NCBI GenBank assembly: GCA_019115845.1
Contig: DXCU01000030.1
Coordinates: 1 to 64,000, forward strand
Reading direction: 5' to 3'
Origin: Candidatus Rubneribacter avistercoris
Lineage (GTDB): Bacteria > Actinomycetota > Coriobacteriia > Coriobacteriales > Eggerthellaceae
DNA: 64,000 bases
Shown here: positions 1-64,000 of the stretch, piece after piece
How the letters are laid out: every line of letters begins with the position of its first letter
Position numbering within the stretch: position 1 is the first letter of the stretch
Translations under genes and position numbers: made by a program
The notes under the pieces: model-generated
The model's input: only the letters and a program-made list of their open reading frames with translations
The model's database searches: none
Told to the model about the DNA's origin: nothing

Positions 1-2
1 TA

Positions 3-281
3 CGCTCCCTTCAAGGAAAGAATCCTGCTAAATATTCGTACCTACTTCTTATGTTCGTTGTAATAGGGATGACGGCATTTTTAGGGCAAGAAGGCTCTAT
101 GTATTCGTTCTCTTTTTTGCTGGTAGCTCCACTGATCTCTTATTGTTTGGGATCGCTTTCTGTTGAAGACCGCATATCAGGAATCGAATTTTCGCGCAGA
201 GATGATCCAAGACTTCTCGGTGTACATAAAAGAAAAACCAAGAGTCATTCAAAGTGGTATTTGGCGGAAGGAGTGAGTTAG
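3..281 (+). CDS. C-terminal fragment of a hydrophobic membrane protein (possibly O-antigen polymerase/ligase-like), truncated by the window edge
   Basis: Frame is open to the left edge; hydrophobic segments (LLLMFVVIGMTAFLG, FSFLLVAPLISYCLG) followed by a basic tail; directly upstream of polysaccharide genes. Confidence 0.4.
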   Translation, partial: RSLQGKNPAKYSYLLLMFVVIGMTAFLGQEGSMYSFSFLLVAPLISYCLGSLSVEDRISGIEFSRRDDPRLLGVHKRKTKSHSKWYLAEGVS

Positions 282-283
282 AA

Positions 284-1519
284 ATGAAAATACTTTACGT
301 GGCTACAGCGTATGCGGGGCTCGATTCCCTTTTGTTTGAAAGGGCTTATCGTATTGACGGGCTACCTCCCCAAACAAAAGTTTTGAGGGCATTTATTGAA
401 AGGGGAGACGAAGTTGAGATGCTTATCCATGTCGATGGTCAGAAACGACCTCTTTCTATTGCGTGCGATTGGCTAAAAAAGGCTCAATCTATCCAAGTGA
501 TTTTTCGAGGTGACAAGGTGTGGGACAAGCTTCTATTTATCAGATCTATGGACAAAATCGTGAAGACTTCCCTCAAGGAGAAAGAATTCAATTTTGTCTA
601 TCTGGTTGGTGATGCTTGTGTTAACGGCGCCAAGTATGCGCATCGGGCAGGCGTGCCGTGTGGGCAACGGTTATTCGGTAGTTATGTGAAATGGATGCTT
701 GCACAGCATAGTAAAATCTGGTGTGTGTTGTTTCATTATCCGCGTGTTGCTCCCTTTTTTACGAAAAAAAGTTTTCTCCTTATGACTAAAGATGGATCGG
801 ATTTCGAGGGTACCTTACAGAGACTCGGCATCGAACAACCTTTCTATGATGCATATGAATGGACGAATGGGGTATGTTTTCCAAGCAAAGATGAGGAGTC
901 TTTGCAGATGCAAGATTGTCCTAAAACATACTTGTTCTGCGGATCGCGTTTGGAACGTATCAAAGGGCAAAAAACTTGTATAGAGGTATTAAGGTTATTG
1001 CATGAACGAGGGTATCAAGACATTCATCTCGTTCTTGCTGGCAGGGTAAGCGAACCTGGATTTGATGATGAATTGCGTGAGGATGCAAAGCGCTACAATT
1101 TAGAAAGCAAAGTGCATTTTCTTGGCTCTGTGCCGCAGCATCAAGTATGGCTTTGGGCGAAAAACGCTTTAGCAACTCTCGCTTTCAATTCGTATTCTAA
1201 TCGGGGTAATGCAACTATAGAAGCATTAGCTGTTGGTGCTGTGGTGATCGTACCAAAGACTGATATATGGATGGACGATTTAGTGATAGATGAAAAAACT
1301 GGTTTTCGAGTGGAGGGCGCCCTTGATGCGGCAGATCGCATCGAGCGCATTATGAAAAACCCCGAGTATTCTGCATCTATTCGGCAGAACGCACAAGAGC
1401 AGACGCGAAAGATCATACCCTCTTGGGAACAACGTATCAAAATGGAACTCGATCTTGTTGATTCGTACGTGTTTCCGGAAAAAAGAGAACTACGTGCTGA
1501 TTTCCCAAAACTGAGATAG
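284..1519 (+). CDS. Glycosyltransferase family 4-like (GT-B fold)
   Basis: Likely ATG at 284; C-terminal motifs YLFCGSRLERIKGQKTCIEVLRLL, LVLAGRVSEPG, VHFLGSVP, ATIEALAVGAVVIVP are typical of GT4/GT1-group enzymes. Confidence 0.8.
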   Translation: MKILYVATAYAGLDSLLFERAYRIDGLPPQTKVLRAFIERGDEVEMLIHVDGQKRPLSIACDWLKKAQSIQVIFRGDKVWDKLLFIRSMDKIVKTSLKEKEFNFVYLVGDACVNGAKYAHRAGVPCGQRLFGSYVKWMLAQHSKIWCVLFHYPRVAPFFTKKSFLLMTKDGSDFEGTLQRLGIEQPFYDAYEWTNGVCFPSKDEESLQMQDCPKTYLFCGSRLERIKGQKTCIEVLRLLHERGYQDIHLVLAGRVSEPGFDDELREDAKRYNLESKVHFLGSVPQHQVWLWAKNALATLAFNSYSNRGNATIEALAVGAVVIVPKTDIWMDDLVIDEKTGFRVEGALDAADRIERIMKNPEYSASIRQNAQEQTRKIIPSWEQRIKMELDLVDSYVFPEKRELRADFPKLR

Positions 1520-1579
1520 AGAGTAATTTGGACTGTGGTCTAATACGCAGCAAGAGTCACATGAGAGGAACTTTGAAAA

Positions 1580-2896
1580 ATGAATAGCGAAACTATCAAA
1601 CAAAAAATCTCCGCCCATACCCTTGTATGCGGCACGATTGGCCTTGGATATGTAGGGTTGCCCTTGGCGGTAGAAAAAGCCAAGGCGGGGTTTCGAACTA
1701 TTGGTTTTGATGTGCAGGCCGAAAAAGTGGACATGGTCAATCGCGGCGAGAACTACATAGGGGATGTAGTGCAAGAAGACCTTACAGCGCTTGTCGAGTG
1801 CGGCATGCTCGAAGCTACGACCGATTTCTCACGTGTTACCGAGTGTGACTTTGTAGCCATCTGTGTTCCCACCCCTCTTGATGCGCACCAACAGCCCGAC
1901 ACCTCCTACATGGAAATCTCAGCGTGTGAAGTGGCACCGTATCTTAAAGAAGGTGCTATGGTGGTGTTGGAGTCCACCACCTATCCCGGCACTACCGAAG
2001 AGCTTATCAAGCCTATCCTGGAGGCAGGTTCTAGTATGAAATGCGGTGAGGGTTTCTACCTTGGTTTTAGTCCCGAGCGGGTAGATCCTGGCAACCTCAT
2101 CTACAAGACAAAAAACACCCCCAAGGTGGTAGGAGCCATTGGGGAAGAAGCACTAGACCTTATAGCGTCGGTCTATGAAGCGGTGCTCGAAGGAGGAGTC
2201 ACGCGGGTGTCTTCTCCTGCGGTAGCCGAGATGGAAAAAATCCTTGAGAATACCTACAGAAACGTCAATATTGGACTGGTAAATGAAATGGCTATGCTGT
2301 GTGATCGCATGGGTATTGATGTATGGGAAGTCATTGATGCGGCTAAAACCAAGCCTTACGGGTTTACCGCCTTCTACCCAGGCCCTGGCCTTGGGGGGCA
2401 CTGTATTCCCCTTGACCCTTACTATCTTTCCTGGAAAGCGCGTGAGTATGGCTTTCATACCTCGATGATAGAGGCATCCATGACAGTAAACGACGGCATG
2501 CCCGAGTGGGTAGCTTCTCGCGTGGCGCGTATTCTTAACCGCGAGGGAAAAGCTGTGAAGGATTCGCGGGTGCTTGTCTTAGGTGTGGCCTACAAGCAAG
2601 ACATTGATGACTATAGGGAAAGTCCTGCGCTGCGGGTAATTGAGCGGCTTGAGGTACGAGGAGCGCGCGTGAGCTACTTTGACCCATGGGTGCCGCGATA
2701 CTGTTACAAAGGCACAGAAAACCATTCTCTTCCACACCTTACGGCCGAGGCAATTGCTTCGGCCGATATTGTTTTGGTCACTTGTGCTCACACCAACGTT
2801 GATTACGCACTTGTACAACGCCACGCCAAAGCCATTCTTGACACAAAGAATGCCATGAAAGATGTCTTTCCTTGCGACAACATCGAGGTGCTCTAA
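1580..2896 (+). CDS. UDP-N-acetyl-sugar 6-dehydrogenase (WbpA/WecC family)
   Basis: GLGYVGLPLA Rossmann motif, CVPTPLD, ESTTYPGTTEE, FYPGPGLGGHCIPLDPYYLSWKAREYG catalytic Cys region; resembles WbpA from memory. Confidence 0.88.
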   Translation: MNSETIKQKISAHTLVCGTIGLGYVGLPLAVEKAKAGFRTIGFDVQAEKVDMVNRGENYIGDVVQEDLTALVECGMLEATTDFSRVTECDFVAICVPTPLDAHQQPDTSYMEISACEVAPYLKEGAMVVLESTTYPGTTEELIKPILEAGSSMKCGEGFYLGFSPERVDPGNLIYKTKNTPKVVGAIGEEALDLIASVYEAVLEGGVTRVSSPAVAEMEKILENTYRNVNIGLVNEMAMLCDRMGIDVWEVIDAAKTKPYGFTAFYPGPGLGGHCIPLDPYYLSWKAREYGFHTSMIEASMTVNDGMPEWVASRVARILNREGKAVKDSRVLVLGVAYKQDIDDYRESPALRVIERLEVRGARVSYFDPWVPRYCYKGTENHSLPHLTAEAIASADIVLVTCAHTNVDYALVQRHAKAILDTKNAMKDVFPCDNIEVL

Positions 2897-4000
2897 ATGG
2901 GTCGTAAAGTAAACATTCTCACGGTGGTGGGGGCGCGGCCGCAGTTCATTAAAGCATCTGTTTTGTCGAGGTCATTTGCTGGTATGGCGGGCATTGAGGA
3001 ATCCATCGTTCATACCGGTCAGCACTTTGATCGCAACATGTCTGATCTGTTTTTTGAGGAACTGGGAATACCGGATCCTGATGTGAATCTAGGGATTTCA
3101 GGCGGAAGCCATGCAGAGATGACTGCGCGGATGCTTGTTGCGCTTGAGCGCGTTATGAGAGAGCGGAGTCCTGATATGGTGCTCGTGTACGGGGATACTA
3201 ACTCAACGTTGGCGGCTTCTCTTGCCGCTGCCAAGCTGCATATGCCCTTGTGCCACGCAGAAGCGGGGTTTCGCACCCACTGCCGTACGAACCCCGAGGA
3301 GGTGAACAGGATATGTACCGATCACCTTGCCTCCCTTAATTTCGCGCCTACGCCACAGAGTATAGATAATCTGATTGCTGAGGGATTGGGAGAGGTCTCT
3401 TCGTTTACAGGGGATCTTATGTATGACGCTTTTCAGCACGCGCGCAGTAATGCCGGATATAAAAAGGTGACACTCGCCAAGTTTGACGGGGCTGAGATTG
3501 TTGTGCCTACCCGATATGTTTATCTTACCTGCCATCGCGAGGAGAACGACTCAGATGCGACGTTGTGTGAGGTTGTGACGGCTGCCAATAGGTTCGATGT
3601 TCCTGTGATCTATCCTGTGCATCCGCGCGTAAGAGATAAAGTATCTCGTTTAGTAGAAGAGCTGAGCGCGAATAATGTACTGCTCGTTCGGCCGGTTGGC
3701 TATTTTGAAAGTGTCAGCCTGACAGCAGGCGCCGATTTGGTGGTCACGGATTCAGGCGGTTTACAGCGCGAGGCGTTTTATGCCCAAGTGAAGTGCGTAA
3801 CGCTTTTGCCTTTCCCAAGCGCCGATGAGACACTACGCGATGATCGCAATACTCTTGTTTCTCAGGTTACTGCAGAAAAAATTTTAGAAGCGGCTCGCGT
3901 TGAACAGACCGTGAATCCCTCGTATAGGCCCTTTGGGCAAGGAGATGCTGCAGAAAAGATGGTGGAGCGTATTGTTGAATTTTTCGAGAGAGGGGAGTAG
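2897..4000 (+). CDS. wecB: UDP-N-acetylglucosamine 2-epimerase (non-hydrolysing)
   Basis: VVGARPQFIKASVLSR, EESIVHTGQHFDRNMSD, VYGDTNSTLAASLAAAKL, HAEAGFRT, VTDSGGLQREAF. Confidence 0.9.
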   Translation: MGRKVNILTVVGARPQFIKASVLSRSFAGMAGIEESIVHTGQHFDRNMSDLFFEELGIPDPDVNLGISGGSHAEMTARMLVALERVMRERSPDMVLVYGDTNSTLAASLAAAKLHMPLCHAEAGFRTHCRTNPEEVNRICTDHLASLNFAPTPQSIDNLIAEGLGEVSSFTGDLMYDAFQHARSNAGYKKVTLAKFDGAEIVVPTRYVYLTCHREENDSDATLCEVVTAANRFDVPVIYPVHPRVRDKVSRLVEELSANNVLLVRPVGYFESVSLTAGADLVVTDSGGLQREAFYAQVKCVTLLPFPSADETLRDDRNTLVSQVTAEKILEAARVEQTVNPSYRPFGQGDAAEKMVERIVEFFERGE

Positions 4001-4008
4001 AAGTAGCC

Positions 4009-5085
4009 ATGAACTACGCACTCATCGGCTGTGGTCGCATCGCGGTCAACCACGTAAAAGCCGCTACGAGCAACAATTTCAATATCGTGGCGTTTTGTGA
4101 CATCGACTCTTCTAAATTCGATATCATGCTGAACAAAGCCGATTGCGGTAACTTCCCGCAAACCGCTCGCTATACCGACTATCGCCGTATGCTTGCTGAT
4201 CATCCCGAGATCGAACTTGTCTCCATTGCCACAGAAAGCGGAAGCCACGCAGCTATCGCGCTTGACTGCATTGAAGCGGGCAAACACGTGATCATCGAAA
4301 AACCCATCGCGCTTTCTATGGCTGATGCGGATGGGATTGTGCGCCGGGCCGCTGAAGCAGACGTGAGAGTTGCGGCGTGTCATCAAAACCGCTTCAACCC
4401 AGCGGTGGTTCAAACCAGAAAGGCGCTAGAGAGTGGCCGGTTTGGGCGCATGAGCCACGGATCTATCTGCGTGCGGTGGAATCGCAACAAAGGTTACTAC
4501 GATCAAGCTCCTTGGCGTGGCACTTGGGCAGAGGATGGCGGGTGTCTGATGAACCAATGCATCCATGGCATCGACCTTTTGCGTTGGATGATGGGAGGCA
4601 AGATCTCTTCTGTATACGCCCAAACGCGCCAGTGTTTTCACAACTATTTGGAAGCAGAAGACGTTGGGGTGGCGGTTCTGTCGTTTGAGGATGGGTCTGT
4701 CGGTCTTATTGAGGGTACGGTAAATGTTTACCCTAAAAACCTTGAAGAGACACTATGTCTGTTTGGGGAGAGAGGTACGGTGAAGGTTGGCGGCACCTCC
4801 ACCAACGAGATTGCGGTATGGGATTTTGCCGATACGCGTGAGGAAGATACCCAGATTCGCACCTTACGTGAAGTCACATCAAACGTCTATGGCAACGGAC
4901 ACACTGCACTCTTTGCCGATATGGCAGAGGCAATCCGTGAGAGTCGCGCACCTGCGGTGGATGCGCGTGCAGGCCGAGACGCCTTAGAAGTCGTGCTTGC
5001 CATCTATAAAAGCCAAAAGACGGGTATGCCGGTAGAACTTCCTTTACAAAAGTTCGCAAGTACCGATATGGAGGGGGAGTTTTAG
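4009..5085 (+). CDS. Gfo/Idh/MocA-family oxidoreductase (WbpB-like UDP-sugar 3-dehydrogenase candidate)
   Basis: N-terminal NAD-binding GCGRIAVNHVKA, AGKHVIIEKPIALSMADAD, CHQNRFNPAV; gene context. Confidence 0.85.
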   Translation: MNYALIGCGRIAVNHVKAATSNNFNIVAFCDIDSSKFDIMLNKADCGNFPQTARYTDYRRMLADHPEIELVSIATESGSHAAIALDCIEAGKHVIIEKPIALSMADADGIVRRAAEADVRVAACHQNRFNPAVVQTRKALESGRFGRMSHGSICVRWNRNKGYYDQAPWRGTWAEDGGCLMNQCIHGIDLLRWMMGGKISSVYAQTRQCFHNYLEAEDVGVAVLSFEDGSVGLIEGTVNVYPKNLEETLCLFGERGTVKVGGTSTNEIAVWDFADTREEDTQIRTLREVTSNVYGNGHTALFADMAEAIRESRAPAVDARAGRDALEVVLAIYKSQKTGMPVELPLQKFASTDMEGEF

Positions 5086-5844
5086 ATGCGCTGTGTGCTG
5101 TTCACCAAACCCAAGCCAGTCACACTTTCTCTACTCAAACACATGGTTGAGTCGGGAGACGAGGTGGAGGCGGTCATCTTGTACGGTGCTGAGCGCTACA
5201 TAGATACTCCGCTTGTGGCCTATGCGCGCGAACATGCGGTACCTATTGTGGACTTTGTCGTGTGCGATGAGTTTTTTGACCGCTTTTCCGTGCGTGAATT
5301 AGATGCAATCTGGTGTTGTACTTTCCCAAGACTTATACGTGAGGAATGGATAGGCAAAGCGGATGTGGCTGTAAATTTTCACGGTGCACCTTTGCCAGAG
5401 TATCGCGGTGTGTTTGCTTACAACTTTGCTATCTTAAACGGTGATGATGTATTCGGAGTTACGGCGCATCTGATGAACGGGTCGTTTGATACAGGTGACA
5501 TTGTGGAGGTGGAGCGCTTTTCTTACGATTGCGCGAGTGGCAGTGTCGCCGAATTGGTGGCATTGTCCGACGAGCATATACTGGCCCTTTTCAGGCGCGT
5601 GCACGAACAACTCAAACAAAATGGGTGTTTGACAGCCGTGCCACAAGACCTCTCGTGTGGACACTACTACAGCCGCGATGATTTCGAGGAAGCAAAGCGG
5701 ATACCGCCAGGTGCCTCTGCTGCGGACGTTGAGCGCAGAATCCGCGCGTTTTGGTACCCGCCGTATGAGGGAGCCTATAGAGAGGTGGAAGGGGAGCGCT
5801 TTTATCCGGTGACAAGGGAGATTCTTCGTGAGCTTGGACAGTAG
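5086..5844 (+). CDS. Formyltransferase-family protein (Fmt/sugar N-formyltransferase-like)
   Basis: VNFHGAPLPEYRGVFAYNFAILNGDDVFGVTAHLMNGSFDTGDIV contains the His...Asp formyl-transferase catalytic pattern. Confidence 0.8.
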   Translation: MRCVLFTKPKPVTLSLLKHMVESGDEVEAVILYGAERYIDTPLVAYAREHAVPIVDFVVCDEFFDRFSVRELDAIWCCTFPRLIREEWIGKADVAVNFHGAPLPEYRGVFAYNFAILNGDDVFGVTAHLMNGSFDTGDIVEVERFSYDCASGSVAELVALSDEHILALFRRVHEQLKQNGCLTAVPQDLSCGHYYSRDDFEEAKRIPPGASAADVERRIRAFWYPPYEGAYREVEGERFYPVTREILRELGQ

Positions 5845-6847
5845 AACCCCTGTATTGCATGGAATGCGTGATGAGGCCCTTGTGCGCAAGGATCGCTATG
5901 AGCAGTTTTGCGAGCGTGTGTATGTGCCTCTCTATTCCAAGCCCTGGTGGATGGATGCGGTATGTGGGTCAGAGAACTGGGACGTGTGGCTTTATGAAGA
6001 GGGCGGGCACATTGCAGCGGCTATGCCCTACTATCTGGAGGAGCGAAAGTATGGACTCTACATTACCAAGCCGCCTCTCACCCAGAACAATGGCATTGTG
6101 TTTGATCATCCCGTGGGTGCCGGCATTGTGGCGCGCGCGAAGTTTGAGGAGAAGGTTGTACGTGCTGCGATGGCGCACGTTGACTCGCTTGGTCTTGCGG
6201 TCTATGAACAGCAGTTTCCAACAAGCTATATCACTTGGCTTCCGCACTCGTGGTGTGGGTGTGCGGCTCTGCCGCGCTACACTTATGTGATTAAAGACAC
6301 TTCTGACCTTGATTCAGTGTGGCAGGGTATGTCGTCGAGCTATCGGAAAAACGTGAAGAAAGGGCGGCGCAATCTCGCTTCTGTAGGTGAGCTTGATCGG
6401 GAGCGTTTTTGGATAGAGCACGCAAAGGTGTTTGAGCGCCAAAACCTCCCTGTTCCGTTTTCCCGCACGATGTGGACGCGTTTGTTTGACGCAGCATATG
6501 CAGCTCAGTCTGGGCGAGCTTTGTGCGCTGTAACAGGTGACGGGCAAGTGGCAAGCGTGCTGTTTTTGGTATGGGACGAGAGACGCATGTATCACCTTCT
6601 TGGTGGCACGATGCCAGGCTTTAGCGGACTCGAGACTTACAACGCGCTTACGTGGACAGGAATTGAACTTGCTCACGAAAAAGGTCTCGCTTACGACTTC
6701 GAAGGCTCAATGATTGAGCGCATCGCAAAATCATTCAGGGAGTTCGGCGGAACGCCCGAGCTGTACTTCCGCATCCGCAAGGTCTATAGCCCCGAGGTCG
6801 TTCGTATGGAGGCCGAACAGCATGTTTCCCGATTGGAGGTTTCTTAG
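5828..6847 (+). CDS. FemAB/GNAT-type acyl- or aminoacyltransferase
   Basis: SSSYRKNVKKGRRN, YHLLGGTMPGFSGLETYNALTWTGIELAHEKGLAYDFEGSMIERIAKSFREFGG typical of FemAB-like proteins; overlaps the upstream gene by 17 bp. Confidence 0.7.
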   Translation: MSLDSRTPVLHGMRDEALVRKDRYEQFCERVYVPLYSKPWWMDAVCGSENWDVWLYEEGGHIAAAMPYYLEERKYGLYITKPPLTQNNGIVFDHPVGAGIVARAKFEEKVVRAAMAHVDSLGLAVYEQQFPTSYITWLPHSWCGCAALPRYTYVIKDTSDLDSVWQGMSSSYRKNVKKGRRNLASVGELDRERFWIEHAKVFERQNLPVPFSRTMWTRLFDAAYAAQSGRALCAVTGDGQVASVLFLVWDERRMYHLLGGTMPGFSGLETYNALTWTGIELAHEKGLAYDFEGSMIERIAKSFREFGGTPELYFRIRKVYSPEVVRMEAEQHVSRLEVS

Positions 6848-7983
6848 TGGAGTTCAGAGATTTGGGCGCGCAGTACGCCGCCTTGAAGGACGACGTCGAC
6901 GTGGGCATTGTCCGCGTTCTGGGAAGCGGGCGGTTCGTCGGCGGGCCGGAGGTGGCTGCGCTGGAGCGCGAGCTTGCCGAATACGTTGGCGTAAAGCACT
7001 GCATAACTTGCGGAAACGGCACTGACGCGTTGCAGCTCGCACTCATGGCGTGGGGCGTGGGGCCGGGCGACGCTGTCGTCGTGCCTGATTTCACGTTCTT
7101 CTCGTCGGGCGAGGTGGTTGCCGCCGTGGGCGCGACGCCTGTGTTCGCCGACGTGCTGGAGGGCACGTTCAACCTCGATCCTGCGCAAATTGCGCCTGCG
7201 TGCGCGGCGGCGCGGGGGGCGGGGCTTTCTCCTAAGGCGGCGGTCGCGGTGGATTTATTCGGCCTGCCTGCCGACTATGCGGCGATCTGCGCGGCGTGCG
7301 AGGCCGAGGGCCTGCTGCTGCTGGAGGACGGCGCGCAGGGCTTTGGCGGCGATGTGGGCGGGCGCCGCGCGTGCTCGTTTGGCGACATATCGACCACCAG
7401 CTTCTTTCCCGCCAAACCCCTCGGCTGCTACGGCGACGGCGGCGCGGTGTTCGCCGACGACGACAGGTGGACGGAGCTGGTTCGCAGCTACGCCGTGCAC
7501 GGCAAGGGCACCATGAAGTACGACAATGTGCGCGTGGGTATGAACAGCCGCTTGGACGCTGTGCAGGCGGCCGTGCTGCGTGCCAAGCTGGCAGCGTTTT
7601 CCACCGAGGTCGACGCGGTGAACGAGCGCGCGCAGTGGTACGGCGAGCTGCTGGCGGATGCGGAGGGCGAGCTGGGACTCCGGTTGCCGTGCGTACCAGA
7701 GGGCTTCGGCAGCTCGTGGGCGCAGTACACGGTCGTTTTGCCCGAGAGCTTCAACCGCGATGCCCTGCAAGCAAAACTCAAAGAGCGCGACATCCCCACC
7801 ATGGTCTACTATCCCAAACCCATGCACGAACAAGAAGCATTCGCAGGCGCCTGCCTCACCACCTCTGGCGCTTGTCCGACAACCAAGAGCCTCTGCCAGC
7901 GTGTCTTGAGCCTACCCATGGGACCGTACTTGTCGCAGGCGGACATCGAGCGTGTAGCAGCGGCATTGGGGAGCATGCTCTAA
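6847..7983 (+). CDS. DegT/DnrJ/EryC1/StrS-family PLP aminotransferase (WbpE-like candidate)
   Basis: GTG start; GNGTDALQLALMAWGVGPGDAVVVPDFTF, EDGAQGFGG, STTSFFPAKPLGCYGDGGAVFADD (PLP Lys), GMNSRLDAVQAAVLRAKL. Confidence 0.92.
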   Translation: MEFRDLGAQYAALKDDVDVGIVRVLGSGRFVGGPEVAALERELAEYVGVKHCITCGNGTDALQLALMAWGVGPGDAVVVPDFTFFSSGEVVAAVGATPVFADVLEGTFNLDPAQIAPACAAARGAGLSPKAAVAVDLFGLPADYAAICAACEAEGLLLLEDGAQGFGGDVGGRRACSFGDISTTSFFPAKPLGCYGDGGAVFADDDRWTELVRSYAVHGKGTMKYDNVRVGMNSRLDAVQAAVLRAKLAAFSTEVDAVNERAQWYGELLADAEGELGLRLPCVPEGFGSSWAQYTVVLPESFNRDALQAKLKERDIPTMVYYPKPMHEQEAFAGACLTTSGACPTTKSLCQRVLSLPMGPYLSQADIERVAAALGSML

Positions 7984-7986
7984 AGC

Positions 7987-9270
7987 GTGGCAGTTGTGCT
8001 GAGTAAAGCGACAACGGCGGTACGTACCCTGTTCTCAAAAGGGTTTTTCCATATATTTGGTTCGAACGCCATTAATAGGCTCATTGGATTTGTCACCAAC
8101 ATTGCGATAGTCTGGTTTTTAACAAAAGACGAATACGGAGTATTTAGTTACGCCAATAGCATCTACTCGATTTGTGTGCTGTTTACTGGGTTTGGGCTCA
8201 TTTCGGGAATGCTCCAGTTTTGCCTGGAAGAGCGTCCTGAAACCCAGAAGGAGAGCATCCGTTCTTACGCCTTAACGCGTGGCGTGTTCGCTGATGTGGG
8301 TATTGCTGTTGGTGTGATTCTCATCGGGTTTTTTGTGGCACTTCCCATCCAAGAGGCAGGTGCATGTCTTGCGGCATTCGGCCCGCTTGTGATTCTTGAT
8401 TATCTGTTTCAATACCTCTCGTGTGTTCTGAGAATGTCGTTTGAGAATCAGCGATACGCGGCGCTACAAACTGCCAACACGGTGTCTTATTTTATTGCTG
8501 CTTGTGCGGGGGCGTACGTGGGTGGTATCTACGGTACGGTGGCGGGACGTTATATCGCCTACGGAGCAAGCATTGTGCTTGGAATGTTTTTCCTCAAGAA
8601 AACGGGTATAGCTATACCGTTTAAGCTGGCCACAAGTCCTTTTCCAAAACGCGATCTCTGGAAGTATTCGGTATCTACCCAGGTGTCAGCTAGCTTAAAT
8701 ACGCTTACTTTTCTGCTCGATGTACTGCTGGTTGGTTTCTTCATTCAGAATGCTGCTGTTGTCGCAACCTACAAAACAGCGACGATTATCCCCGAGGGCC
8801 TCGTGTTCATTCCCACGAGTGTGATCATGTTTGCTCTACCGTACTTTGTGAAGCACAATAGAGATGGCGTGTGGTTCAGGAAAAAAAGTTCGTTGTTGCT
8901 TGGTGCTGGGCTTGGCGCATATGCCGCTGTTTCTTTGGTGCTGATTATAGGTGCACCTTGGATTGTAGGAGGTTTGTGGGGAGGCGGATACTTGGATGCA
9001 GTTGCGCCGTTTCGTATCCTTTCCCTTTCTTTTTTGTTCAACGCCATGCGAGCAACGTGCACCAATCTTCTGTGTGCTGTTCGTGCAATCAGGGAGAACT
9101 TAGTTATCTCGTGCATCTCGCTCGTGGCAAATGTGTCGTTGTGTGTGCTGCTGATACCGGCTTTCGGCATTGCCGGTGCGGCGCTTGCCCCGCTGTCTGT
9201 CTCGGTTATTGCCGCCGTTGTTGCCTTTGCTTTACTAAGAAAGACTATAAAGAATCTTCCAGGGGTTTAG
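7987..9270 (+). CDS. Polysaccharide flippase (Wzx/MATE-like)
   Basis: GTG start; multi-TM protein, SKGFFHIFGSNAINRLIGFVTNIAIVWFLTKDEYGVFSYANSIYSI typical of polysaccharide export N-termini. Confidence 0.85.
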   Translation: MAVVLSKATTAVRTLFSKGFFHIFGSNAINRLIGFVTNIAIVWFLTKDEYGVFSYANSIYSICVLFTGFGLISGMLQFCLEERPETQKESIRSYALTRGVFADVGIAVGVILIGFFVALPIQEAGACLAAFGPLVILDYLFQYLSCVLRMSFENQRYAALQTANTVSYFIAACAGAYVGGIYGTVAGRYIAYGASIVLGMFFLKKTGIAIPFKLATSPFPKRDLWKYSVSTQVSASLNTLTFLLDVLLVGFFIQNAAVVATYKTATIIPEGLVFIPTSVIMFALPYFVKHNRDGVWFRKKSSLLLGAGLGAYAAVSLVLIIGAPWIVGGLWGGGYLDAVAPFRILSLSFLFNAMRATCTNLLCAVRAIRENLVISCISLVANVSLCVLLIPAFGIAGAALAPLSVSVIAAVVAFALLRKTIKNLPGV

Positions 9271-9271
9271 T

Positions 9272-9976
9272 ATGGATAGAAAGCTCGATGCGGAAAAAGT
9301 CAATACCTCTGCCCTAACGGGACTTTTGGGAAAACTGCGAGGAAGAACCAAACCGTTACACGTGCTCATTGTCAACGGAATGGACCGCGCCGTGGTGTTC
9401 GCGTTGGTGAAAGTGTTTGGGGGACTCGCCTACGACCGCCGCTTTTTGAAAGGAAGGTATTTCGAGCGATTCTGGTCTCCGGGTTGGCGTTGGGCGTTTA
9501 ATGGGATGATGGCGAAAGCGTTTACGGGGCATGGGCGTGGTATACCGTGGCCGATTTCGTCTCAGTGCAACTGTGGGCGAGATGTGGACTTTCATGTTGA
9601 TGATCTCAATAACTTTCAAGGGAGTGTTTATTTTCAGGCGTTTGACGGTGGACGCATTCACCTTGGTCGGGGGGTGTGGATAGCGCGAGGGTGTGCGCTC
9701 ATAACGACAAACCACAAGATAGACAACCCCGATCTTCATGATGAGCCGCAAGATATAGCAATTGGAGATCACTGCTGGCTTGGGGCGAACGTGTTTGTTG
9801 CGCCTGGCGTGATTCTTGGTCCTCATACCGTGGTGGCGGCGAATGCGGCGGTAACCAAAAGCTTTCCTGAGGGTTGGTGCGTTATTGGAGGCGTCCCTGC
9901 AAAAAAGATCAAAGATATAGAGAGGCCTTGTGAGGAAGGGGGCCACAATGAAAAAGATGGCAAAGGTGCCCGATAG
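9272..9976 (+). CDS. Left-handed beta-helix (hexapeptide repeat) acyltransferase, O-acetyltransferase-like
   Basis: IHLGRGVWIARGCALITTNHKI..., IAIGDHCWLGANVFVAPGVILGPHTVVAANAAVTKSFPEG, GGVPAKKIK. Confidence 0.85.
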   Translation: MDRKLDAEKVNTSALTGLLGKLRGRTKPLHVLIVNGMDRAVVFALVKVFGGLAYDRRFLKGRYFERFWSPGWRWAFNGMMAKAFTGHGRGIPWPISSQCNCGRDVDFHVDDLNNFQGSVYFQAFDGGRIHLGRGVWIARGCALITTNHKIDNPDLHDEPQDIAIGDHCWLGANVFVAPGVILGPHTVVAANAAVTKSFPEGWCVIGGVPAKKIKDIERPCEEGGHNEKDGKGAR

Positions 9977-10722
9977 TGAGTGTCGTCCCGCCCACGGCGC
10001 TACCCAGATAAGCGGAAAGCGGTGTTGGCCACTGCGCCTGTCGGTTGCGCTGAATGTAGTTATGGCGCTGGCTATTGTCGCATTTGGAGCATACAAGGTT
10101 GTGCCAAAGTTCATCGGGGGGGGGGTATGATTACGAGAGCAATCAGTTCTACGACCCGTACGTCAGCGTGTTTGAGGAGGCGGTTGCAAAGCAAAACGTG
10201 GACGTGTGCTTTGCGGGGGACAGTCTTACGGCGCGTGGGTTATGGAGTGAGTTTTTTCCTGATGTAAAGGTGTCCAACCGAGGCATCGGCTCTGATACAT
10301 CGGAAGGGCTTCTCAATAGGCTTGATACAGTTGTAGAGGGTGCTCCCGATGTTGTGTTCATTATGATAGGCATCAACGATGTGGGGCATAAAGTGCCACA
10401 GCAAGAGACGGTTTTCAACGTGGCTGCGATATGCGACGAACTTCACGCCCTGCTTCCCGATACGACTGTGGTGCTTCAAGCTGTCCTTCCCGCCCGCATT
10501 AACGGAACCCTTGCCGAGGATGCGGTACACTCTTTAAATGAGGGCTACTGCCTTGTCGCCGATGAGCGAGCATGGGTGGAGTTCGCTGATTTTCATGATG
10601 CGTTTCTAAACGCGGATAAGCTTAACACCTCTTTGTACTGCGAAGATGGTGTTCATCTTACCGGTGCCGGATACCGTACATGGATAGAGGCTGTTGCGGG
10701 ATATGTGCCCTTAACCGACTGA
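9948..10722 (+). pseudogene. SGNH/GDSL hydrolase with N-terminal membrane anchor, split into two frames by a G10 tract (off-phase or assembly error)
   Basis: ORF 9930-10130 (ATG 9948, TM LSVALNVVMALAIVAFGAYKVV) stops just after G10 at 10116-10125; the downstream frame encodes VCFAGDSLTARGLWSEFF, IMIGINDVG, EDGVHLTGAGY (SGNH blocks). Nine or twelve Gs restore one frame. Confidence 0.75.
10116..10125 (+). repeat. Poly-G homopolymer (G10) at a frame junction
   Basis: Read directly: ttcatcGGGGGGGGGGtatgat. Confidence 0.9.
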
Positions 10723-11275
10723 AGAGGGCAAAGGTGCCCTTACGGCGGAAAGCTACATGATGTTCACTGTATTAGCGTTGTGTGCGATGGTTCATCCCTA
10801 TCGGTAAAACCATCATTTGAAGATAGTGCGGTTACATATGGTCAAAGGCGGTATAGATATCCGGAGAGCCTTTCGTGATCAGTGGCCGCAGGGCGTTCAT
10901 AGACGCCAACGTCTTCGTTATAAACTGGACCACCGATGTCCTCCTCCCCCCTCGCAGACTGGAAGCTCGTCTTCCCGTTCTGGTCGGACAGGGTGATGGA
11001 AGAGGCGGAGGAGGCAATCCGCCGGGATGCTCGCAGGGGCAAGGCCGAGGGTTTCACGCGTACGAAGAGCGGTTGACCTCCGCCGCAGTGTTTGCGCGCA
11101 CGTCGAGAGGCCGCTCTCTCGCGATATACCGTGATACCGCTGTCATGGACGGCGCCTGCCAATGCATTGCCCGCGATGCTTTTCGCCGGGTGAAGTCCCC
11201 TCTGGCGCAAAGTCGCTCGATGTGGTTTCATAGGCGCGCAGGCCGCAACGGGCGGCCCCGACCTTCGCGAGGACC

Positions 11276-12067
11276 ATGGACGCTAGCGCTCTCCAGCAGC
11301 TTTTCACGGACTCCCGGGTGCTCACCGTTCCGTGGAGCATCGACTACTTCTCCGTCATCGTCGGCGTGTTGACCGGCGCTCTGTTCGCGTGCGATCGCAA
11401 GCTCGACATCATCGGCACGGTGGTGCTCGGCCTGCTCACCGGCTACGGCGGCGGCGTCATCCGCGACATGCTCCTGCAGGATCGCGGCGTGTACTTCACC
11501 TCGCATCCCGACCTCATCGTCATCTGCATCGTTATCTGCGCGTTCGTGTTCTATTTCCGCGGGCTGTTCCGACACCTCGACGCCACGGTCTTTTTCGCCG
11601 ACGCGCTGTCGGTGGGGCTGTTCGCCCTCGCCGGCGCCAGCAAGGCGTTCGCCTGCGACCAGGGGTTCGTCATATCGGTCATCCTCGGCGGCATCACGGC
11701 GGTGGGCGGCGGCGCGCTGCGCGACATCTGCGTGGGCGAGACGCCGGGCATCTTCAAGCAAAGCAACTTCTATGCGGTGGCGGGCCTGGGCGGCTCGCTT
11801 GCGTTCGTCACCCTGGCCTCCTTCGGCGCGCCGCTTCCCATTGCGGGCGTGGTGTGCGTGTTCGCGGTGGTGTCTTTGCGCTATTGGAGCGTCTACTACG
11901 ATTGGAAGACGCGCAGCGAGGCCGACCTCACGCCCCACGTGGCGCGCGGGGTGGGCAAGGTCTGGCGCGTGGCGTCCGGCGTGTTTCTGCACGGCGGCCG
12001 AACCGGGCGGGCGAAGAGCACGCGCTCGCATCGCGGCCGCTGGCTTGGGCGGCACCGGGACGAGTAG
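11276..12067 (+). CDS. Trimeric intracellular cation (TRIC)-like / UPF0126 membrane protein
   Basis: Internal duplication of glycine-rich helices: LTGYGGGVIRDMLLQDRGVYFT and GGITAVGGGALRDICVGETPGIF. Confidence 0.82.
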   Translation: MDASALQQLFTDSRVLTVPWSIDYFSVIVGVLTGALFACDRKLDIIGTVVLGLLTGYGGGVIRDMLLQDRGVYFTSHPDLIVICIVICAFVFYFRGLFRHLDATVFFADALSVGLFALAGASKAFACDQGFVISVILGGITAVGGGALRDICVGETPGIFKQSNFYAVAGLGGSLAFVTLASFGAPLPIAGVVCVFAVVSLRYWSVYYDWKTRSEADLTPHVARGVGKVWRVASGVFLHGGRTGRAKSTRSHRGRWLGRHRDE

Positions 12068-12306
12068 CTGCCCAACGCGCGAACGCGCAGGCAGCGCGGC
12101 CTCGTCTCGCTCGAACGCGGATTCGCGCCGCGAACCATGTTGCCGCCATTCGAATTCCCTCGCGAAAGGCAAGGGGTGTTTGCGCTTTTCCCGGGGAAGC
12201 GTTGCGGGGCGGACCGGGGCGCGCGGGGCGTGGTACACTTGCGAGCGGTTGAAACTCCCGAGCCGGCGCACGTGGCTGCTCCGGCTCTTCCCGAAAGGCG
12301 CATCAC

Positions 12307-13053
12307 ATGGCTGACTTCATAGAGGGCAAGCGTCCCGTCATCGAGGCACTGCGCACCGGCGTGCCCATATCGAACGTGTTCATGGCCGACAACGTGCAGA
12401 AAGACCCTCTGATCAACGACGTTTTGCGCAAGGCGAAGCGCGCAGGCGTGCGGGTGGAGATGGTGCCGCGCCGCGTGCTGGACGAGCGCTCGGCCCGCGG
12501 AAGCCACCAGGGCGTCATAGCCAAGGCCGCGCCGTTTCCCTACGTGGGAGCCGGCGACATCATCGATGCGTCCCTTCGCTACGCCGAGGAGCATGACGGG
12601 CGCGCCCTCGTGGTGGTGCTCGACCATCTGACCGATGCGGGAAACCTGGGCGCCATTTCGCGCAGCGCCGAAGCGGTGGGGGCGTGCGGCCTGGTCATTC
12701 CCAACAAGCGCAGCGCCCGCGTGGAGGCGTCCACCTACAAAAGCTCGGCGGGCGCCATCGCGCACCTGCCCGTGGCTCAGGTGTCCAACCTGGTGCAGAC
12801 CATCGAGCGCTTCAAGAAGGAGGGCTTCTGGGTGGCGGCGGCCACCGAGCACGCCGATCAGGAGGTTTGGGACGTGAACCTCAAGGGCAAGATCGCGCTC
12901 GTGGTGGGAAACGAAGGCGAGGGCGTCTCCCGCCTGGTGCTCGAGCACTGCGACCTGTTCATGCGGCTGCCGATGGAGGGCAAGGTGGAATCCCTCAATG
13001 TGGCGCAGGCCTCCACGGCCTGCATGTACGAGTGGCTCCGTCAGAACCGCTAG
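12307..13053 (+). CDS. rlmB: 23S rRNA (guanosine-2'-O-)-methyltransferase RlmB/TrmH-SpoU family
   Basis: EGKRPVIEALRTG, LDHLTDAGNLGAISRSAEAVGACGLVIP, LVVGNEGEGVSRLVLEHCDLFMRLPMEGKVESLNVAQAST. Confidence 0.9.
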   Translation: MADFIEGKRPVIEALRTGVPISNVFMADNVQKDPLINDVLRKAKRAGVRVEMVPRRVLDERSARGSHQGVIAKAAPFPYVGAGDIIDASLRYAEEHDGRALVVVLDHLTDAGNLGAISRSAEAVGACGLVIPNKRSARVEASTYKSSAGAIAHLPVAQVSNLVQTIERFKKEGFWVAAATEHADQEVWDVNLKGKIALVVGNEGEGVSRLVLEHCDLFMRLPMEGKVESLNVAQASTACMYEWLRQNR

Positions 13054-13084
13054 GCTGCGGGCAGAAGAGGGCGAAGGGCCAGCT

Positions 13085-13630
13085 GTGGGCCGTCAGCGCA
13101 AGAAGCTCCTCATCGTGGACGGATACAACGTCCTGCGCTCGGGCATCCGCTACCGCCGCATAGAGGACCCCGACTACACCGACGACGCCTTCAACGTCGC
13201 GCGCGAGCGCCTTATCAACGACGTGGTGAACTACGCCGGCAACGATTGGCGGGCCATCATCGTGTTCGACGGCGGCCGCAACGCGTTTTCCACGGGGGAG
13301 ACGGAAACCGTGGGCGGCGTGCGCATCATGTTCAGCCCGGCGGGCCAATCCGCCGACAAGGTCATCGAGAAGCTGGCCCACGACGCGCGCGAGCGGCAAG
13401 TGGAAACGCTTGTGGTCACCAGCGACGCCACCATCCAAGACACCGTGTTCGGCAACGGCTGCGACCGCATGAGCGCCGACGGTTTCAGCCGCGAGGTGGG
13501 CATGTACTACGAGGATGCCCGCTTGGACGAGGCGCCGAAGACGGCGCGGAAGAACACCCTCGCCGAGCGGGTGAGCCCCGAGGTGCTGGCCAAGCTAAAG
13601 GCCCTCCGCGACGGTGAGCGCCCCCGCTAG
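13085..13630 (+). CDS. NYN-domain (YacP-like) endoribonuclease
   Basis: GTG start; LLIVDGYNVLRSG, IIVFDGGRN, SADKVIEKLAHDARERQVETLVVTSDATIQDTVFGNG. Confidence 0.82.
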   Translation: MGRQRKKLLIVDGYNVLRSGIRYRRIEDPDYTDDAFNVARERLINDVVNYAGNDWRAIIVFDGGRNAFSTGETETVGGVRIMFSPAGQSADKVIEKLAHDARERQVETLVVTSDATIQDTVFGNGCDRMSADGFSREVGMYYEDARLDEAPKTARKNTLAERVSPEVLAKLKALRDGERPR

Positions 13631-13738
13631 CGATCCGGCGCCCGTTCGACGGCGGGTTGGCGTGGGGTCCTTCTGCGGCTTTTGTGAATCCCCGACAGAG
13701 GGGGCGGATGTGTCGGGATACGGGCAGTCGAGCTTGTC

Positions 13739-13801
13739 CGTGTCGGTTGTTTCCCTACACCGTGTTGATTATCATGCAGAGTGTAGGGTACCTGCGACAC
13801 G
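13739..13801. promoter_or_regulatory. Nested inverted repeat upstream of the MMPL gene
   Basis: CGTGTCG(13739)...CCCTACAC(13753)-20 nt-GTGTAGGG(13781)...CGACACG(13795). Confidence 0.55.
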
Positions 13802-13819
13802 GAACGGGGGAGCGCTCCC

Positions 13820-15937
13820 ATGGAACGTCCGAGCCTCATCGACCGCGCCATAGAGGGCGTCATCGCGCACCGCAAAGCGGTCGTGGCGGCCTTTGGCGCC
13901 CTTGCCGTCGTGTGCGCGGCGCTCATCCCGTTCGTCGGCGTGAACTACAACATGGTGGACTACCTGCCCGACGAGGCTCAGTCCACCACCGCCGTGGACA
14001 TCATGGGCGAAGAGTTCTCCCAGGCCGTTCCCAATGCCAACGTGCTCGTGCGCGACATGTCGGTGGCTCAGGCGCTCGCCTTCAAGGACAGGGTGGCCGC
14101 CATCGACGGCGTGGAGGGCGTCATGTGGCTCGACGACGTGGCGGACGTGACCGTGCCGCTCCAGATGATCGACGAGGCCACGGTGGAGACGTACTATCGC
14201 GACGGCGCGGCGCTTTTCCAGGTCACCGTGGCCGAAGGGGCTGAAGGGCAGGCGGTGGGCGCCCTGCGCGCGCTCGTGGACGAGGCGGGGCCGAACAACG
14301 CGGTGTCGGGCGACGCGTCGGACACGGCGCAGACCACGGCCAGCACGGGCGAAGAGGCCGGCAAGGCCGCGCTCATCTTGGTGCCCATCATCTTGCTTTT
14401 GCTCATCCTGTCCACGCGGTCGTGGATCGAGCCGGTGCTGTTCATCGGCGCCATCGGGGTGTCCATCCTTATCAACATGGGCACGAACATCGTGTTCGGC
14501 CAGGTGTCGTTCATCACGTTTTCCGTGAGCCCCATCCTGCAGCTGGCGGTGTCGCTTGACTACGCCATCTTCCTGCTGCATGCCTTCGCGGACGAGCGCG
14601 CGGTGCAGCCCACGCCCGAGCGCGCCATGGCGCGCGCCATGCGCCTGTCGCTTTCCACCATCGCCGCAAGCGCCGTCACCACGCTCTTCGGGTTCGCCGC
14701 GCTGTCGTTCATGCAGTTCCAGATAGGCGCCGACTTGGGCGTCAACCTGGTCAAGGGCATCGTGTTCAGCTTCGTCACCGTCATGGTGTTCTTGCCGGCG
14801 CTCACCCTTTTGCTGTACAAGCTCATCGACCGGACGGCCCACCGGGCGCTCCTCCCTTCGTTTCGCAACGTGGGCGCGGTGTTGGCGAAGGTGCGCGTGC
14901 CGGCGCTCGTGCTGGTGCTCGCGCTGGTGGTGCCGGCCTTTTTGGGGCAGTCCCACACGGCGTTCTCCTATCAGAACAGCCAGCCCGACCCAGGTTTGCG
15001 CGCCGGGGCCGACACCCTCATGATTCAGGAGGAGTTCGGTCAGCAAAATGCCATGGTGGTGCTGGTTCCGCGCGGCGACGTGGCCGCCGAGGCGGCGCTT
15101 TCGGCCGACCTGGAGAAGATCGACCACGTGACGAGCGTGATCTCCTATGCGAACACGGTGGGCGCCGCCATACCCCAGGGCTTTCTCGACCAGGCCGTCC
15201 TCGATCAGTTCTACTCGCCGAACTGGGCGCGCATCATCGCCTACACCGACACCGACGTGGAAAGCGACGAGGCGTTCGCCACGGTTGAGGCCGTCCAGCA
15301 GGCGGCGGGAAAGCGCTACGAGACGTTCTACACGGCCGGTCAGTCGGCGAACCTCTACGACATGAAGAACATCGTGGCGGTGGACAACGTGGTGGTGTCG
15401 GTGGTGGCCGTGATCGCCATCCTGATCGTGCTCGTGGTGACGTTCCGCTCCGCGGCACTGCCGCTCATTTTGCTTTTGACCATTGAGTCGGGCATCTGGA
15501 TCAATCTGTCCATTCCGTATTTCACGGGAGATGCGGTGAACTTCATTGGCTATTTGGTCATCAACACGGTGCAGTTGGGGGCCACCATCGACTACGCCAT
15601 TCTGCTGACCACGCACTACCTGCGCCATCGCAAGGAGCTGCCGCCGCGACAGGCGGTGTTTCGCGCTTTGGGCGGCACCTTCCCCTCGCTCATGGTGTCG
15701 GCCGGCATTTTGGCCACGGCGGGGTTCGCGTTGGCGTTCTCGTCCACGCTGTCGGCCGTGGCGAGTTTGGGGCTTTTGCTGGCGCGCGGCGCCATTTTGT
15801 CGTTTGCGCTGGTGACATGCTTTTTGCCGGCGCTGCTGGTGTTGCTTGACGGCGCAATCCGCCGCACGACGTGGCGCGCGGACTTCGCGCCGGCGCGCAC
15901 CTCGGACCTTCCTGCGAACGAAGGAGGAGCATCGTGA
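13820..15937 (+). CDS. MMPL/RND-superfamily exporter
   Basis: About 12 TM segments in two repeats; SLDYAIFLLHAFADER and GATIDYAILLTTHYLRHRKELPPRQAVFRALGGTFPSLMVS. Confidence 0.87.
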   Translation: MERPSLIDRAIEGVIAHRKAVVAAFGALAVVCAALIPFVGVNYNMVDYLPDEAQSTTAVDIMGEEFSQAVPNANVLVRDMSVAQALAFKDRVAAIDGVEGVMWLDDVADVTVPLQMIDEATVETYYRDGAALFQVTVAEGAEGQAVGALRALVDEAGPNNAVSGDASDTAQTTASTGEEAGKAALILVPIILLLLILSTRSWIEPVLFIGAIGVSILINMGTNIVFGQVSFITFSVSPILQLAVSLDYAIFLLHAFADERAVQPTPERAMARAMRLSLSTIAASAVTTLFGFAALSFMQFQIGADLGVNLVKGIVFSFVTVMVFLPALTLLLYKLIDRTAHRALLPSFRNVGAVLAKVRVPALVLVLALVVPAFLGQSHTAFSYQNSQPDPGLRAGADTLMIQEEFGQQNAMVVLVPRGDVAAEAALSADLEKIDHVTSVISYANTVGAAIPQGFLDQAVLDQFYSPNWARIIAYTDTDVESDEAFATVEAVQQAAGKRYETFYTAGQSANLYDMKNIVAVDNVVVSVVAVIAILIVLVVTFRSAALPLILLLTIESGIWINLSIPYFTGDAVNFIGYLVINTVQLGATIDYAILLTTHYLRHRKELPPRQAVFRALGGTFPSLMVSAGILATAGFALAFSSTLSAVASLGLLLARGAILSFALVTCFLPALLVLLDGAIRRTTWRADFAPARTSDLPANEGGAS

Positions 15938-17817
15938 GAAAACATTCCCTGGCTCGCGCGGGCCTTGCACCGCTTGTGGCTGCGGCGCTGGTTGGCGCCT
16001 GCGTGCCCGCGGCGCTTGCTGCCGCGCAGGATGGCGGGGCTGCGGCAGGCGACGCGTCGGCGTCCTCGGCGCCTGCGGTCGCGGCCGGGCAGGACGCCTC
16101 GACGGCGGTCTGGCAGAAGTCGGAAGTCGTCTACGCTTCCCTTGGGGCGGAAGGCGGCGTGCGGGACGTCTACGTGGTCAACCGCTTTGACGTGGAGGCG
16201 GCGGGAACCGTCGTCGATCACGGCGATTACGCCGCGGTGCAAAACCTGACGAGCGAGGCGGAGCTTTCGCGCGAGGGCGACGCCACGGTGTTCGAAGCCG
16301 AGGAGGGCACCCTGTACTACCAAGGCGACGCGGCGCGCGCGGAGCTTCCGTGGAACGTGGCGATCTCCTACCGGCTGGACGGCAAGGAGGTGCCGGCCGA
16401 GGAGCTGGCGGGCGCGTCCGGGAAGCTGGCTATCCATCTGACCACGTCGCGCAACGAGGCGGTGGCTGAATCGGCCTTCTACGACAGCTTCATGCTGCAG
16501 ATCACGTTCACGCTTCCCGGCGGCGTGGCCTTCGACGTGCAGGGCGAGGGGGCGACCATCGCCAGCTTAGGCGAGGACACCACGGTGGCGTTCACGGCGC
16601 TGCCGGGCCACGACGGGGACTTCGAGCTGACGGCGCGGGTCGAGGGCTTCCACATGGACGGCGTGCAGATAGCGGCGCTGCCGTACTCGTCGGTTGTCGA
16701 AATGCCCGACACCTCCTCCATGGTTTCGGGCATGGACGACCTTTCGAGCGCCGTGAGCCGCCTGGCCGAGGGGACGTCGTCGCTTGCCTCGGGAGTCGAT
16801 CAGCTGACGAAGGGCGCAAAGGACCTCGCTTCCGGATCGGCGGCGTTCGGCGAGGGGCTGGCGCAGGTGAGCGGCTCGTCGGGCGCGCTTGTGGACGCGT
16901 CGGCCTCCATCAAGTCGGCTCTTGACGGGGCGTCCTCGGCGCTGGCGGGGGCCGATCTGTCGCAGCTCGATCAGCTGGGGCAGCTGGGTTCTGCTCTTGG
17001 CGGGCTGGCGGATGGCATGGACGCGCTCGCGCAGGGCACCGCTGCGGCGCAGGAGGGTTATTCCCAGGCCGTGGGCGCGCTCGATGCCGCCATGGCGGGG
17101 GTGCCCGACGCCGCGGTGTCCGAGGAGGACCTGGCGAGCCTTTACGCCCTTGCGCAGGCGCAGGGCACCGCAGGCGACGCCGTCACGTTGAACCACCTGG
17201 TCGAAACCTACCGGGCGGCCCAGGCGGCGAAGGGCGCCTGGGCAGCGTGCAAGCAGGCGTTCGACGGCGCCGACGCCGCGCTTTCCGCTTCGTCATCGGC
17301 GCTCGTCCAGCAGGCCGACGCGCTGCGCCAGACGGCTTCGCAGGTGGATGCGGCGCTCGCGAGCGGACAGCTCTCGCAGATCGGGCAGCTGGTGGACGGC
17401 CTGTCGCAGCTCGCCGACTCTTACGGCCGGTTCCACGAGGGGCTGGTTCAATACGCCTCGGGCGTGTCGGCGCTGGCGTCGAGCTACGCGCAGCTGGAAT
17501 CGGGCACCGCGTCGCTTTCGAGCGGAACCGGCCAGCTGGCGAGCGGGGCGGGGGAGTTGAGCGGCGGCATGGGCCAACTCAACGCCTCCACCGCCGCGCT
17601 GCCGGAAACCGTTCGCAAGCAGATCGCCGAGATGACGGCCGGCTACGAGTTTCCCGAGTTCGATCCGGTGTCTTTCGCATCCCCGGAAAACGAAGGCGTG
17701 GGCGCCGTGCAGTTCGTCATGGCCGCGGAGGGCATCGAGCTTCCCGAGGAGCCGCAGGCGGAGGAAGAGGAGCCGGAGCAGACCATCTGGGATCGCTTCC
17801 TCGCGCTGTTCTCGTAA
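15934..17817 (+). CDS. Secreted protein with heptad-type repeats (YhgE/Pip-like region)
   Basis: GTG start, signal peptide VRKHSLARAGLAPLVAAALVGACVPAALA; repeated LASGVDQLTKGAKDLASGSAAFGEGLAQVSG and LSSGTGQLASGAGELSGGMGQLN. Confidence 0.72.
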   Translation: MRKHSLARAGLAPLVAAALVGACVPAALAAAQDGGAAAGDASASSAPAVAAGQDASTAVWQKSEVVYASLGAEGGVRDVYVVNRFDVEAAGTVVDHGDYAAVQNLTSEAELSREGDATVFEAEEGTLYYQGDAARAELPWNVAISYRLDGKEVPAEELAGASGKLAIHLTTSRNEAVAESAFYDSFMLQITFTLPGGVAFDVQGEGATIASLGEDTTVAFTALPGHDGDFELTARVEGFHMDGVQIAALPYSSVVEMPDTSSMVSGMDDLSSAVSRLAEGTSSLASGVDQLTKGAKDLASGSAAFGEGLAQVSGSSGALVDASASIKSALDGASSALAGADLSQLDQLGQLGSALGGLADGMDALAQGTAAAQEGYSQAVGALDAAMAGVPDAAVSEEDLASLYALAQAQGTAGDAVTLNHLVETYRAAQAAKGAWAACKQAFDGADAALSASSSALVQQADALRQTASQVDAALASGQLSQIGQLVDGLSQLADSYGRFHEGLVQYASGVSALASSYAQLESGTASLSSGTGQLASGAGELSGGMGQLNASTAALPETVRKQIAEMTAGYEFPEFDPVSFASPENEGVGAVQFVMAAEGIELPEEPQAEEEEPEQTIWDRFLALFS

Positions 17818-17835
17818 GGGCGCTTCCGGTCGCCC

Positions 17836-18390
17836 TCAGGGGCGCAGCTCAACGCCGTGGCTGATCATGCGCATGAGCAGCTCTCCCATCTCCTCGGGCG
17901 ACTGGGGCGTGCCCTTCTTCAGCCAGTGCGAGAGCATGCCAAGCGCCCCGTTCACGGCGAACAGGTACCGGTACTCCAGCGTCTCGGCCTCCGCTCCGTC
18001 CGGTTCTTGCGGCATCTGGAGGTCCGCCAGGTGCGCCAGCTCCATGATCTGCCGCTGGAAGCTCCCGTCGCTTCCTTCGAGCAGCATGAGGAACAGATCC
18101 GCGTGCTCCTGGGCGTATTCGAGTATCTTCACCACGGTGCGGGTGCTTGGCTCGCTGTCGGCGAGCAGGCGCGTCCGCAGGTCGTCGAGGGCCTCGGCCT
18201 CCACGTGGGCAAGCAGGTCGTGCTGGTTGCGGAAGTGGGCGTAGAAGGTGCTGCGGTTCACATCGGCCGCCTCGCACAGCGCCTTCACGGAGATCTTGTC
18301 GATGTGGCTTTCGCGCATGAGGTTTACGAGCGCGGCGGTGAGGGCGCGTTTGGTGTAGAGGACGCGTCGGTCGAGTTTGCCGGTCTGCAT
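17836..18390 (-). CDS. TetR/AcrR-family regulator
   Basis: YTKRALTAALVNLMRESHIDKISVKALCEAADVNRSTFYAHFRNQHDLLAHVEAEAL. Confidence 0.88.
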   Translation of the reverse strand: MQTGKLDRRVLYTKRALTAALVNLMRESHIDKISVKALCEAADVNRSTFYAHFRNQHDLLAHVEAEALDDLRTRLLADSEPSTRTVVKILEYAQEHADLFLMLLEGSDGSFQRQIMELAHLADLQMPQEPDGAEAETLEYRYLFAVNGALGMLSHWLKKGTPQSPEEMGELLMRMISHGVELRP

Positions 18391-18501
18391 GGGGACCTCC
18401 TTCGTCGGTCGCACGCCGCCGTCGCGCGTTCGGCGCGGGGCGCGTCCATTATACGGCACGGGGCCGTCGCGTCCCGTGCGGAGGGTTCGCGCGGCCTTGC
18501 A

Positions 18502-18533
18502 ATTGTCGCTATGTATTGGTACATTGCGACAAT
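18502..18533. promoter_or_regulatory. Operator class A, site 1
   Basis: ATTGTCGC-tATGTAttggTACATt-GCGACAAT, two nested inverted repeats, 92 bp upstream of the NrfD-like gene. Confidence 0.72.
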
Positions 18534-18624
18534 GAGGCAATGCAGGCGCCGTCTGCAGGGCCGGGGCTTCGGAGGACCCGGCGCTCGTGCGGCGGCGCAC
18601 TCGAACGGGGGATGCGGGGTGCGC

Positions 18625-19560
18625 ATGTTCAGCATGCTCGTGACGGGGTATCTGTTTCTTGGCGGCGTTGGGGGCGGCGCGCTTGTGGTGCTCTCTGCGC
18701 TCGAATGCGCGAACGTGCGCTCGCGCTGGCCGGGGCCGCCTGCCGAGCCGCTTCGGCTCGAGCGTGCGCTGCGCCTTCCCAACGAGTTCTTCGCGCGGGC
18801 CTGGCCCGTGTGCGCGGTGTCGCTTGCCGCCGGCATGCTGTGCCTGCTCGCTGATCTGGGCCGTCCGGACCGCGTGATCAACTTGCTGGTCACGCCCACG
18901 CCCTCCGCCGTGGCTGTGGGGGCCTACGCGCTCGCGGCGTCGCTTGCCTGCTCGTGCGCGTTCGCGTGGCTGGCGCTCTCAGACGGTCCGAACCCGCGCC
19001 GCGGCGCGGCGGCGGCCCTGGCCGCAACGGGTGTTGCGTCGGGCTTGGTCACCGTGACGTACGCGGGCGTGCTGCTGCAGAGCCTGGCTTCGGTGCTGTT
19101 TTGGAACACGCCGCTGCTGCCTGCGCTGTTCGCCCTGTCGGCGCTCTCGTGCGGGGCGGCGTGCGTGTTTCTGGCGGCGGGGTTCACAGAAGCGCGCTTT
19201 CCGGCGGGGCCGCCGGTTGCGCACGTGGCGCGCGCGGACGGGGTGCTTGTGGCGGTGGAGGCGCTGTGCCTGGCCGCGTACCTGGCGTGGGCGCTCGGCG
19301 GCGAAGGCACCGCGCCGGCTGCCGAGGCGCTGGTCGCCGGCGAGTTGGCGCCGCTGTTCTGGGGCGGCGTGGCGGCGTGCGGGCTTGCGGTTCCGTTCGT
19401 GCTGGAGCGGTTCTTGGTGCGCGATGGTCGTCGCTCTCAGATGCTCGGGACGGCTGCGTGCCTGCTTGCGGGCGGGTTCGCGCTGCGCTGCTGCATGGTG
19501 GGGGTTGCCGTGTACGATGTGACGCAGATGCCGGGCGCGCTGTTCGGCTTGGCGATGTGA
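18625..19560 (+). CDS. NrfD/DmsC-like membrane anchor subunit, stand-alone (cassette 1)
   Basis: FSMLVTGYLFLGGVGGGALVVLSAL, LCLLADLGRPDRVINLLVTPTPSAVAVGAYAL; multi-TM; no adjacent catalytic subunit. Confidence 0.75.
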   Translation: MFSMLVTGYLFLGGVGGGALVVLSALECANVRSRWPGPPAEPLRLERALRLPNEFFARAWPVCAVSLAAGMLCLLADLGRPDRVINLLVTPTPSAVAVGAYALAASLACSCAFAWLALSDGPNPRRGAAAALAATGVASGLVTVTYAGVLLQSLASVLFWNTPLLPALFALSALSCGAACVFLAAGFTEARFPAGPPVAHVARADGVLVAVEALCLAAYLAWALGGEGTAPAAEALVAGELAPLFWGGVAACGLAVPFVLERFLVRDGRRSQMLGTAACLLAGGFALRCCMVGVAVYDVTQMPGALFGLAM

Positions 19561-19575
19561 GGAAAGGGCGGAAGC

Positions 19576-20565
19576 ATGGGAGATGGAAGGCTCGACCGGA
19601 CGGCAGGAGGCGTTGCGCGCGACTCGTTCGGCAAGGAGGCGGCGATGCGCTCTGACGCGTCGTACGTGCCGCGCAAGTCGTCGCGCAACGGGGCGCTCAT
19701 CTTCGGCATCGCGGTGTTCGCGGTCGCCTGCGCCGCGGTGCTGGCGGTGGCGCAGCTTGCCTTCGGGCGCGTGGGCTTCGGCGCGGTGGCGGCCATGCTG
19801 CTGGTCGGGCTTGCGGCGGTGTCGTCCGTTCACATCGCGCTTTCCTGGGAGAAGGTGGTGGTGCTGCGGCTGGGAAAGGTGAACCGCGTGGTGGGTCCGG
19901 GTCCGTACTTCACCATCCCCGTCATCGAGCATGGCACCATCCGCGTGGACCAGCGCACCATCGCCACGCCGTTTTATGCGGAAAAGACGCTGACGGCCGA
20001 CCTGGTGCCCGTCACCGTGGACGCCGTGCTGTTCTGGGTGGTGTGGGATGCCGAGAAGGCGTGCACCGAGGTGGAGGACTACTACGCCGCCGTTTCGTTT
20101 CTGGCGCAGACCGCCCTGCGCGAGGCGGTGGGCCGCTCGACGGTGGCCGAGGTGGCGCTGCGCCGCGATCAGCTGGACATGGAGATAGAGCGGGACATCG
20201 AGAAGGAGGCGGCCGGCTGGGGCGTGGACATCATATCGGTGAAGGTGCGCGACATCGTCATCCCCGACGATTTGCAGGAGGCCATGTCGCTTGAGGCGCA
20301 GGCCGACCGCGAGCGCAACGCGCGCATGACCGTGGCGGGCGCGGAGGCGGAGCTGGCGGAGATGCTGGCCGAGGCGGCGCGCGTTTACGGCGATCCGGAC
20401 GCGGCGCTCAAGCTGCGCACGATGCTCATGCAGTACGACACGGTGCGGAAGTCCGGAGGGGCCGTGGTCACGGTGCCCTCGTCGTTCTCCGACGGGTTCG
20501 CGGACGCGGGCGAACGGTCGGGTTCGCCGTCAGCGGCGGCTTCTTCGAAGGGCATTGGGCGTTGA
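19576..20565 (+). CDS. SPFH/Band 7 slipin-family membrane protein (cassette 1)
   Basis: SWEKVVVLRLGKVNRVVGPGPYFTIPVIEHGTIRVDQRTIATPF, VTVDAVLFWVVWDAEKACTEVEDYYAAVSFLAQTALREAVG. Confidence 0.88.
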   Translation: MGDGRLDRTAGGVARDSFGKEAAMRSDASYVPRKSSRNGALIFGIAVFAVACAAVLAVAQLAFGRVGFGAVAAMLLVGLAAVSSVHIALSWEKVVVLRLGKVNRVVGPGPYFTIPVIEHGTIRVDQRTIATPFYAEKTLTADLVPVTVDAVLFWVVWDAEKACTEVEDYYAAVSFLAQTALREAVGRSTVAEVALRRDQLDMEIERDIEKEAAGWGVDIISVKVRDIVIPDDLQEAMSLEAQADRERNARMTVAGAEAELAEMLAEAARVYGDPDAALKLRTMLMQYDTVRKSGGAVVTVPSSFSDGFADAGERSGSPSAAASSKGIGR

Positions 20566-20594
20566 TCTGCTATCATAAGGCGGAGAGCAATCCG

Positions 20595-21008
20595 ATGAGG
20601 GACACGCCTATGAATCCGCTTGCGACATTCGAGATAGACCATGGCAGCGGCCTGCCCGTATGGGTGCAGGTGAAGAACCGCATTGCGTACCTGATAGGAT
20701 CGGGCGGGTTCGAGGTGGGCGCCCAGCTGCCCACGGTGAGGTCGCTGGCCGTCGATCTGGACATCAGCTACAACACCGTGAGCCGCGCCTACATGGACTT
20801 GGAGCGCGAGGGTTACATCTCCACGCACAAGGGCAGGGGCACGTTCGTGGCCGATCGGCACGAGCTGGGCGCGGCCAACGCGTCGGACAGCTCGCTTGAG
20901 CTGGCGGTGGACGAGATGATACGGGCGTGCATGGCCGCTGGCTTGAACGACGACGACGTGGTGGCTTTGGTGGAGGCGCGTTTGAACCATCGCAAGATGG
21001 CGAAGTAG
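20595..21008 (+). CDS. GntR-family regulator, short YtrA-type (cassette 1)
   Basis: GLPVWVQVKNRIAYLIGSGGFEVGAQLPTVRSLAVDLDISYNTVSRAYMDLEREGYISTHKGRGTFV. Confidence 0.88.
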   Translation: MRDTPMNPLATFEIDHGSGLPVWVQVKNRIAYLIGSGGFEVGAQLPTVRSLAVDLDISYNTVSRAYMDLEREGYISTHKGRGTFVADRHELGAANASDSSLELAVDEMIRACMAAGLNDDDVVALVEARLNHRKMAK

Positions 21009-21063
21009 AGGCGAAGGACGAGGCTGGCGGGCTGCGCGCCCGTCGCGAAGAAAGGGGACGGAC

Positions 21064-21741
21064 ATGGCGGAACCGACGCAAGGCGCAACTGCGGAGGCGA
21101 ACGCGGGCGCCGAGGCGTGGCAGGCGAGGGCGGCGGCGTGCGAGCTTTTGGCCCTGAGTCTGCGTTACCCGGGCGAGGAGTTGGTGGGCATCGTGTCCTC
21201 GGGCGAGTGGGCCGATGCCGCGCGCGAGATAGCGGGGGCGCTGGGGCTTGCGTTGCCGAAGGGCTGGGCCGACGACGTGCGCGACGTTGAGCTGCATGCG
21301 CTGCGCGCCGAGGCGACGCGCCTGTTCGTGGGCGCTCCCCAGGCCGCATGCAGCCCGTACGAGGGCATGTGGCGCGCCCAGGACGACGGCGTGCAGCCGC
21401 TCATGTTCGTGAACCCGCACACGATGGCCGTCGAGCGCTTCTGCAAGGCGTGCGGCCTTGGGCAGGCGAAGGGCGGCGCCAACGACCCGCTCGACCACAT
21501 TGCCACGGAGTTCGAGCTTCTGCAGTACCTTGCCTCCATCGAGGCCGGCATCGCGCAGCCCTACGAGCAGGGGCCGGATGCCGAGGCGTTCCCCGGCGGC
21601 GGCGCGGGCGCGGCCTACGACGAGTTCGTGGCCGATCACCTGCGCACCTTCGCCCCGCGTTTCGCCGAGAAGCTTGAGGCCGAGGCGCGCGTTTCCTACT
21701 ACCGCGCCGTCGCGCAGCTGCTTGCGGCGTACGTGCGGTAA
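21064..21741 (+). CDS. TorD/DmsD-family molybdoenzyme chaperone
   Basis: LRAEATRLFVGAPQAACSPYEGMWRA, DPLDHIATEFELLQYLASIEAG, DHLRTFAPRFAEKLEAEA. Confidence 0.85.
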   Translation: MAEPTQGATAEANAGAEAWQARAAACELLALSLRYPGEELVGIVSSGEWADAAREIAGALGLALPKGWADDVRDVELHALRAEATRLFVGAPQAACSPYEGMWRAQDDGVQPLMFVNPHTMAVERFCKACGLGQAKGGANDPLDHIATEFELLQYLASIEAGIAQPYEQGPDAEAFPGGGAGAAYDEFVADHLRTFAPRFAEKLEAEARVSYYRAVAQLLAAYVR

Positions 21742-21756
21742 GGCGCGCCCGCCGAA

Positions 21757-21799
21757 GCGCGCGGCGTCCCCCGAGTGTGGGACGCCGCGCGCTTTTTTT
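21757..21799 (+). terminator. Intrinsic terminator
   Basis: GCGCGCGGCGTCCC-8 nt-GGGACGCCGCGCGC-TTTTTTT. Confidence 0.88.
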
Positions 21800-21871
21800 G
21801 GAGATGCGCTCTGCTTGTGATCCGCGGACTGCGGCAGGGGCGCACCTGACGCAGGCGCTATAATGCGGTTG

Positions 21872-21903
21872 CATCATTGTCGCACTATGTTGCGACAATG
21901 ATG
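21872..21903. promoter_or_regulatory. Operator class A, site 2
   Basis: CATCATTGTCGCA-ctatgt-TGCGACAATGATG, perfect 13-bp arms. Confidence 0.78.
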
Positions 21904-21977
21904 GACGCCGAGCAGGCCGCCGAAAGGCGGGCGGCAGACAGGTTGCACGATGCAATCCGATGGGGGACGGTGGCGAT

Positions 21978-23369
21978 ATGAACGATGCTCAACAGACGCA
22001 GATTCCTCGTTGCGGGAAGGATCGCAATCCGGCGCTTCGCAGGGCGTTGGAGCTGTATCAGGGCATAGAGGCCGACCACATGCGGGTTCTGGAAAGCTCC
22101 GGCGTGTCGTTCGCCCCGTATGACGAGGAGCGCCGAGAGGCTCGCCTGCTTATGGCGCAGCTTGAAAAGAAGGGCGCGCGCATTCGCAACGGCGGGGCGA
22201 GCGTTGCGCGGGGCCATTTGAGCCGTGGTTGCCTTGCGTGCACGGGTTCGTGCGTGAGCCGCACCTACGCCCTTTCGAACAACTGCCACCGGGACTGCTT
22301 TTTCTGCTTCAACCCCAACCAAAAAGGATTCGCCTACTATTGCGACAACCCGTTTCCCTGGCGCGAACAACTCGACGAGCTGGCGCAAGGCGATCGGCCT
22401 CCGGCGTGCGTGGCGCTTTCCGGCGGGGAGCCTTTGCTGTATCCGGACGAGGCGTGCGCGTTCTTCGCGCGGGCGCGCGAGCTGTTCCCCGCATGCCATC
22501 TGCGCATGTACACGTCGGGGGACCTGCTCGACCGTGAGTTGCTGGCCCGCCTGCGCGATGCGGGGCTGGACGAGATCCGGTTCTCGGTCAAGCAGGACGA
22601 TCCGGACGACATGCAGGAGCGGGTGCTTGCCAACATGGAGGCTGCGCTTGGGTTCATCCCGACCGTCATGGTGGAAATGCCGCCCATTCCCGGCACGGAA
22701 GACCAGATGAAAGAGCTTTTGGTCCGCCTCGACCACATGGGGGTGCACGGGATCAACCTGCTGGAGTTCGCGTACGCCATGTGGAACTGGCCGGTGTTCG
22801 AGTCGTTGGGCCTCACGCTCAGAAACCCTCCGTGCCACGTGCTTTACGACTACGAGTACGCGGGCGCGTTGGCGGTGCAGGGAAGCGAGGAGCTGTGCCT
22901 GCGCCTCATGCTGTGGGCATGCGATCAGGGTCTTGAGCTGGGGATGCACTATTGTTCGCTCGAAAACAAGCATCGCGCCCAAATCCGGACCATCAACGGG
23001 CGGCACGCTTCAATCGATCGCCGTTACGCTTTCGATTACGGGGACTTCTTCATGAAGGCCGGCGTGGTGTTCGGGCCGGATCGGACTGCGGTGCGCGATG
23101 CCCTCAAAGCGCAGGGATGCGCTGATTTCCTGGAAGACGAGGAAGCCGATTCGACGTCGTTTCATCCGAAGTGGCTGGAGGCGGCGTCGCGGGTCCGTGC
23201 CGGCGATGGCGTTTGCGTCCAGCCGTGCGTCTCGTCCAATGTCGTGGTGGAGCGAGAGGGCGGGCTTGCGTTGCGGGAGCTCAAGCTCGAGTTGCTGTCG
23301 AAGGCCCCCGCAGTGCAGCTTGACGACGCCACGGCCCGCGCCGACCGGGCGGCGGGCGACGTTCTGTGA
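21978..23369 (+). CDS. Radical SAM enzyme with extra N-terminal cysteine cluster
   Basis: CHRDCFFCF (CX3CX2C), SGGEPLLYPDEA, CLACTGSC and C-terminal cysteines (CVQPCVSS). Confidence 0.83.
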   Translation: MNDAQQTQIPRCGKDRNPALRRALELYQGIEADHMRVLESSGVSFAPYDEERREARLLMAQLEKKGARIRNGGASVARGHLSRGCLACTGSCVSRTYALSNNCHRDCFFCFNPNQKGFAYYCDNPFPWREQLDELAQGDRPPACVALSGGEPLLYPDEACAFFARARELFPACHLRMYTSGDLLDRELLARLRDAGLDEIRFSVKQDDPDDMQERVLANMEAALGFIPTVMVEMPPIPGTEDQMKELLVRLDHMGVHGINLLEFAYAMWNWPVFESLGLTLRNPPCHVLYDYEYAGALAVQGSEELCLRLMLWACDQGLELGMHYCSLENKHRAQIRTINGRHASIDRRYAFDYGDFFMKAGVVFGPDRTAVRDALKAQGCADFLEDEEADSTSFHPKWLEAASRVRAGDGVCVQPCVSSNVVVEREGGLALRELKLELLSKAPAVQLDDATARADRAAGDVL

Positions 23370-23427
23370 TGTGGCGACGGAGGCTTCCGCACGTTTTACG
23401 CAAATAAAGGTCCATTCCATCATCTTA

Positions 23428-23481
23428 TGCACGACTAGCACGTGAAACACACTCCCATTTTGCACGACTAGCACGTGAAAC
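23428..23481. repeat. R1 repeat array, two copies at 33-nt period
   Basis: TGCACGACTAGCACGTGAAAC at 23428 and 23461. Confidence 0.9.
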
Positions 23482-23509
23482 GGGGAGCCTGCTTTGGTTC
23501 TATCTCCTG

Positions 23510-24821
23510 TCACTGTTTTTCGAGAAAGGTTGTGCAATAGATAGGGGCATAGGTGATCTTGCCGCTCTGCTCTATATTAGACTCGCACAGAACGAGTGCT
23601 TCATCTATGCCGTAGTTTTCTGTGGTGAGTACGTTTGAGAGCGCGCTGTGGCGTTTATACGTTTTTCCGGATTTCACCTCTATTGGAACAACTCTATTCA
23701 TGTCTGTCTCAATGAGGAAATCTATCTCTCCTTTTGCAGATGACTTGTAATAAAAAAGAGGGAACCCGCGACATTTGAGCTCTTGGGCAACGTAGTTCTC
23801 GTAGAGTGCTCCATACAGCACATCGCGCCGGCCTTCCATTATGCTTCGAGAGACCTCTAGTCCGCATAGGTAGGTCAACAACCCTACGTCAGAAAGAAAA
23901 AGTTTGAAAAGCGTTGAGTTCTGGGAGAGGAGAAGAGGGGGTCTTGGTTCGCGCACATTGTAGGTGGGCAGAGCCACGCCGGCATCCGAGAGCCAGAGAA
24001 AGTCGTTTTCATACCGGTCGAAATGTGCGTCTCCTGATACATTTGATATGGTGAATCGTTTGTTTTGTTCGGAAAGCTCTGCTGGAATAAGGTCAAAAAT
24101 TCGTTTTACCGTTCGTGCCTTCTTGCCGGCATACTTCGATATGTCTCCCCGGTACGTATCAATAATACCTTTTTGAATGGAGCGAACTTCCTGCATGCTC
24201 TGACTATTGAAAAATGTCTGGACTGCGGCAGGCATACCTCCAACAAGAAGGTAGTCATGGAATACATCAAGAAGCTTTTTGTGAATATAGTCGTCTAAAG
24301 GTTTGCGCGCAGTAAAAGCATCCCTCGCTGCATGGAGGGCGGTTTGCGGTAGACCTTTTGCCCAACAATACTCCTCGAAATCGAGGGGGTACATAGTGAA
24401 AGAATCAAGGTACCCCACAGGGATGGACCGCGCGTTGCTCATTTCGGTGCCAAGAAGCGACCCTGATAGAATCCAATCAAACTCGGGGTGCTTTTGCACG
24501 AGGAACTTGATGGCGGTAACTACCTCAATACATTCTTGGATTTCATCGAGGAAAATTAAGGTATCTCCGGGAACGAACTCTCCTCGTGCGTACAAGGTTA
24601 TGCGGGCAAATATGTCATCAGAATTTGTGGCTTCACGTAGTGCGCGCGCCGCGCCTTCATCGTCAATAAAGTTAATTTCAGCAAAATGGCCGTAGTTTTG
24701 TTCTGCGAAGCGGTGTATCAAAAAAGTTTTCCCAACTTGACGGGCGCCATCAACGAGCAAAGCTCGAGTTGAGGCATGTTCTTTCCACCACAGCAGCTTC
24801 TCTGTGGCTTTTCGTTTTAAC
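23510..24821 (-). pseudogene. AAA_14 + DUF4143-type ATPase (ATPase 1), 5' end separated by IS insertion at codons 1-3
   Basis: LLVDGARQVGKTFLIHRF Walker A, LIFLDEIQE Walker B, EIDFLIETDMNRVVPIEVKSGK PD-(D/E)XK-like. Removing the IS and one TSD copy restores ATG TTA AAA CGA AAA GCC (MLKRKATEKLLWWKEHASTRALLVDGARQVGK). Confidence 0.82.
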
Positions 24822-26458
24822 CACGTACTCTGGGAAAGTTAGGTATGTTGGAGCAGGAAGTCGACCGTCAGGGGCGTGTTGAGCGCCGAGAAGAGCCGCT
24901 CCTGCTTCGACCTGAGGTTGCAGCACACCCACCTGCCCCCGACCTTGTTGGCCTTGACCATCCGGGCCTCCAGCAGGCAGTCGTCCACCGACTTGCCCCT
25001 GACCGCCTTGCAGGCGTCGGCGAGCTCGCGGTGCACGAGCGCGGTGACGAGCGCGACGAACGCCAGCCCCTGCGCCTTGCAGTAGTCCTGCGCCCCCGGC
25101 GACGTGAAGCCGGCGCCGTTCTTCAGCCAGCCGAAGAAGGCCTCCACCGACCATCTGCGCTTGTACGCCTCGTAGACCTCCTGCGCCGACATGTCCTCCC
25201 GGCTGGTCTGCAGCACGATCACGCCCATCAGGTCCTTGGCCTCCTCGAACCCCTCGGCCGTGTAGCCCTCGGCGCCCTGCCCGAGCTTCGCCAGGTAGCC
25301 CGCCTGCTCCATGGCCTGCTTGTTCAGGTCGCGGAACAGCACGACGCGCGCGCCGCGGCGGCGGGCGTCGCGGTACTCGACGGCCGACGCCCTCCCGCCG
25401 CGCCTGTAGACGAACCGCCCGTCCACCTCCGGGTCGGCCACGGCCTCCCTGCAGGCGAGCAGCCGCTTGTGCAGCGGGATTATGTAGGAGCAGCCGTTCG
25501 AGGTGAACGCCTCCACGTTGCCCTTGCTGTAGAAGCCCGCGTCGGCGACGAACATCTTGCCCGTCAGCTCGGCCCGCGTGAGCAGGTCGCGCACGCTGGC
25601 CTTGTCCAGCGCCGCCCCCTCGTACATGCGCGACAGCATCGGCCGGCCCGTCCCGACGTCGTAGGCCATGAGCAGGTTGACCTGGTCGGACCCGAGCCTG
25701 CCCCGCCTGCAGCCGGGCTCCGCCAGGTCGTTCAGGCGAGACGACGACGGCATCGCGTGCCCGTCCACGGCGACCTCCGGCCCCGCCGACGCGCACAGCG
25801 CCGCCTCGAACGACATGACCGGGCCCTGCCTGCGCCCGAGCGCGTCGAGCAGGGTCGCGAGGGCGTCCGGCCCCATCTTCAGCGACGGGAAGCGCAGCGA
25901 CAGCGCCGACATGGCGAAGTGCCTGCCGGCGTCCTTGGCCGGCTGCATGCCGTTCACGCAGTTCACGACGGCCAGCGCGTAGACCTGGGCGGCGTCGCGC
26001 GGGTCGAAGTGCTCCCTGAGCATGGCGAGCACGCCGGCGGAGTTCGCCAGCGCCACCGCGTACTGGCCGAACTCGAGCGTGGTGACCTCGCCCTCGCGCG
26101 CCCTCGCGCCGTTGGGGACGAACCCGTCCTCGTCGGTGATCGAGCCTATGCAGCGCCCCATCTCGGTCTTGCGCCTGCCGCCGCGCGCGACGGAGCGGTA
26201 CTCGTAGACGTAGTAGCGCCCGCCTATCGCCTTGACCATCGTGCCCCTCGGCTTCATCGACCTGATCCGCTCGGGGACGGAGTACTTGCCCATGGGTGCC
26301 TCCCTCAACATACCTAATGCATACCTAATTCTAGCATACGGGGACCCGCGCCGGCGCGTCGCCGGAAACCAGCCGCCGCCTGGCGCTGCATGCCGGCGGG
26401 CGGCATGATGGGAGATGCCCGGAAGCGCCGTTTCTACCTAACTTTCCCAGAGTACGTG
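24822..26458 (-). mobile_element. Complete insertion sequence (IS1634/IS4-superfamily-like), 1637 bp
   Basis: 24-bp TIRs CACGTACTCTGGGAAAGTTAGGTA at both ends (24822-24845; 26435-26458), TSD TTTAAC at 24816-24821 and 26459-26464. Confidence 0.9.
24839..26293 (-). CDS. DDE transposase
   Basis: Single long ORF filling the IS; MFVADAGFYSKGNVEAFTSNGCSYIIPLHKRL and YEAYKRRWSVEAFFGWLKNGAGF typical of IS4-superfamily transposases. Confidence 0.87.
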   Translation of the reverse strand: MGKYSVPERIRSMKPRGTMVKAIGGRYYVYEYRSVARGGRRKTEMGRCIGSITDEDGFVPNGARAREGEVTTLEFGQYAVALANSAGVLAMLREHFDPRDAAQVYALAVVNCVNGMQPAKDAGRHFAMSALSLRFPSLKMGPDALATLLDALGRRQGPVMSFEAALCASAGPEVAVDGHAMPSSSRLNDLAEPGCRRGRLGSDQVNLLMAYDVGTGRPMLSRMYEGAALDKASVRDLLTRAELTGKMFVADAGFYSKGNVEAFTSNGCSYIIPLHKRLLACREAVADPEVDGRFVYRRGGRASAVEYRDARRRGARVVLFRDLNKQAMEQAGYLAKLGQGAEGYTAEGFEEAKDLMGVIVLQTSREDMSAQEVYEAYKRRWSVEAFFGWLKNGAGFTSPGAQDYCKAQGLAFVALVTALVHRELADACKAVRGKSVDDCLLEARMVKANKVGGRWVCCNLRSKQERLFSALNTPLTVDFLLQHT

Positions 26459-26489
26459 TTTAACATAGCGTCACGCTCCCGAAATATGT

Positions 26490-26568
26490 CACTTTCAGAG
26501 AAGATATTTTAGACCATTTTGTCACTTTCAGAGAAAGATTTCCCTATCTTTTTGCCACTTTCAGAGAA
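26490..26568. repeat. R2 repeat array, three copies at 33-nt period
   Basis: CACTTTCAGAGAA at 26490, 26523 and 26556. Confidence 0.9.
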
Positions 26569-26702
26569 ACGATGCTGCGGTAATTAGCCTAAAAGTAGGA
26601 TAATCTAAATTGTAACAATAGGATGACAGAAGGCGGAGGTGCTATCATCAGTCACCCGTCCCTTGTTGTCAGCCACCCCTCTCCGCACTCTTCTGGCAAT
26701 GG

Positions 26703-28076
26703 CTAAAGGGCGTGAACCATGTAAAGCGGAAGATAGGTGCGGTCTCCTTCGTGGCGCAATTGCCCAGGATGCACCACGTATTCGTCACCGATGCGGCTTC
26801 CGTACTTCTTCTTAAACTTGTCAAGCGACGTGGTGGTGTAACGTTTTGTGGACTTCGTTTCTATGGGAACTATCTTGGCGTGGGGGTTTCCGGCGCTCGT
26901 AAGGAAGTCAATCTCCATACGGTCATCAGGATTGCTGCTGTGTCGCGAATAGAACCACAGTTTGCGTCCTTGGGCTTTAAGCGACTGGGCAACAGCGTTC
27001 TCAACCAACATCCCCTCGTTTATCTGGAGTTTCCCCAAAAGTACATCCCGGTAGAGGTTCTCTGCTTCCTTGCTTTCGCCGCCAAAGGCATGGGTCGCCA
27101 AAAGCCCTGTATCGGCCATATAGCACTTGAGCGTGGGCCGATCCTCATATAAGGACAGTCCCACGTGGGGGTCGGTCGTGTTGTAGCAGATGTTTGCGAT
27201 ACGCGCATCGGACAACCAGAAAAACGCTTCTTCGTAGGTGCGCATACGGGCATCGCTTTGGAGTGCGCTCAGTCTGAATTTCTTTTCGTGCTTGGAAAGT
27301 TGGGAGGGTATTTCGTCGAATACGGATGTAACCTTGTATTCGTACCCTCCTGCAAAACGTGCGATGTCATTGCGATACAAGGTGAGAATCTTTGCCTTTT
27401 CAGCTTCGGCGTTGGTGAAGCTGCGATTTTTAGCGTATTCTGCTACTGGGGCTGGCATGCCTCCCACCAGCAGATATTCACGAAATAGTCGCGAGGCTTT
27501 CTTGTGAAGGGCATCGGGGAGCGGCTGCATCCTCTCGCGTGCGTTACGAATCAGCTCGGCGAGGGGGGCTTCTTCGAGGGCCCAGAGAAACTCCTCGAAA
27601 TCAAACGGAGCCAGTTCGAGCGGAACTTCCTCGGATGGAATGAGGATGTCTTTCGTATTCATTTTGATAGATACGAGAGATCCTGTTTCTATGAAGTCGA
27701 AGCGGCCATCTTCTACGAAGTATTTCACCAAGCCGCGCGCGCGGGGGAAGAACTGGATTTCGTCGAGAACGATGAGGCTCTGCCGTTCATAGAGCGGAAC
27801 TCCGTATATGCCGGACAAATAGGCGAAAAGTGAATCAAGGTCATCGGCAAGGTCGTCAAACAGGGCCTTGACGTCGTTAGAGGCTCGGTAGAAGTCGATG
27901 AACAGGCAGGAGCGATATTCCTTGCGACCAAATTCCTGTGCAAGCGTACTTTTCCCGACACGTCGTGCTCCTTCGATGAGGAGAGCTGTCCGCCCTTGGT
28001 CGCGCTCTTTCCATGCAAGCAGTTGGTCATATGCTTTTCTTTTAAGCAACGATACCTCCTTGAACTGCGTATACAT
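26703..28076 (-). CDS. AAA_14 + DUF4143-type ATPase (ATPase 2)
   Basis: LLIEGARRVGKSTLAQEFG Walker A, LIVLDEIQFFPRARGLVKYF Walker B, MEIDFLTSAGNPHAKIVPIETKSTKR nuclease-like C-terminus. Confidence 0.87.
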   Translation of the reverse strand: MYTQFKEVSLLKRKAYDQLLAWKERDQGRTALLIEGARRVGKSTLAQEFGRKEYRSCLFIDFYRASNDVKALFDDLADDLDSLFAYLSGIYGVPLYERQSLIVLDEIQFFPRARGLVKYFVEDGRFDFIETGSLVSIKMNTKDILIPSEEVPLELAPFDFEEFLWALEEAPLAELIRNARERMQPLPDALHKKASRLFREYLLVGGMPAPVAEYAKNRSFTNAEAEKAKILTLYRNDIARFAGGYEYKVTSVFDEIPSQLSKHEKKFRLSALQSDARMRTYEEAFFWLSDARIANICYNTTDPHVGLSLYEDRPTLKCYMADTGLLATHAFGGESKEAENLYRDVLLGKLQINEGMLVENAVAQSLKAQGRKLWFYSRHSSNPDDRMEIDFLTSAGNPHAKIVPIETKSTKRYTTTSLDKFKKKYGSRIGDEYVVHPGQLRHEGDRTYLPLYMVHAL

Positions 28077-28105
28077 AGTTTTATAAAACTATTTTTATCG
28101 TGAAA

Positions 28106-28192
28106 TGCACGACTAGCACGTGAAAAATATACCACATATGCACGACTAGCACGTGAGACACACCCCCATTTTGCACGACGAGCGCATGAAAT
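28106..28192. repeat. R1 repeat array, three copies at 33-nt period
   Basis: TGCACGACTAGCACGTGAAA at 28106, TGCACGACTAGCACGTGAGA at 28139, TGCACGACGAGCGCATGAAA at 28172. Confidence 0.88.
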
Positions 28193-28339
28193 GGAGATAG
28201 AGTGGGTTGGCGAGCCTTGTTTGGATGGTGACGATGGTGACGCAGGATGGTGACGCAGCACGGTGACGCAGGACGGGGATAATGTCATATCTGGATGTGA
28301 TCTTATCCCCGGTGGCCTGTTGCCCTCCACAAAATACGT

Positions 28340-28370
28340 CACTTTCAGAGAAACGGTCGCTTTCAGAGAA
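28340..28370. repeat. R2 repeat pair at 18-nt spacing
   Basis: CACTTTCAGAGAA at 28340 and CGCTTTCAGAGAA at 28358. Confidence 0.8.
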
Positions 28371-28410
28371 GCGATGCCGCTGTGCTTATCCTGAAAATAG
28401 AATAACCTAA

Positions 28411-28434
28411 ATTGTCGCAATGTATTGCGACAAT
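28411..28434. promoter_or_regulatory. Operator class A, site 3
   Basis: ATTGTCGCAAT-gt-ATTGCGACAAT, 11-bp perfect arms; same 24-nt overall spacing as the core of site 2. Confidence 0.78.
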
Positions 28435-28567
28435 GTGACAATGCGCGTACACTGAGGACAGAAGCGAGGGGTGGCCAACCTTGCGCATGGGCGTGGATGT
28501 TCATGCATGCGTCTGCGTCTTACGGGGGAGAATGCAGAGGGCGTTCTTCATGTTCTTAGGAGGAGGA

Positions 28568-31120
28568 ATGTCGGAGTTGAAAGTCCCCGAACGGGGAATC
28601 TCTCGCAGAAGCTTTCTCAAAACGACGGCCGCCGTGGCCGGAGCCGCCGCAGTGGGCGGATCCGCGGCTCCAACGATGACCGCGCTTGCCGCCGACGAGC
28701 AGAAGGGACAGCCGTCCGAAGAAGAAGTGGTATGCGTATGCGGCTGCAACTGCCAGGGGACGTGCTCGCTTGTCGCGACGGTGCGCGAAGGCAAAATGGT
28801 CAACATACGCTCGAACGAGAACATACCGTATCCGGCGTACGAGCGCATCTGCAACCGTGGTTTCAGCCATGCGAACCGTCTGTACGATTTCAACCGCGTG
28901 AAGTATCCGCTGAAGCGCGCGACGTGGAGCATCGAGGATCCGCACGTCGAGAACCGCGGCAACGACGAGTGGGAGCGCCTGTCGTGGGACGATGCCGCCA
29001 AGCTCGTCGCTGACACGCTGAACTACAACACCGAGAATTACGGGCCCCGGTCCAATCTGTTCCTGTGCTCGGCGGGCAACTCCTTCGGTGTGTACGGAGG
29101 GTCGTTCACGGGCAACAGCTTCGCCAACGTGAACGGCTACACAACGCTCGACGTGTGCTTGGACTACGGCGACCTGCACGGCATTGGCCAGGTGACCGGC
29201 GGTGGCTGGGATTTCAATCAGCGCAACATGTCGGGCGACTATCGCTTTGCCAAGACGCTGTTCATCTGGGACACCAATCCGCCGAACTCCCAACCCCACA
29301 ACTGGCACTTCTGCATGGAGGCCAAGGACGCCGGTGCGAACCTGGTGGTCATCGATCCCACCTACACCATTGCGGCCGCTCAAGCGACCAAGTGGGTGCC
29401 CATCAAGCCGGGCACCGATCCGGCGCTGGGCATAGCCATCCTGAACGCGATCATCGAAAACGAATGGTTCGACCTTGACTTCTTGCGCGACAAGACGTGC
29501 GCGCCTTTGCTGGTGAGGGAGGACAACGGGCACTTCCTGCGCTCCACCGACTTCGGCGAGAACGGCCCCGAGGAGCTGCCCGAGTACCCGTTCTCCGGCA
29601 TGCTGCTCCTTCAGTCCTCGAAGGCGAACAAGGTGCCCACGGTCGAGGCCACCGCGCACTACGTGGTGTGGGACGCCGATTCCAACACCTCCTGCGGCAT
29701 CAACGAGACGGCGAATCCCGCTCTCGAGGGGCGCTACGAGGTGAACGGCGTGAAGGTGACCACCGCCTGGACGCTGCTCAAAGAGCATCTGGCCGAATGC
29801 ACGCCCGAATGGGCCGAGAAGATCACCGAGGTTCCGGCCGACACCATCGTGGAACTGGCGCGCATGTACTCGCAGGACACCCCTTCGACCATCTACGCCG
29901 GTTACCATCTTTACGACAATTGCGAGGTCATGGGCATGACGTGGGCCACCATGGCGGCGCTCACCGGCAACATCGGCAAGAAGGGCGCCTCCATCGGGCA
30001 TCTCGGCAAAGACAAGCCCTACCTGAATCGCTCGCCAGATCTGTTCCCCAACGGCTTGAAAGGTCTTGCGAACGACATTCCGTGGCTTGCCTTGAGCGAG
30101 ATATTGGAGACGGGCCAGTACATGGGCAAGGAGTTCCCCGTCCGCCTGCTGTACAACGTTGGGGCGAACCCGGTGGGCAGCTACGCCGCCCAGAGGCGGA
30201 TCATTGAGGAGATGCTTCCTAAAATCAACTGCATTGTCACGAACGACCTCGAGTTCTCCGACACCGTGCACTACAGCGACATAGTGCTGCCGTGCACCCA
30301 CTACTTCGAGTACGAGTGGATTCAGGGCGCCTCGCACGTGCCGTTCATCAACCATGCGAACAAGGTTGTGGAGCCTATCGGGGAGGCCAAGGAGGACGTC
30401 GACATCTTCCGCGAGATCTCGAAATATCTTGACAACGAGGCGTGCACCAAGTTCTACTCCAAGACGAACGAGGAGATGATGCGCGTCATCGTGGACACGG
30501 CGGCTGGCGAGAAGCTGGGCATCAGCCTGGACAACCTGCGCAAGGAGGGCGTCATCGCCGACCGCGAGGAGAACTGGATTCACTGGGAAGACCAGCGGTT
30601 CCCCACGCTTTCGGGTCGCTTGGAGTTCTACGTGGAGAATCCCGGCGCGCGCATCAACATAGGCAAGCCCATCGACAAGGAGTTCTATCACCTGCCCACC
30701 TACCATACGCCGGACGAGGCGCACGACGAGAGCGAGGAGCACAAGAAGTACCCGCTGTACCACTACTGCGAGCGCACGCGCTGGCACATGCATACCCAGT
30801 TCAACTACGCGCCCATCCTGCGCGAGTTGGATCCGGAGCCGTATCTGCGCATGAACCCCGTCGACGCCGAGAGCCGCGGCATCGCGGAAGGCGACTACGT
30901 GGAGGCCTACAACGACCGCGGGCACTGCGTGTGCAAGGCGAAGTTCGACATGGGCGTGCGGCCCGGCATGGTGTCGTCGCCTAAGGGCTGGCCGCGCGAG
31001 CTGTACGTGGCGGGCAGCTATCAGGAGCTGACGAACGACCATCTGAACACCATGCATCAGAACACCTCGTTCGACGACACGCTCGTCGAGGTGCGCAAGT
31101 ACGAGGGAGAGGTGGAGTGA
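28568..31120 (+). CDS. Mo-bisPGD (DMSO reductase family) oxidoreductase, Tat-exported catalytic subunit 1
   Basis: RBS aggaggagga; Tat signal ISRRSFLKTTAAVAGAAAVG; FeS motif CGCNCQGTC; molybdopterin-binding LLYNVGANPVG and C-terminal MoCo-binding domain. Confidence 0.92.
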   Translation: MSELKVPERGISRRSFLKTTAAVAGAAAVGGSAAPTMTALAADEQKGQPSEEEVVCVCGCNCQGTCSLVATVREGKMVNIRSNENIPYPAYERICNRGFSHANRLYDFNRVKYPLKRATWSIEDPHVENRGNDEWERLSWDDAAKLVADTLNYNTENYGPRSNLFLCSAGNSFGVYGGSFTGNSFANVNGYTTLDVCLDYGDLHGIGQVTGGGWDFNQRNMSGDYRFAKTLFIWDTNPPNSQPHNWHFCMEAKDAGANLVVIDPTYTIAAAQATKWVPIKPGTDPALGIAILNAIIENEWFDLDFLRDKTCAPLLVREDNGHFLRSTDFGENGPEELPEYPFSGMLLLQSSKANKVPTVEATAHYVVWDADSNTSCGINETANPALEGRYEVNGVKVTTAWTLLKEHLAECTPEWAEKITEVPADTIVELARMYSQDTPSTIYAGYHLYDNCEVMGMTWATMAALTGNIGKKGASIGHLGKDKPYLNRSPDLFPNGLKGLANDIPWLALSEILETGQYMGKEFPVRLLYNVGANPVGSYAAQRRIIEEMLPKINCIVTNDLEFSDTVHYSDIVLPCTHYFEYEWIQGASHVPFINHANKVVEPIGEAKEDVDIFREISKYLDNEACTKFYSKTNEEMMRVIVDTAAGEKLGISLDNLRKEGVIADREENWIHWEDQRFPTLSGRLEFYVENPGARINIGKPIDKEFYHLPTYHTPDEAHDESEEHKKYPLYHYCERTRWHMHTQFNYAPILRELDPEPYLRMNPVDAESRGIAEGDYVEAYNDRGHCVCKAKFDMGVRPGMVSSPKGWPRELYVAGSYQELTNDHLNTMHQNTSFDDTLVEVRKYEGEVE

Positions 31121-31752
31121 TGACCCATTACGGAATGGTGATCGACACCAAGAAATGCATCGGCTGTCACGTGTGCGCCATGGCGTGCAAAGTGGAGAAC
31201 AACCTGCCCAACGACGTGTGGTGGAACCGTATCCTCACCGACAACGGCGGCGGCGTGGGTTTTGACATGGTGGGCGGAAGCTACCCCGACAACCTCCAGC
31301 TCGGCTTCATCGCCATGGGCTGCCAGCACTGCGAGAACCCCGCCTGCGTGAAGGTGTGCCCGGTGGGGGCCACCTACCGCGACCCCGAGACGGGCGTGGT
31401 GCGCCAGGACTACGACAAGTGCATCGGCTGCCGCATGTGCATGTCGGCGTGCCCGTACACCGGCGTGCGCTCGTTCAACTGGGAGGAGCCGAAGTACCAC
31501 ATGGATTACGCCGTGGGCGGCAAGGACGTCCCCGTGCATCAGAAGCACGTGGTGGAGAAGTGCACGTTCTGCTACCACCGTATCTCGAAGGGCGAGGAGC
31601 CGGCGTGCATGCATCTGTGCGTGGGTCGCGCGCGTTATTGGGGCGATCTGGACGATCCTGACTCCGAGGTGTCCCAACTCATTCGCGACCGCGAGTACAA
31701 GCAGCTGCTTGAAGACCGCGACACGAAGCCGTCTGTCTATTACCTCGTCTGA
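31120..31752 (+). CDS. 4Fe-4S ferredoxin-type electron-transfer subunit (DmsB-like)
   Basis: CIGCHVCAMACKVEN, CQHCENPACVKVCPVGA, CIGCRMCMSACPY; ATGA overlap with upstream gene. Confidence 0.92.
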   Translation: MTHYGMVIDTKKCIGCHVCAMACKVENNLPNDVWWNRILTDNGGGVGFDMVGGSYPDNLQLGFIAMGCQHCENPACVKVCPVGATYRDPETGVVRQDYDKCIGCRMCMSACPYTGVRSFNWEEPKYHMDYAVGGKDVPVHQKHVVEKCTFCYHRISKGEEPACMHLCVGRARYWGDLDDPDSEVSQLIRDREYKQLLEDRDTKPSVYYLV

Positions 31753-31771
31753 GCGGAAGGGGAGAATTGCT

Positions 31772-32977
31772 ATGAGCGAGACAACTAACACTCCCGCCGT
31801 CAAGGGCGGGAAGGGCCTGACTATTGCCATTGCGGTGGCGGCCGTGGTGACGGTGGCGGGCATCGCCCTTTGGGGGATGCAGCTTTCCGGCGGCATGGTG
31901 CAGACCGGCATGCGCAACCTGGACTCGTGGGGGCTCTACATCACGATGTTCATGTTCTTCGTGGGGCTTTCGGCCGGCGGCCTCATCATCAGCTCGGTGC
32001 CCAAGGCCTTCGGCATGGAGGGCTTCGGAGGAATCTCCAAGGTGGCCGTGTGGACGAGCATCTGCTGCACGGTGCTCGCCATCGGGTTCGTGGTGGTGGA
32101 CCTGGGCCAGCCCTTCCGGATGTGGGAGCTGTTCGCCTACTCCAACTTGAGCAGCCCGCTCATGTGGGACATCATCGTGCTGGCGACCTACCTTATCTTG
32201 TCGGTCGTGTATCTGTGGGCGCAGCTGCGCGCGGAGGCGGGCAGGGTGTCGGCTGCGGCGTTGCGCGTGGTGAGCGTGGTAGCGCTCGTGTGCGCGGTGC
32301 TCGTGCACAGCGTGACGGCGTGGATCTTCGGGTTGCAGCAGGCCCATGAGTTTTGGCACACCGCCCTTTTGGGTCCGTGGTTCGTGAGCTCGGCGCTCGT
32401 GTGCGGCACGGCGCTCGTGCTCGTGGTGGTGATCGCGCTGCGGCGCGCGGGGTACCTGGAGCTGGAGCAGCGCTATGTGACGCGTCTGGCCAAGATGCTC
32501 GGCGCGTTCGTGCTCGTGGACCTGTACTTCTTCGGCTGCGACCTTCTGACGAGCGCATTCCCTGAAGGAAGCGGTGCGGAAGTGGTGGCTATGCTTACCA
32601 CCGGCTCGCTTGCACCCTTCTTCTGGGCGGAGATCGTTGGGTGCGCGCTCGCGGCGGTCGTCTGCTTCGTTCCGTCGCTTCGCACGAACCCCCTTATTGT
32701 GGTGGCAAGCTTGCTTGCTATCGCGGGGATCTTCTGCAAGCGCGTGCAGCTTCTGGTGGGTGGCTTCCAAATCCCCAACGTTGACTATGCGTTTCAGACT
32801 AACGCCCTGACAGTTACAAACTGGGAGGGCGGCTTTGAGGCGGCCTACCAGGGCATGGTGTATTGGCCAACCGCCCTTGAGCTCGGCGTGGCGCTGGGTA
32901 TTTTGGGTCTGGGCGCGCTCATGTTGTGCGTCGGCCTGAAGTTCCTGCCGCTTAAACAGGCTGAAAACGTGCACTAG
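31772..32977 (+). CDS. NrfD-family membrane quinone-interacting subunit
   Basis: LDSWGLYITMFMFFVGLSAGGLIISSVPK, VHSVTAWIFGLQQAHEFWHTALLGPWF. Confidence 0.9.
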   Translation: MSETTNTPAVKGGKGLTIAIAVAAVVTVAGIALWGMQLSGGMVQTGMRNLDSWGLYITMFMFFVGLSAGGLIISSVPKAFGMEGFGGISKVAVWTSICCTVLAIGFVVVDLGQPFRMWELFAYSNLSSPLMWDIIVLATYLILSVVYLWAQLRAEAGRVSAAALRVVSVVALVCAVLVHSVTAWIFGLQQAHEFWHTALLGPWFVSSALVCGTALVLVVVIALRRAGYLELEQRYVTRLAKMLGAFVLVDLYFFGCDLLTSAFPEGSGAEVVAMLTTGSLAPFFWAEIVGCALAAVVCFVPSLRTNPLIVVASLLAIAGIFCKRVQLLVGGFQIPNVDYAFQTNALTVTNWEGGFEAAYQGMVYWPTALELGVALGILGLGALMLCVGLKFLPLKQAENVH

Positions 32978-32995
32978 CGTGCGAGAGTAAGAGAG

Positions 32996-33025
32996 GCGGG
33001 CCGGGTGCTGCACCCGGCCCGCTTT
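32996..33025 (+). terminator. GC-rich hairpin with short T-run (terminator/attenuator candidate)
   Basis: GCGGGCCGGGTG-ctg-CACCCGGCCCGC-TTT, ending 12 nt before the next ATG. Confidence 0.65.
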
Positions 33026-33036
33026 GGGGAGGCCCC

Positions 33037-33393
33037 ATGATTCGAAGGATCCTCATAACGTTAGGTGTCTTTGTGCTGGCAGGGGTGCTGACTTACGGAG
33101 CGGGCTTGCTTGCAGAGCCGACGACGGGGATCGCCCCCATCGAGGCGGACACGCCCTGCCCGGCCGCCGGGTGCGCTTCGGGGGAGTGCCACGGGTTCGA
33201 TAATGTGCCCGAGCCCGACGGCGTGCACGAGATGTCCTGCCCCGAGGCAAGCTGCGCGAGCGTGGAGTGCCATGCGTGGGACTCGCTCGTGGGCCGCTAC
33301 CACCAAGCGAGCGATGCCAGCTTGAACGTGTGGATTTTGGCCCCCGTGGCGCTCGTGGTGGGGCTGGTGCTGATCGTGCGGAAGGTGAGGTGA
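33037..33393 (+). CDS. Small bitopic membrane protein with two CX4CH motifs (candidate non-canonical c-type cytochrome or metal-binding protein)
   Basis: N- and C-terminal TM helices flank CPAAGCASGECHGFD and CPEASCASVECHAWD; RBS GGGGAGG. Confidence 0.75.
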   Translation: MIRRILITLGVFVLAGVLTYGAGLLAEPTTGIAPIEADTPCPAAGCASGECHGFDNVPEPDGVHEMSCPEASCASVECHAWDSLVGRYHQASDASLNVWILAPVALVVGLVLIVRKVR

Positions 33394-33398
33394 GGGGA

Positions 33399-33857
33399 AT
33401 GGAGAAAAAGCGGCTCGTCCTTGATGGCGCCGCGCTCGTCCTCTACGCGCTCGCCGCTCTTCCCGCGTTCACGGGAATCGCGGCCCATGAGTGGCTTTCG
33501 CTCGCTGCGATCGCCGTGCTGCTCGCTCATTGCGTTGCGGGCTTGGGCGGGGTGGCGGGGGGCGGGCTGCTCCGCCGCTCGCCCTCCTGGACGGCTCATC
33601 TGGCGCTCGACGGGCTGATCCTTGTCGTGCTGGCTGTCTGCGCCACATCGGGCATCATGGTGTCCGGCGCGGCGCTTCCGGCGCTCGGCCTGCACGCGAC
33701 CGGCTACTTCTTCTGGGACCCTTTGCACGCGGTCTCGGCCAAGGCGCTCTTGGCGCTGCTGCTCGTGCACGTGGCCCTGCACGCGGGCTGGGTGGCCGCG
33801 AGCGTCCGGAGGGAGGGGCGCGTCCGGAGGGAGGGGCGGCGCCGCGAAGGCTCGTGA
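33399..33857 (+). CDS. DUF4405-like b-type cytochrome membrane protein
   Basis: 4 TM helices with His in IAAHEWLS, LLAHCVAG, WTAHLALDG, LLLVHVALHAGW. Confidence 0.7.
   Translation: MEKKRLVLDGAALVLYALAALPAFTGIAAHEWLSLAAIAVLLAHCVAGLGGVAGGGLLRRSPSWTAHLALDGLILVVLAVCATSGIMVSGAALPALGLHATGYFFWDPLHAVSAKALLALLLVHVALHAGWVAASVRREGRVRREGRRREGS
33802..33837 (+). repeat. 18-bp tandem duplication at the 3' end of the cytochrome gene
   Basis: GCGTCCGGAGGGAGGGGC x2. Confidence 0.9.
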
Positions 33858-33916
33858 CGCCGCCCTTCCCGGTCCCGCCCATGTCGATCCCGGTTCAACG
33901 GAGACTTTCCCGCAAG

Positions 33917-34071
33917 TTGGTCGTAAAACGCGCCCTATGGCACTCCGGAGGGTTGATCCGGCGCGCCGGCGGGCCGCGCGATTCCCGTGACCTGGTGTTT
34001 CTTCGGACGTGAGGGGCGCGGAGGACGGAAAGGCGGCCCCGCGCGTGCCACAGGGCGCGTTTTGTGACCAA
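33917..34071. repeat. Long-range 27-bp inverted repeat in intergenic DNA
   Basis: TTGGTCGTAAAACGCGCCCTATGGCAC (33917-33943) and GTGCCACAGGGCGCGTTTTGTGACCAA (34045-34071): 24 Watson-Crick, 2 G-U and 1 mismatch in + strand RNA. Confidence 0.75.
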
Positions 34072-34371
34072 CCTGCGTGCGGCCCCCGTCGAACCGCCTC
34101 CGGCGGGGTCTCTGTCAATCCCGGTTTAGCAGAGGGTTGTCCCCCTTGAGGCCAAATCGGGAGCCAACGTGGGTGCGCGAAGCCTTGAAGCGTATCGGAG
34201 GCGGTGCGCGCCTGCCTGCGTCCTGCGGATCTTCGCCAAGAACTTCGGGTTTGAGCGCGGCGTGAAAAGCGTGCCGCCGTATGCGGCGCATTGCATCGCG
34301 TAGCGCCTTTTGCGCGCTTTCAGCGCAGAAACGCTCGGGGATTTGAGGGGAAAGTGCGGACAAGGACGGCA

Positions 34372-34388
34372 GATTGTCTTATGATAAT
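34372..34388. promoter_or_regulatory. Operator class B, site 1
   Basis: GATTGTCTTATGATAAT, 15/17 identical to GATTGTCATATGATTAT at 39819. Confidence 0.6.
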
Positions 34389-34484
34389 CCGAGACAGCGC
34401 GTAGGCGCGTCCTCGCGGGGTTCGCGTTCGCGCGTAGGCGGGCTTGCATGCGCATCTGCGTCGGGAGATAAGGAGGGCGGGGCA

Positions 34485-35465
34485 TTGTTCGGGCCGCTGG
34501 TCGTGTGCTACCTGTTCCTCGGCGGCGCCGGTGCGGGCGCGCTTTTCGTGTCGTCCGCGCTCGCTCTGCTGTCGCCTGCGGACGCGGTGTCGCAGCCCGC
34601 ATTGCGTCGGCGGGGCGGCGGCGTGCGCATGGTCGTCGAGCTGCCGCAGCCCTATCGCCTGCTCGTCGCTCCGGGTGCGGCGGCGGGGCTTGTCGCGCTC
34701 GGAGCGGGCGTGACGTGCCTGCTGGCCGACGTGGGACGCGCCGACAGGGTGGGGCTTTTGCTCGCGAATCCGGCGTTCACGTACGTGGCGGCGGGAACAT
34801 GGGCCCTTGTTGCCTGTTCTGGCCTGGGCGCGGCCTTGCTTGCGGCTTGGACGGGGTGCGTGCGGCTTTCCCTGACGGCGGTTCGTGTGCTCGAGGTTGC
34901 CCTGCTTGCGGCCGCGTTCGTGGTCATGGTGTACACGGGGTTGCTGCTTCGGGACATGGCGGCGGTTCCTCTGTGGGCCACGCCGTGGCTTCCGGCCCTC
35001 TTCGCGCTTTCCTCGCTTTCGTGCGGGACGGCCCTTGTGCTTGCCGCAGGTCAGTTCTCCGGTGCCGCCCGTTTGTTCGGCCGAGTGTTTCGGCGGCTTG
35101 CGTTCGCGGACGCCGTTGCGATCATCCTTGAGATTCTGGTTGCGGCGGCGTACGTGGCCGTCGTCTTGGGCGTTGCGCTGCCGGGCGCCGTGTCGGTTCC
35201 CGAGGACAGCGGAACGCTTGAGGCGTTGGCGGCTTCGGCCCAAGCGCTCACGGCCGGATCCGCTGCGTGGGCGTTCTGGGGCGTGTTCGCGGTGGGCGGC
35301 TTGGCGGTTCCGCTTGCGCTGGATGCGGCTTTCGCACGCGGGCGCGCCGCGCTCAAGCCGCGTGCGGTGCTGGCCGCCTCGGCGTGCGTGCTGGCGGGCG
35401 GCCTCGCGTTGCGCTATTGTGTGGTCGAGGCCGGTCTGCACCCGGTGCTGCAAACCATGATGTGA
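34485..35465 (+). CDS. NrfD/DmsC-like membrane anchor subunit, stand-alone (cassette 2)
   Basis: TTG start after AAGGAGG; LFGPLVVCYLFLGGAGAGALFVSSAL, CLLADVGRADRVGLLLANPAFTYVAAGTWALVA; paralogous to 18625-19560. Confidence 0.75.
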   Translation: MFGPLVVCYLFLGGAGAGALFVSSALALLSPADAVSQPALRRRGGGVRMVVELPQPYRLLVAPGAAAGLVALGAGVTCLLADVGRADRVGLLLANPAFTYVAAGTWALVACSGLGAALLAAWTGCVRLSLTAVRVLEVALLAAAFVVMVYTGLLLRDMAAVPLWATPWLPALFALSSLSCGTALVLAAGQFSGAARLFGRVFRRLAFADAVAIILEILVAAAYVAVVLGVALPGAVSVPEDSGTLEALAASAQALTAGSAAWAFWGVFAVGGLAVPLALDAAFARGRAALKPRAVLAASACVLAGGLALRYCVVEAGLHPVLQTMM

Positions 35466-35483
35466 GGAGCGTGGAACGCGACG

Positions 35484-35966
35484 ATGGAGAAGGGCGCCTT
35501 TCCTTTCGAGGTGGACGAGACGACCGACGTGCCTTTGTGGGTGCAGCTGCGTCAGAGGCTCGTCTACCTGATCAACACCGGCTACTTCAAACCGGGCGAT
35601 CAGCTGCCCACGGTGCGCGGCTTGGCGTCGGAGATTTCCATCAACTACAACACGGTGAACAAGGCGTACCTCAGCCTGGTGTCCGACGGCTACCTGGAGT
35701 CCACGCGCGGGCGCGGCGTGTTCGTGCGCGATCTGGACGCCGAGGTGGACAAAGAGTATGCCGAGGAGGTGGACGGGCTGCTGGAGGACTGCGTGACGGC
35801 CTGTCGCGATCTGGGGCTTTCCTTGGACGACGTGCAGGCTCGCATGGCGCGCAAGATCAAGCAGCTGAAAGCCGCCGAGGGAAAGGGCGGCGCGGATGCG
35901 GACGGGGCGGGCCGCATCGTCTGCGTTGAGGTGCCCAAGGCGAAAGGCGGCGCGCGCGGCGCGTGA
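35484..35966 (+). CDS. GntR-family regulator, short YtrA-type (cassette 2)
   Basis: DVPLWVQLRQRLVYLINTGYFKPGDQLPTVRGLASEISINYNTVNKAYLSLVSDGYLESTRGRGVFV. Confidence 0.9.
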   Translation: MEKGAFPFEVDETTDVPLWVQLRQRLVYLINTGYFKPGDQLPTVRGLASEISINYNTVNKAYLSLVSDGYLESTRGRGVFVRDLDAEVDKEYAEEVDGLLEDCVTACRDLGLSLDDVQARMARKIKQLKAAEGKGGADADGAGRIVCVEVPKAKGGARGA

Positions 35967-36063
35967 GCGGGCGGGCTGCGGACGAGAGCGCGGCTACAGG
36001 CGAAAGCAAGGCTGCGGACGAGAGCGAGACCGCGGGCGGGCTGCGGACGAGAGCGAGGCTATC

Positions 36064-37086
36064 ATGGGCTTTGGGAGAAAAGGGGAGCGCGAGGCTCCAA
36101 TGAGGATGGGCTCGAGCGCAGGCGGGCAGTCCGGCCGCGCGACGGGCGGGCGCGGGTCGTGGGCCGTCGTGCCCGACGCGAATACGGAGATGGCGGGCGA
36201 GCGCGCGTCGAGCGCGGGCGTGCTGCTGTTCTCCGCAGTGGTGTTCACTCTGGCGTTTTTCCTGGTTTTGGGCGCGTCGGCGCTGATCACGGGCCGTGTG
36301 GGGCTGCTTGGCGTGGCGTGCGCCCTGGTGGCGGCAACGTTGGCCGCCATGTCGGTGCACATCGCGCAGCAGTGGGAGAAGGTCGTGGTGCTGCGCTTCG
36401 GCCGCTTCAACCGCGTGAGCGGGCCGGGCTTGTTTTGGACGTGGCCCATTATCGAGCAGAACACCATGCGCGTGGACGGCCGCGTGCGCGTGACCACGTT
36501 TGGCGCCGAAGAGACGCTCACGGCCGACCTCGTGCCGCTTGACGTGAACGCTGTGCTGTTCTGGCATGTATGGGACGCGAAGGCGGCCTGCACCGAGGTG
36601 GGCGATTTCACGCGCGCCGTGGAGCTGGCGGCGCAAACGGCGCTGCGGGACGCCATCGGGCGCGGAGGGGCCGCCGAGGTGGCCATCCGCCGCGAGCAGT
36701 TGGACCGCGAGCTCAAACGCGCGCTCGAAGAGAAGGTGGCGCCCTGGGGCGTGGCCATCCTCTCGGTGGAGGTGCGCGACATCCTGGTGCCGAAGGACCT
36801 GCAGGACGTGATGTCGCTTGAAGCCCAGGCCGAGCAGCGTAAGAAGGCGCGCATCATCCTCATGGAGGCCGAGCAGGACATCTGCGAGATGATGGGCGAG
36901 ATGGGCGACGCCTACGCCAAAAACGATGCCGCGCTGCGTCTGCGCTCGATGCATCTTCTCTACGAAAGCGTGCGTGAAACCGGCGGCACCGTGGTGGTGC
37001 CCAGCAGCTTTAGCGAGGGCTTCGGCGACGTTTTGGGCGATGCCGCGAAGGACGCGCTTTCGGTTACTCGGAGCAGCGCAGGATGA
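36064..37086 (+). CDS. SPFH/Band 7 slipin-family membrane protein (cassette 2)
   Basis: QWEKVVVLRFGRFNRVSGPGLFWTWPIIEQNTMRVDGRVRVTTF; paralogous to 19576-20565. Confidence 0.88.
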   Translation: MGFGRKGEREAPMRMGSSAGGQSGRATGGRGSWAVVPDANTEMAGERASSAGVLLFSAVVFTLAFFLVLGASALITGRVGLLGVACALVAATLAAMSVHIAQQWEKVVVLRFGRFNRVSGPGLFWTWPIIEQNTMRVDGRVRVTTFGAEETLTADLVPLDVNAVLFWHVWDAKAACTEVGDFTRAVELAAQTALRDAIGRGGAAEVAIRREQLDRELKRALEEKVAPWGVAILSVEVRDILVPKDLQDVMSLEAQAEQRKKARIILMEAEQDICEMMGEMGDAYAKNDAALRLRSMHLLYESVRETGGTVVVPSSFSEGFGDVLGDAAKDALSVTRSSAG

Positions 37087-38239
37087 AATCGTCCATGCCG
37101 GGGACGGTGAATGCCACGTGCCCTCGTTCGGGAGCATAGATAAGACCGTCGTGAATGAGCTTGTCGCGTATGACCGATAGGTCGCTTATCCTTCTCTTCC
37201 CCATCTGTTGCGCTAAATCGCTGAGTTTTATCGGCGATCCGACGCTTGCCATGGCGTGCATCATCGCGCGTCCTGCGCGCGTCGTCCTGTCCCACCGCGA
37301 CCGATAGAGCCCTCGGTCGAGTTCGTTTTTCGCTAAAGCGATTCCGGCGGCCGTTTCGACCGACGTCACGATACCGGGCGCTTCTATCTGTTCGCAAATG
37401 CAGAAACCGCATTGCTGGATGAAATAAGGGTAGCCTCCTGCGGCTTCGATGGCAGCAGCCAGGGCGTTTTCCTCCCAGCGGATGCCGCCTTTTGCCGTGG
37501 GTTCGATGTACGCATCGCGCACCGCATCGTCTGAGAGCAGTTCGAGAGAATGGTATGCGAACATTCTCTCGGCGTAGCTGGTCGCGTCAGCGAGCACGGC
37601 CGGAAGCGTGGGAAGCCCCGCTCCTATGAAATAGACAGGAACGGGGGAGCTGCCTTGGCCTATGGCGTGCAGCGCCACGTTGAGGGCCGTCAAGTCTTCT
37701 TTGGATGCTTCCTGCAATTCGTCGATGCTCAGGAACACGGCGGTTCCCGCATCGCGCGCAGCCTCTCCTGTGGCCTGCAGCAAATCGCCGAGATCGAGCG
37801 AGAGATCGCCCGAGTCGGCGTATCCTTGCGCTGGTTGGATGTCGATGCCGAGGGAGCATGAACCCGTGGGATCGATTTTCAGCTGGAAAGATTTCAAAAC
37901 AGCGATCGCGTGGTCGAATGCCGATTTCAGTGGGTTCGCCGAGTTTTTTATGCGTCGCAGTTCGAGATAGAGGGCTTGCGAGAGCTTTGTGGCGAGCGAG
38001 GTGTTTCTCGAGGCTTCGACGCAGGCGACCACCCAAGCCCGCTGTTTTGCGAAGTCGGCCAGCTCCCTGAGGAGCACGGTTTTTCCCATGCCCCGAAGTC
38101 CCGAGACGACGACGGGGCGCATGCCCTCGGCATCGTCGCATACCTGCTGCATCTCGGTTTTCACGGCGTGCAGTATCTCGGTACGGCCTGCGAGATAGGG
38201 AGGCTTTCTTCCGGCTCCCGGTTTGAAAGGATTGGTCAT
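37064..38239 (-). CDS. AAA ATPase (AAA_16/ORC-Cdc6-like; ATPase 4)
   Basis: VVVSGLRGMGKTVLLRELADFAK Walker A, AVFLSIDELQEAS Walker B, C-terminal wHTH-like region; overlaps the SPFH gene tail-to-tail by 23 bp. Confidence 0.82.
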   Translation of the reverse strand: MTNPFKPGAGRKPPYLAGRTEILHAVKTEMQQVCDDAEGMRPVVVSGLRGMGKTVLLRELADFAKQRAWVVACVEASRNTSLATKLSQALYLELRRIKNSANPLKSAFDHAIAVLKSFQLKIDPTGSCSLGIDIQPAQGYADSGDLSLDLGDLLQATGEAARDAGTAVFLSIDELQEASKEDLTALNVALHAIGQGSSPVPVYFIGAGLPTLPAVLADATSYAERMFAYHSLELLSDDAVRDAYIEPTAKGGIRWEENALAAAIEAAGGYPYFIQQCGFCICEQIEAPGIVTSVETAAGIALAKNELDRGLYRSRWDRTTRAGRAMMHAMASVGSPIKLSDLAQQMGKRRISDLSVIRDKLIHDGLIYAPERGHVAFTVPGMDDFILRCSE

Positions 38240-38272
38240 CGCCTGTTCTTTCTAAGGTTTTATATAGCATTA

Positions 38273-38306
38273 TAAATTCTTTATTAGAATCAATTATAAG
38301 AATTTA
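38273..38306. promoter_or_regulatory. AT-rich inverted repeat upstream of ATPase 4
   Basis: TAAATTCTT (38273-38281) ... AAGAATTTA (38298-38306). Confidence 0.5.
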
Positions 38307-38458
38307 GAAAAGATGGTCAAGCGGTGGTCGCTGTGCGCTTTCGGGGCTTTAACGTGTCGTGAAGGACGCGCTGGGAAGAGTTTTTGGCTCGTAAGGGGGC
38401 GTGATGGTTCGGTGTCGGTCGCATCGGGTGCTCTTCCAGATAGGTACTCCTATGACAT

Positions 38459-38495
38459 TTTCGGCTAAAATACAACTATCTTGTAGATTAGCCGA
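38459..38495. promoter_or_regulatory. Palindrome upstream of ATPase 3
   Basis: TTCGGCTAA-aa-TACAA-ctatc-TTGTA-ga-TTAGCCGAA, two nested perfect arms. Confidence 0.65.
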
Positions 38496-38506
38496 AGGGA
38501 GTCATC

Positions 38507-39736
38507 GTGGAATATATCCCGCGGGAGATTGAGCCTTTAGTGGACAGCGTGGCAGACGAGTATGCCGCGTTGTTGGTGACGGGTCCGCGGCAAGTGGGTA
38601 AATCAACGCTTTTGCATCATGTTATCGAGGAACGCGGCCTTGCTCTTGAACAGGTCACGCTTGACGACCTTGCGACGCGTCAGCTTGCTCTCAACGATCC
38701 AACGATGTTCTTCCAACTGCACGAGCCGCCGGTGCTCATAGACGAGGTGCAGTACGCCCCGGGGTTGTTTATCGAGATGAAGAAAATGATTGACGCAGGA
38801 TGTGCGCCTGGCTCGTTCTGGTTGACGGGTTCGCAGCAGTTTCGACTCATGGAATTAGCGGGGGAGTCTTTGGCGGGGCGTATCGCCGTTCTGCCCCTGT
38901 CATCGCTTTCGCAGCGTGAGGCGCAAAGGCGTCCCGGTGGGCCGTTTACGCTTGATCTGCCCACATTGAAGGAGCGGGCAAAAGGGGCAACGCCACGAAC
39001 GTCACGCGAGGTATTTGCCGAGATGTATCGAGGGGCCATGCCTGGTGTGCTTTCGGGGAAGTATACGAACTTGAACGTTTTCTACAGCAGCTACATTCAA
39101 ACCTATATCGAACGCGATGTGCGCCAGCTTCTCGGAAACGTTGACGCCTTGCGGTTCATGGATTTCATGCGTGCCGTTGCTGCTCGTTGCTCGCAGATGG
39201 TCAATATGGCGGCTATTGCGGAGGATGTGGGAATTCGCTCGGAGAAAGCGAAGGTGTGGTTGAGTGTTTTGGAGCGATCAGGTGTGGTGTTCTACCTGCA
39301 TCCTTTTTCGAACAATCAGTTGAAACGCACGGTGAAAGCGCCTAAGTTGTATTTCCATGATTGTGGGCTGGTGGCGCACCTGGCGCGATGGCTCACGCCC
39401 GAAACCCTTGAGGCGGGTGCGATGAGTGGCGCGTTCATGGAAAATTTCGTGGTGTCGGAGATTCGCAAAAGCTTCTTGAACGCAGGGCTTGATACGCCGC
39501 TGTATTACTATCGTGATCGTGACGGCAAAGAGGTCGATCTCGTTCTGGAGTGCGATGGCGAACTGCATCCCATTGAGATCAAGAAGACCGCCTCGCCCAA
39601 CCTTGGAATGGCGCGTTCGTTTGCGATGCTGGACAAAAGCTCGGTCCCTCGCGGTCAGGGTGCGATCATCTGCATGGCCGAAGCCCTTGGTGCCCTCGAT
39701 GCAAACACGCTGGTCATTCCCGCTTGGATGATCTAG
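38507..39736 (+). CDS. AAA_14 + DUF4143-type ATPase (ATPase 3)
   Basis: LLVTGPRQVGKSTLLHHVI Walker A, VLIDEVQYAPGLF Walker B, KEVDLVLECDGELHPIEIKKT nuclease-like C-terminus. Confidence 0.9.
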   Translation: MEYIPREIEPLVDSVADEYAALLVTGPRQVGKSTLLHHVIEERGLALEQVTLDDLATRQLALNDPTMFFQLHEPPVLIDEVQYAPGLFIEMKKMIDAGCAPGSFWLTGSQQFRLMELAGESLAGRIAVLPLSSLSQREAQRRPGGPFTLDLPTLKERAKGATPRTSREVFAEMYRGAMPGVLSGKYTNLNVFYSSYIQTYIERDVRQLLGNVDALRFMDFMRAVAARCSQMVNMAAIAEDVGIRSEKAKVWLSVLERSGVVFYLHPFSNNQLKRTVKAPKLYFHDCGLVAHLARWLTPETLEAGAMSGAFMENFVVSEIRKSFLNAGLDTPLYYYRDRDGKEVDLVLECDGELHPIEIKKTASPNLGMARSFAMLDKSSVPRGQGAIICMAEALGALDANTLVIPAWMI

Positions 39737-39796
39737 CGGCAATCAATCCCGGAACGTTCCACCAATACTATCTCCAAAATAGGATAATCATAGGAC

Positions 39797-39837
39797 AAAT
39801 AATCATATGACAATCCTTGATTGTCATATGATTATTT
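39797..39837. promoter_or_regulatory. Operator class B, site 2 (19-bp perfect palindrome arms)
   Basis: AAATAATCATATGACAATC-ctt-GATTGTCATATGATTATTT. Confidence 0.8.
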
Positions 39838-40032
39838 CGTATAGTGTGCCCAGTGGGATTCGGCCGATTCTCGCAAGGAACGGAGGTATCCCCACGCTCA
39901 TTCCGCTGCTGCGGGGCTTGCGCCGGTTTGCGCGCATCGTCTTGAAGAGGACGCTGCGTCGCCTGGCCGCTTCAAGCCGAGCGGAAGCGGGGAAGGGCGG
40001 CACGGGGGACCTGGCAGAACCGAGGAGGAAAC

Positions 40033-42459
40033 ATGTCAGGAGCAACGAGTCCGCACGGCGGACTGACGCGAAGGGGCTTTCTCAAGGCAACCGGCGCTGC
40101 GGCCGGCGCGCTCGGTCTGGCCGGCGCTGCGGGCATGACCGGCACGGACGACTGGCTTGCGCCCGCGCAAGCGCATGCGGAGCCGGAGGAGCGCATCGGC
40201 TACACCTTCCACCAGAACCATTGCACGGGCCACTGTTCCCTGAAGTGCACGGTGAGGGACGGCCGCCTGTGCTTGATCGAACCGAACGACGCCGAAGGGT
40301 ACGACAAGCGCTACCGCATCGCCTGCGTGCGGGCGATGTCGGAGATCGAGCACGTGTACGGATCCGAGCGCATCCAGACCCCGCTCAAACGCGTCGGCGA
40401 GCGCGGCTTAGGCGAGTTCGTGTCCGTCACCTGGGACGAGGCATTGGCCGAGATCAAAGACAAGCTGGGGTCCATCTGGGAGAAGTACGGCAAGAGCGCC
40501 GTGGTCGTTGGGGGAACGTCCGACGTGAAGGTTCGCTACCCCCATCTCAAGCAGATATTCAGCGCGCAGCAAGACGGGCGCAACGGCATCGACATCGGCG
40601 TGGGCAACGGGCTTGGCCCCATGATCGGCGACACCACGTCCAACGTCATCTGCACGAGCGAGGCCCGCGACTGGGCACGCGCCAAGACGGTGATTCTGAC
40701 CAGCACGAACTTCTTGGAGTCGAGCGTCCCCTCGGCCAAGACGTTCTTCGAGGCGCAGGAGGCCGGCGCCTACATCGTCTCGGTGGACACGCATTACACC
40801 ACGACGGCCGGCAAGGCCGATCAGTGGGTTCCCATCGAGCCGGGGACGGATGGCGCCCTGTTTCTGGGTATGATCAGCTGCATCATCGACAACGGGTGGT
40901 TCGACGAGGAGTCGATGAAGGAGGGAACGTCGTTCCCGTTCTTGGTCGACGAGGAGTCAGGCGCGATGCTCAGGAGCGATCCGTTGTCGGCCACGGCCAA
41001 GCAGAAAGGCTCCGAGAACCCCTTCATGGTATGGGATGCGGCAACCGGCGCGCCCCGACCCTACCAGGAAGCCGTCGATCCTGCACTCGAGGGCGTCTAC
41101 GAGGTTGACGGCAGGACGTACGCCACGGTGTTCGAGCTGCTCAAGCGAAGCCAAAAGGAAAACGGCTACACGCTGACCTGGGCGTCGGAGAAGACGACCG
41201 TTCCCGAAAAGACCATCGAGGACCTGGCCCGTCGCTACGCGCTTGACACGCCCGCCACGCTCTCGCTTGGTTGGGGCGGGTCCGACAAGTACATGAACTC
41301 CGACATCTGCGGGCACGCGGCGGGCGTTCTGGCTGCGCTGACCGGCAACTACGGCAAGCCGGGCGCAAGCGTGGGCGTGCACGTGGGTGGAAACTATACT
41401 GGCTGGTCCGCCAAGCTGGCCTCTTGGCCCCTGCCTGGCGAGTACAAGGTGGCCGACCAGGAGATGCCCTCTTACAGCATGCGTCACCAGGAGAACAGCG
41501 TGCGCGCCTACGTCGCGCTCGGCGACATGTTCCAGCAGCACTACGCGAACATGAACGTCACCAAAGAGTGGCTGCGCTCGCTCGACTTCATCGTGTACAT
41601 CGACATGTACCACGTGGAAAGCGCGAACTGGGCCGACATCGTGCTGCCGGCGTGCACCAAGTTCGAGACCACGGAGGAGGCCGAGTCGCTGAAGGTGGGC
41701 TACGGGCATCTGCTCTTGCAGGGGAAGGTGCTCGATCCGCTCTTCGAGAGCAAGCCGGACCTCGAGATCGAGCGCTTGCTCGCGCAGGCGATGGGCGTGG
41801 CCGACGGCGTGCTTCCCAAAAGCTCCTACGAGTTCTGCGAGTACCAGATAGCCAACTCCACCGACAAGAAGCTCGCGGGGATGACGCTGCAAAAACTCAT
41901 CGACAACCAGGGGGTCCTGCCCTTGCCGGGCATCGACCAAATCCGCGAGGAGTACGCCTCCCAGGTGGCGAAAACCGCTTCGGGCCGATTCGACGTGTAC
42001 TTGGAGGGCAGGCTTGGGGCTGGGCAGGCGCTTCCCGTGTACGAAGATCCCGAGGAGGCGTATCAGGGCTGCGAGCTGCGCAAGACCTACCCGCTGCAGT
42101 TCTACCAGGCGCGCACGAAGTTCCAGATACATAGCATGTTCTGCGACGCCCAGTGGATCAAGGAGTTCTACGAGCCGCATCTGGAGATGAACCCTGCGGA
42201 CATGGAGCCGCGCGGGCTTGCCCGCGGGGACGTGGTCGAGGTGTTCAACGACCGCGGTTCCATCCAGGTGGAGGTGCGTCCCTCCGAGTCCGTGCGGCCT
42301 GGCTGCACGCGCATCTTCGAGGGCATTTGGACGAAGTACATGGTCAAGGGCAACCTCCAAGAACTGACGAACGACAACCTCTCGCCGCGTGACGACATCT
42401 TGCAGATGGGGACGTCCATCGCGTTCCAAGACACGCTCGTGGAAGTTCGGAAAGCGTAG
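40033..42459 (+). CDS. Mo-bisPGD (DMSO reductase family) oxidoreductase, Tat-exported catalytic subunit 2
   Basis: Tat signal LTRRGFLKATGAAAGALG; FeS motif HCTGHCSLKCTVRDGRL; C-terminal molybdopterin-binding domain. Confidence 0.92.
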   Translation: MSGATSPHGGLTRRGFLKATGAAAGALGLAGAAGMTGTDDWLAPAQAHAEPEERIGYTFHQNHCTGHCSLKCTVRDGRLCLIEPNDAEGYDKRYRIACVRAMSEIEHVYGSERIQTPLKRVGERGLGEFVSVTWDEALAEIKDKLGSIWEKYGKSAVVVGGTSDVKVRYPHLKQIFSAQQDGRNGIDIGVGNGLGPMIGDTTSNVICTSEARDWARAKTVILTSTNFLESSVPSAKTFFEAQEAGAYIVSVDTHYTTTAGKADQWVPIEPGTDGALFLGMISCIIDNGWFDEESMKEGTSFPFLVDEESGAMLRSDPLSATAKQKGSENPFMVWDAATGAPRPYQEAVDPALEGVYEVDGRTYATVFELLKRSQKENGYTLTWASEKTTVPEKTIEDLARRYALDTPATLSLGWGGSDKYMNSDICGHAAGVLAALTGNYGKPGASVGVHVGGNYTGWSAKLASWPLPGEYKVADQEMPSYSMRHQENSVRAYVALGDMFQQHYANMNVTKEWLRSLDFIVYIDMYHVESANWADIVLPACTKFETTEEAESLKVGYGHLLLQGKVLDPLFESKPDLEIERLLAQAMGVADGVLPKSSYEFCEYQIANSTDKKLAGMTLQKLIDNQGVLPLPGIDQIREEYASQVAKTASGRFDVYLEGRLGAGQALPVYEDPEEAYQGCELRKTYPLQFYQARTKFQIHSMFCDAQWIKEFYEPHLEMNPADMEPRGLARGDVVEVFNDRGSIQVEVRPSESVRPGCTRIFEGIWTKYMVKGNLQELTNDNLSPRDDILQMGTSIAFQDTLVEVRKA

Positions 42460-42469
42460 GTGATCGACG

Positions 42470-43087
42470 ATGACTCGATACGGAATGGCGATTGACGTGC
42501 GGCGTTGCATTGGATGCCAAACCTGCGCGCTGTCGTGCAAGATGCAAAACGGGGTGCCCGAAGGCATGCTGTGGAACCGCGTTTTGACGGAAGGGTCGGA
42601 CGAGATCGACGGGGCGCAGGGCGTCTATCCTCATCTTTCGCGGGCGTATTTGCCTATCGCCTGCCAGCACTGCGAGAACCCCGCGTGCCAGCGCGTGTGC
42701 CCCACGGGCGCCACGTACAAAGACGACAAAGGCCGCGTGGAGGTAGACTACGACAAGTGCATCGGGTGCCGCATGTGCATGGCGGCCTGCCCCTACAACG
42801 CGCGCGTGTTCAACTGGAACGAGCCGGTGCGCGACCCTGATTTCAACTACGGCGACAAAGATGTGCCCGTGCGCCCCAAGGGCGTGGCCGAGAAGTGCAC
42901 GCTGTGCAAGGAGCGCACCGACCGGGGCCAAGAGCCCATGTGCGTGCAGAACTGCCCGTTTGAAGCGCGCATATTCGGCGATCTGGACGACCCGGATTCC
43001 GAGGTGTCGCGCATCATCCGCGAGCGGAACGCGTATGTGCTGTTGGAAGAGCAGGGCACGCGCCCGCAGGTTCACTACTTCAACTAA
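42470..43087 (+). CDS. 4Fe-4S ferredoxin-type electron-transfer subunit (DmsB-like)
   Basis: CIGCQTCALSCKMQN, CQHCENPACQRVCPTGA, CIGCRMCMAACPY. Confidence 0.92.
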   Translation: MTRYGMAIDVRRCIGCQTCALSCKMQNGVPEGMLWNRVLTEGSDEIDGAQGVYPHLSRAYLPIACQHCENPACQRVCPTGATYKDDKGRVEVDYDKCIGCRMCMAACPYNARVFNWNEPVRDPDFNYGDKDVPVRPKGVAEKCTLCKERTDRGQEPMCVQNCPFEARIFGDLDDPDSEVSRIIRERNAYVLLEEQGTRPQVHYFN

Positions 43088-43099
43088 GGAGGTGCGTCA

Positions 43100-44296
43100 A
43101 TGGAAACTTCGGCGAAATTCAAAGCGGCTGCGGGCGTGTTAGGCGTGCTGACGCTGGCCGGCGTGGCGGCGTGGATCTATCAGCTCATGTTCGGCCTGGG
43201 TGTAACAGGCATGAGCAACGCCACGTCGTGGGGCCTCTACATCACCATGTTCATGTTCTTCGTGGGGCTTTCGGCGGGCGGCCTCATCGTGGCTTCGTCG
43301 GCCAGCGTGTTTCACGTGGCGCAGTACAAGAAGGTGGCGCTGCCGGCGGTCATCCTGTCCACGGTGTGCATCTGCTGCGCGGGCATGTTCGTGCTCATCG
43401 ACCTGGGCGGCATCCAACGTGTGTGGCGCATCGTCACGGGGCCGAACCCTGCCTCGCCCTTGTTCTGGGACATCTGCGTGATCTCCATCTACCTGGTCAT
43501 CAACGTGGTGTATCTGGTGCTCATGAAGCGCCACGGCGTTGACAGCCCGGCCGTCTCGCGCGTGTCGCGCTTCGCGCTGCCGGTGGCCATCCTCGTGCAC
43601 AGCGTGACGGCGTGGATCTTCGGCCTGGAGATGGCCAAGGAGGGTTGGTATTCGGCCATCATGGCGCCCATCTTCGTGGCGAGCGCCATGGATTCGGGCT
43701 TGGCGCTTCTGCTGATCGCGCTTGCGGGTTTGCGCAAGGCGGGCGTGCTGGCGGTCGATCAGAAGCTGTTCGCGAACTTGGCCGGCCTTCTGGCCACCTG
43801 CATTGCCGTGGACGCCTTTTTCATCGGCTGCGAGATTCTGACCATGGCGTATCCGGGTGCCGCCGGTGCCGAGACGCTCTCCATCATGGCCACGGGCGCC
43901 ACCGCCCCCTTCTTCTGGTTCGAGATCTTGGCGGGGTTGCTCGTGCCGTTCTGCATCCTCGTGTTCGCGCGGAACCGCCAGCGCACGGGCCTGGTGGTGG
44001 GCGCCGGCGCGTTGGTGATCCTGGGCGTGCTGTGCAAGCGCGTGTGGCTTTTGCTCACGTCGTTCGTGGAGCTGAACGTGGCGGGCGCGCCGGGCGTTTC
44101 GCTTGGCACGCAGGCGGCGCAGCAGGGCGGATCCGGCATGTGGGTGCTCGTCGGCGCGTATGCTCCCACCTGGGTGGAGGTCGTTGTGGCCGTGGGCGTG
44201 GTGTCCTTGGGGGCGCTCGCGTTCATGGTGCTGTGCCGCGCGCTGTTGTCCGGCGGAAAGCAGGCCGTGCCCGATGCCGCAGCTGCGGCGGCGTAA
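43100..44296 (+). CDS. NrfD-family membrane quinone-interacting subunit
   Basis: SWGLYITMFMFFVGLSAGGLIVASSASVF, VHSVTAWIFGLEMAKEGWYSAIMAPIF; paralog of 31772-32977. Confidence 0.9.
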   Translation: METSAKFKAAAGVLGVLTLAGVAAWIYQLMFGLGVTGMSNATSWGLYITMFMFFVGLSAGGLIVASSASVFHVAQYKKVALPAVILSTVCICCAGMFVLIDLGGIQRVWRIVTGPNPASPLFWDICVISIYLVINVVYLVLMKRHGVDSPAVSRVSRFALPVAILVHSVTAWIFGLEMAKEGWYSAIMAPIFVASAMDSGLALLLIALAGLRKAGVLAVDQKLFANLAGLLATCIAVDAFFIGCEILTMAYPGAAGAETLSIMATGATAPFFWFEILAGLLVPFCILVFARNRQRTGLVVGAGALVILGVLCKRVWLLLTSFVELNVAGAPGVSLGTQAAQQGGSGMWVLVGAYAPTWVEVVVAVGVVSLGALAFMVLCRALLSGGKQAVPDAAAAAA

Positions 44297-44394
44297 CGGG
44301 CGACGGAGGTCTGCCGAAGGTTGGCGGAAGGGCGGGGGAGCGGGGTGCCGGCCTCGTTTTCCCGCCCTCGCTTGGCGGAGAAAGGACGGAGGCA

Positions 44395-45108
44395 ATGGAC
44401 GAGGTGGTGTGCGAAAAGCTTGCGCAGGCGTACGCGTTTCTGGGGAACTCCCTGCTCAGGCCCGTGACACAGACGGCGGACGTGGGGCTTGACCCGGCGT
44501 TTTGGGAGGCGTTCCCCACGTTCGGCGACGAGGGGGTGGCGTACGCCGTGCGGGCATGCGCCGAATTCGCGCATGAGGCCCGGGCGCGCGAGGCCGCAGG
44601 CGGAGGGGACGCCGCGCTCGCGGCGGCCGTGGAGCACACGCGCCTGTTCGTGGGGCCGCCCTCCCCGGCGGCGCCCCCGTGGGAGACCTTCCACCGCGCC
44701 GAGAACGTGACGATGGGCTTTGGCCGGGCCACGTTCGAGATGCGCGAGACGCTGCGCTCGCTCGGTCTGGAGGTGCGCAACGAAAACAACCAGTACGAGG
44801 ACCACATCGGTATCGAGCTTCTATGCCTGTCCGAGATCTGCCGCCGGCGGGGCGCGGGTGCGTCGGAGGACGTCGGCGGGGAGGGCGCGCCGGGCGCCTC
44901 CGCAGGCGCGGGCGTGGCGGGCGCCCCCGCGGGCGCGAGCGCGACGGCCCCTCCCTCCGAGGCCCGCTTCCTTGACGAGCGCGTGCTCGGCTGGCTGCCG
45001 AGCCTCCGCGCCGCCGTGGCGAAAGCCGCCCCGGGCGGCTACTGCGATCGCCTGCTCGCCGTGGTGGAGGCGCTGGCCTCCTGGCACCGCCGGGAGTTGG
45101 AGGGCTAG
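44395..45108 (+). CDS. TorD-family molybdoenzyme chaperone
   Basis: VEHTRLFVGPPSPAAPPWETFHRAENV, NENNQYEDHIGIELLCLSEICRR. Confidence 0.83.
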   Translation: MDEVVCEKLAQAYAFLGNSLLRPVTQTADVGLDPAFWEAFPTFGDEGVAYAVRACAEFAHEARAREAAGGGDAALAAAVEHTRLFVGPPSPAAPPWETFHRAENVTMGFGRATFEMRETLRSLGLEVRNENNQYEDHIGIELLCLSEICRRRGAGASEDVGGEGAPGASAGAGVAGAPAGASATAPPSEARFLDERVLGWLPSLRAAVAKAAPGGYCDRLLAVVEALASWHRRELEG

Positions 45109-45221
45109 CCGCCCGCCCCGCCCGGGCTTGCGTCCTGGAGCCGACCTGCCGCCTCGCGCTGTCCCGCGTCGGACCCGCCCGCACCGGTGCCGGCTCGCGC
45201 GAACGCGGCCGCACCCCCGCG

Positions 45222-46049
45222 CTAGAACAGCAGCACCCCGTCCAAGGTCATGGAGGTGCAGTTGCCGTCAGGCTCGCAGATCAGCTCCACGTTCGCCGTG
45301 GTCGGGTTCCCCTCGGCGTCCAGGATGGACACGGTGTTCGCGTAGGAGTAGCCACCCTCTTCGCGCAGCGCCACGGCGGCGGTTTGGGCATCGACGCTTT
45401 GGAAGGTGAAGTAGGTGTTGTTCTCGAACAGCGACGGCAGCTCCGCCTCCAACGCGGCGACGGCCCGGGCCTGGGCGTCGCCTTCCGGGTCGGCGTCCGC
45501 GCTCCCGGCGCCCTCGGCGGGCTGCTCTTTTTGCGCGGCGGTGTCGGCCTGCGGCGTTGCGGCCTCCTGGTCCAGCAGCCAGAACGCCTCGGTGGCCCCG
45601 TCGTTCCAGAACAGGCGCTGGGAGACGTACCGGTCATCGAAGGCGAGGGTGCCTTGGGCGGTCTCGCCCGCCGCCACCGTGATCACGCCGCCATCGAAGG
45701 TTGACGACACGGGCGGCATGCCGAACGACAGCAGGCAGTCGGCCGACAGCTCCTGCGCGCGGCTGTGGGCCGTCACCTCGATGCCCACGTTCAGCAGCCC
45801 GTCTGCGCGCTCCACCGACCTCACGGCCACCTCGTAATCGCGCCACACCGCCGACTCTCCCACGGCCAACGACTCCAGATCCGCTTCGTCGGTCAGCGCG
45901 TATCCGCCCGAAGGAGAGGCCGACGACGCCGAGCCTGTGTCGGGATTGGGAAGCTGCGGCTCCTCCGCAACTGGGCCGCAGCCTGCAAGCGCGCAGGCCA
46001 AAAGCGCGCAAGTGGCGGAGATTGCGATGGCGGCTGCTCTCTTGCTCAA
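45222..46049 (-). CDS. Predicted lipoprotein of unknown function
   Basis: TTG start; lipobox LLACALAGC; acidic low-complexity linker; probable start inferred from signal peptide. Confidence 0.65.
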   Translation of the reverse strand: MSKRAAAIAISATCALLACALAGCGPVAEEPQLPNPDTGSASSASPSGGYALTDEADLESLAVGESAVWRDYEVAVRSVERADGLLNVGIEVTAHSRAQELSADCLLSFGMPPVSSTFDGGVITVAAGETAQGTLAFDDRYVSQRLFWNDGATEAFWLLDQEAATPQADTAAQKEQPAEGAGSADADPEGDAQARAVAALEAELPSLFENNTYFTFQSVDAQTAAVALREEGGYSYANTVSILDAEGNPTTANVELICEPDGNCTSMTLDGVLLF

Positions 46050-46231
46050 GGTGGCTCCCTTCGTCCTGCGCGCGGCGCGCGCCGATGCTTCGCGACCATT
46101 GTAGGCCACCCGCGCGCCCAAGGCGAGCGCCGCGCGGCCGAAACCGCGGCCCCGGCAGAATCCACAACCCTCATCATCCCAGATGAACATGCAAAACAAC
46201 AAGGAATTTCCACAGCTCGTAAAAATTTTTC

Positions 46232-46260
46232 TTGACAGCGGCAAGTACCGACACTATTTT
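46232..46260 (+). promoter_or_regulatory. Sigma70-type promoter of rpoB
   Basis: TTGACA-17 nt-TATTTT. Confidence 0.72.
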
Positions 46261-46316
46261 GAGAACTTGCGACTTTTTTGCAAGTTTGCGGCTGCACGTG
46301 AAGGAGGAAAAGCCTC

Positions 46317-49300
46317 GTGGCTCAAGGAAAAACGACTGATCAGACCAGCCTTTACCGGGATCGGCGAAGCTTCGCCAAGATTCCCGACGTCATGGACGTC
46401 CCGAACCTCATCGCCATCCAGACGGAAAGCTTCGAGTGGTTCAAGAGCGAGGGCCTGGCGCAGGCGTTCCGCGACATCAGCCCCATCGAGAACGGCACCA
46501 AGGACATGTGCGTGGAGTTCGGCCGCCATGAGTTCGGCGAGCCGAAGTACACCGTGGACGAGTGCAAGGAGAAGGACGTCTCCTACCAGGCGCCGCTGTT
46601 CGTGGAGATCCGCTTCATCAACCGCGAGACGGGCGAGATCAAGGAGCAGGACGTGTTCATGGGCGACTTCCCGCTCATGACCCCGCGCGGCACCTTCATC
46701 ATCAACGGCACGGAGCGCGTCGTTGTCAGCCAGCTCGTGCGCTCGCCGGGCGTCTACTTCGCCGCCGAGCGCGACAAGGCCTCCGACAAGACCATCTACA
46801 ACGCGAAGGTCATCCCCAGCCGCGGCGCGTGGCTGGAGTTCGAGACCGACAAGCGCGACATCCTGTCCGTGCGCATCGACCGCAAGCGCAAGCAGCCGGC
46901 CACGCTGCTCGTGCGCGCCCTCGGCCTGGCCGAGTCGCGCGAGGAGATCGTCGAGCTTCTGGGCAGCGACGAGATGGTGCTGCGCACGCTCGACCGCGAC
47001 CCCGCCACCACCAAGGAGGAGTCGCTCATCGAGCTGTACAAGCGCTTCCGTCCCGGCGAGCCGCCCACCATCGACTCCGCCCGGACGCTCCTCGAGGGCC
47101 TGTTCTTCAACCCGCAGCGCTACGATTTGGCGAAGGTCGGCCGCTACAAGATCAACAAGAAGCTCGGCTTCGACCCCGACAACGACTCGTCCACCCTCAC
47201 CGACGAGGACATCGTCAAGACCATGCAGTACATCGTGGCGCTGCATGCCGGCGAGGAGGGCGTGACCACCGACGACATCGACCACTTCGGCAACCGCCGC
47301 ATCCGCACGGTGGGCGAGCTCATCCAGAACCAGTTCCGTATCGGCCTGTCCCGCATGGAGCGCGTTGTGCGCGAGCGCATGAGCATGCAGGAGCCGGACG
47401 AGATCACGCCGCAGTCCCTCGTGAACATCCGCCCCATCGTGGCGGCCATCAAGGAGTTCTTCGGATCCTCCCAGCTTTCGCAGTTCATGGACCAGTCCAA
47501 CCCGGCTGCCGGCATCACGCACAAGCGCCGTCTGAACGCTCTGGGCCCGGGCGGCCTGTCCCGCGAGCGCGCCGGCTTCGAAGTGCGCGACGTCCATACG
47601 TCCCACTACGGCCGCATGTGCCCCATCGAAACGCCTGAAGGCCCGAACATCGGCCTCATCGGCTCGCTCGCAACCTACGCACGCGTGAACCCCTACGGCT
47701 TCATCGAGACGCCGTACCGCCGCGTGGTCGACGGCAAGGTCACCGACGAGATCGACTACCTCACCGCCGACGAGGAGGAGAACTACACGATCGCCCAGGC
47801 GAACGACCTCTTTAACCTCGAGACGCGCGAGTTCGGCCACTACGACGAGAACGGCGAGTTCGTGAAGGCAACCCGCGTGCTCTGCCGCACGAAGGGGCCT
47901 GACGGCGCCTTCGGCGAGCCCGACGAGGTGCCGGTCGAGCAGGTGGATTACATGGACGTCTCGCCGCGCCAGATGACGTCGGTGGCAACCTCGCTCATCC
48001 CGTTCCTCGAGCACGACGACGCGAACCGCGCCCTCATGGGTTCGAACATGCAGCGCCAGGCCGTGCCGCTGCTGCGCCCCTCGGCGCCGCTTGTCGGTAC
48101 CGGCATCGAGCACCGCATCGCGGTCGACTCCGGCGAGATCCTCGTCGCGCAGAACCCCGGCGTGGTTGACTACGTCGACGGCCAGACCATCATCATCCTG
48201 AACAACGACGGCGAGTACGACGAGTACCTCGTGCCGAAGTTCCAGCGCTCCAACCAAAGCGGCTGCATCAACCACCGCCCGATCGTCCGCAAGGGCGACG
48301 AGGTGCAGGCCGGCGACGTGCTGGCCGACGGTCCCAGCTGCGACAACGCCGAGCTTGCGCTCGGCCAGAACCTCATGGTCGCCTACATGCCGTGGGAAGG
48401 CTACAACTACGAGGACGCCATCATCGTCTCGGAGCGCGTGGTGGCAGAAGACCTGCTCACCTCCATCCACATCTCCGAGTACGAGATCGACGCGCGCGAC
48501 ACCAAGCTCGGCCCCGAGGAGATCACCCGTGAGATCCCCAACATCTCCGATGACATGATCTCCGACCTCGACGCCGACGGCATCATCCGCATCGGCGCGG
48601 AGGTGTTCCCGGGCGATGTGCTCGTGGGCAAGGTCACCCCGAAGGGCGAGACGGAGCTTACGGCCGAGGAGCGCCTGTTGCGCGCCATTTTCGGCGAGAA
48701 GGCCCGCGAGGTGCGCGACACCTCCCTCAAGGTGCCCCACGGCTCCGGCGGCCGCGTCATCGGCATCAGCCGCTTCTCCCGCGAGGCCGGCGACGAGCTG
48801 GCTCCGGGCGTGAACGAGCTTGTGCGCATCTACGTGGCGCAGAAGCGCAAGGTGCAGCAGGGCGACAAGCTGTCCGGTCGCCACGGCAACAAGGGCGTCA
48901 TCTCCCGCGTGCTGCCGGTGGAGGACATGCCGTACTTGGCCGACGGCACCCCCATCGACGTCATCTTGAACCCGCTGGGCGTTCCCTCCCGTATGAATGT
49001 GGGCCAGCTTTTGGAGAACCACCTGGGCTGGGCCGCGAAGTGGGGCTGGTCGGACGCCGAGGACACCGATGAAGTGGTGGAAGGCCCCATGCACGTGGCC
49101 ACGCCCGTGTTCGACGGCGCCACGGAAAAGGAGATCTCCGACGCCATCGAGAAGGCGAACCGCAACCTCATCAACATGAACCACGCCAAGTACGGAGACG
49201 CGGCGCGCGACGAGTTCGTGCCGCAGTTGTCCCGCGAGGGCAAGACGTGGCTCTACGACGGCCGCACCGGCGAGCGCTTCCGCGAGAAGATCACCGTGGG

Positions 49301-49853
49301 CCAAAGCTACATCCTCAAGCTCGGCCACATGGTGGACGACAAGATCCATGCGCGCTCGACGGGTCCCTACAGTCTGATCACGCAGCAGCCCCTTGGCGGC
49401 AAGGCCCAGTTCGGCGGTCAGCGCTTCGGCGAGATGGAGGTGTGGGCGCTCTACGCCTACGGCGCCTCCAACGTGCTGCAGGAGATCCTCACCGTGAAGT
49501 CCGACGACACCGCCGGCCGCGTGAAGTCCTACGAGTCCATCGTCAAGGGCGAGAACATCCCGGCCGCCGAGGTGCCCGAGTCCTTCAAGGTGCTCGTGAA
49601 GGAGATGAAGTCGCTGTGCCTGAACGTGGAGCTTGAGGGCCATGAGCACCAGGCCATCGACATCACGCAAGAGGCCGAGGACCAAGATGACGGCGACCGC
49701 GCGCTCTACGAGGCCATCGCCGCCGACGCGCGCAAGACAGAAGAGGACGACGCGGCGAGCGCGCTTGACAGCATCGCCGCTGAGCTGGGAGAACTGATGG
49801 GCGAAAGCAACAACGACACGAACGACCTCATCGGTGAGGGAGAGGAGCGATAG
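46317..49853 (+). CDS. rpoB: DNA-directed RNA polymerase beta subunit
   Basis: Full-length match to RpoB motifs ([65 protein letters not shown]). Confidence 0.99.
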
Positions 49854-54260
<4,407 letters not shown>

Positions 54261-54265
54261 GCAAC

Positions 54266-54300
54266 AGGGGGCGTGCTGCGGCGCGCCCCTCTTTCTGTCG
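54266..54300 (+). terminator. Probable intrinsic terminator after rpoC
   Basis: GGGGCGTGC-tgcg-GCGCGCCCC followed by tctttct. Confidence 0.55.
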
Positions 54301-54466
54301 CCGGAGGCGCGAGCGTCGACGGGCGGCAAGGGGAGGAAAGGCCGGCGCTCGCCGGTCTTTCTCGGCTTTGCCGCCTGGGCCGTCCGCCTTTGGCGATCCC
54401 TTCCGGTTTCACTGGTTCGCCCCTGTTGCGGCGCAACCATTCCCATCCCATGAAGCGAGGAGCGCT

Positions 54467-54967
54467 ATGCCTAAGAAAACGTACATTCCCGCAGACGAGG
54501 CGCGCCCGGCGTCCCAGATAGGCGCCACGTTGGAGGCGCTGGCGTCCACGATAGCGGCACGGCGCGACGCCGGCGAGGAAAGCTACACGCACAGGCTTCT
54601 GACCGGGCCGGTCGACGGCGTGCTGAAAAAAGTCATGGAGGAGGCGGGGGAGACGGCGCTTGCGGCCAAGGACGTGGAGGCATGGGCGACGTCGTCGTTG
54701 GCGGCCGCCCTTGCGCTTGAATCCGATCGCGACGGCGCGGACGAGGAGGGGCCGCTTACCGTGGAGCTCCCACCCGAGTATGCGGCCGCCGTCGACCATT
54801 TGCGCTACGAGGCTGCCGACGTGGTGTATCATCTTCTCGTCGTCCTCGAGCGCTACGGCGTGTCGCTTGACGAGTTCGCCGCCGAGCTCAACATGAGGAT
54901 GACCGAGGGCGAGCGCCCGCGCGGCGGCGTCCGACTGTACGACGAACACGTGAGAAGGGGCAAGTGA
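54467..54967 (+). CDS. hisE: Phosphoribosyl-ATP pyrophosphatase (HisE-like)
   Basis: LEALASTIAARRDAGEESYTHRLL, VLKKVMEEAGETALAAKD, LRYEAADVVYHLLVVLERYGVSLDEF. Confidence 0.85.
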   Translation: MPKKTYIPADEARPASQIGATLEALASTIAARRDAGEESYTHRLLTGPVDGVLKKVMEEAGETALAAKDVEAWATSSLAAALALESDRDGADEEGPLTVELPPEYAAAVDHLRYEAADVVYHLLVVLERYGVSLDEFAAELNMRMTEGERPRGGVRLYDEHVRRGK

Positions 54968-56301
54968 TGGCTCGTCTATTCGGTACCGACGGCGTTCGCG
55001 GCGTGGCGAACACGGAGTTGACGTGCGACCTGGCTTTCAAGCTGGGGCAGGCGGCGGTGGCCTTCAAGGGCAAGACCATCCTGATCGGCAAGGACACGCG
55101 CCTTTCGGGCGACATGCTGGAAGCGTCCGTGGCGGCCGGCGTCATGTCCATGGGCGGGACGGCCCTGCTCGCCGGCATCATCCCCACGCCCGCCATCGCG
55201 CTTTTGGTGCGCGAGCTGTCCTGCGACGGCGGCGTGGTCATCTCCGCCTCGCACAACCCGCCGGAGTACAACGGCATCAAGCTGTTCGACGGGGAGGGCT
55301 TCAAGCTGCCCGACGCGGTGGAGGACGAGATAGAGGCGTTCGTGGCGCGCGGCGGCGCGGCGGCCGAGGATGTGCCGGTGGGCGACGCCGTGGGCGTGGC
55401 CATTCCCGTCGAGGACGCCTGCGAGCGCTACATCGCCCACGCGGTGCGGACGGTGGCGTGCGAGGGCATCGACCTGGCCGGCCTCAAGGTGGCCCTGGAT
55501 GTGGGCCATGGCGCCTCGTGCATGACAAGCCCCGAGGCGCTGCGTCGTCTGGGGGCGGACGTGACGGTGATCAACGAGGACTTCGACGGCACCGACATCA
55601 ACGTCGAGTGCGGCTCCACCCATCTGGGACCGGTGCGCGCGCTGGTGGCCGAGATAGGCGCGGACGTGGGCATCGCCCACGACGGCGACGCCGACCGCGT
55701 GATGATGGTGGACGCGCAGGGCAACGAGATCGACGGGGACGTGGTGGAGGCGGTGTGCGCCATCGACCTCAAGAAGCGCGGCAAGCTGTCCGGCAACACG
55801 GCCGTGTCCACGGTCATGTGCAACTTAGGGCTGGCGCACGCGTTGCGCGACGCGGGGATAGAGCTTGTCCAGACGAAGGTGGGCGATCGCTACGTGCTGG
55901 AGGCCATGCGCGAGGGCGGTTTCGCCATCGGCGGCGAGCAGTCTGGGCATATGATCTTCCTCGAGCACAACTCGACGGGCGACGGCTTGGTGACGGCCTT
56001 GCAGTTCTTGGCGGCGTGCCGTCGGGCGGGCGCGTCGGTCGAGGAGGCCGCGGCGGTCATGACGCGCTTCCCGCAAACGCTCGTCAACGTTCGCGTGAGA
56101 GACAAGCACGCGGTGGACGGCAACGAGGCGGTCTGTGCGGCCGTGGCGGCGGCCGAGGAGGCGCTGGGGGATTCGGGTCGGGTGCTTCTGCGCCCTTCCG
56201 GCACCGAGCCGGTGGTCCGCGTCATGGTGGAGGCGTCCGACGCGGCCGAAGCCGAGCGTCACGCGAAAGCCATCGCCAACGTGGTGGAGCGCGAGGTGTA
56301 G
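54967..56301 (+). CDS. glmM: Phosphoglucosamine mutase
   Basis: LFGTDGVRGVANTELT, VVISASHNPPEYNGIKLF (phosphoserine loop), AHDGDADRVMMVD, GGEQSGHMIF. Confidence 0.97.
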   Translation: MARLFGTDGVRGVANTELTCDLAFKLGQAAVAFKGKTILIGKDTRLSGDMLEASVAAGVMSMGGTALLAGIIPTPAIALLVRELSCDGGVVISASHNPPEYNGIKLFDGEGFKLPDAVEDEIEAFVARGGAAAEDVPVGDAVGVAIPVEDACERYIAHAVRTVACEGIDLAGLKVALDVGHGASCMTSPEALRRLGADVTVINEDFDGTDINVECGSTHLGPVRALVAEIGADVGIAHDGDADRVMMVDAQGNEIDGDVVEAVCAIDLKKRGKLSGNTAVSTVMCNLGLAHALRDAGIELVQTKVGDRYVLEAMREGGFAIGGEQSGHMIFLEHNSTGDGLVTALQFLAACRRAGASVEEAAAVMTRFPQTLVNVRVRDKHAVDGNEAVCAAVAAAEEALGDSGRVLLRPSGTEPVVRVMVEASDAAEAERHAKAIANVVEREV

Positions 56302-56353
56302 GAGGGCGGCCGAAGCGGAATGCGAGGCGTCGCCGCTTCGCACCTGCGCGTTT

Positions 56354-56391
56354 AAGGAGGGCCCGGGGCGTATGCGCCCCGGGCCCTCCTT
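56354..56391. terminator. Bidirectional terminator between glmM and ppk1
   Basis: AAGGAGGGCCCGGGGCG-TATG-CGCCCCGGGCCCTCCTT, 17-bp perfect stem. Confidence 0.9.
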
Positions 56392-56397
56392 TGTCCG

Positions 56398-59109
56398 CTA
56401 CTTGCGGGCGAACAGGCTGAGGATGCGCACGAGCAGCCCGGGCCTGCCCGTGTCGGCGGGGGCGGGCGGGGCGGCCACGATGTCCTGGCCGGCGACCCTC
56501 TCCAAGGCGCCGTCGCTCGGCGGCTCTATGGCGTCGGCTTCCAACACGGCGGCGGGTTCTGCGGCCCGCGCGGCCTCGGCGGCCTGGGCCGTCGCCCGCG
56601 CTGCGGCTTGGGCCGCCAGCTCGGCGGCCTTGTTGGCGGCTGCCGCTATCACCTCGGCCTCGCGCGCGGACGCCTGCGCGTCGGGCAGGGAGGAGGTCGG
56701 CCTCTCCTCGCTTTCCGTCGGGCGCGTTGCGGGCGGCTCCGCCACTTCCGCCGCCTCGTTCGAGGCCAGCAGCTGCGCGGCGCGCCGGCGGGAGGCGTCG
56801 CGGGTGGCTTCCCGTTCGGCCGCCTCGAGTCGGCGCTGCTGGGCGCGCTTGATCAGATAGTCCTGCGACTCGAACAGCGTGATGCGCCCGTCGGCGTCAC
56901 GCTCGGCGCGCGCGCCCAGGGGCGTGTAGCTTTTGTCGGGCAGAAGCTCGCGCAGCTTGGCCGTGTCGGCCAGGCAGACGTCCAGGTAATCGAGGATCTG
57001 GCCGCGCAGCCCCTCGTCAAGGACGGGCCAGGCTATCTCGATGCGCTTGTCCATGTTGCGCGTCATGAGGTCGGCGCTCGACAGGTAGAGCTTCATGCTC
57101 TCACGCGGGCCGAACCCGTAGATGCGGCTGTGCTCCAGAAGCCGCCCGACGATGGACACCACGCGCACGTTGTCGGTGAAGCCCTCCACCCCCGGCACGA
57201 TGCACGATATGCCGCGCACGAACAGCGTCACGGGAACGCCCGCCTGCGACGCTTCCACGATCTTCTCGATGACGTCCTTGTCGGTGACGGAGTTCGTCTT
57301 GAAGAACAGCCCGCACGGCTCGCCGGCGCGCGCCTTGGCTATCTCGCGGTCGATGTGGGAGATGATCATCGGCTTGATCTGCAAAGGGGCCACCCAGAGG
57401 ATGCCGTAGTTGTCGGAGGTGTTCTCCAACCCCATGTTGCGGAAGAACTCCATGGCGTCGCGCCCGAACGTCTCGTCGGTGGTGATGAACGACAGGTCGG
57501 TGTAGAGCTTGGCCGTCTTCTCGTTGTAGTTGCCGGTGCCCAGCTGCGTGATGTGCTGCAGGCCGTGTTCGGTCTGCCGCGTGATGCAGCAGATCTTGCT
57601 GTGCACCTTGAAGTCGCGGAATCCGTAGATGACGTTGCATCCCGCCTGCTCGAAGCGCTGCGACCATTCGATGTTGTTGCTCTCGTCGAAGCGGGCACGC
57701 AGCTCGAACAGCGCCGTGACCTCCTTGCCGTTTTCGGCTGCGGCGATGAGCGCCTCGGCGAGGTGCGACTGGCTGGCCAGGCGGTAGAGCGTGATCTTGA
57801 TGGAGATGACGGCGGGGTCGCCTGCCGCCTCGCGCAGAAGCTGCACGAACGCGTCCATGGACTCGTAGGGGTAGGAGAGCAGCACCTCCTTTTCGGCCAC
57901 CTGGTCGATGATGCGGCGGTTGCGGTCGAGGCAGGCGGGCCATTGGGGCGCGAACGGGGCGTTGGTCAGCCGGGCGGTCAGCTTCTCGGGCAGGTGGCTT
58001 CCCAGACCCCAGGTGAACCCCATGTTCAGCGGAACCGACGTCGAGAACACCTGGTGGGATTTCAGTCCCAGGCGCTTGAGCAGCAGCTTGGAGAGCGTGG
58101 AGGACAGCGGCCGCTCGCTTTCCAGGCGCACCGGCGCCAGGCGGGCGCGCTTCTTCAGGATGCGCTTCATGTGCTCGCGGTAGTCCTCGTCCTGCTCGTC
58201 GGTGCCCTCGGTGGCGTCCAGGTCGGCGTTGCGGGTGACGCAGATGACGTTGGTGTGCTTGACGGTGTACATGCTGAACACCTCGTCGGCCACCATCTCG
58301 ATGGCGTGCTCGAGCAGGATGAAGGGGAACCCCTCGCCCGGCAGCTCGATGACGCGCGCGCACTGGCGCGGCATGGGCACGAGTCCCAGCGTCACGCCCT
58401 CGGCGCCGAGGTTTTTGGCTTTGTCGGCCTTGGACGCCTTGTCCTTGTCGGCGCCTTTCGCCTTGACGGGCTTCTTGCCGGGGCCGGCCTGCTCGTCCAG
58501 GCGCACCGCCACGTACAACGCGCCGTTCTCCAGGTGGGGGAAGGGGTGGCGCGAGTTGATGATCTGCGGCGAGAGGAAGGGCATGACGTTTTGGCGCACG
58601 TGGCGCGCGAGGAAGGCGCGCTGCTCGTCGTCGAGGTCGCCGGGGCGCAGGTGGCTCACGCCCTGCTCGCGCAGAAGGCGGCGGACCTCCTCGTAGGTGC
58701 GCTCCTGGATGGGGTAGAGCTCGTGGCAGCGCGCGTAGATGGCGTCGAGCTGCTCGGCGGGCGTCATGCCGGACTTGGAGTCGATGATGTGCTTCTTCAC
58801 CAGCGAAAGGTCGGTCAGGCTTCCCACGCGCACCATGAAGAACTCCTGCAGGTTGCTCCAGAAGATGGAGATGAAGTTCAGGCGCTCCAGAAGCGGCACC
58901 GTCTCGTCGGCGCCCTGATCGAGCACGCGCTCGTTGAAGGCGAGCCACGAAAGCTCGCGGTTTTGCAGATACGGCGCCGCCAGGTTCGCCGCAGCCGCCG
59001 TTTCGGACCCGACATGCTCGCTCAAGGCGGGCGCGGGGGCCTTGCGGGCGTCTTCCGGGTTGCTCGGGGCCGTTTCGCTCAAGGCCTTTTTGTCTGCTTC
59101 CATGGGCAT
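56398..59109 (-). CDS. ppk1: Polyphosphate kinase 1
   Basis: LQNRELSWLAFNERVLDQG, FNYEKTAKLYTDL-type region (GTGNYNEKTAKLYTDLSFIT), YLSSADLMTRNMDKRIEIAWPV. Confidence 0.96.
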   Translation of the reverse strand: MPMEADKKALSETAPSNPEDARKAPAPALSEHVGSETAAAANLAAPYLQNRELSWLAFNERVLDQGADETVPLLERLNFISIFWSNLQEFFMVRVGSLTDLSLVKKHIIDSKSGMTPAEQLDAIYARCHELYPIQERTYEEVRRLLREQGVSHLRPGDLDDEQRAFLARHVRQNVMPFLSPQIINSRHPFPHLENGALYVAVRLDEQAGPGKKPVKAKGADKDKASKADKAKNLGAEGVTLGLVPMPRQCARVIELPGEGFPFILLEHAIEMVADEVFSMYTVKHTNVICVTRNADLDATEGTDEQDEDYREHMKRILKKRARLAPVRLESERPLSSTLSKLLLKRLGLKSHQVFSTSVPLNMGFTWGLGSHLPEKLTARLTNAPFAPQWPACLDRNRRIIDQVAEKEVLLSYPYESMDAFVQLLREAAGDPAVISIKITLYRLASQSHLAEALIAAAENGKEVTALFELRARFDESNNIEWSQRFEQAGCNVIYGFRDFKVHSKICCITRQTEHGLQHITQLGTGNYNEKTAKLYTDLSFITTDETFGRDAMEFFRNMGLENTSDNYGILWVAPLQIKPMIISHIDREIAKARAGEPCGLFFKTNSVTDKDVIEKIVEASQAGVPVTLFVRGISCIVPGVEGFTDNVRVVSIVGRLLEHSRIYGFGPRESMKLYLSSADLMTRNMDKRIEIAWPVLDEGLRGQILDYLDVCLADTAKLRELLPDKSYTPLGARAERDADGRITLFESQDYLIKRAQQRRLEAAEREATRDASRRRAAQLLASNEAAEVAEPPATRPTESEERPTSSLPDAQASAREAEVIAAAANKAAELAAQAAARATAQAAEAARAAEPAAVLEADAIEPPSDGALERVAGQDIVAAPPAPADTGRPGLLVRILSLFARK

Positions 59110-59160
59110 TCCTTCCCGTGCGTTTCGTCGGCGTGCCGATGCGCGTTGGCGCTTGGGCCT

Positions 59161-60084
59161 TTAGCCCAGCATGCGGTCGATCAGGTACCCTTCGCGCACG
59201 CCGTGCTTGCAGACCTCCAGCTTCTTCGCGTCAAGCTCCTCGAACAGCGTGCAGAGGATGACGCAGCCCGGCACCAGCGTGTGCACGCGCTCGGCCGAAG
59301 CCTTGAGGGCCGTGTGGGCGAACGCGTTCGGATCGTTTCGGCACCATTCCAGTATCTCATGAATGGCGCGTTTCGTCATGGTTTTCGGGCGAGCTTCCGC
59401 CCCTGTTACCTGTTCGAGCATTTTGGCGGCGGCGCGCACGCTGCCGCCGATGCCGTAGAGCGTGTCGCAGCGGTAGGCGTCGCGGCGGGGCAGGGCGTCC
59501 AGCCGGTCCCGCAGCTCCTCGGCGATGCGTTCCATCTCGGCGCGGTCGGGCAGCACGCCGCGCACATGACGCGCAAACGACGAGAGCGACCCTTGGCCCA
59601 TGCTCGCGTTGTCGAAGTCGCGCCCGCCCTCGATGCGGGTGAGCTCGGTGGAGCCGCCCCCGATGTCCACCAAGGTGCCGTCGCCTGCGGGGCGGTCGCA
59701 CGTGGCGCCGACGAACCCCAGGTGCGCCTCGTCGCGCGCGGACAGCAAGACGATGGGCAGCCCCGTGCGCCCCGCTATCTCCTCCACGGCCTGCGCGCTG
59801 TTGGAGGCGTTGCGCAGCACGGCCGTGGCGAACACCTCCAGTTTCTTGCAGTCGAAGTACCGCGCGCGTTTCGCGTGGCCTTTGAGCACGTTCACGGCCC
59901 GGTCGATGCCGGCCTGCGAGAACGCGCCGTTTTCCACGTAGGCGGAAAGCCCCGCCATCACCTTGTCGTTGATGAGGCTTTTGAACTCCTTGCAGCCGCA
60001 CGCCTTGCGGCGGTCGTCGCGCGTCTCGTACACGACGAGGCGGATGGTGTTCGATCCGAGGTCTATCACTCCGTAGTTGCTCAT
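59161..60084 (-). CDS. ppx: Ppx/GppA-family exopolyphosphatase
   Basis: VIDLGSNTIRLVVYE, VDIGGGSTELTRIEGG, GIGGSVRAAAKM. Confidence 0.9.
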   Translation of the reverse strand: MSNYGVIDLGSNTIRLVVYETRDDRRKACGCKEFKSLINDKVMAGLSAYVENGAFSQAGIDRAVNVLKGHAKRARYFDCKKLEVFATAVLRNASNSAQAVEEIAGRTGLPIVLLSARDEAHLGFVGATCDRPAGDGTLVDIGGGSTELTRIEGGRDFDNASMGQGSLSSFARHVRGVLPDRAEMERIAEELRDRLDALPRRDAYRCDTLYGIGGSVRAAAKMLEQVTGAEARPKTMTKRAIHEILEWCRNDPNAFAHTALKASAERVHTLVPGCVILCTLFEELDAKKLEVCKHGVREGYLIDRMLG

Positions 60085-60396
60085 GGCTCCTCTTGTCCTA
60101 CAGGGGCGTTTCGCGCGCGGGCCGGGACTTCGGTGTCTGTGCCGCCGGGTTGCGAGGCGCGGGCTGTCCAACTGCGGGGCGTGCCTCGTCAAGCCGCCGG
60201 GCGCGATCCGGTCCTTCATCGCGTCCATTCTAGGCAAACCTCGCCATTCCGCAAAGCGCCCAACGCCGTTGCCGAAAAGATTTTACCTGGGCCTGACGAA
60301 GCGGCGGCGCGCGGGATGCGGGCGCGCCGCCGTCGGTGGGGGTCGCCCGAACCTCGTCGCAGCGCGTCTCTGTGATATGATGGCGGGGCACCCTCG

Positions 60397-62154
60397 ATGA
60401 AAGGACGCCCCATGCTGGAAACCGTCGATTTCTCCTTGCCCTCGCTGCCCAAAGACGAGTACAAGCCGCTCCGCGACGAGCTGATGGAGCGCCTCGTGGT
60501 GCTGCAGCAGCAGGCGCGCGAGCGCGGCGTGGGGCTGGTGGTGCTGTTCGAAGGATGGAACGGCGCCGGCAAGGGCAGCCGCATCTCCGACCTCATGTAC
60601 CATCTGGATGCGCGCGCGACCAGCGTGTATGTGACCGAGAACCTGGACGTGAAGGCCGCGCGCTCTTTCGCGGGCGCCGAGTGCGGCGTGACGGGGTTCT
60701 ATCCCACCATGCAGGAGTTCTGGAAGGCGCTCGGCATGCGCGGAACCATCACGTTCTACGATCGCGGCTGGTACACCTCGGCGGTGCAGCACATGCTGTA
60801 CACGGAGTTCGGCAGCCTGTCCATCAAAGGCGGTGCGTCCAACAAGGCTAAGCGCAAAGAGGTTGCCGCGGCCATGGCCGAGGCGCGCGAAGAGCGGCAC
60901 ATCGACGCGCTGCGCCGCTACCTCAACTCGGTGGCCGACTTCGAGCGCCAGCTGGTCGACGACGGCTACCTGGTGGTGAAGTTCTTCGTGCACGTGACCA
61001 GGGAGGCCCAGAAGAAGCGCCTCGAGCGGCTGCACGACGACCCGGCCACGCGCTGGCGCGTGAGCAAGGACAAGCTGGCGCGCATCGGCAACTACGAGGA
61101 GGCGTACCGGCTCTACGACAACCTCCTGGAGGGCAGCGATTTCTCCTATGCGCCGTGGCACCTCGTCAACGGCGAGGACAAGCGCCGCGCGAACCTCCAG
61201 ATAGCCGAGACGCTGGCGTCGTCTTTGGAGGCGGCCCTTTCCGCCCAGCCCGATGCGGAGGAGGCGGCCGCGCGCGCCAAGGCGCAGGCCAATTCCGCCG
61301 GCGCGCTGGAGGAGGTGCCCCTGTTCGGCCGCACTCCGGAGGAGGAGGCACTTGTTGTGGAAGCCGCCGAGCGCGAGGCCGCCGAGGCGCGGGCCCGCGC
61401 GCCCCGGGCATCGCGCTTCCGCCAGGTGGACGACCCGCCCGTGCTCGACGCCCAAGACCATGGCCTGGTCCTGGACCCGGTTGCGTACAAAGAAGAGCTC
61501 AAAGGGCAGCAGCGGCGCCTCAACAAGCTTGAAATGGAGATGTACCAGAAGCGCATTCCGCTCATGATCATGTACGAGGGATGGGACGCGGCCGGCAAGG
61601 GCGGCAACATCAAGCGCGTCGCCCAGGCGCTCGACGCGCGCGCCTACACGATATTTCCCAGCCCCGCGCCCACCAAGCCCGAGCTTCTGCACCCGCACCT
61701 GTGGCGTTATTGGACGCGCCTGCCGAAGGCGGGGCACGTGGGCATCTACGACCGCAGCTGGTACGGACGGGTGCTGGTGGAGCGCGTGGAGGGGTTCGCC
61801 TCTCCGTCGGAGTGGGCGCGCGCCTACGACGAGATCAACGAGTTCGAGCAGGAGCTGGTGCGCTGGGGCGCCATCCTGCTGAAGTTCTGGGTGGACGTGA
61901 GCCCCGACGAGCAGCTGCGCCGGTTCCGCGACCGCGAGCAGGATCCCGCCAAGCAGTGGAAGATCACCGACGAGGATTGGCGCAACCGCGACAAGTACCC
62001 GCAGTACAAGGCCGCGGTGGAGGACATGTTCCGCCTGACGTCGACGCCGTTCGCCCCCTGGATTGTGCTGGAGAGCGACGACAAGCGCCACGCCCGGGTC
62101 AAAGCGCTCAAAATAATCAACGACGCTCTGGAGGCTCGCTTGCGCGAAAACTGA
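60397..62154 (+). CDS. pap: Polyphosphate:AMP phosphotransferase (tandem PPK2 domains)
   Basis: Two PPK2 Walker-type motifs: LFEGWNGAGKGSRISDLMYHLDAR and MYEGWDAAGKGGNIKRVAQALDAR; FYDRGWY and IYDRSWYGRVLVERVEGF. Confidence 0.93.
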   Translation: MKGRPMLETVDFSLPSLPKDEYKPLRDELMERLVVLQQQARERGVGLVVLFEGWNGAGKGSRISDLMYHLDARATSVYVTENLDVKAARSFAGAECGVTGFYPTMQEFWKALGMRGTITFYDRGWYTSAVQHMLYTEFGSLSIKGGASNKAKRKEVAAAMAEAREERHIDALRRYLNSVADFERQLVDDGYLVVKFFVHVTREAQKKRLERLHDDPATRWRVSKDKLARIGNYEEAYRLYDNLLEGSDFSYAPWHLVNGEDKRRANLQIAETLASSLEAALSAQPDAEEAAARAKAQANSAGALEEVPLFGRTPEEEALVVEAAEREAAEARARAPRASRFRQVDDPPVLDAQDHGLVLDPVAYKEELKGQQRRLNKLEMEMYQKRIPLMIMYEGWDAAGKGGNIKRVAQALDARAYTIFPSPAPTKPELLHPHLWRYWTRLPKAGHVGIYDRSWYGRVLVERVEGFASPSEWARAYDEINEFEQELVRWGAILLKFWVDVSPDEQLRRFRDREQDPAKQWKITDEDWRNRDKYPQYKAAVEDMFRLTSTPFAPWIVLESDDKRHARVKALKIINDALEARLREN

Positions 62155-62226
62155 GATCGCGTTACTATGGAGCGCAACTGTTAACGCCGACTGCGCGCTT
62201 TGCCGCGCATGATAAAAGGGGAAGCT

Positions 62227-62343
62227 ATGACTTTGTTCGGTTTGTCCGTGCCTATGGAGGCTATCTGGGTCATTGTGGCCATCATCGTGCTCATCATCGT
62301 TGTTTTCATAGCGAAGGGCTTCATCGACGAGATGAAGAAGTAG
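62227..62343 (+). CDS. 38-aa single-TM microprotein
   Basis: MTLFGLSVPMEAIWVIVAIIVLIIVVFIAKGFIDEMKK, preceded by aaaagggga RBS; missing from the ORF track because of length. Confidence 0.6.
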   Translation: MTLFGLSVPMEAIWVIVAIIVLIIVVFIAKGFIDEMKK

Positions 62344-62500
62344 CCGACGGCGGCATGCGGTCCGCAGTCGCTGAATTTGCGTTTTTGCCAGCATCGCGCC
62401 CTCGTATAGAGGGCGTTTTGCGTATCATGGTAACGGTTTGGCGACGACGGACGACCGGCGCGTGGGCGCCTGCCGTCCGATGAGCACTCGAAAGGCGAAC

Positions 62501-63745
62501 ATGAGCGACTACCGACAGTACCCCGATCCCGAGCCGCGCGGCCGCCACGCTCGCGCCCGCGTCCAGCAGCAGGCCGACGCGCAGGGCTTCGCGCCCCGGG
62601 CCCAGGACGCCCGCCGCGCGGTCGGGCACCAGGCGCCGATGCCGGCGGATCCGCGTCGGCAGGGTGCGCGGCAGGGCTATCGGCCGGCGTCCCAAGCACG
62701 GACGACGCCCGCCCAGCAGGCGCAGCGGCAGGACCCGCGCGCCGCGCGGCAGCAGTTCCCCCAGCAGGCGTACCGGCCCGCCGCATCGTATGGCTACGCT
62801 GGCGCGTCCGCAGGCCCGGCGGGCGCGGGGGCGGGCGGTGCGGGCAGCGCGGCGGGCAAGAAGAAGGGCGGACCGTGGCGCGTGGTGTTCTGGATCGCGC
62901 TCGTGGTGCTGGTGGTGGCTTTGGCGGCCCTCGGGGCGCTGGCGTTCAGCTACTGGCAGGGGCAGAAGGCCTACGACGAGATAGCCGCGACCGGGTTTTC
63001 GGCGCCCAGCGACATAGAGGCCACTCCCTTGGCCGACCTCGAGGTCGATTGGGACGCGCTTTTGGCCATCAACCCCGACACGGTGGGCTGGGTGTACGTT
63101 CCGGGCACCAACATCAACTACCCCATTGTGCACACGGACAACGACGAGACGTACCTCACGCGCGACTTCAACGGCGAGCAGAGCTGGGGCGCCACCTACG
63201 GCTGCATTTTCCTGTCGGCGGCGAACGCGCCCGACTTCTCCGACGCCAACAGCATCGTGTACGGGCACCATCTGAACAACGGCGCCATGTTCGCGGCCAT
63301 CGCCGGCTTTGACGACGCCGGGGAGTTCAACGCCCACCGCACGGTCTACATCCTCACGCCGCAGGGCAATTACAAGTTGACCACGTTCTCGCTCGTGCAT
63401 TGCGCGGCCGACGACCCGCTTGCGCAGGTGTCGTTCGCAAGCGAGGAGGAGCGCGTCGCCTACGTGCAGGACAAGCTGGACCGCTCGACCGTCGCGGTTT
63501 CCGACGTTCCCGCCGCCTCCGACATGGAGCGCACGTTCGCGTTGGCCACGTGCGACAACCTCCCCTCCGACGGACGTTACGTGCTGTTCGCCTACGTGGC
63601 CGAAAGCTCCGTGGCGGTTGAGGGGACCGACGGCGCCGCGGTGTCGCAGGAGGCCGAATCCGTTGCGGAGGATCCCTCTTACGCACCCGAGGAGGCCGCG
63701 CAGGAGGCGCCCGCAGAGGGGGCGGGCGAGGAGGCCGCCGCATGA
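62501..63745 (+). CDS. srtB: Class B sortase with long Gln/Arg/Pro-rich cytoplasmic N-terminus
   Basis: VGWVYVPGTNINYPIVHTDNDETYLTRDF, SIVYGHHLNNGAMFAAI (His), FALATCDN (TLxTC-like Cys). Confidence 0.88.
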   Translation: MSDYRQYPDPEPRGRHARARVQQQADAQGFAPRAQDARRAVGHQAPMPADPRRQGARQGYRPASQARTTPAQQAQRQDPRAARQQFPQQAYRPAASYGYAGASAGPAGAGAGGAGSAAGKKKGGPWRVVFWIALVVLVVALAALGALAFSYWQGQKAYDEIAATGFSAPSDIEATPLADLEVDWDALLAINPDTVGWVYVPGTNINYPIVHTDNDETYLTRDFNGEQSWGATYGCIFLSAANAPDFSDANSIVYGHHLNNGAMFAAIAGFDDAGEFNAHRTVYILTPQGNYKLTTFSLVHCAADDPLAQVSFASEEERVAYVQDKLDRSTVAVSDVPAASDMERTFALATCDNLPSDGRYVLFAYVAESSVAVEGTDGAAVSQEAESVAEDPSYAPEEAAQEAPAEGAGEEAAA

Positions 63746-64000
63746 GCACGTCCGTTTTTCCCGGTCAGCGTCCCGACCGCCCGGAGGAGGAGTGCGCCGT
63801 CTTCGGCGTGTTCGCTCCGGGCGAGGACGTGGCGCGCATGGCGTGCTTCGGGCTGCAGGCGCTGCAGCATCGCGGCCAGGAGAGCGCCGGCATCGCCGTG
63901 GGAGACGGCGAGACGGTGCTGGCGGCGAAGGATTTGGGCCTGGTCACGCAGGTGTTCGACGAGGCCACGCTGGCCGCGCTCGAGGGTTTCGTGGCTGTGG
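63742..64000 (+). CDS. purF: Amidophosphoribosyltransferase, N-terminal part (runs off window)
   Basis: EEECAVFGVFAPGEDVARMACFGLQALQHRGQESAGIAVGDGE. Confidence 0.93.
   Translation, partial: MSTSVFPGQRPDRPEEECAVFGVFAPGEDVARMACFGLQALQHRGQESAGIAVGDGETVLAAKDLGLVTQVFDEATLAALEGFVAV

What the first reader, a model, noticed from the sequence alone, without database searches (positions are those of the whole stretch)
18502..44296. Two parallel NrfD-like + SPFH(slipin) + YtrA-GntR cassettes, each apparently paired by operator sequence with a different Mo-enzyme operon
Seen: 18.6-21.0 kb encodes NrfD-like, SPFH, GntR (then TorD); 34.5-37.1 kb encodes paralogs in the order NrfD-like, GntR, SPFH. Neither cassette has its own catalytic or FeS subunit. 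Cassette 1 shares palindrome class A (ATTGTCGC..GCGACAAT) with the radical SAM gene and Mo-operon 1. Cassette 2 shares class B (GATTGTCWTATGATWAT) with Mo-operon 2. Knowledge: NrfD/DmsC proteins are quinone-interacting anchors, slipins organise membrane microdomains, YtrA-type GntR proteins bind long palindromes. Inference: each cassette is a self-regulating membrane module (sensor, assembly platform or accessory quinone entry point) controlling its partner respiratory operon.
Basis: partly seen in the sequence, partly recalled or inferred. Interest (0 to 1): 0.82.

Follow-up and report, generated by a model that had tools for sequence, protein, structure and literature searches.

The report
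Membrane switch modules controlling molybdenum reductases
Gut Eggerthellaceae carry many copies of a three-gene membrane module (a quinone-enzyme anchor, a stomatin and a small repressor), each copy reading its own DNA code in front of a molybdenum reductase operon; the reductases have been swapped between modules while the module and its code stayed together, which points to a plug-in respiratory control system not described in the papers I could search.

Summary
Both cassettes are real, and the class A and B sites are essentially unique in the 3.2-Mb genome. The genome has exactly seven such NrfD–stomatin–GntR cassettes. Across Eggerthellaceae, 107 of 109 stomatin genes with at least 5 kb of flank had the NrfD gene beside them and 108 had a Mo-reductase gene within 9 kb. 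Motifs learned only from Mo promoters recognise cassette promoters of the same GntR clade (AUC 0.93–0.98 in three clades) and assign 69 of 73 correctly.

Decisive natural experiment: near-identical Mo enzymes (up to 92%) sit under cassettes of different GntR clades in different species, and their promoter carries the operator of the adjacent GntR clade in 50 of 51 cases. Cassette plus operator-promoter therefore behave as a fixed control module with interchangeable reductase cargo.

Best explanation: an autoregulated YtrA-type repressor whose signal comes from its co-encoded NrfD–stomatin membrane pair, probably reporting quinone or redox state. Regulon and autoregulation are strongly supported by sequence; repression is inferred from site position; the sensing step is inferred. 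A structural anchor role is more likely in a second architecture that lacks another NrfD.

The parts
18502..18533 (.). Class A operator of cassette 1: ATTGTCGCTATGTA-ttgg-TACATTGCGACAAT (16-base spacer between the 8-base cores)
   Evidence: conserved in GntR clade 13 cassette promoters, usually just downstream of TATAAT
18619..19560 (+). NrfD1: short NrfD-like membrane protein, 313 aa (GTG start; ATG 18625 possible)
   Evidence: PF03916 E=1e-26; AF2 pLDDT 88, Foldseek top hits ActC of alternative complex III and PsrC with menaquinone
19576..20565 (+). SPFH1: stomatin-type SPFH protein (start 19576 or 19645)
   Evidence: PF01145; closest solved structures are stomatins, 170 bits against about 50 for HflK/C
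20562..21008 (+). GntR1: YtrA-type repressor (start 20562 or 20595), conserved Cys112 in the C-terminal helix
   Evidence: PF00392; YtrA-type hits 3neu, 6sbs, 4ham; Cys in 127/133
21064..21741 (+). TorD/DmsD-like chaperone
   Evidence: PF02613
21872..21903 (.). Class A operator before the radical SAM gene: CATCATTGTCGCA-ctatgt-TGCGACAATGATG
21960..23369 (+). Radical SAM protein that travels with many of these operons
   Evidence: PF04055; gene orders
28387..28405 (.). Element U, TATCCTGAAAATAGAATAA, shared by Mo promoters of several GntR clades
28411..28434 (.). Class A operator of Mo operon 1
28568..31120 (+). MoA1, TAT-signal molybdopterin oxidoreductase catalytic subunit (DMSO reductase type)
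   Evidence: NCBIfam TIGR03479 E=1e-97, below its cut-off
31117..31752 (+). FeS subunit of Mo operon 1
   Evidence: cysteine motifs in the translation; homology-based HMM
31772..32977 (+). Long NrfD anchor (DsrP-like) of Mo operon 1
   Evidence: NF045798 E=2e-44, below its cut-off
33037..33393 (+). Small protein with two CX4CH motifs (possible dihaem c)
   Evidence: sequence; no Pfam hit; homologues in 48 ORFs of related loci
33393..33857 (+). DUF4405 membrane protein
   Evidence: PF14358
34372..34389 (.). Class B operator of cassette 2: GATTGTCTTATGATAATC
   Evidence: conserved in GntR clade 11 cassette promoters
34485..35465 (+). NrfD2, short NrfD-like membrane protein, 326 aa (TTG start after AAGGAGG)
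   Evidence: PF03916 E=2e-20
35484..35966 (+). GntR2, YtrA-type repressor
   Evidence: PF00392
36064..37086 (+). SPFH2, stomatin-type SPFH protein (start uncertain, ORF opens at 35896)
   Evidence: PF01145; 50% identical to SPFH1 in alignment A1
39769..39787 (.). Element U of Mo operon 2 (3 mismatches)
39784..39837 (.). Class B operators of Mo operon 2: 41-base inverted repeat at 39797-39837 plus a third, degenerate copy
40033..42459 (+). MoA2, TAT-signal molybdopterin oxidoreductase catalytic subunit
   Evidence: NCBIfam TIGR03479 E=5e-87, below its cut-off
42470..43087 (+). FeS subunit of Mo operon 2
43100..44296 (+). Long NrfD anchor of Mo operon 2
   Evidence: homology to the long NrfD of operon 1

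Best explanation
Each cassette is an autonomous membrane-linked control module. The YtrA-type GntR represses its own cassette and one partner Mo-reductase operon (sometimes also a radical SAM gene) through a clade-specific operator. GntR has no effector domain, so its signal is most likely supplied by the co-encoded NrfD-stomatin pair: the NrfD protein occupies or reports the menaquinone/menaquinol pool, and the stomatin ring organises it and holds or releases GntR, possibly with the conserved GntR cysteine as a thiol switch. Derepression then makes both the enzyme operon and more of the sensor. Shown by sequence: cassette conservation, shared clade-specific operators, and the operator following the regulator and not the enzyme. 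Inferred from site position: repression. Inferred only: signal, direction, GntR-membrane contact, role of Cys112. In the second architecture (GntR clades 9 and 5, no long NrfD) the cassette NrfD is probably also the enzyme's anchor.
For: 1) Conservation: 109 SPFH-subfamily genes with at least 5 kb of flank; NrfD adjacent in 107, MoA within 9 kb in 108, GntR called in 96, with frame overlap explaining the two misses re-read. The window genome has exactly seven cassette-type GntRs for seven cassettes. 2) Operators: EM motifs trained only on Mo promoters find the same site in same-clade cassette promoters (AUC 0.978, 0.939, 0.933); 69/73 correct, permutation maximum 59%. 3) Swapping: Mo promoters of enzyme families found under two or more GntR clades carry the operator of the local GntR in 50/51 cases (within-family permutation maximum 41). 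Promoter similarity scores are 60 (same clade), 12 (different clade, equally similar enzymes) and 11 (background); same clade with enzymes under 50% identical gives 29. In five swapped pairs DNA similarity begins near the RBS/start codon or just inside the gene. 4) Distance pairing: TTGTCGYRCGACA is exact in the genome only at a clade-8 cassette promoter and at a Mo operon 22 kb away. 5) NrfD, SPFH and GntR coevolve (rho 0.41-0.60); GntR and SPFH do not track MoA (0.08, 0.12). 6) Sites lie just downstream of TATAAT in class A cassettes and in the promoter region of Mo operons. 7) GntR has only the short YtrA C-terminal domain; a near-invariant Cys (127/133) is Ala in 3neu as aligned.
Against: No binding, expression or interaction data. 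Clade 10 shows weak cassette-Mo operator sharing (AUC 0.495, n=8). Four of 82 Mo promoters are not assigned to their own clade. SPFH could simply be an assembly platform and NrfD a generic quinone dock. Loci were collected by SPFH homology, so free-standing NrfD or GntR relatives in other genomes were not sampled. Many loci come from related genomes, so counts are not independent events.
Confidence: 0.55

Rival explanations
1. GntR simply co-regulates a membrane platform with its enzyme. The stomatin builds a microdomain and the short NrfD docks any Mo/FeS heterodimer as an extra quinone entry or assembly site; GntR senses something else (small ligand or thiol redox) by itself.
For: In 24 of 24 loci of GntR clades 9 and 5 the Mo operon lacks a long NrfD and the cassette NrfD is the only anchor; in that architecture NrfD and MoA distances correlate at 0.79. 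Some cassettes have a FeS gene beside NrfD. NrfD core residues are conserved equally in both architectures. Stomatin-like protein 2 has a described link to mitochondrial respiratory supercomplexes (search hits, papers not read).
Against: In the main architecture 78 of 84 loci already encode a long NrfD, and the short NrfD follows the regulator while enzymes are exchanged (NrfD-MoA rho 0.17, partial 0.05). That is unexpected for an enzyme-specific subunit, though compatible with a generic dock.
Confidence: 0.33
2. The cassette is an evolutionary passenger: linked paralogous blocks that duplicate together, with operator similarity reflecting shared ancestry of the promoters rather than regulation.
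For: Several cassettes lie in tandem clusters, so block duplication clearly happens.
Against: Operators are short islands shared between two otherwise different promoters and follow the GntR clade across non-orthologous enzymes. One pair is 22 kb apart. Sites are conserved across genera while flanks are not.
Confidence: 0.05
3. The Mo operons are mainly controlled by other regulators (12-TM LuxR activators, or a protein binding the shared U and D elements) and GntR only fine-tunes.
For: Element U is shared by Mo promoters of several GntR clades and its best genomic copies lie at Mo operons; in E. lenta 12-TM LuxR proteins activate catechol dehydroxylases (PMC9734109).
Against: The GntR operator lies in the promoter region in nearly all loci, so some GntR control is expected whatever the activator. 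U and D are general and cannot give operon-specific control.
Confidence: 0.25

Closest known systems
YtrA subfamily of GntR repressors, e.g. YtrASa of Sulfolobus acidocaldarius (PDB 6SBS, PMC6746942)
   Same: Short C-terminal domain without a known ligand, operator over the transcription start, a small regulon of its own operon with a membrane protein plus one other locus
   Different: YtrASa's membrane partners are uncharacterised and most bacterial YtrA genes go with ABC transporters (PMC4494728); here the partners are NrfD and stomatin, the target is a respiratory Mo operon, a near-invariant Cys is present, and many paralogous modules coexist in one genome
12-TM LuxR regulators of E. lenta (DadR, HcdR, CadR; PMC9734109)
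   Same: Many membrane-linked regulators per genome, some controlling individual Mo enzymes in the same bacterial family
   Different: There one polypeptide carries the membrane and DNA-binding domains and activates; here a soluble repressor is separate from a two-protein membrane partner
PsrC / NrfD / DmsC quinone-interacting anchors (PDB 2VPW; ActC of alternative complex III)
   Same: NrfD fold; best structural matches of the NrfD1 model
   Different: In the main architecture it is not encoded with a catalytic or FeS partner, and the enzyme operon has its own long NrfD
Stomatin/slipin family (PDB 3BK6, 9WMJ) and QmcA/HflKC
   Same: Band_7 domain, stomatin-type sequence
   Different: Extended N-terminal hydrophobic region; constant neighbour of NrfD and GntR
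Cac6 SPFH protein of the E. lenta cgr cluster (PMC5953540)
   Same: An SPFH protein beside a reductase locus in E. lenta, previously noted as possibly interacting with the reductase
   Different: The cac genes are described as a LuxR-type regulator, a predicted flavin-dependent reductase and proteins of unknown function; no NrfD-GntR pairing was reported; identity with this subfamily not tested

Membership tests
YtrA subfamily (GntR) | N-terminal GntR winged helix | tested here: met
   PF00392 above cut-off in both proteins
YtrA subfamily (GntR) | Reduced C-terminal domain of two helices, about 50 aa | tested here: met
   AF2 model of GntR1: helices 100-114 and 119-136 after the winged helix; full-length matches to YtrA-type structures
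YtrA subfamily (GntR) | Binds long palindromes in its own promoter | tested here: inconclusive
   Conserved palindromic sites in own and partner promoters; binding not measured
NrfD/PsrC family | NrfD sequence profile and multi-TM fold | tested here: met
   PF03916; Foldseek to ActC and PsrC
NrfD/PsrC family | Paired with a four-cluster FeS subunit in the same operon | tested here: not met
   Not in the window cassettes; met in some related loci such as L058, L078, L079
NrfD/PsrC family | Quinone binding | not testable with these tools
   Only near-invariant residues seen (D79, Y148, E214, R290)
Stomatin/slipin (SPFH) | Band_7 domain closer to stomatin than to HflK/C | tested here: met
   170 bits against about 50 bits
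Stomatin/slipin (SPFH) | Partner NfeD protease-type gene | tested here: inconclusive
   No NfeD model was run; the constant neighbours found were NrfD, GntR and Mo genes

The most novel reading that the evidence does not exclude
The short NrfD protein has been recruited from respiratory enzyme subunit to receptor: with the stomatin it reads quinone-pool redox state and directly holds or releases a ligand-less repressor. Cassette plus promoter form a standard expression site into which whole Mo-reductase operons are exchanged near the start codon, so a reductase gains a new control regime by recombination.
Probability: 0.4. Interest if true: 0.92.

Novelty: new variant of a known kind. Interest (0 to 1): 0.82.

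Why it matters
Eggerthellaceae transform drugs, polyphenols and host molecules with dozens of Mo reductases; this genome alone has about 40 matches to the molybdopterin oxidoreductase domain. How each is switched on is known only for a few, through 12-TM LuxR proteins. A repeated module with a readable operator code lets one predict which reductase answers to which regulator, even at a distance, across a whole family of gut bacteria. It offers a testable answer to how ligand-less YtrA-type repressors sense anything, and a possible case of a quinone-enzyme fold acting in signalling. Enzyme swapping beneath a constant control module explains how reductase repertoires can be rewired without losing regulation.

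Tried and rejected
Plain best-shared-word comparison of cassette and Mo promoters was too noisy in high-GC DNA and was replaced by separate motif training and cross-scanning. Rfam on the window found no known RNA element, so a known Moco riboswitch in the Mo leader is not supported. The first gene caller missed several GntR genes by frame overlap; re-reading two loci showed they are present. A first global NrfD-MoA correlation (0.44) looked like evidence for a subunit role, but it is carried mostly by the second architecture and falls to 0.17 (partial 0.05) in the main clades. No operator could be learned for clades 5 and 7 (small n).
Full report
OBSERVATION. Both cassettes are present as described. 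NrfD1 (18619-19560), SPFH1 (19576-20565) and GntR1 (20562-21008), then TorD, form cassette 1; NrfD2 (34485-35465), GntR2 (35484-35966) and SPFH2 (about 36064-37086) form cassette 2. The class A palindrome is exact at the rSAM gene and at Mo operon 1, with a wider-spaced version at cassette 1. The class B element is exact at cassette 2 and twice, inverted, at Mo operon 2. In the whole genome no other intact copy of either exists.

WHAT THE PROTEINS ARE. GntR1 and GntR2 are YtrA-type: winged helix plus two short helices, closest to 3neu, 4ham, 4r1h and YtrA 6sbs. The SPFH proteins are stomatin-type, not HflK/C-type. NrfD1 models confidently (pLDDT 88) as an NrfD fold, with ActC of alternative complex III and PsrC with menaquinone as the best structural matches. 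A cysteine in the GntR C-terminal helix is present in 127 of 133 cassette GntRs and is alanine in the nearest solved homologue as aligned.

HOW WIDESPREAD. A search of 138 genomes of the same family found the SPFH subfamily in 91, with up to 12 copies; named records show these to be Eggerthellaceae: Eggerthella, Gordonibacter, Adlercreutzia, Raoultibacter, Slackia, Paraeggerthella, Parvibacter and others. The window genome is congeneric with the genome whose contig matches Rubneribacter badeniensis by length. Full cassettes also occur in two further Coriobacteriia families. Elsewhere in Actinomycetota only generic single-copy relatives score, at 211 bits or less against 350-540. About 120 loci were read. 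Of 109 SPFH genes with at least 5 kb on each side, NrfD is adjacent in 107, MoA within 9 kb in 108, and GntR was called in 96, with frame overlap hiding it in the two missed cases re-read. The window genome has seven SPFH, seven GntR of this kind (at least 138 bits; next 81) and about 40 molybdopterin oxidoreductase matches.

OPERATOR CODE. GntR proteins fall into clades that match gene order. Motifs were learned by EM separately from Mo promoters and from cassette promoters. They converge within each clade: TGTCGCAA for clade 13 (GntR1), TTGTCNTAKGATAAT for clade 11 (GntR2), TGTCATA for clade 4. Mo-trained motifs pick out same-clade cassettes with AUC 0.978, 0.939 and 0.933, and assign 69 of 73 cassettes correctly against a permutation maximum of 59%. 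Clade 10 is weak (n=8). In the window genome an additional pair is linked at a distance: TTGTCGYRCGACA is exact only at the clade-8 cassette promoter on contig 44 and in front of a Mo operon 22 kb away.

ENZYME SWAPPING. The catalytic subunits were clustered independently. Eight enzyme families occur under two or more of the four GntR clades used for the test, with cross-clade pairs up to 92% identical. The Mo promoter carries the operator of the neighbouring GntR clade in 50 of 51 cases (within-family permutation maximum 41). For enzyme pairs of 70-95% identity the promoter similarity score is 60 when the GntR clade is the same and 12 when it differs, background being 11; under one GntR clade, enzymes less than 50% identical still share promoters (29). 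In five swapped pairs DNA similarity starts near the ribosome-binding site and start codon, or about 100 bases into the gene, and runs into or through the operon. Several of these loci come from isolate genomes (contig titles), so assembly error is unlikely to explain all. L115 carries an enzyme 81% identical to the window's MoA1 under a clade-4 cassette. Cassette and operator-promoter are thus one unit and the reductase is exchangeable cargo. Within the cassette NrfD, GntR and SPFH distances correlate (0.41-0.60), whereas GntR and SPFH do not track MoA.

TWO ARCHITECTURES. In the main one the cassette precedes a Mo operon that has its own long NrfD (78 of 84 loci in the four main clades). In GntR clades 9 and 5 the cassette follows Mo-FeS and there is no long NrfD (24 of 24); in that architecture NrfD and MoA distances correlate at 0.79. 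The cassette NrfD is therefore probably the anchor in the second architecture but not an enzyme-specific subunit in the first. Its near-invariant residues (D79, Y148, E214, R290) are kept in both.

MECHANISM. Operators sit just downstream of TATAAT in class A cassettes and in the promoter region of Mo operons (positions relative to -35/-10 read by eye), so repression by occlusion is the simplest reading. Published YtrA regulators have no established ligand, and YtrASa controls only its own membrane-protein operon plus one other locus (PMC4494728, PMC6746942). Here the constant co-encoded membrane pair is the obvious signal source; quinone redox state is the most likely signal because NrfD folds are quinone sites, with stomatin as the scaffold. 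This last step is inference. The rival is a generic quinone dock or assembly platform.

NOVELTY. No paper in the searchable library combines NrfD, SPFH and GntR. An SPFH protein in the E. lenta cgr cluster was noted without function (PMC5953540). Known E. lenta Mo-enzyme regulators are 12-TM LuxR activators (PMC9734109). Subscription journals were not searchable, so absence of a report is not proof of novelty.

Noticed in passing
window 28387-28405 and 39769-39787; G000 C79:6048, C2:19207, C44:77008, C48:11599: Element U, a dyad TATCCTNAAAATAGAATAA upstream of the GntR operator, shared by Mo promoters of several GntR clades; its best genomic copies (up to 2 mismatches) all lie beside Mo operons. 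Possibly the site of a common activator.
   Followed up: partly
window 39856-39870 and many related Mo leaders: Element D, AGAATTYGGCCRATTCT, just downstream of the Mo promoter and shared across clades; unexplained operator or RNA hairpin.
   Followed up: partly
leaders of L060, L062, L070, L080, L088: Inverted repeat TCCTGACA ... TGTCAGGA that encloses the ribosome-binding site and the ATG of the Mo gene, close to the point where swapped operons begin to be similar.
   Followed up: no
window 24839-26311: Transposase-like gene (490 aa, by eye) lying between the radical SAM gene and Mo operon 1; orthologous loci lack the gap (L093, L068).
   Followed up: partly
window 23510-24760, 26703-28076, 37064-38239, 38507-39736: Four ATPase genes of AAA/DUF4143 appearance (by eye) inserted around the cassettes.
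   Followed up: no
window 33037-33393: Small membrane protein with two CX4CH motifs (unusual haem c motif) and no Pfam match, conserved in 48 ORFs of related loci beside DUF4405.
   Followed up: no
L054, upstream of NrfD at about 9,000 on the minus strand: 47-base palindrome with 23-base perfect arms over the clade-4 cassette operator.
   Followed up: no
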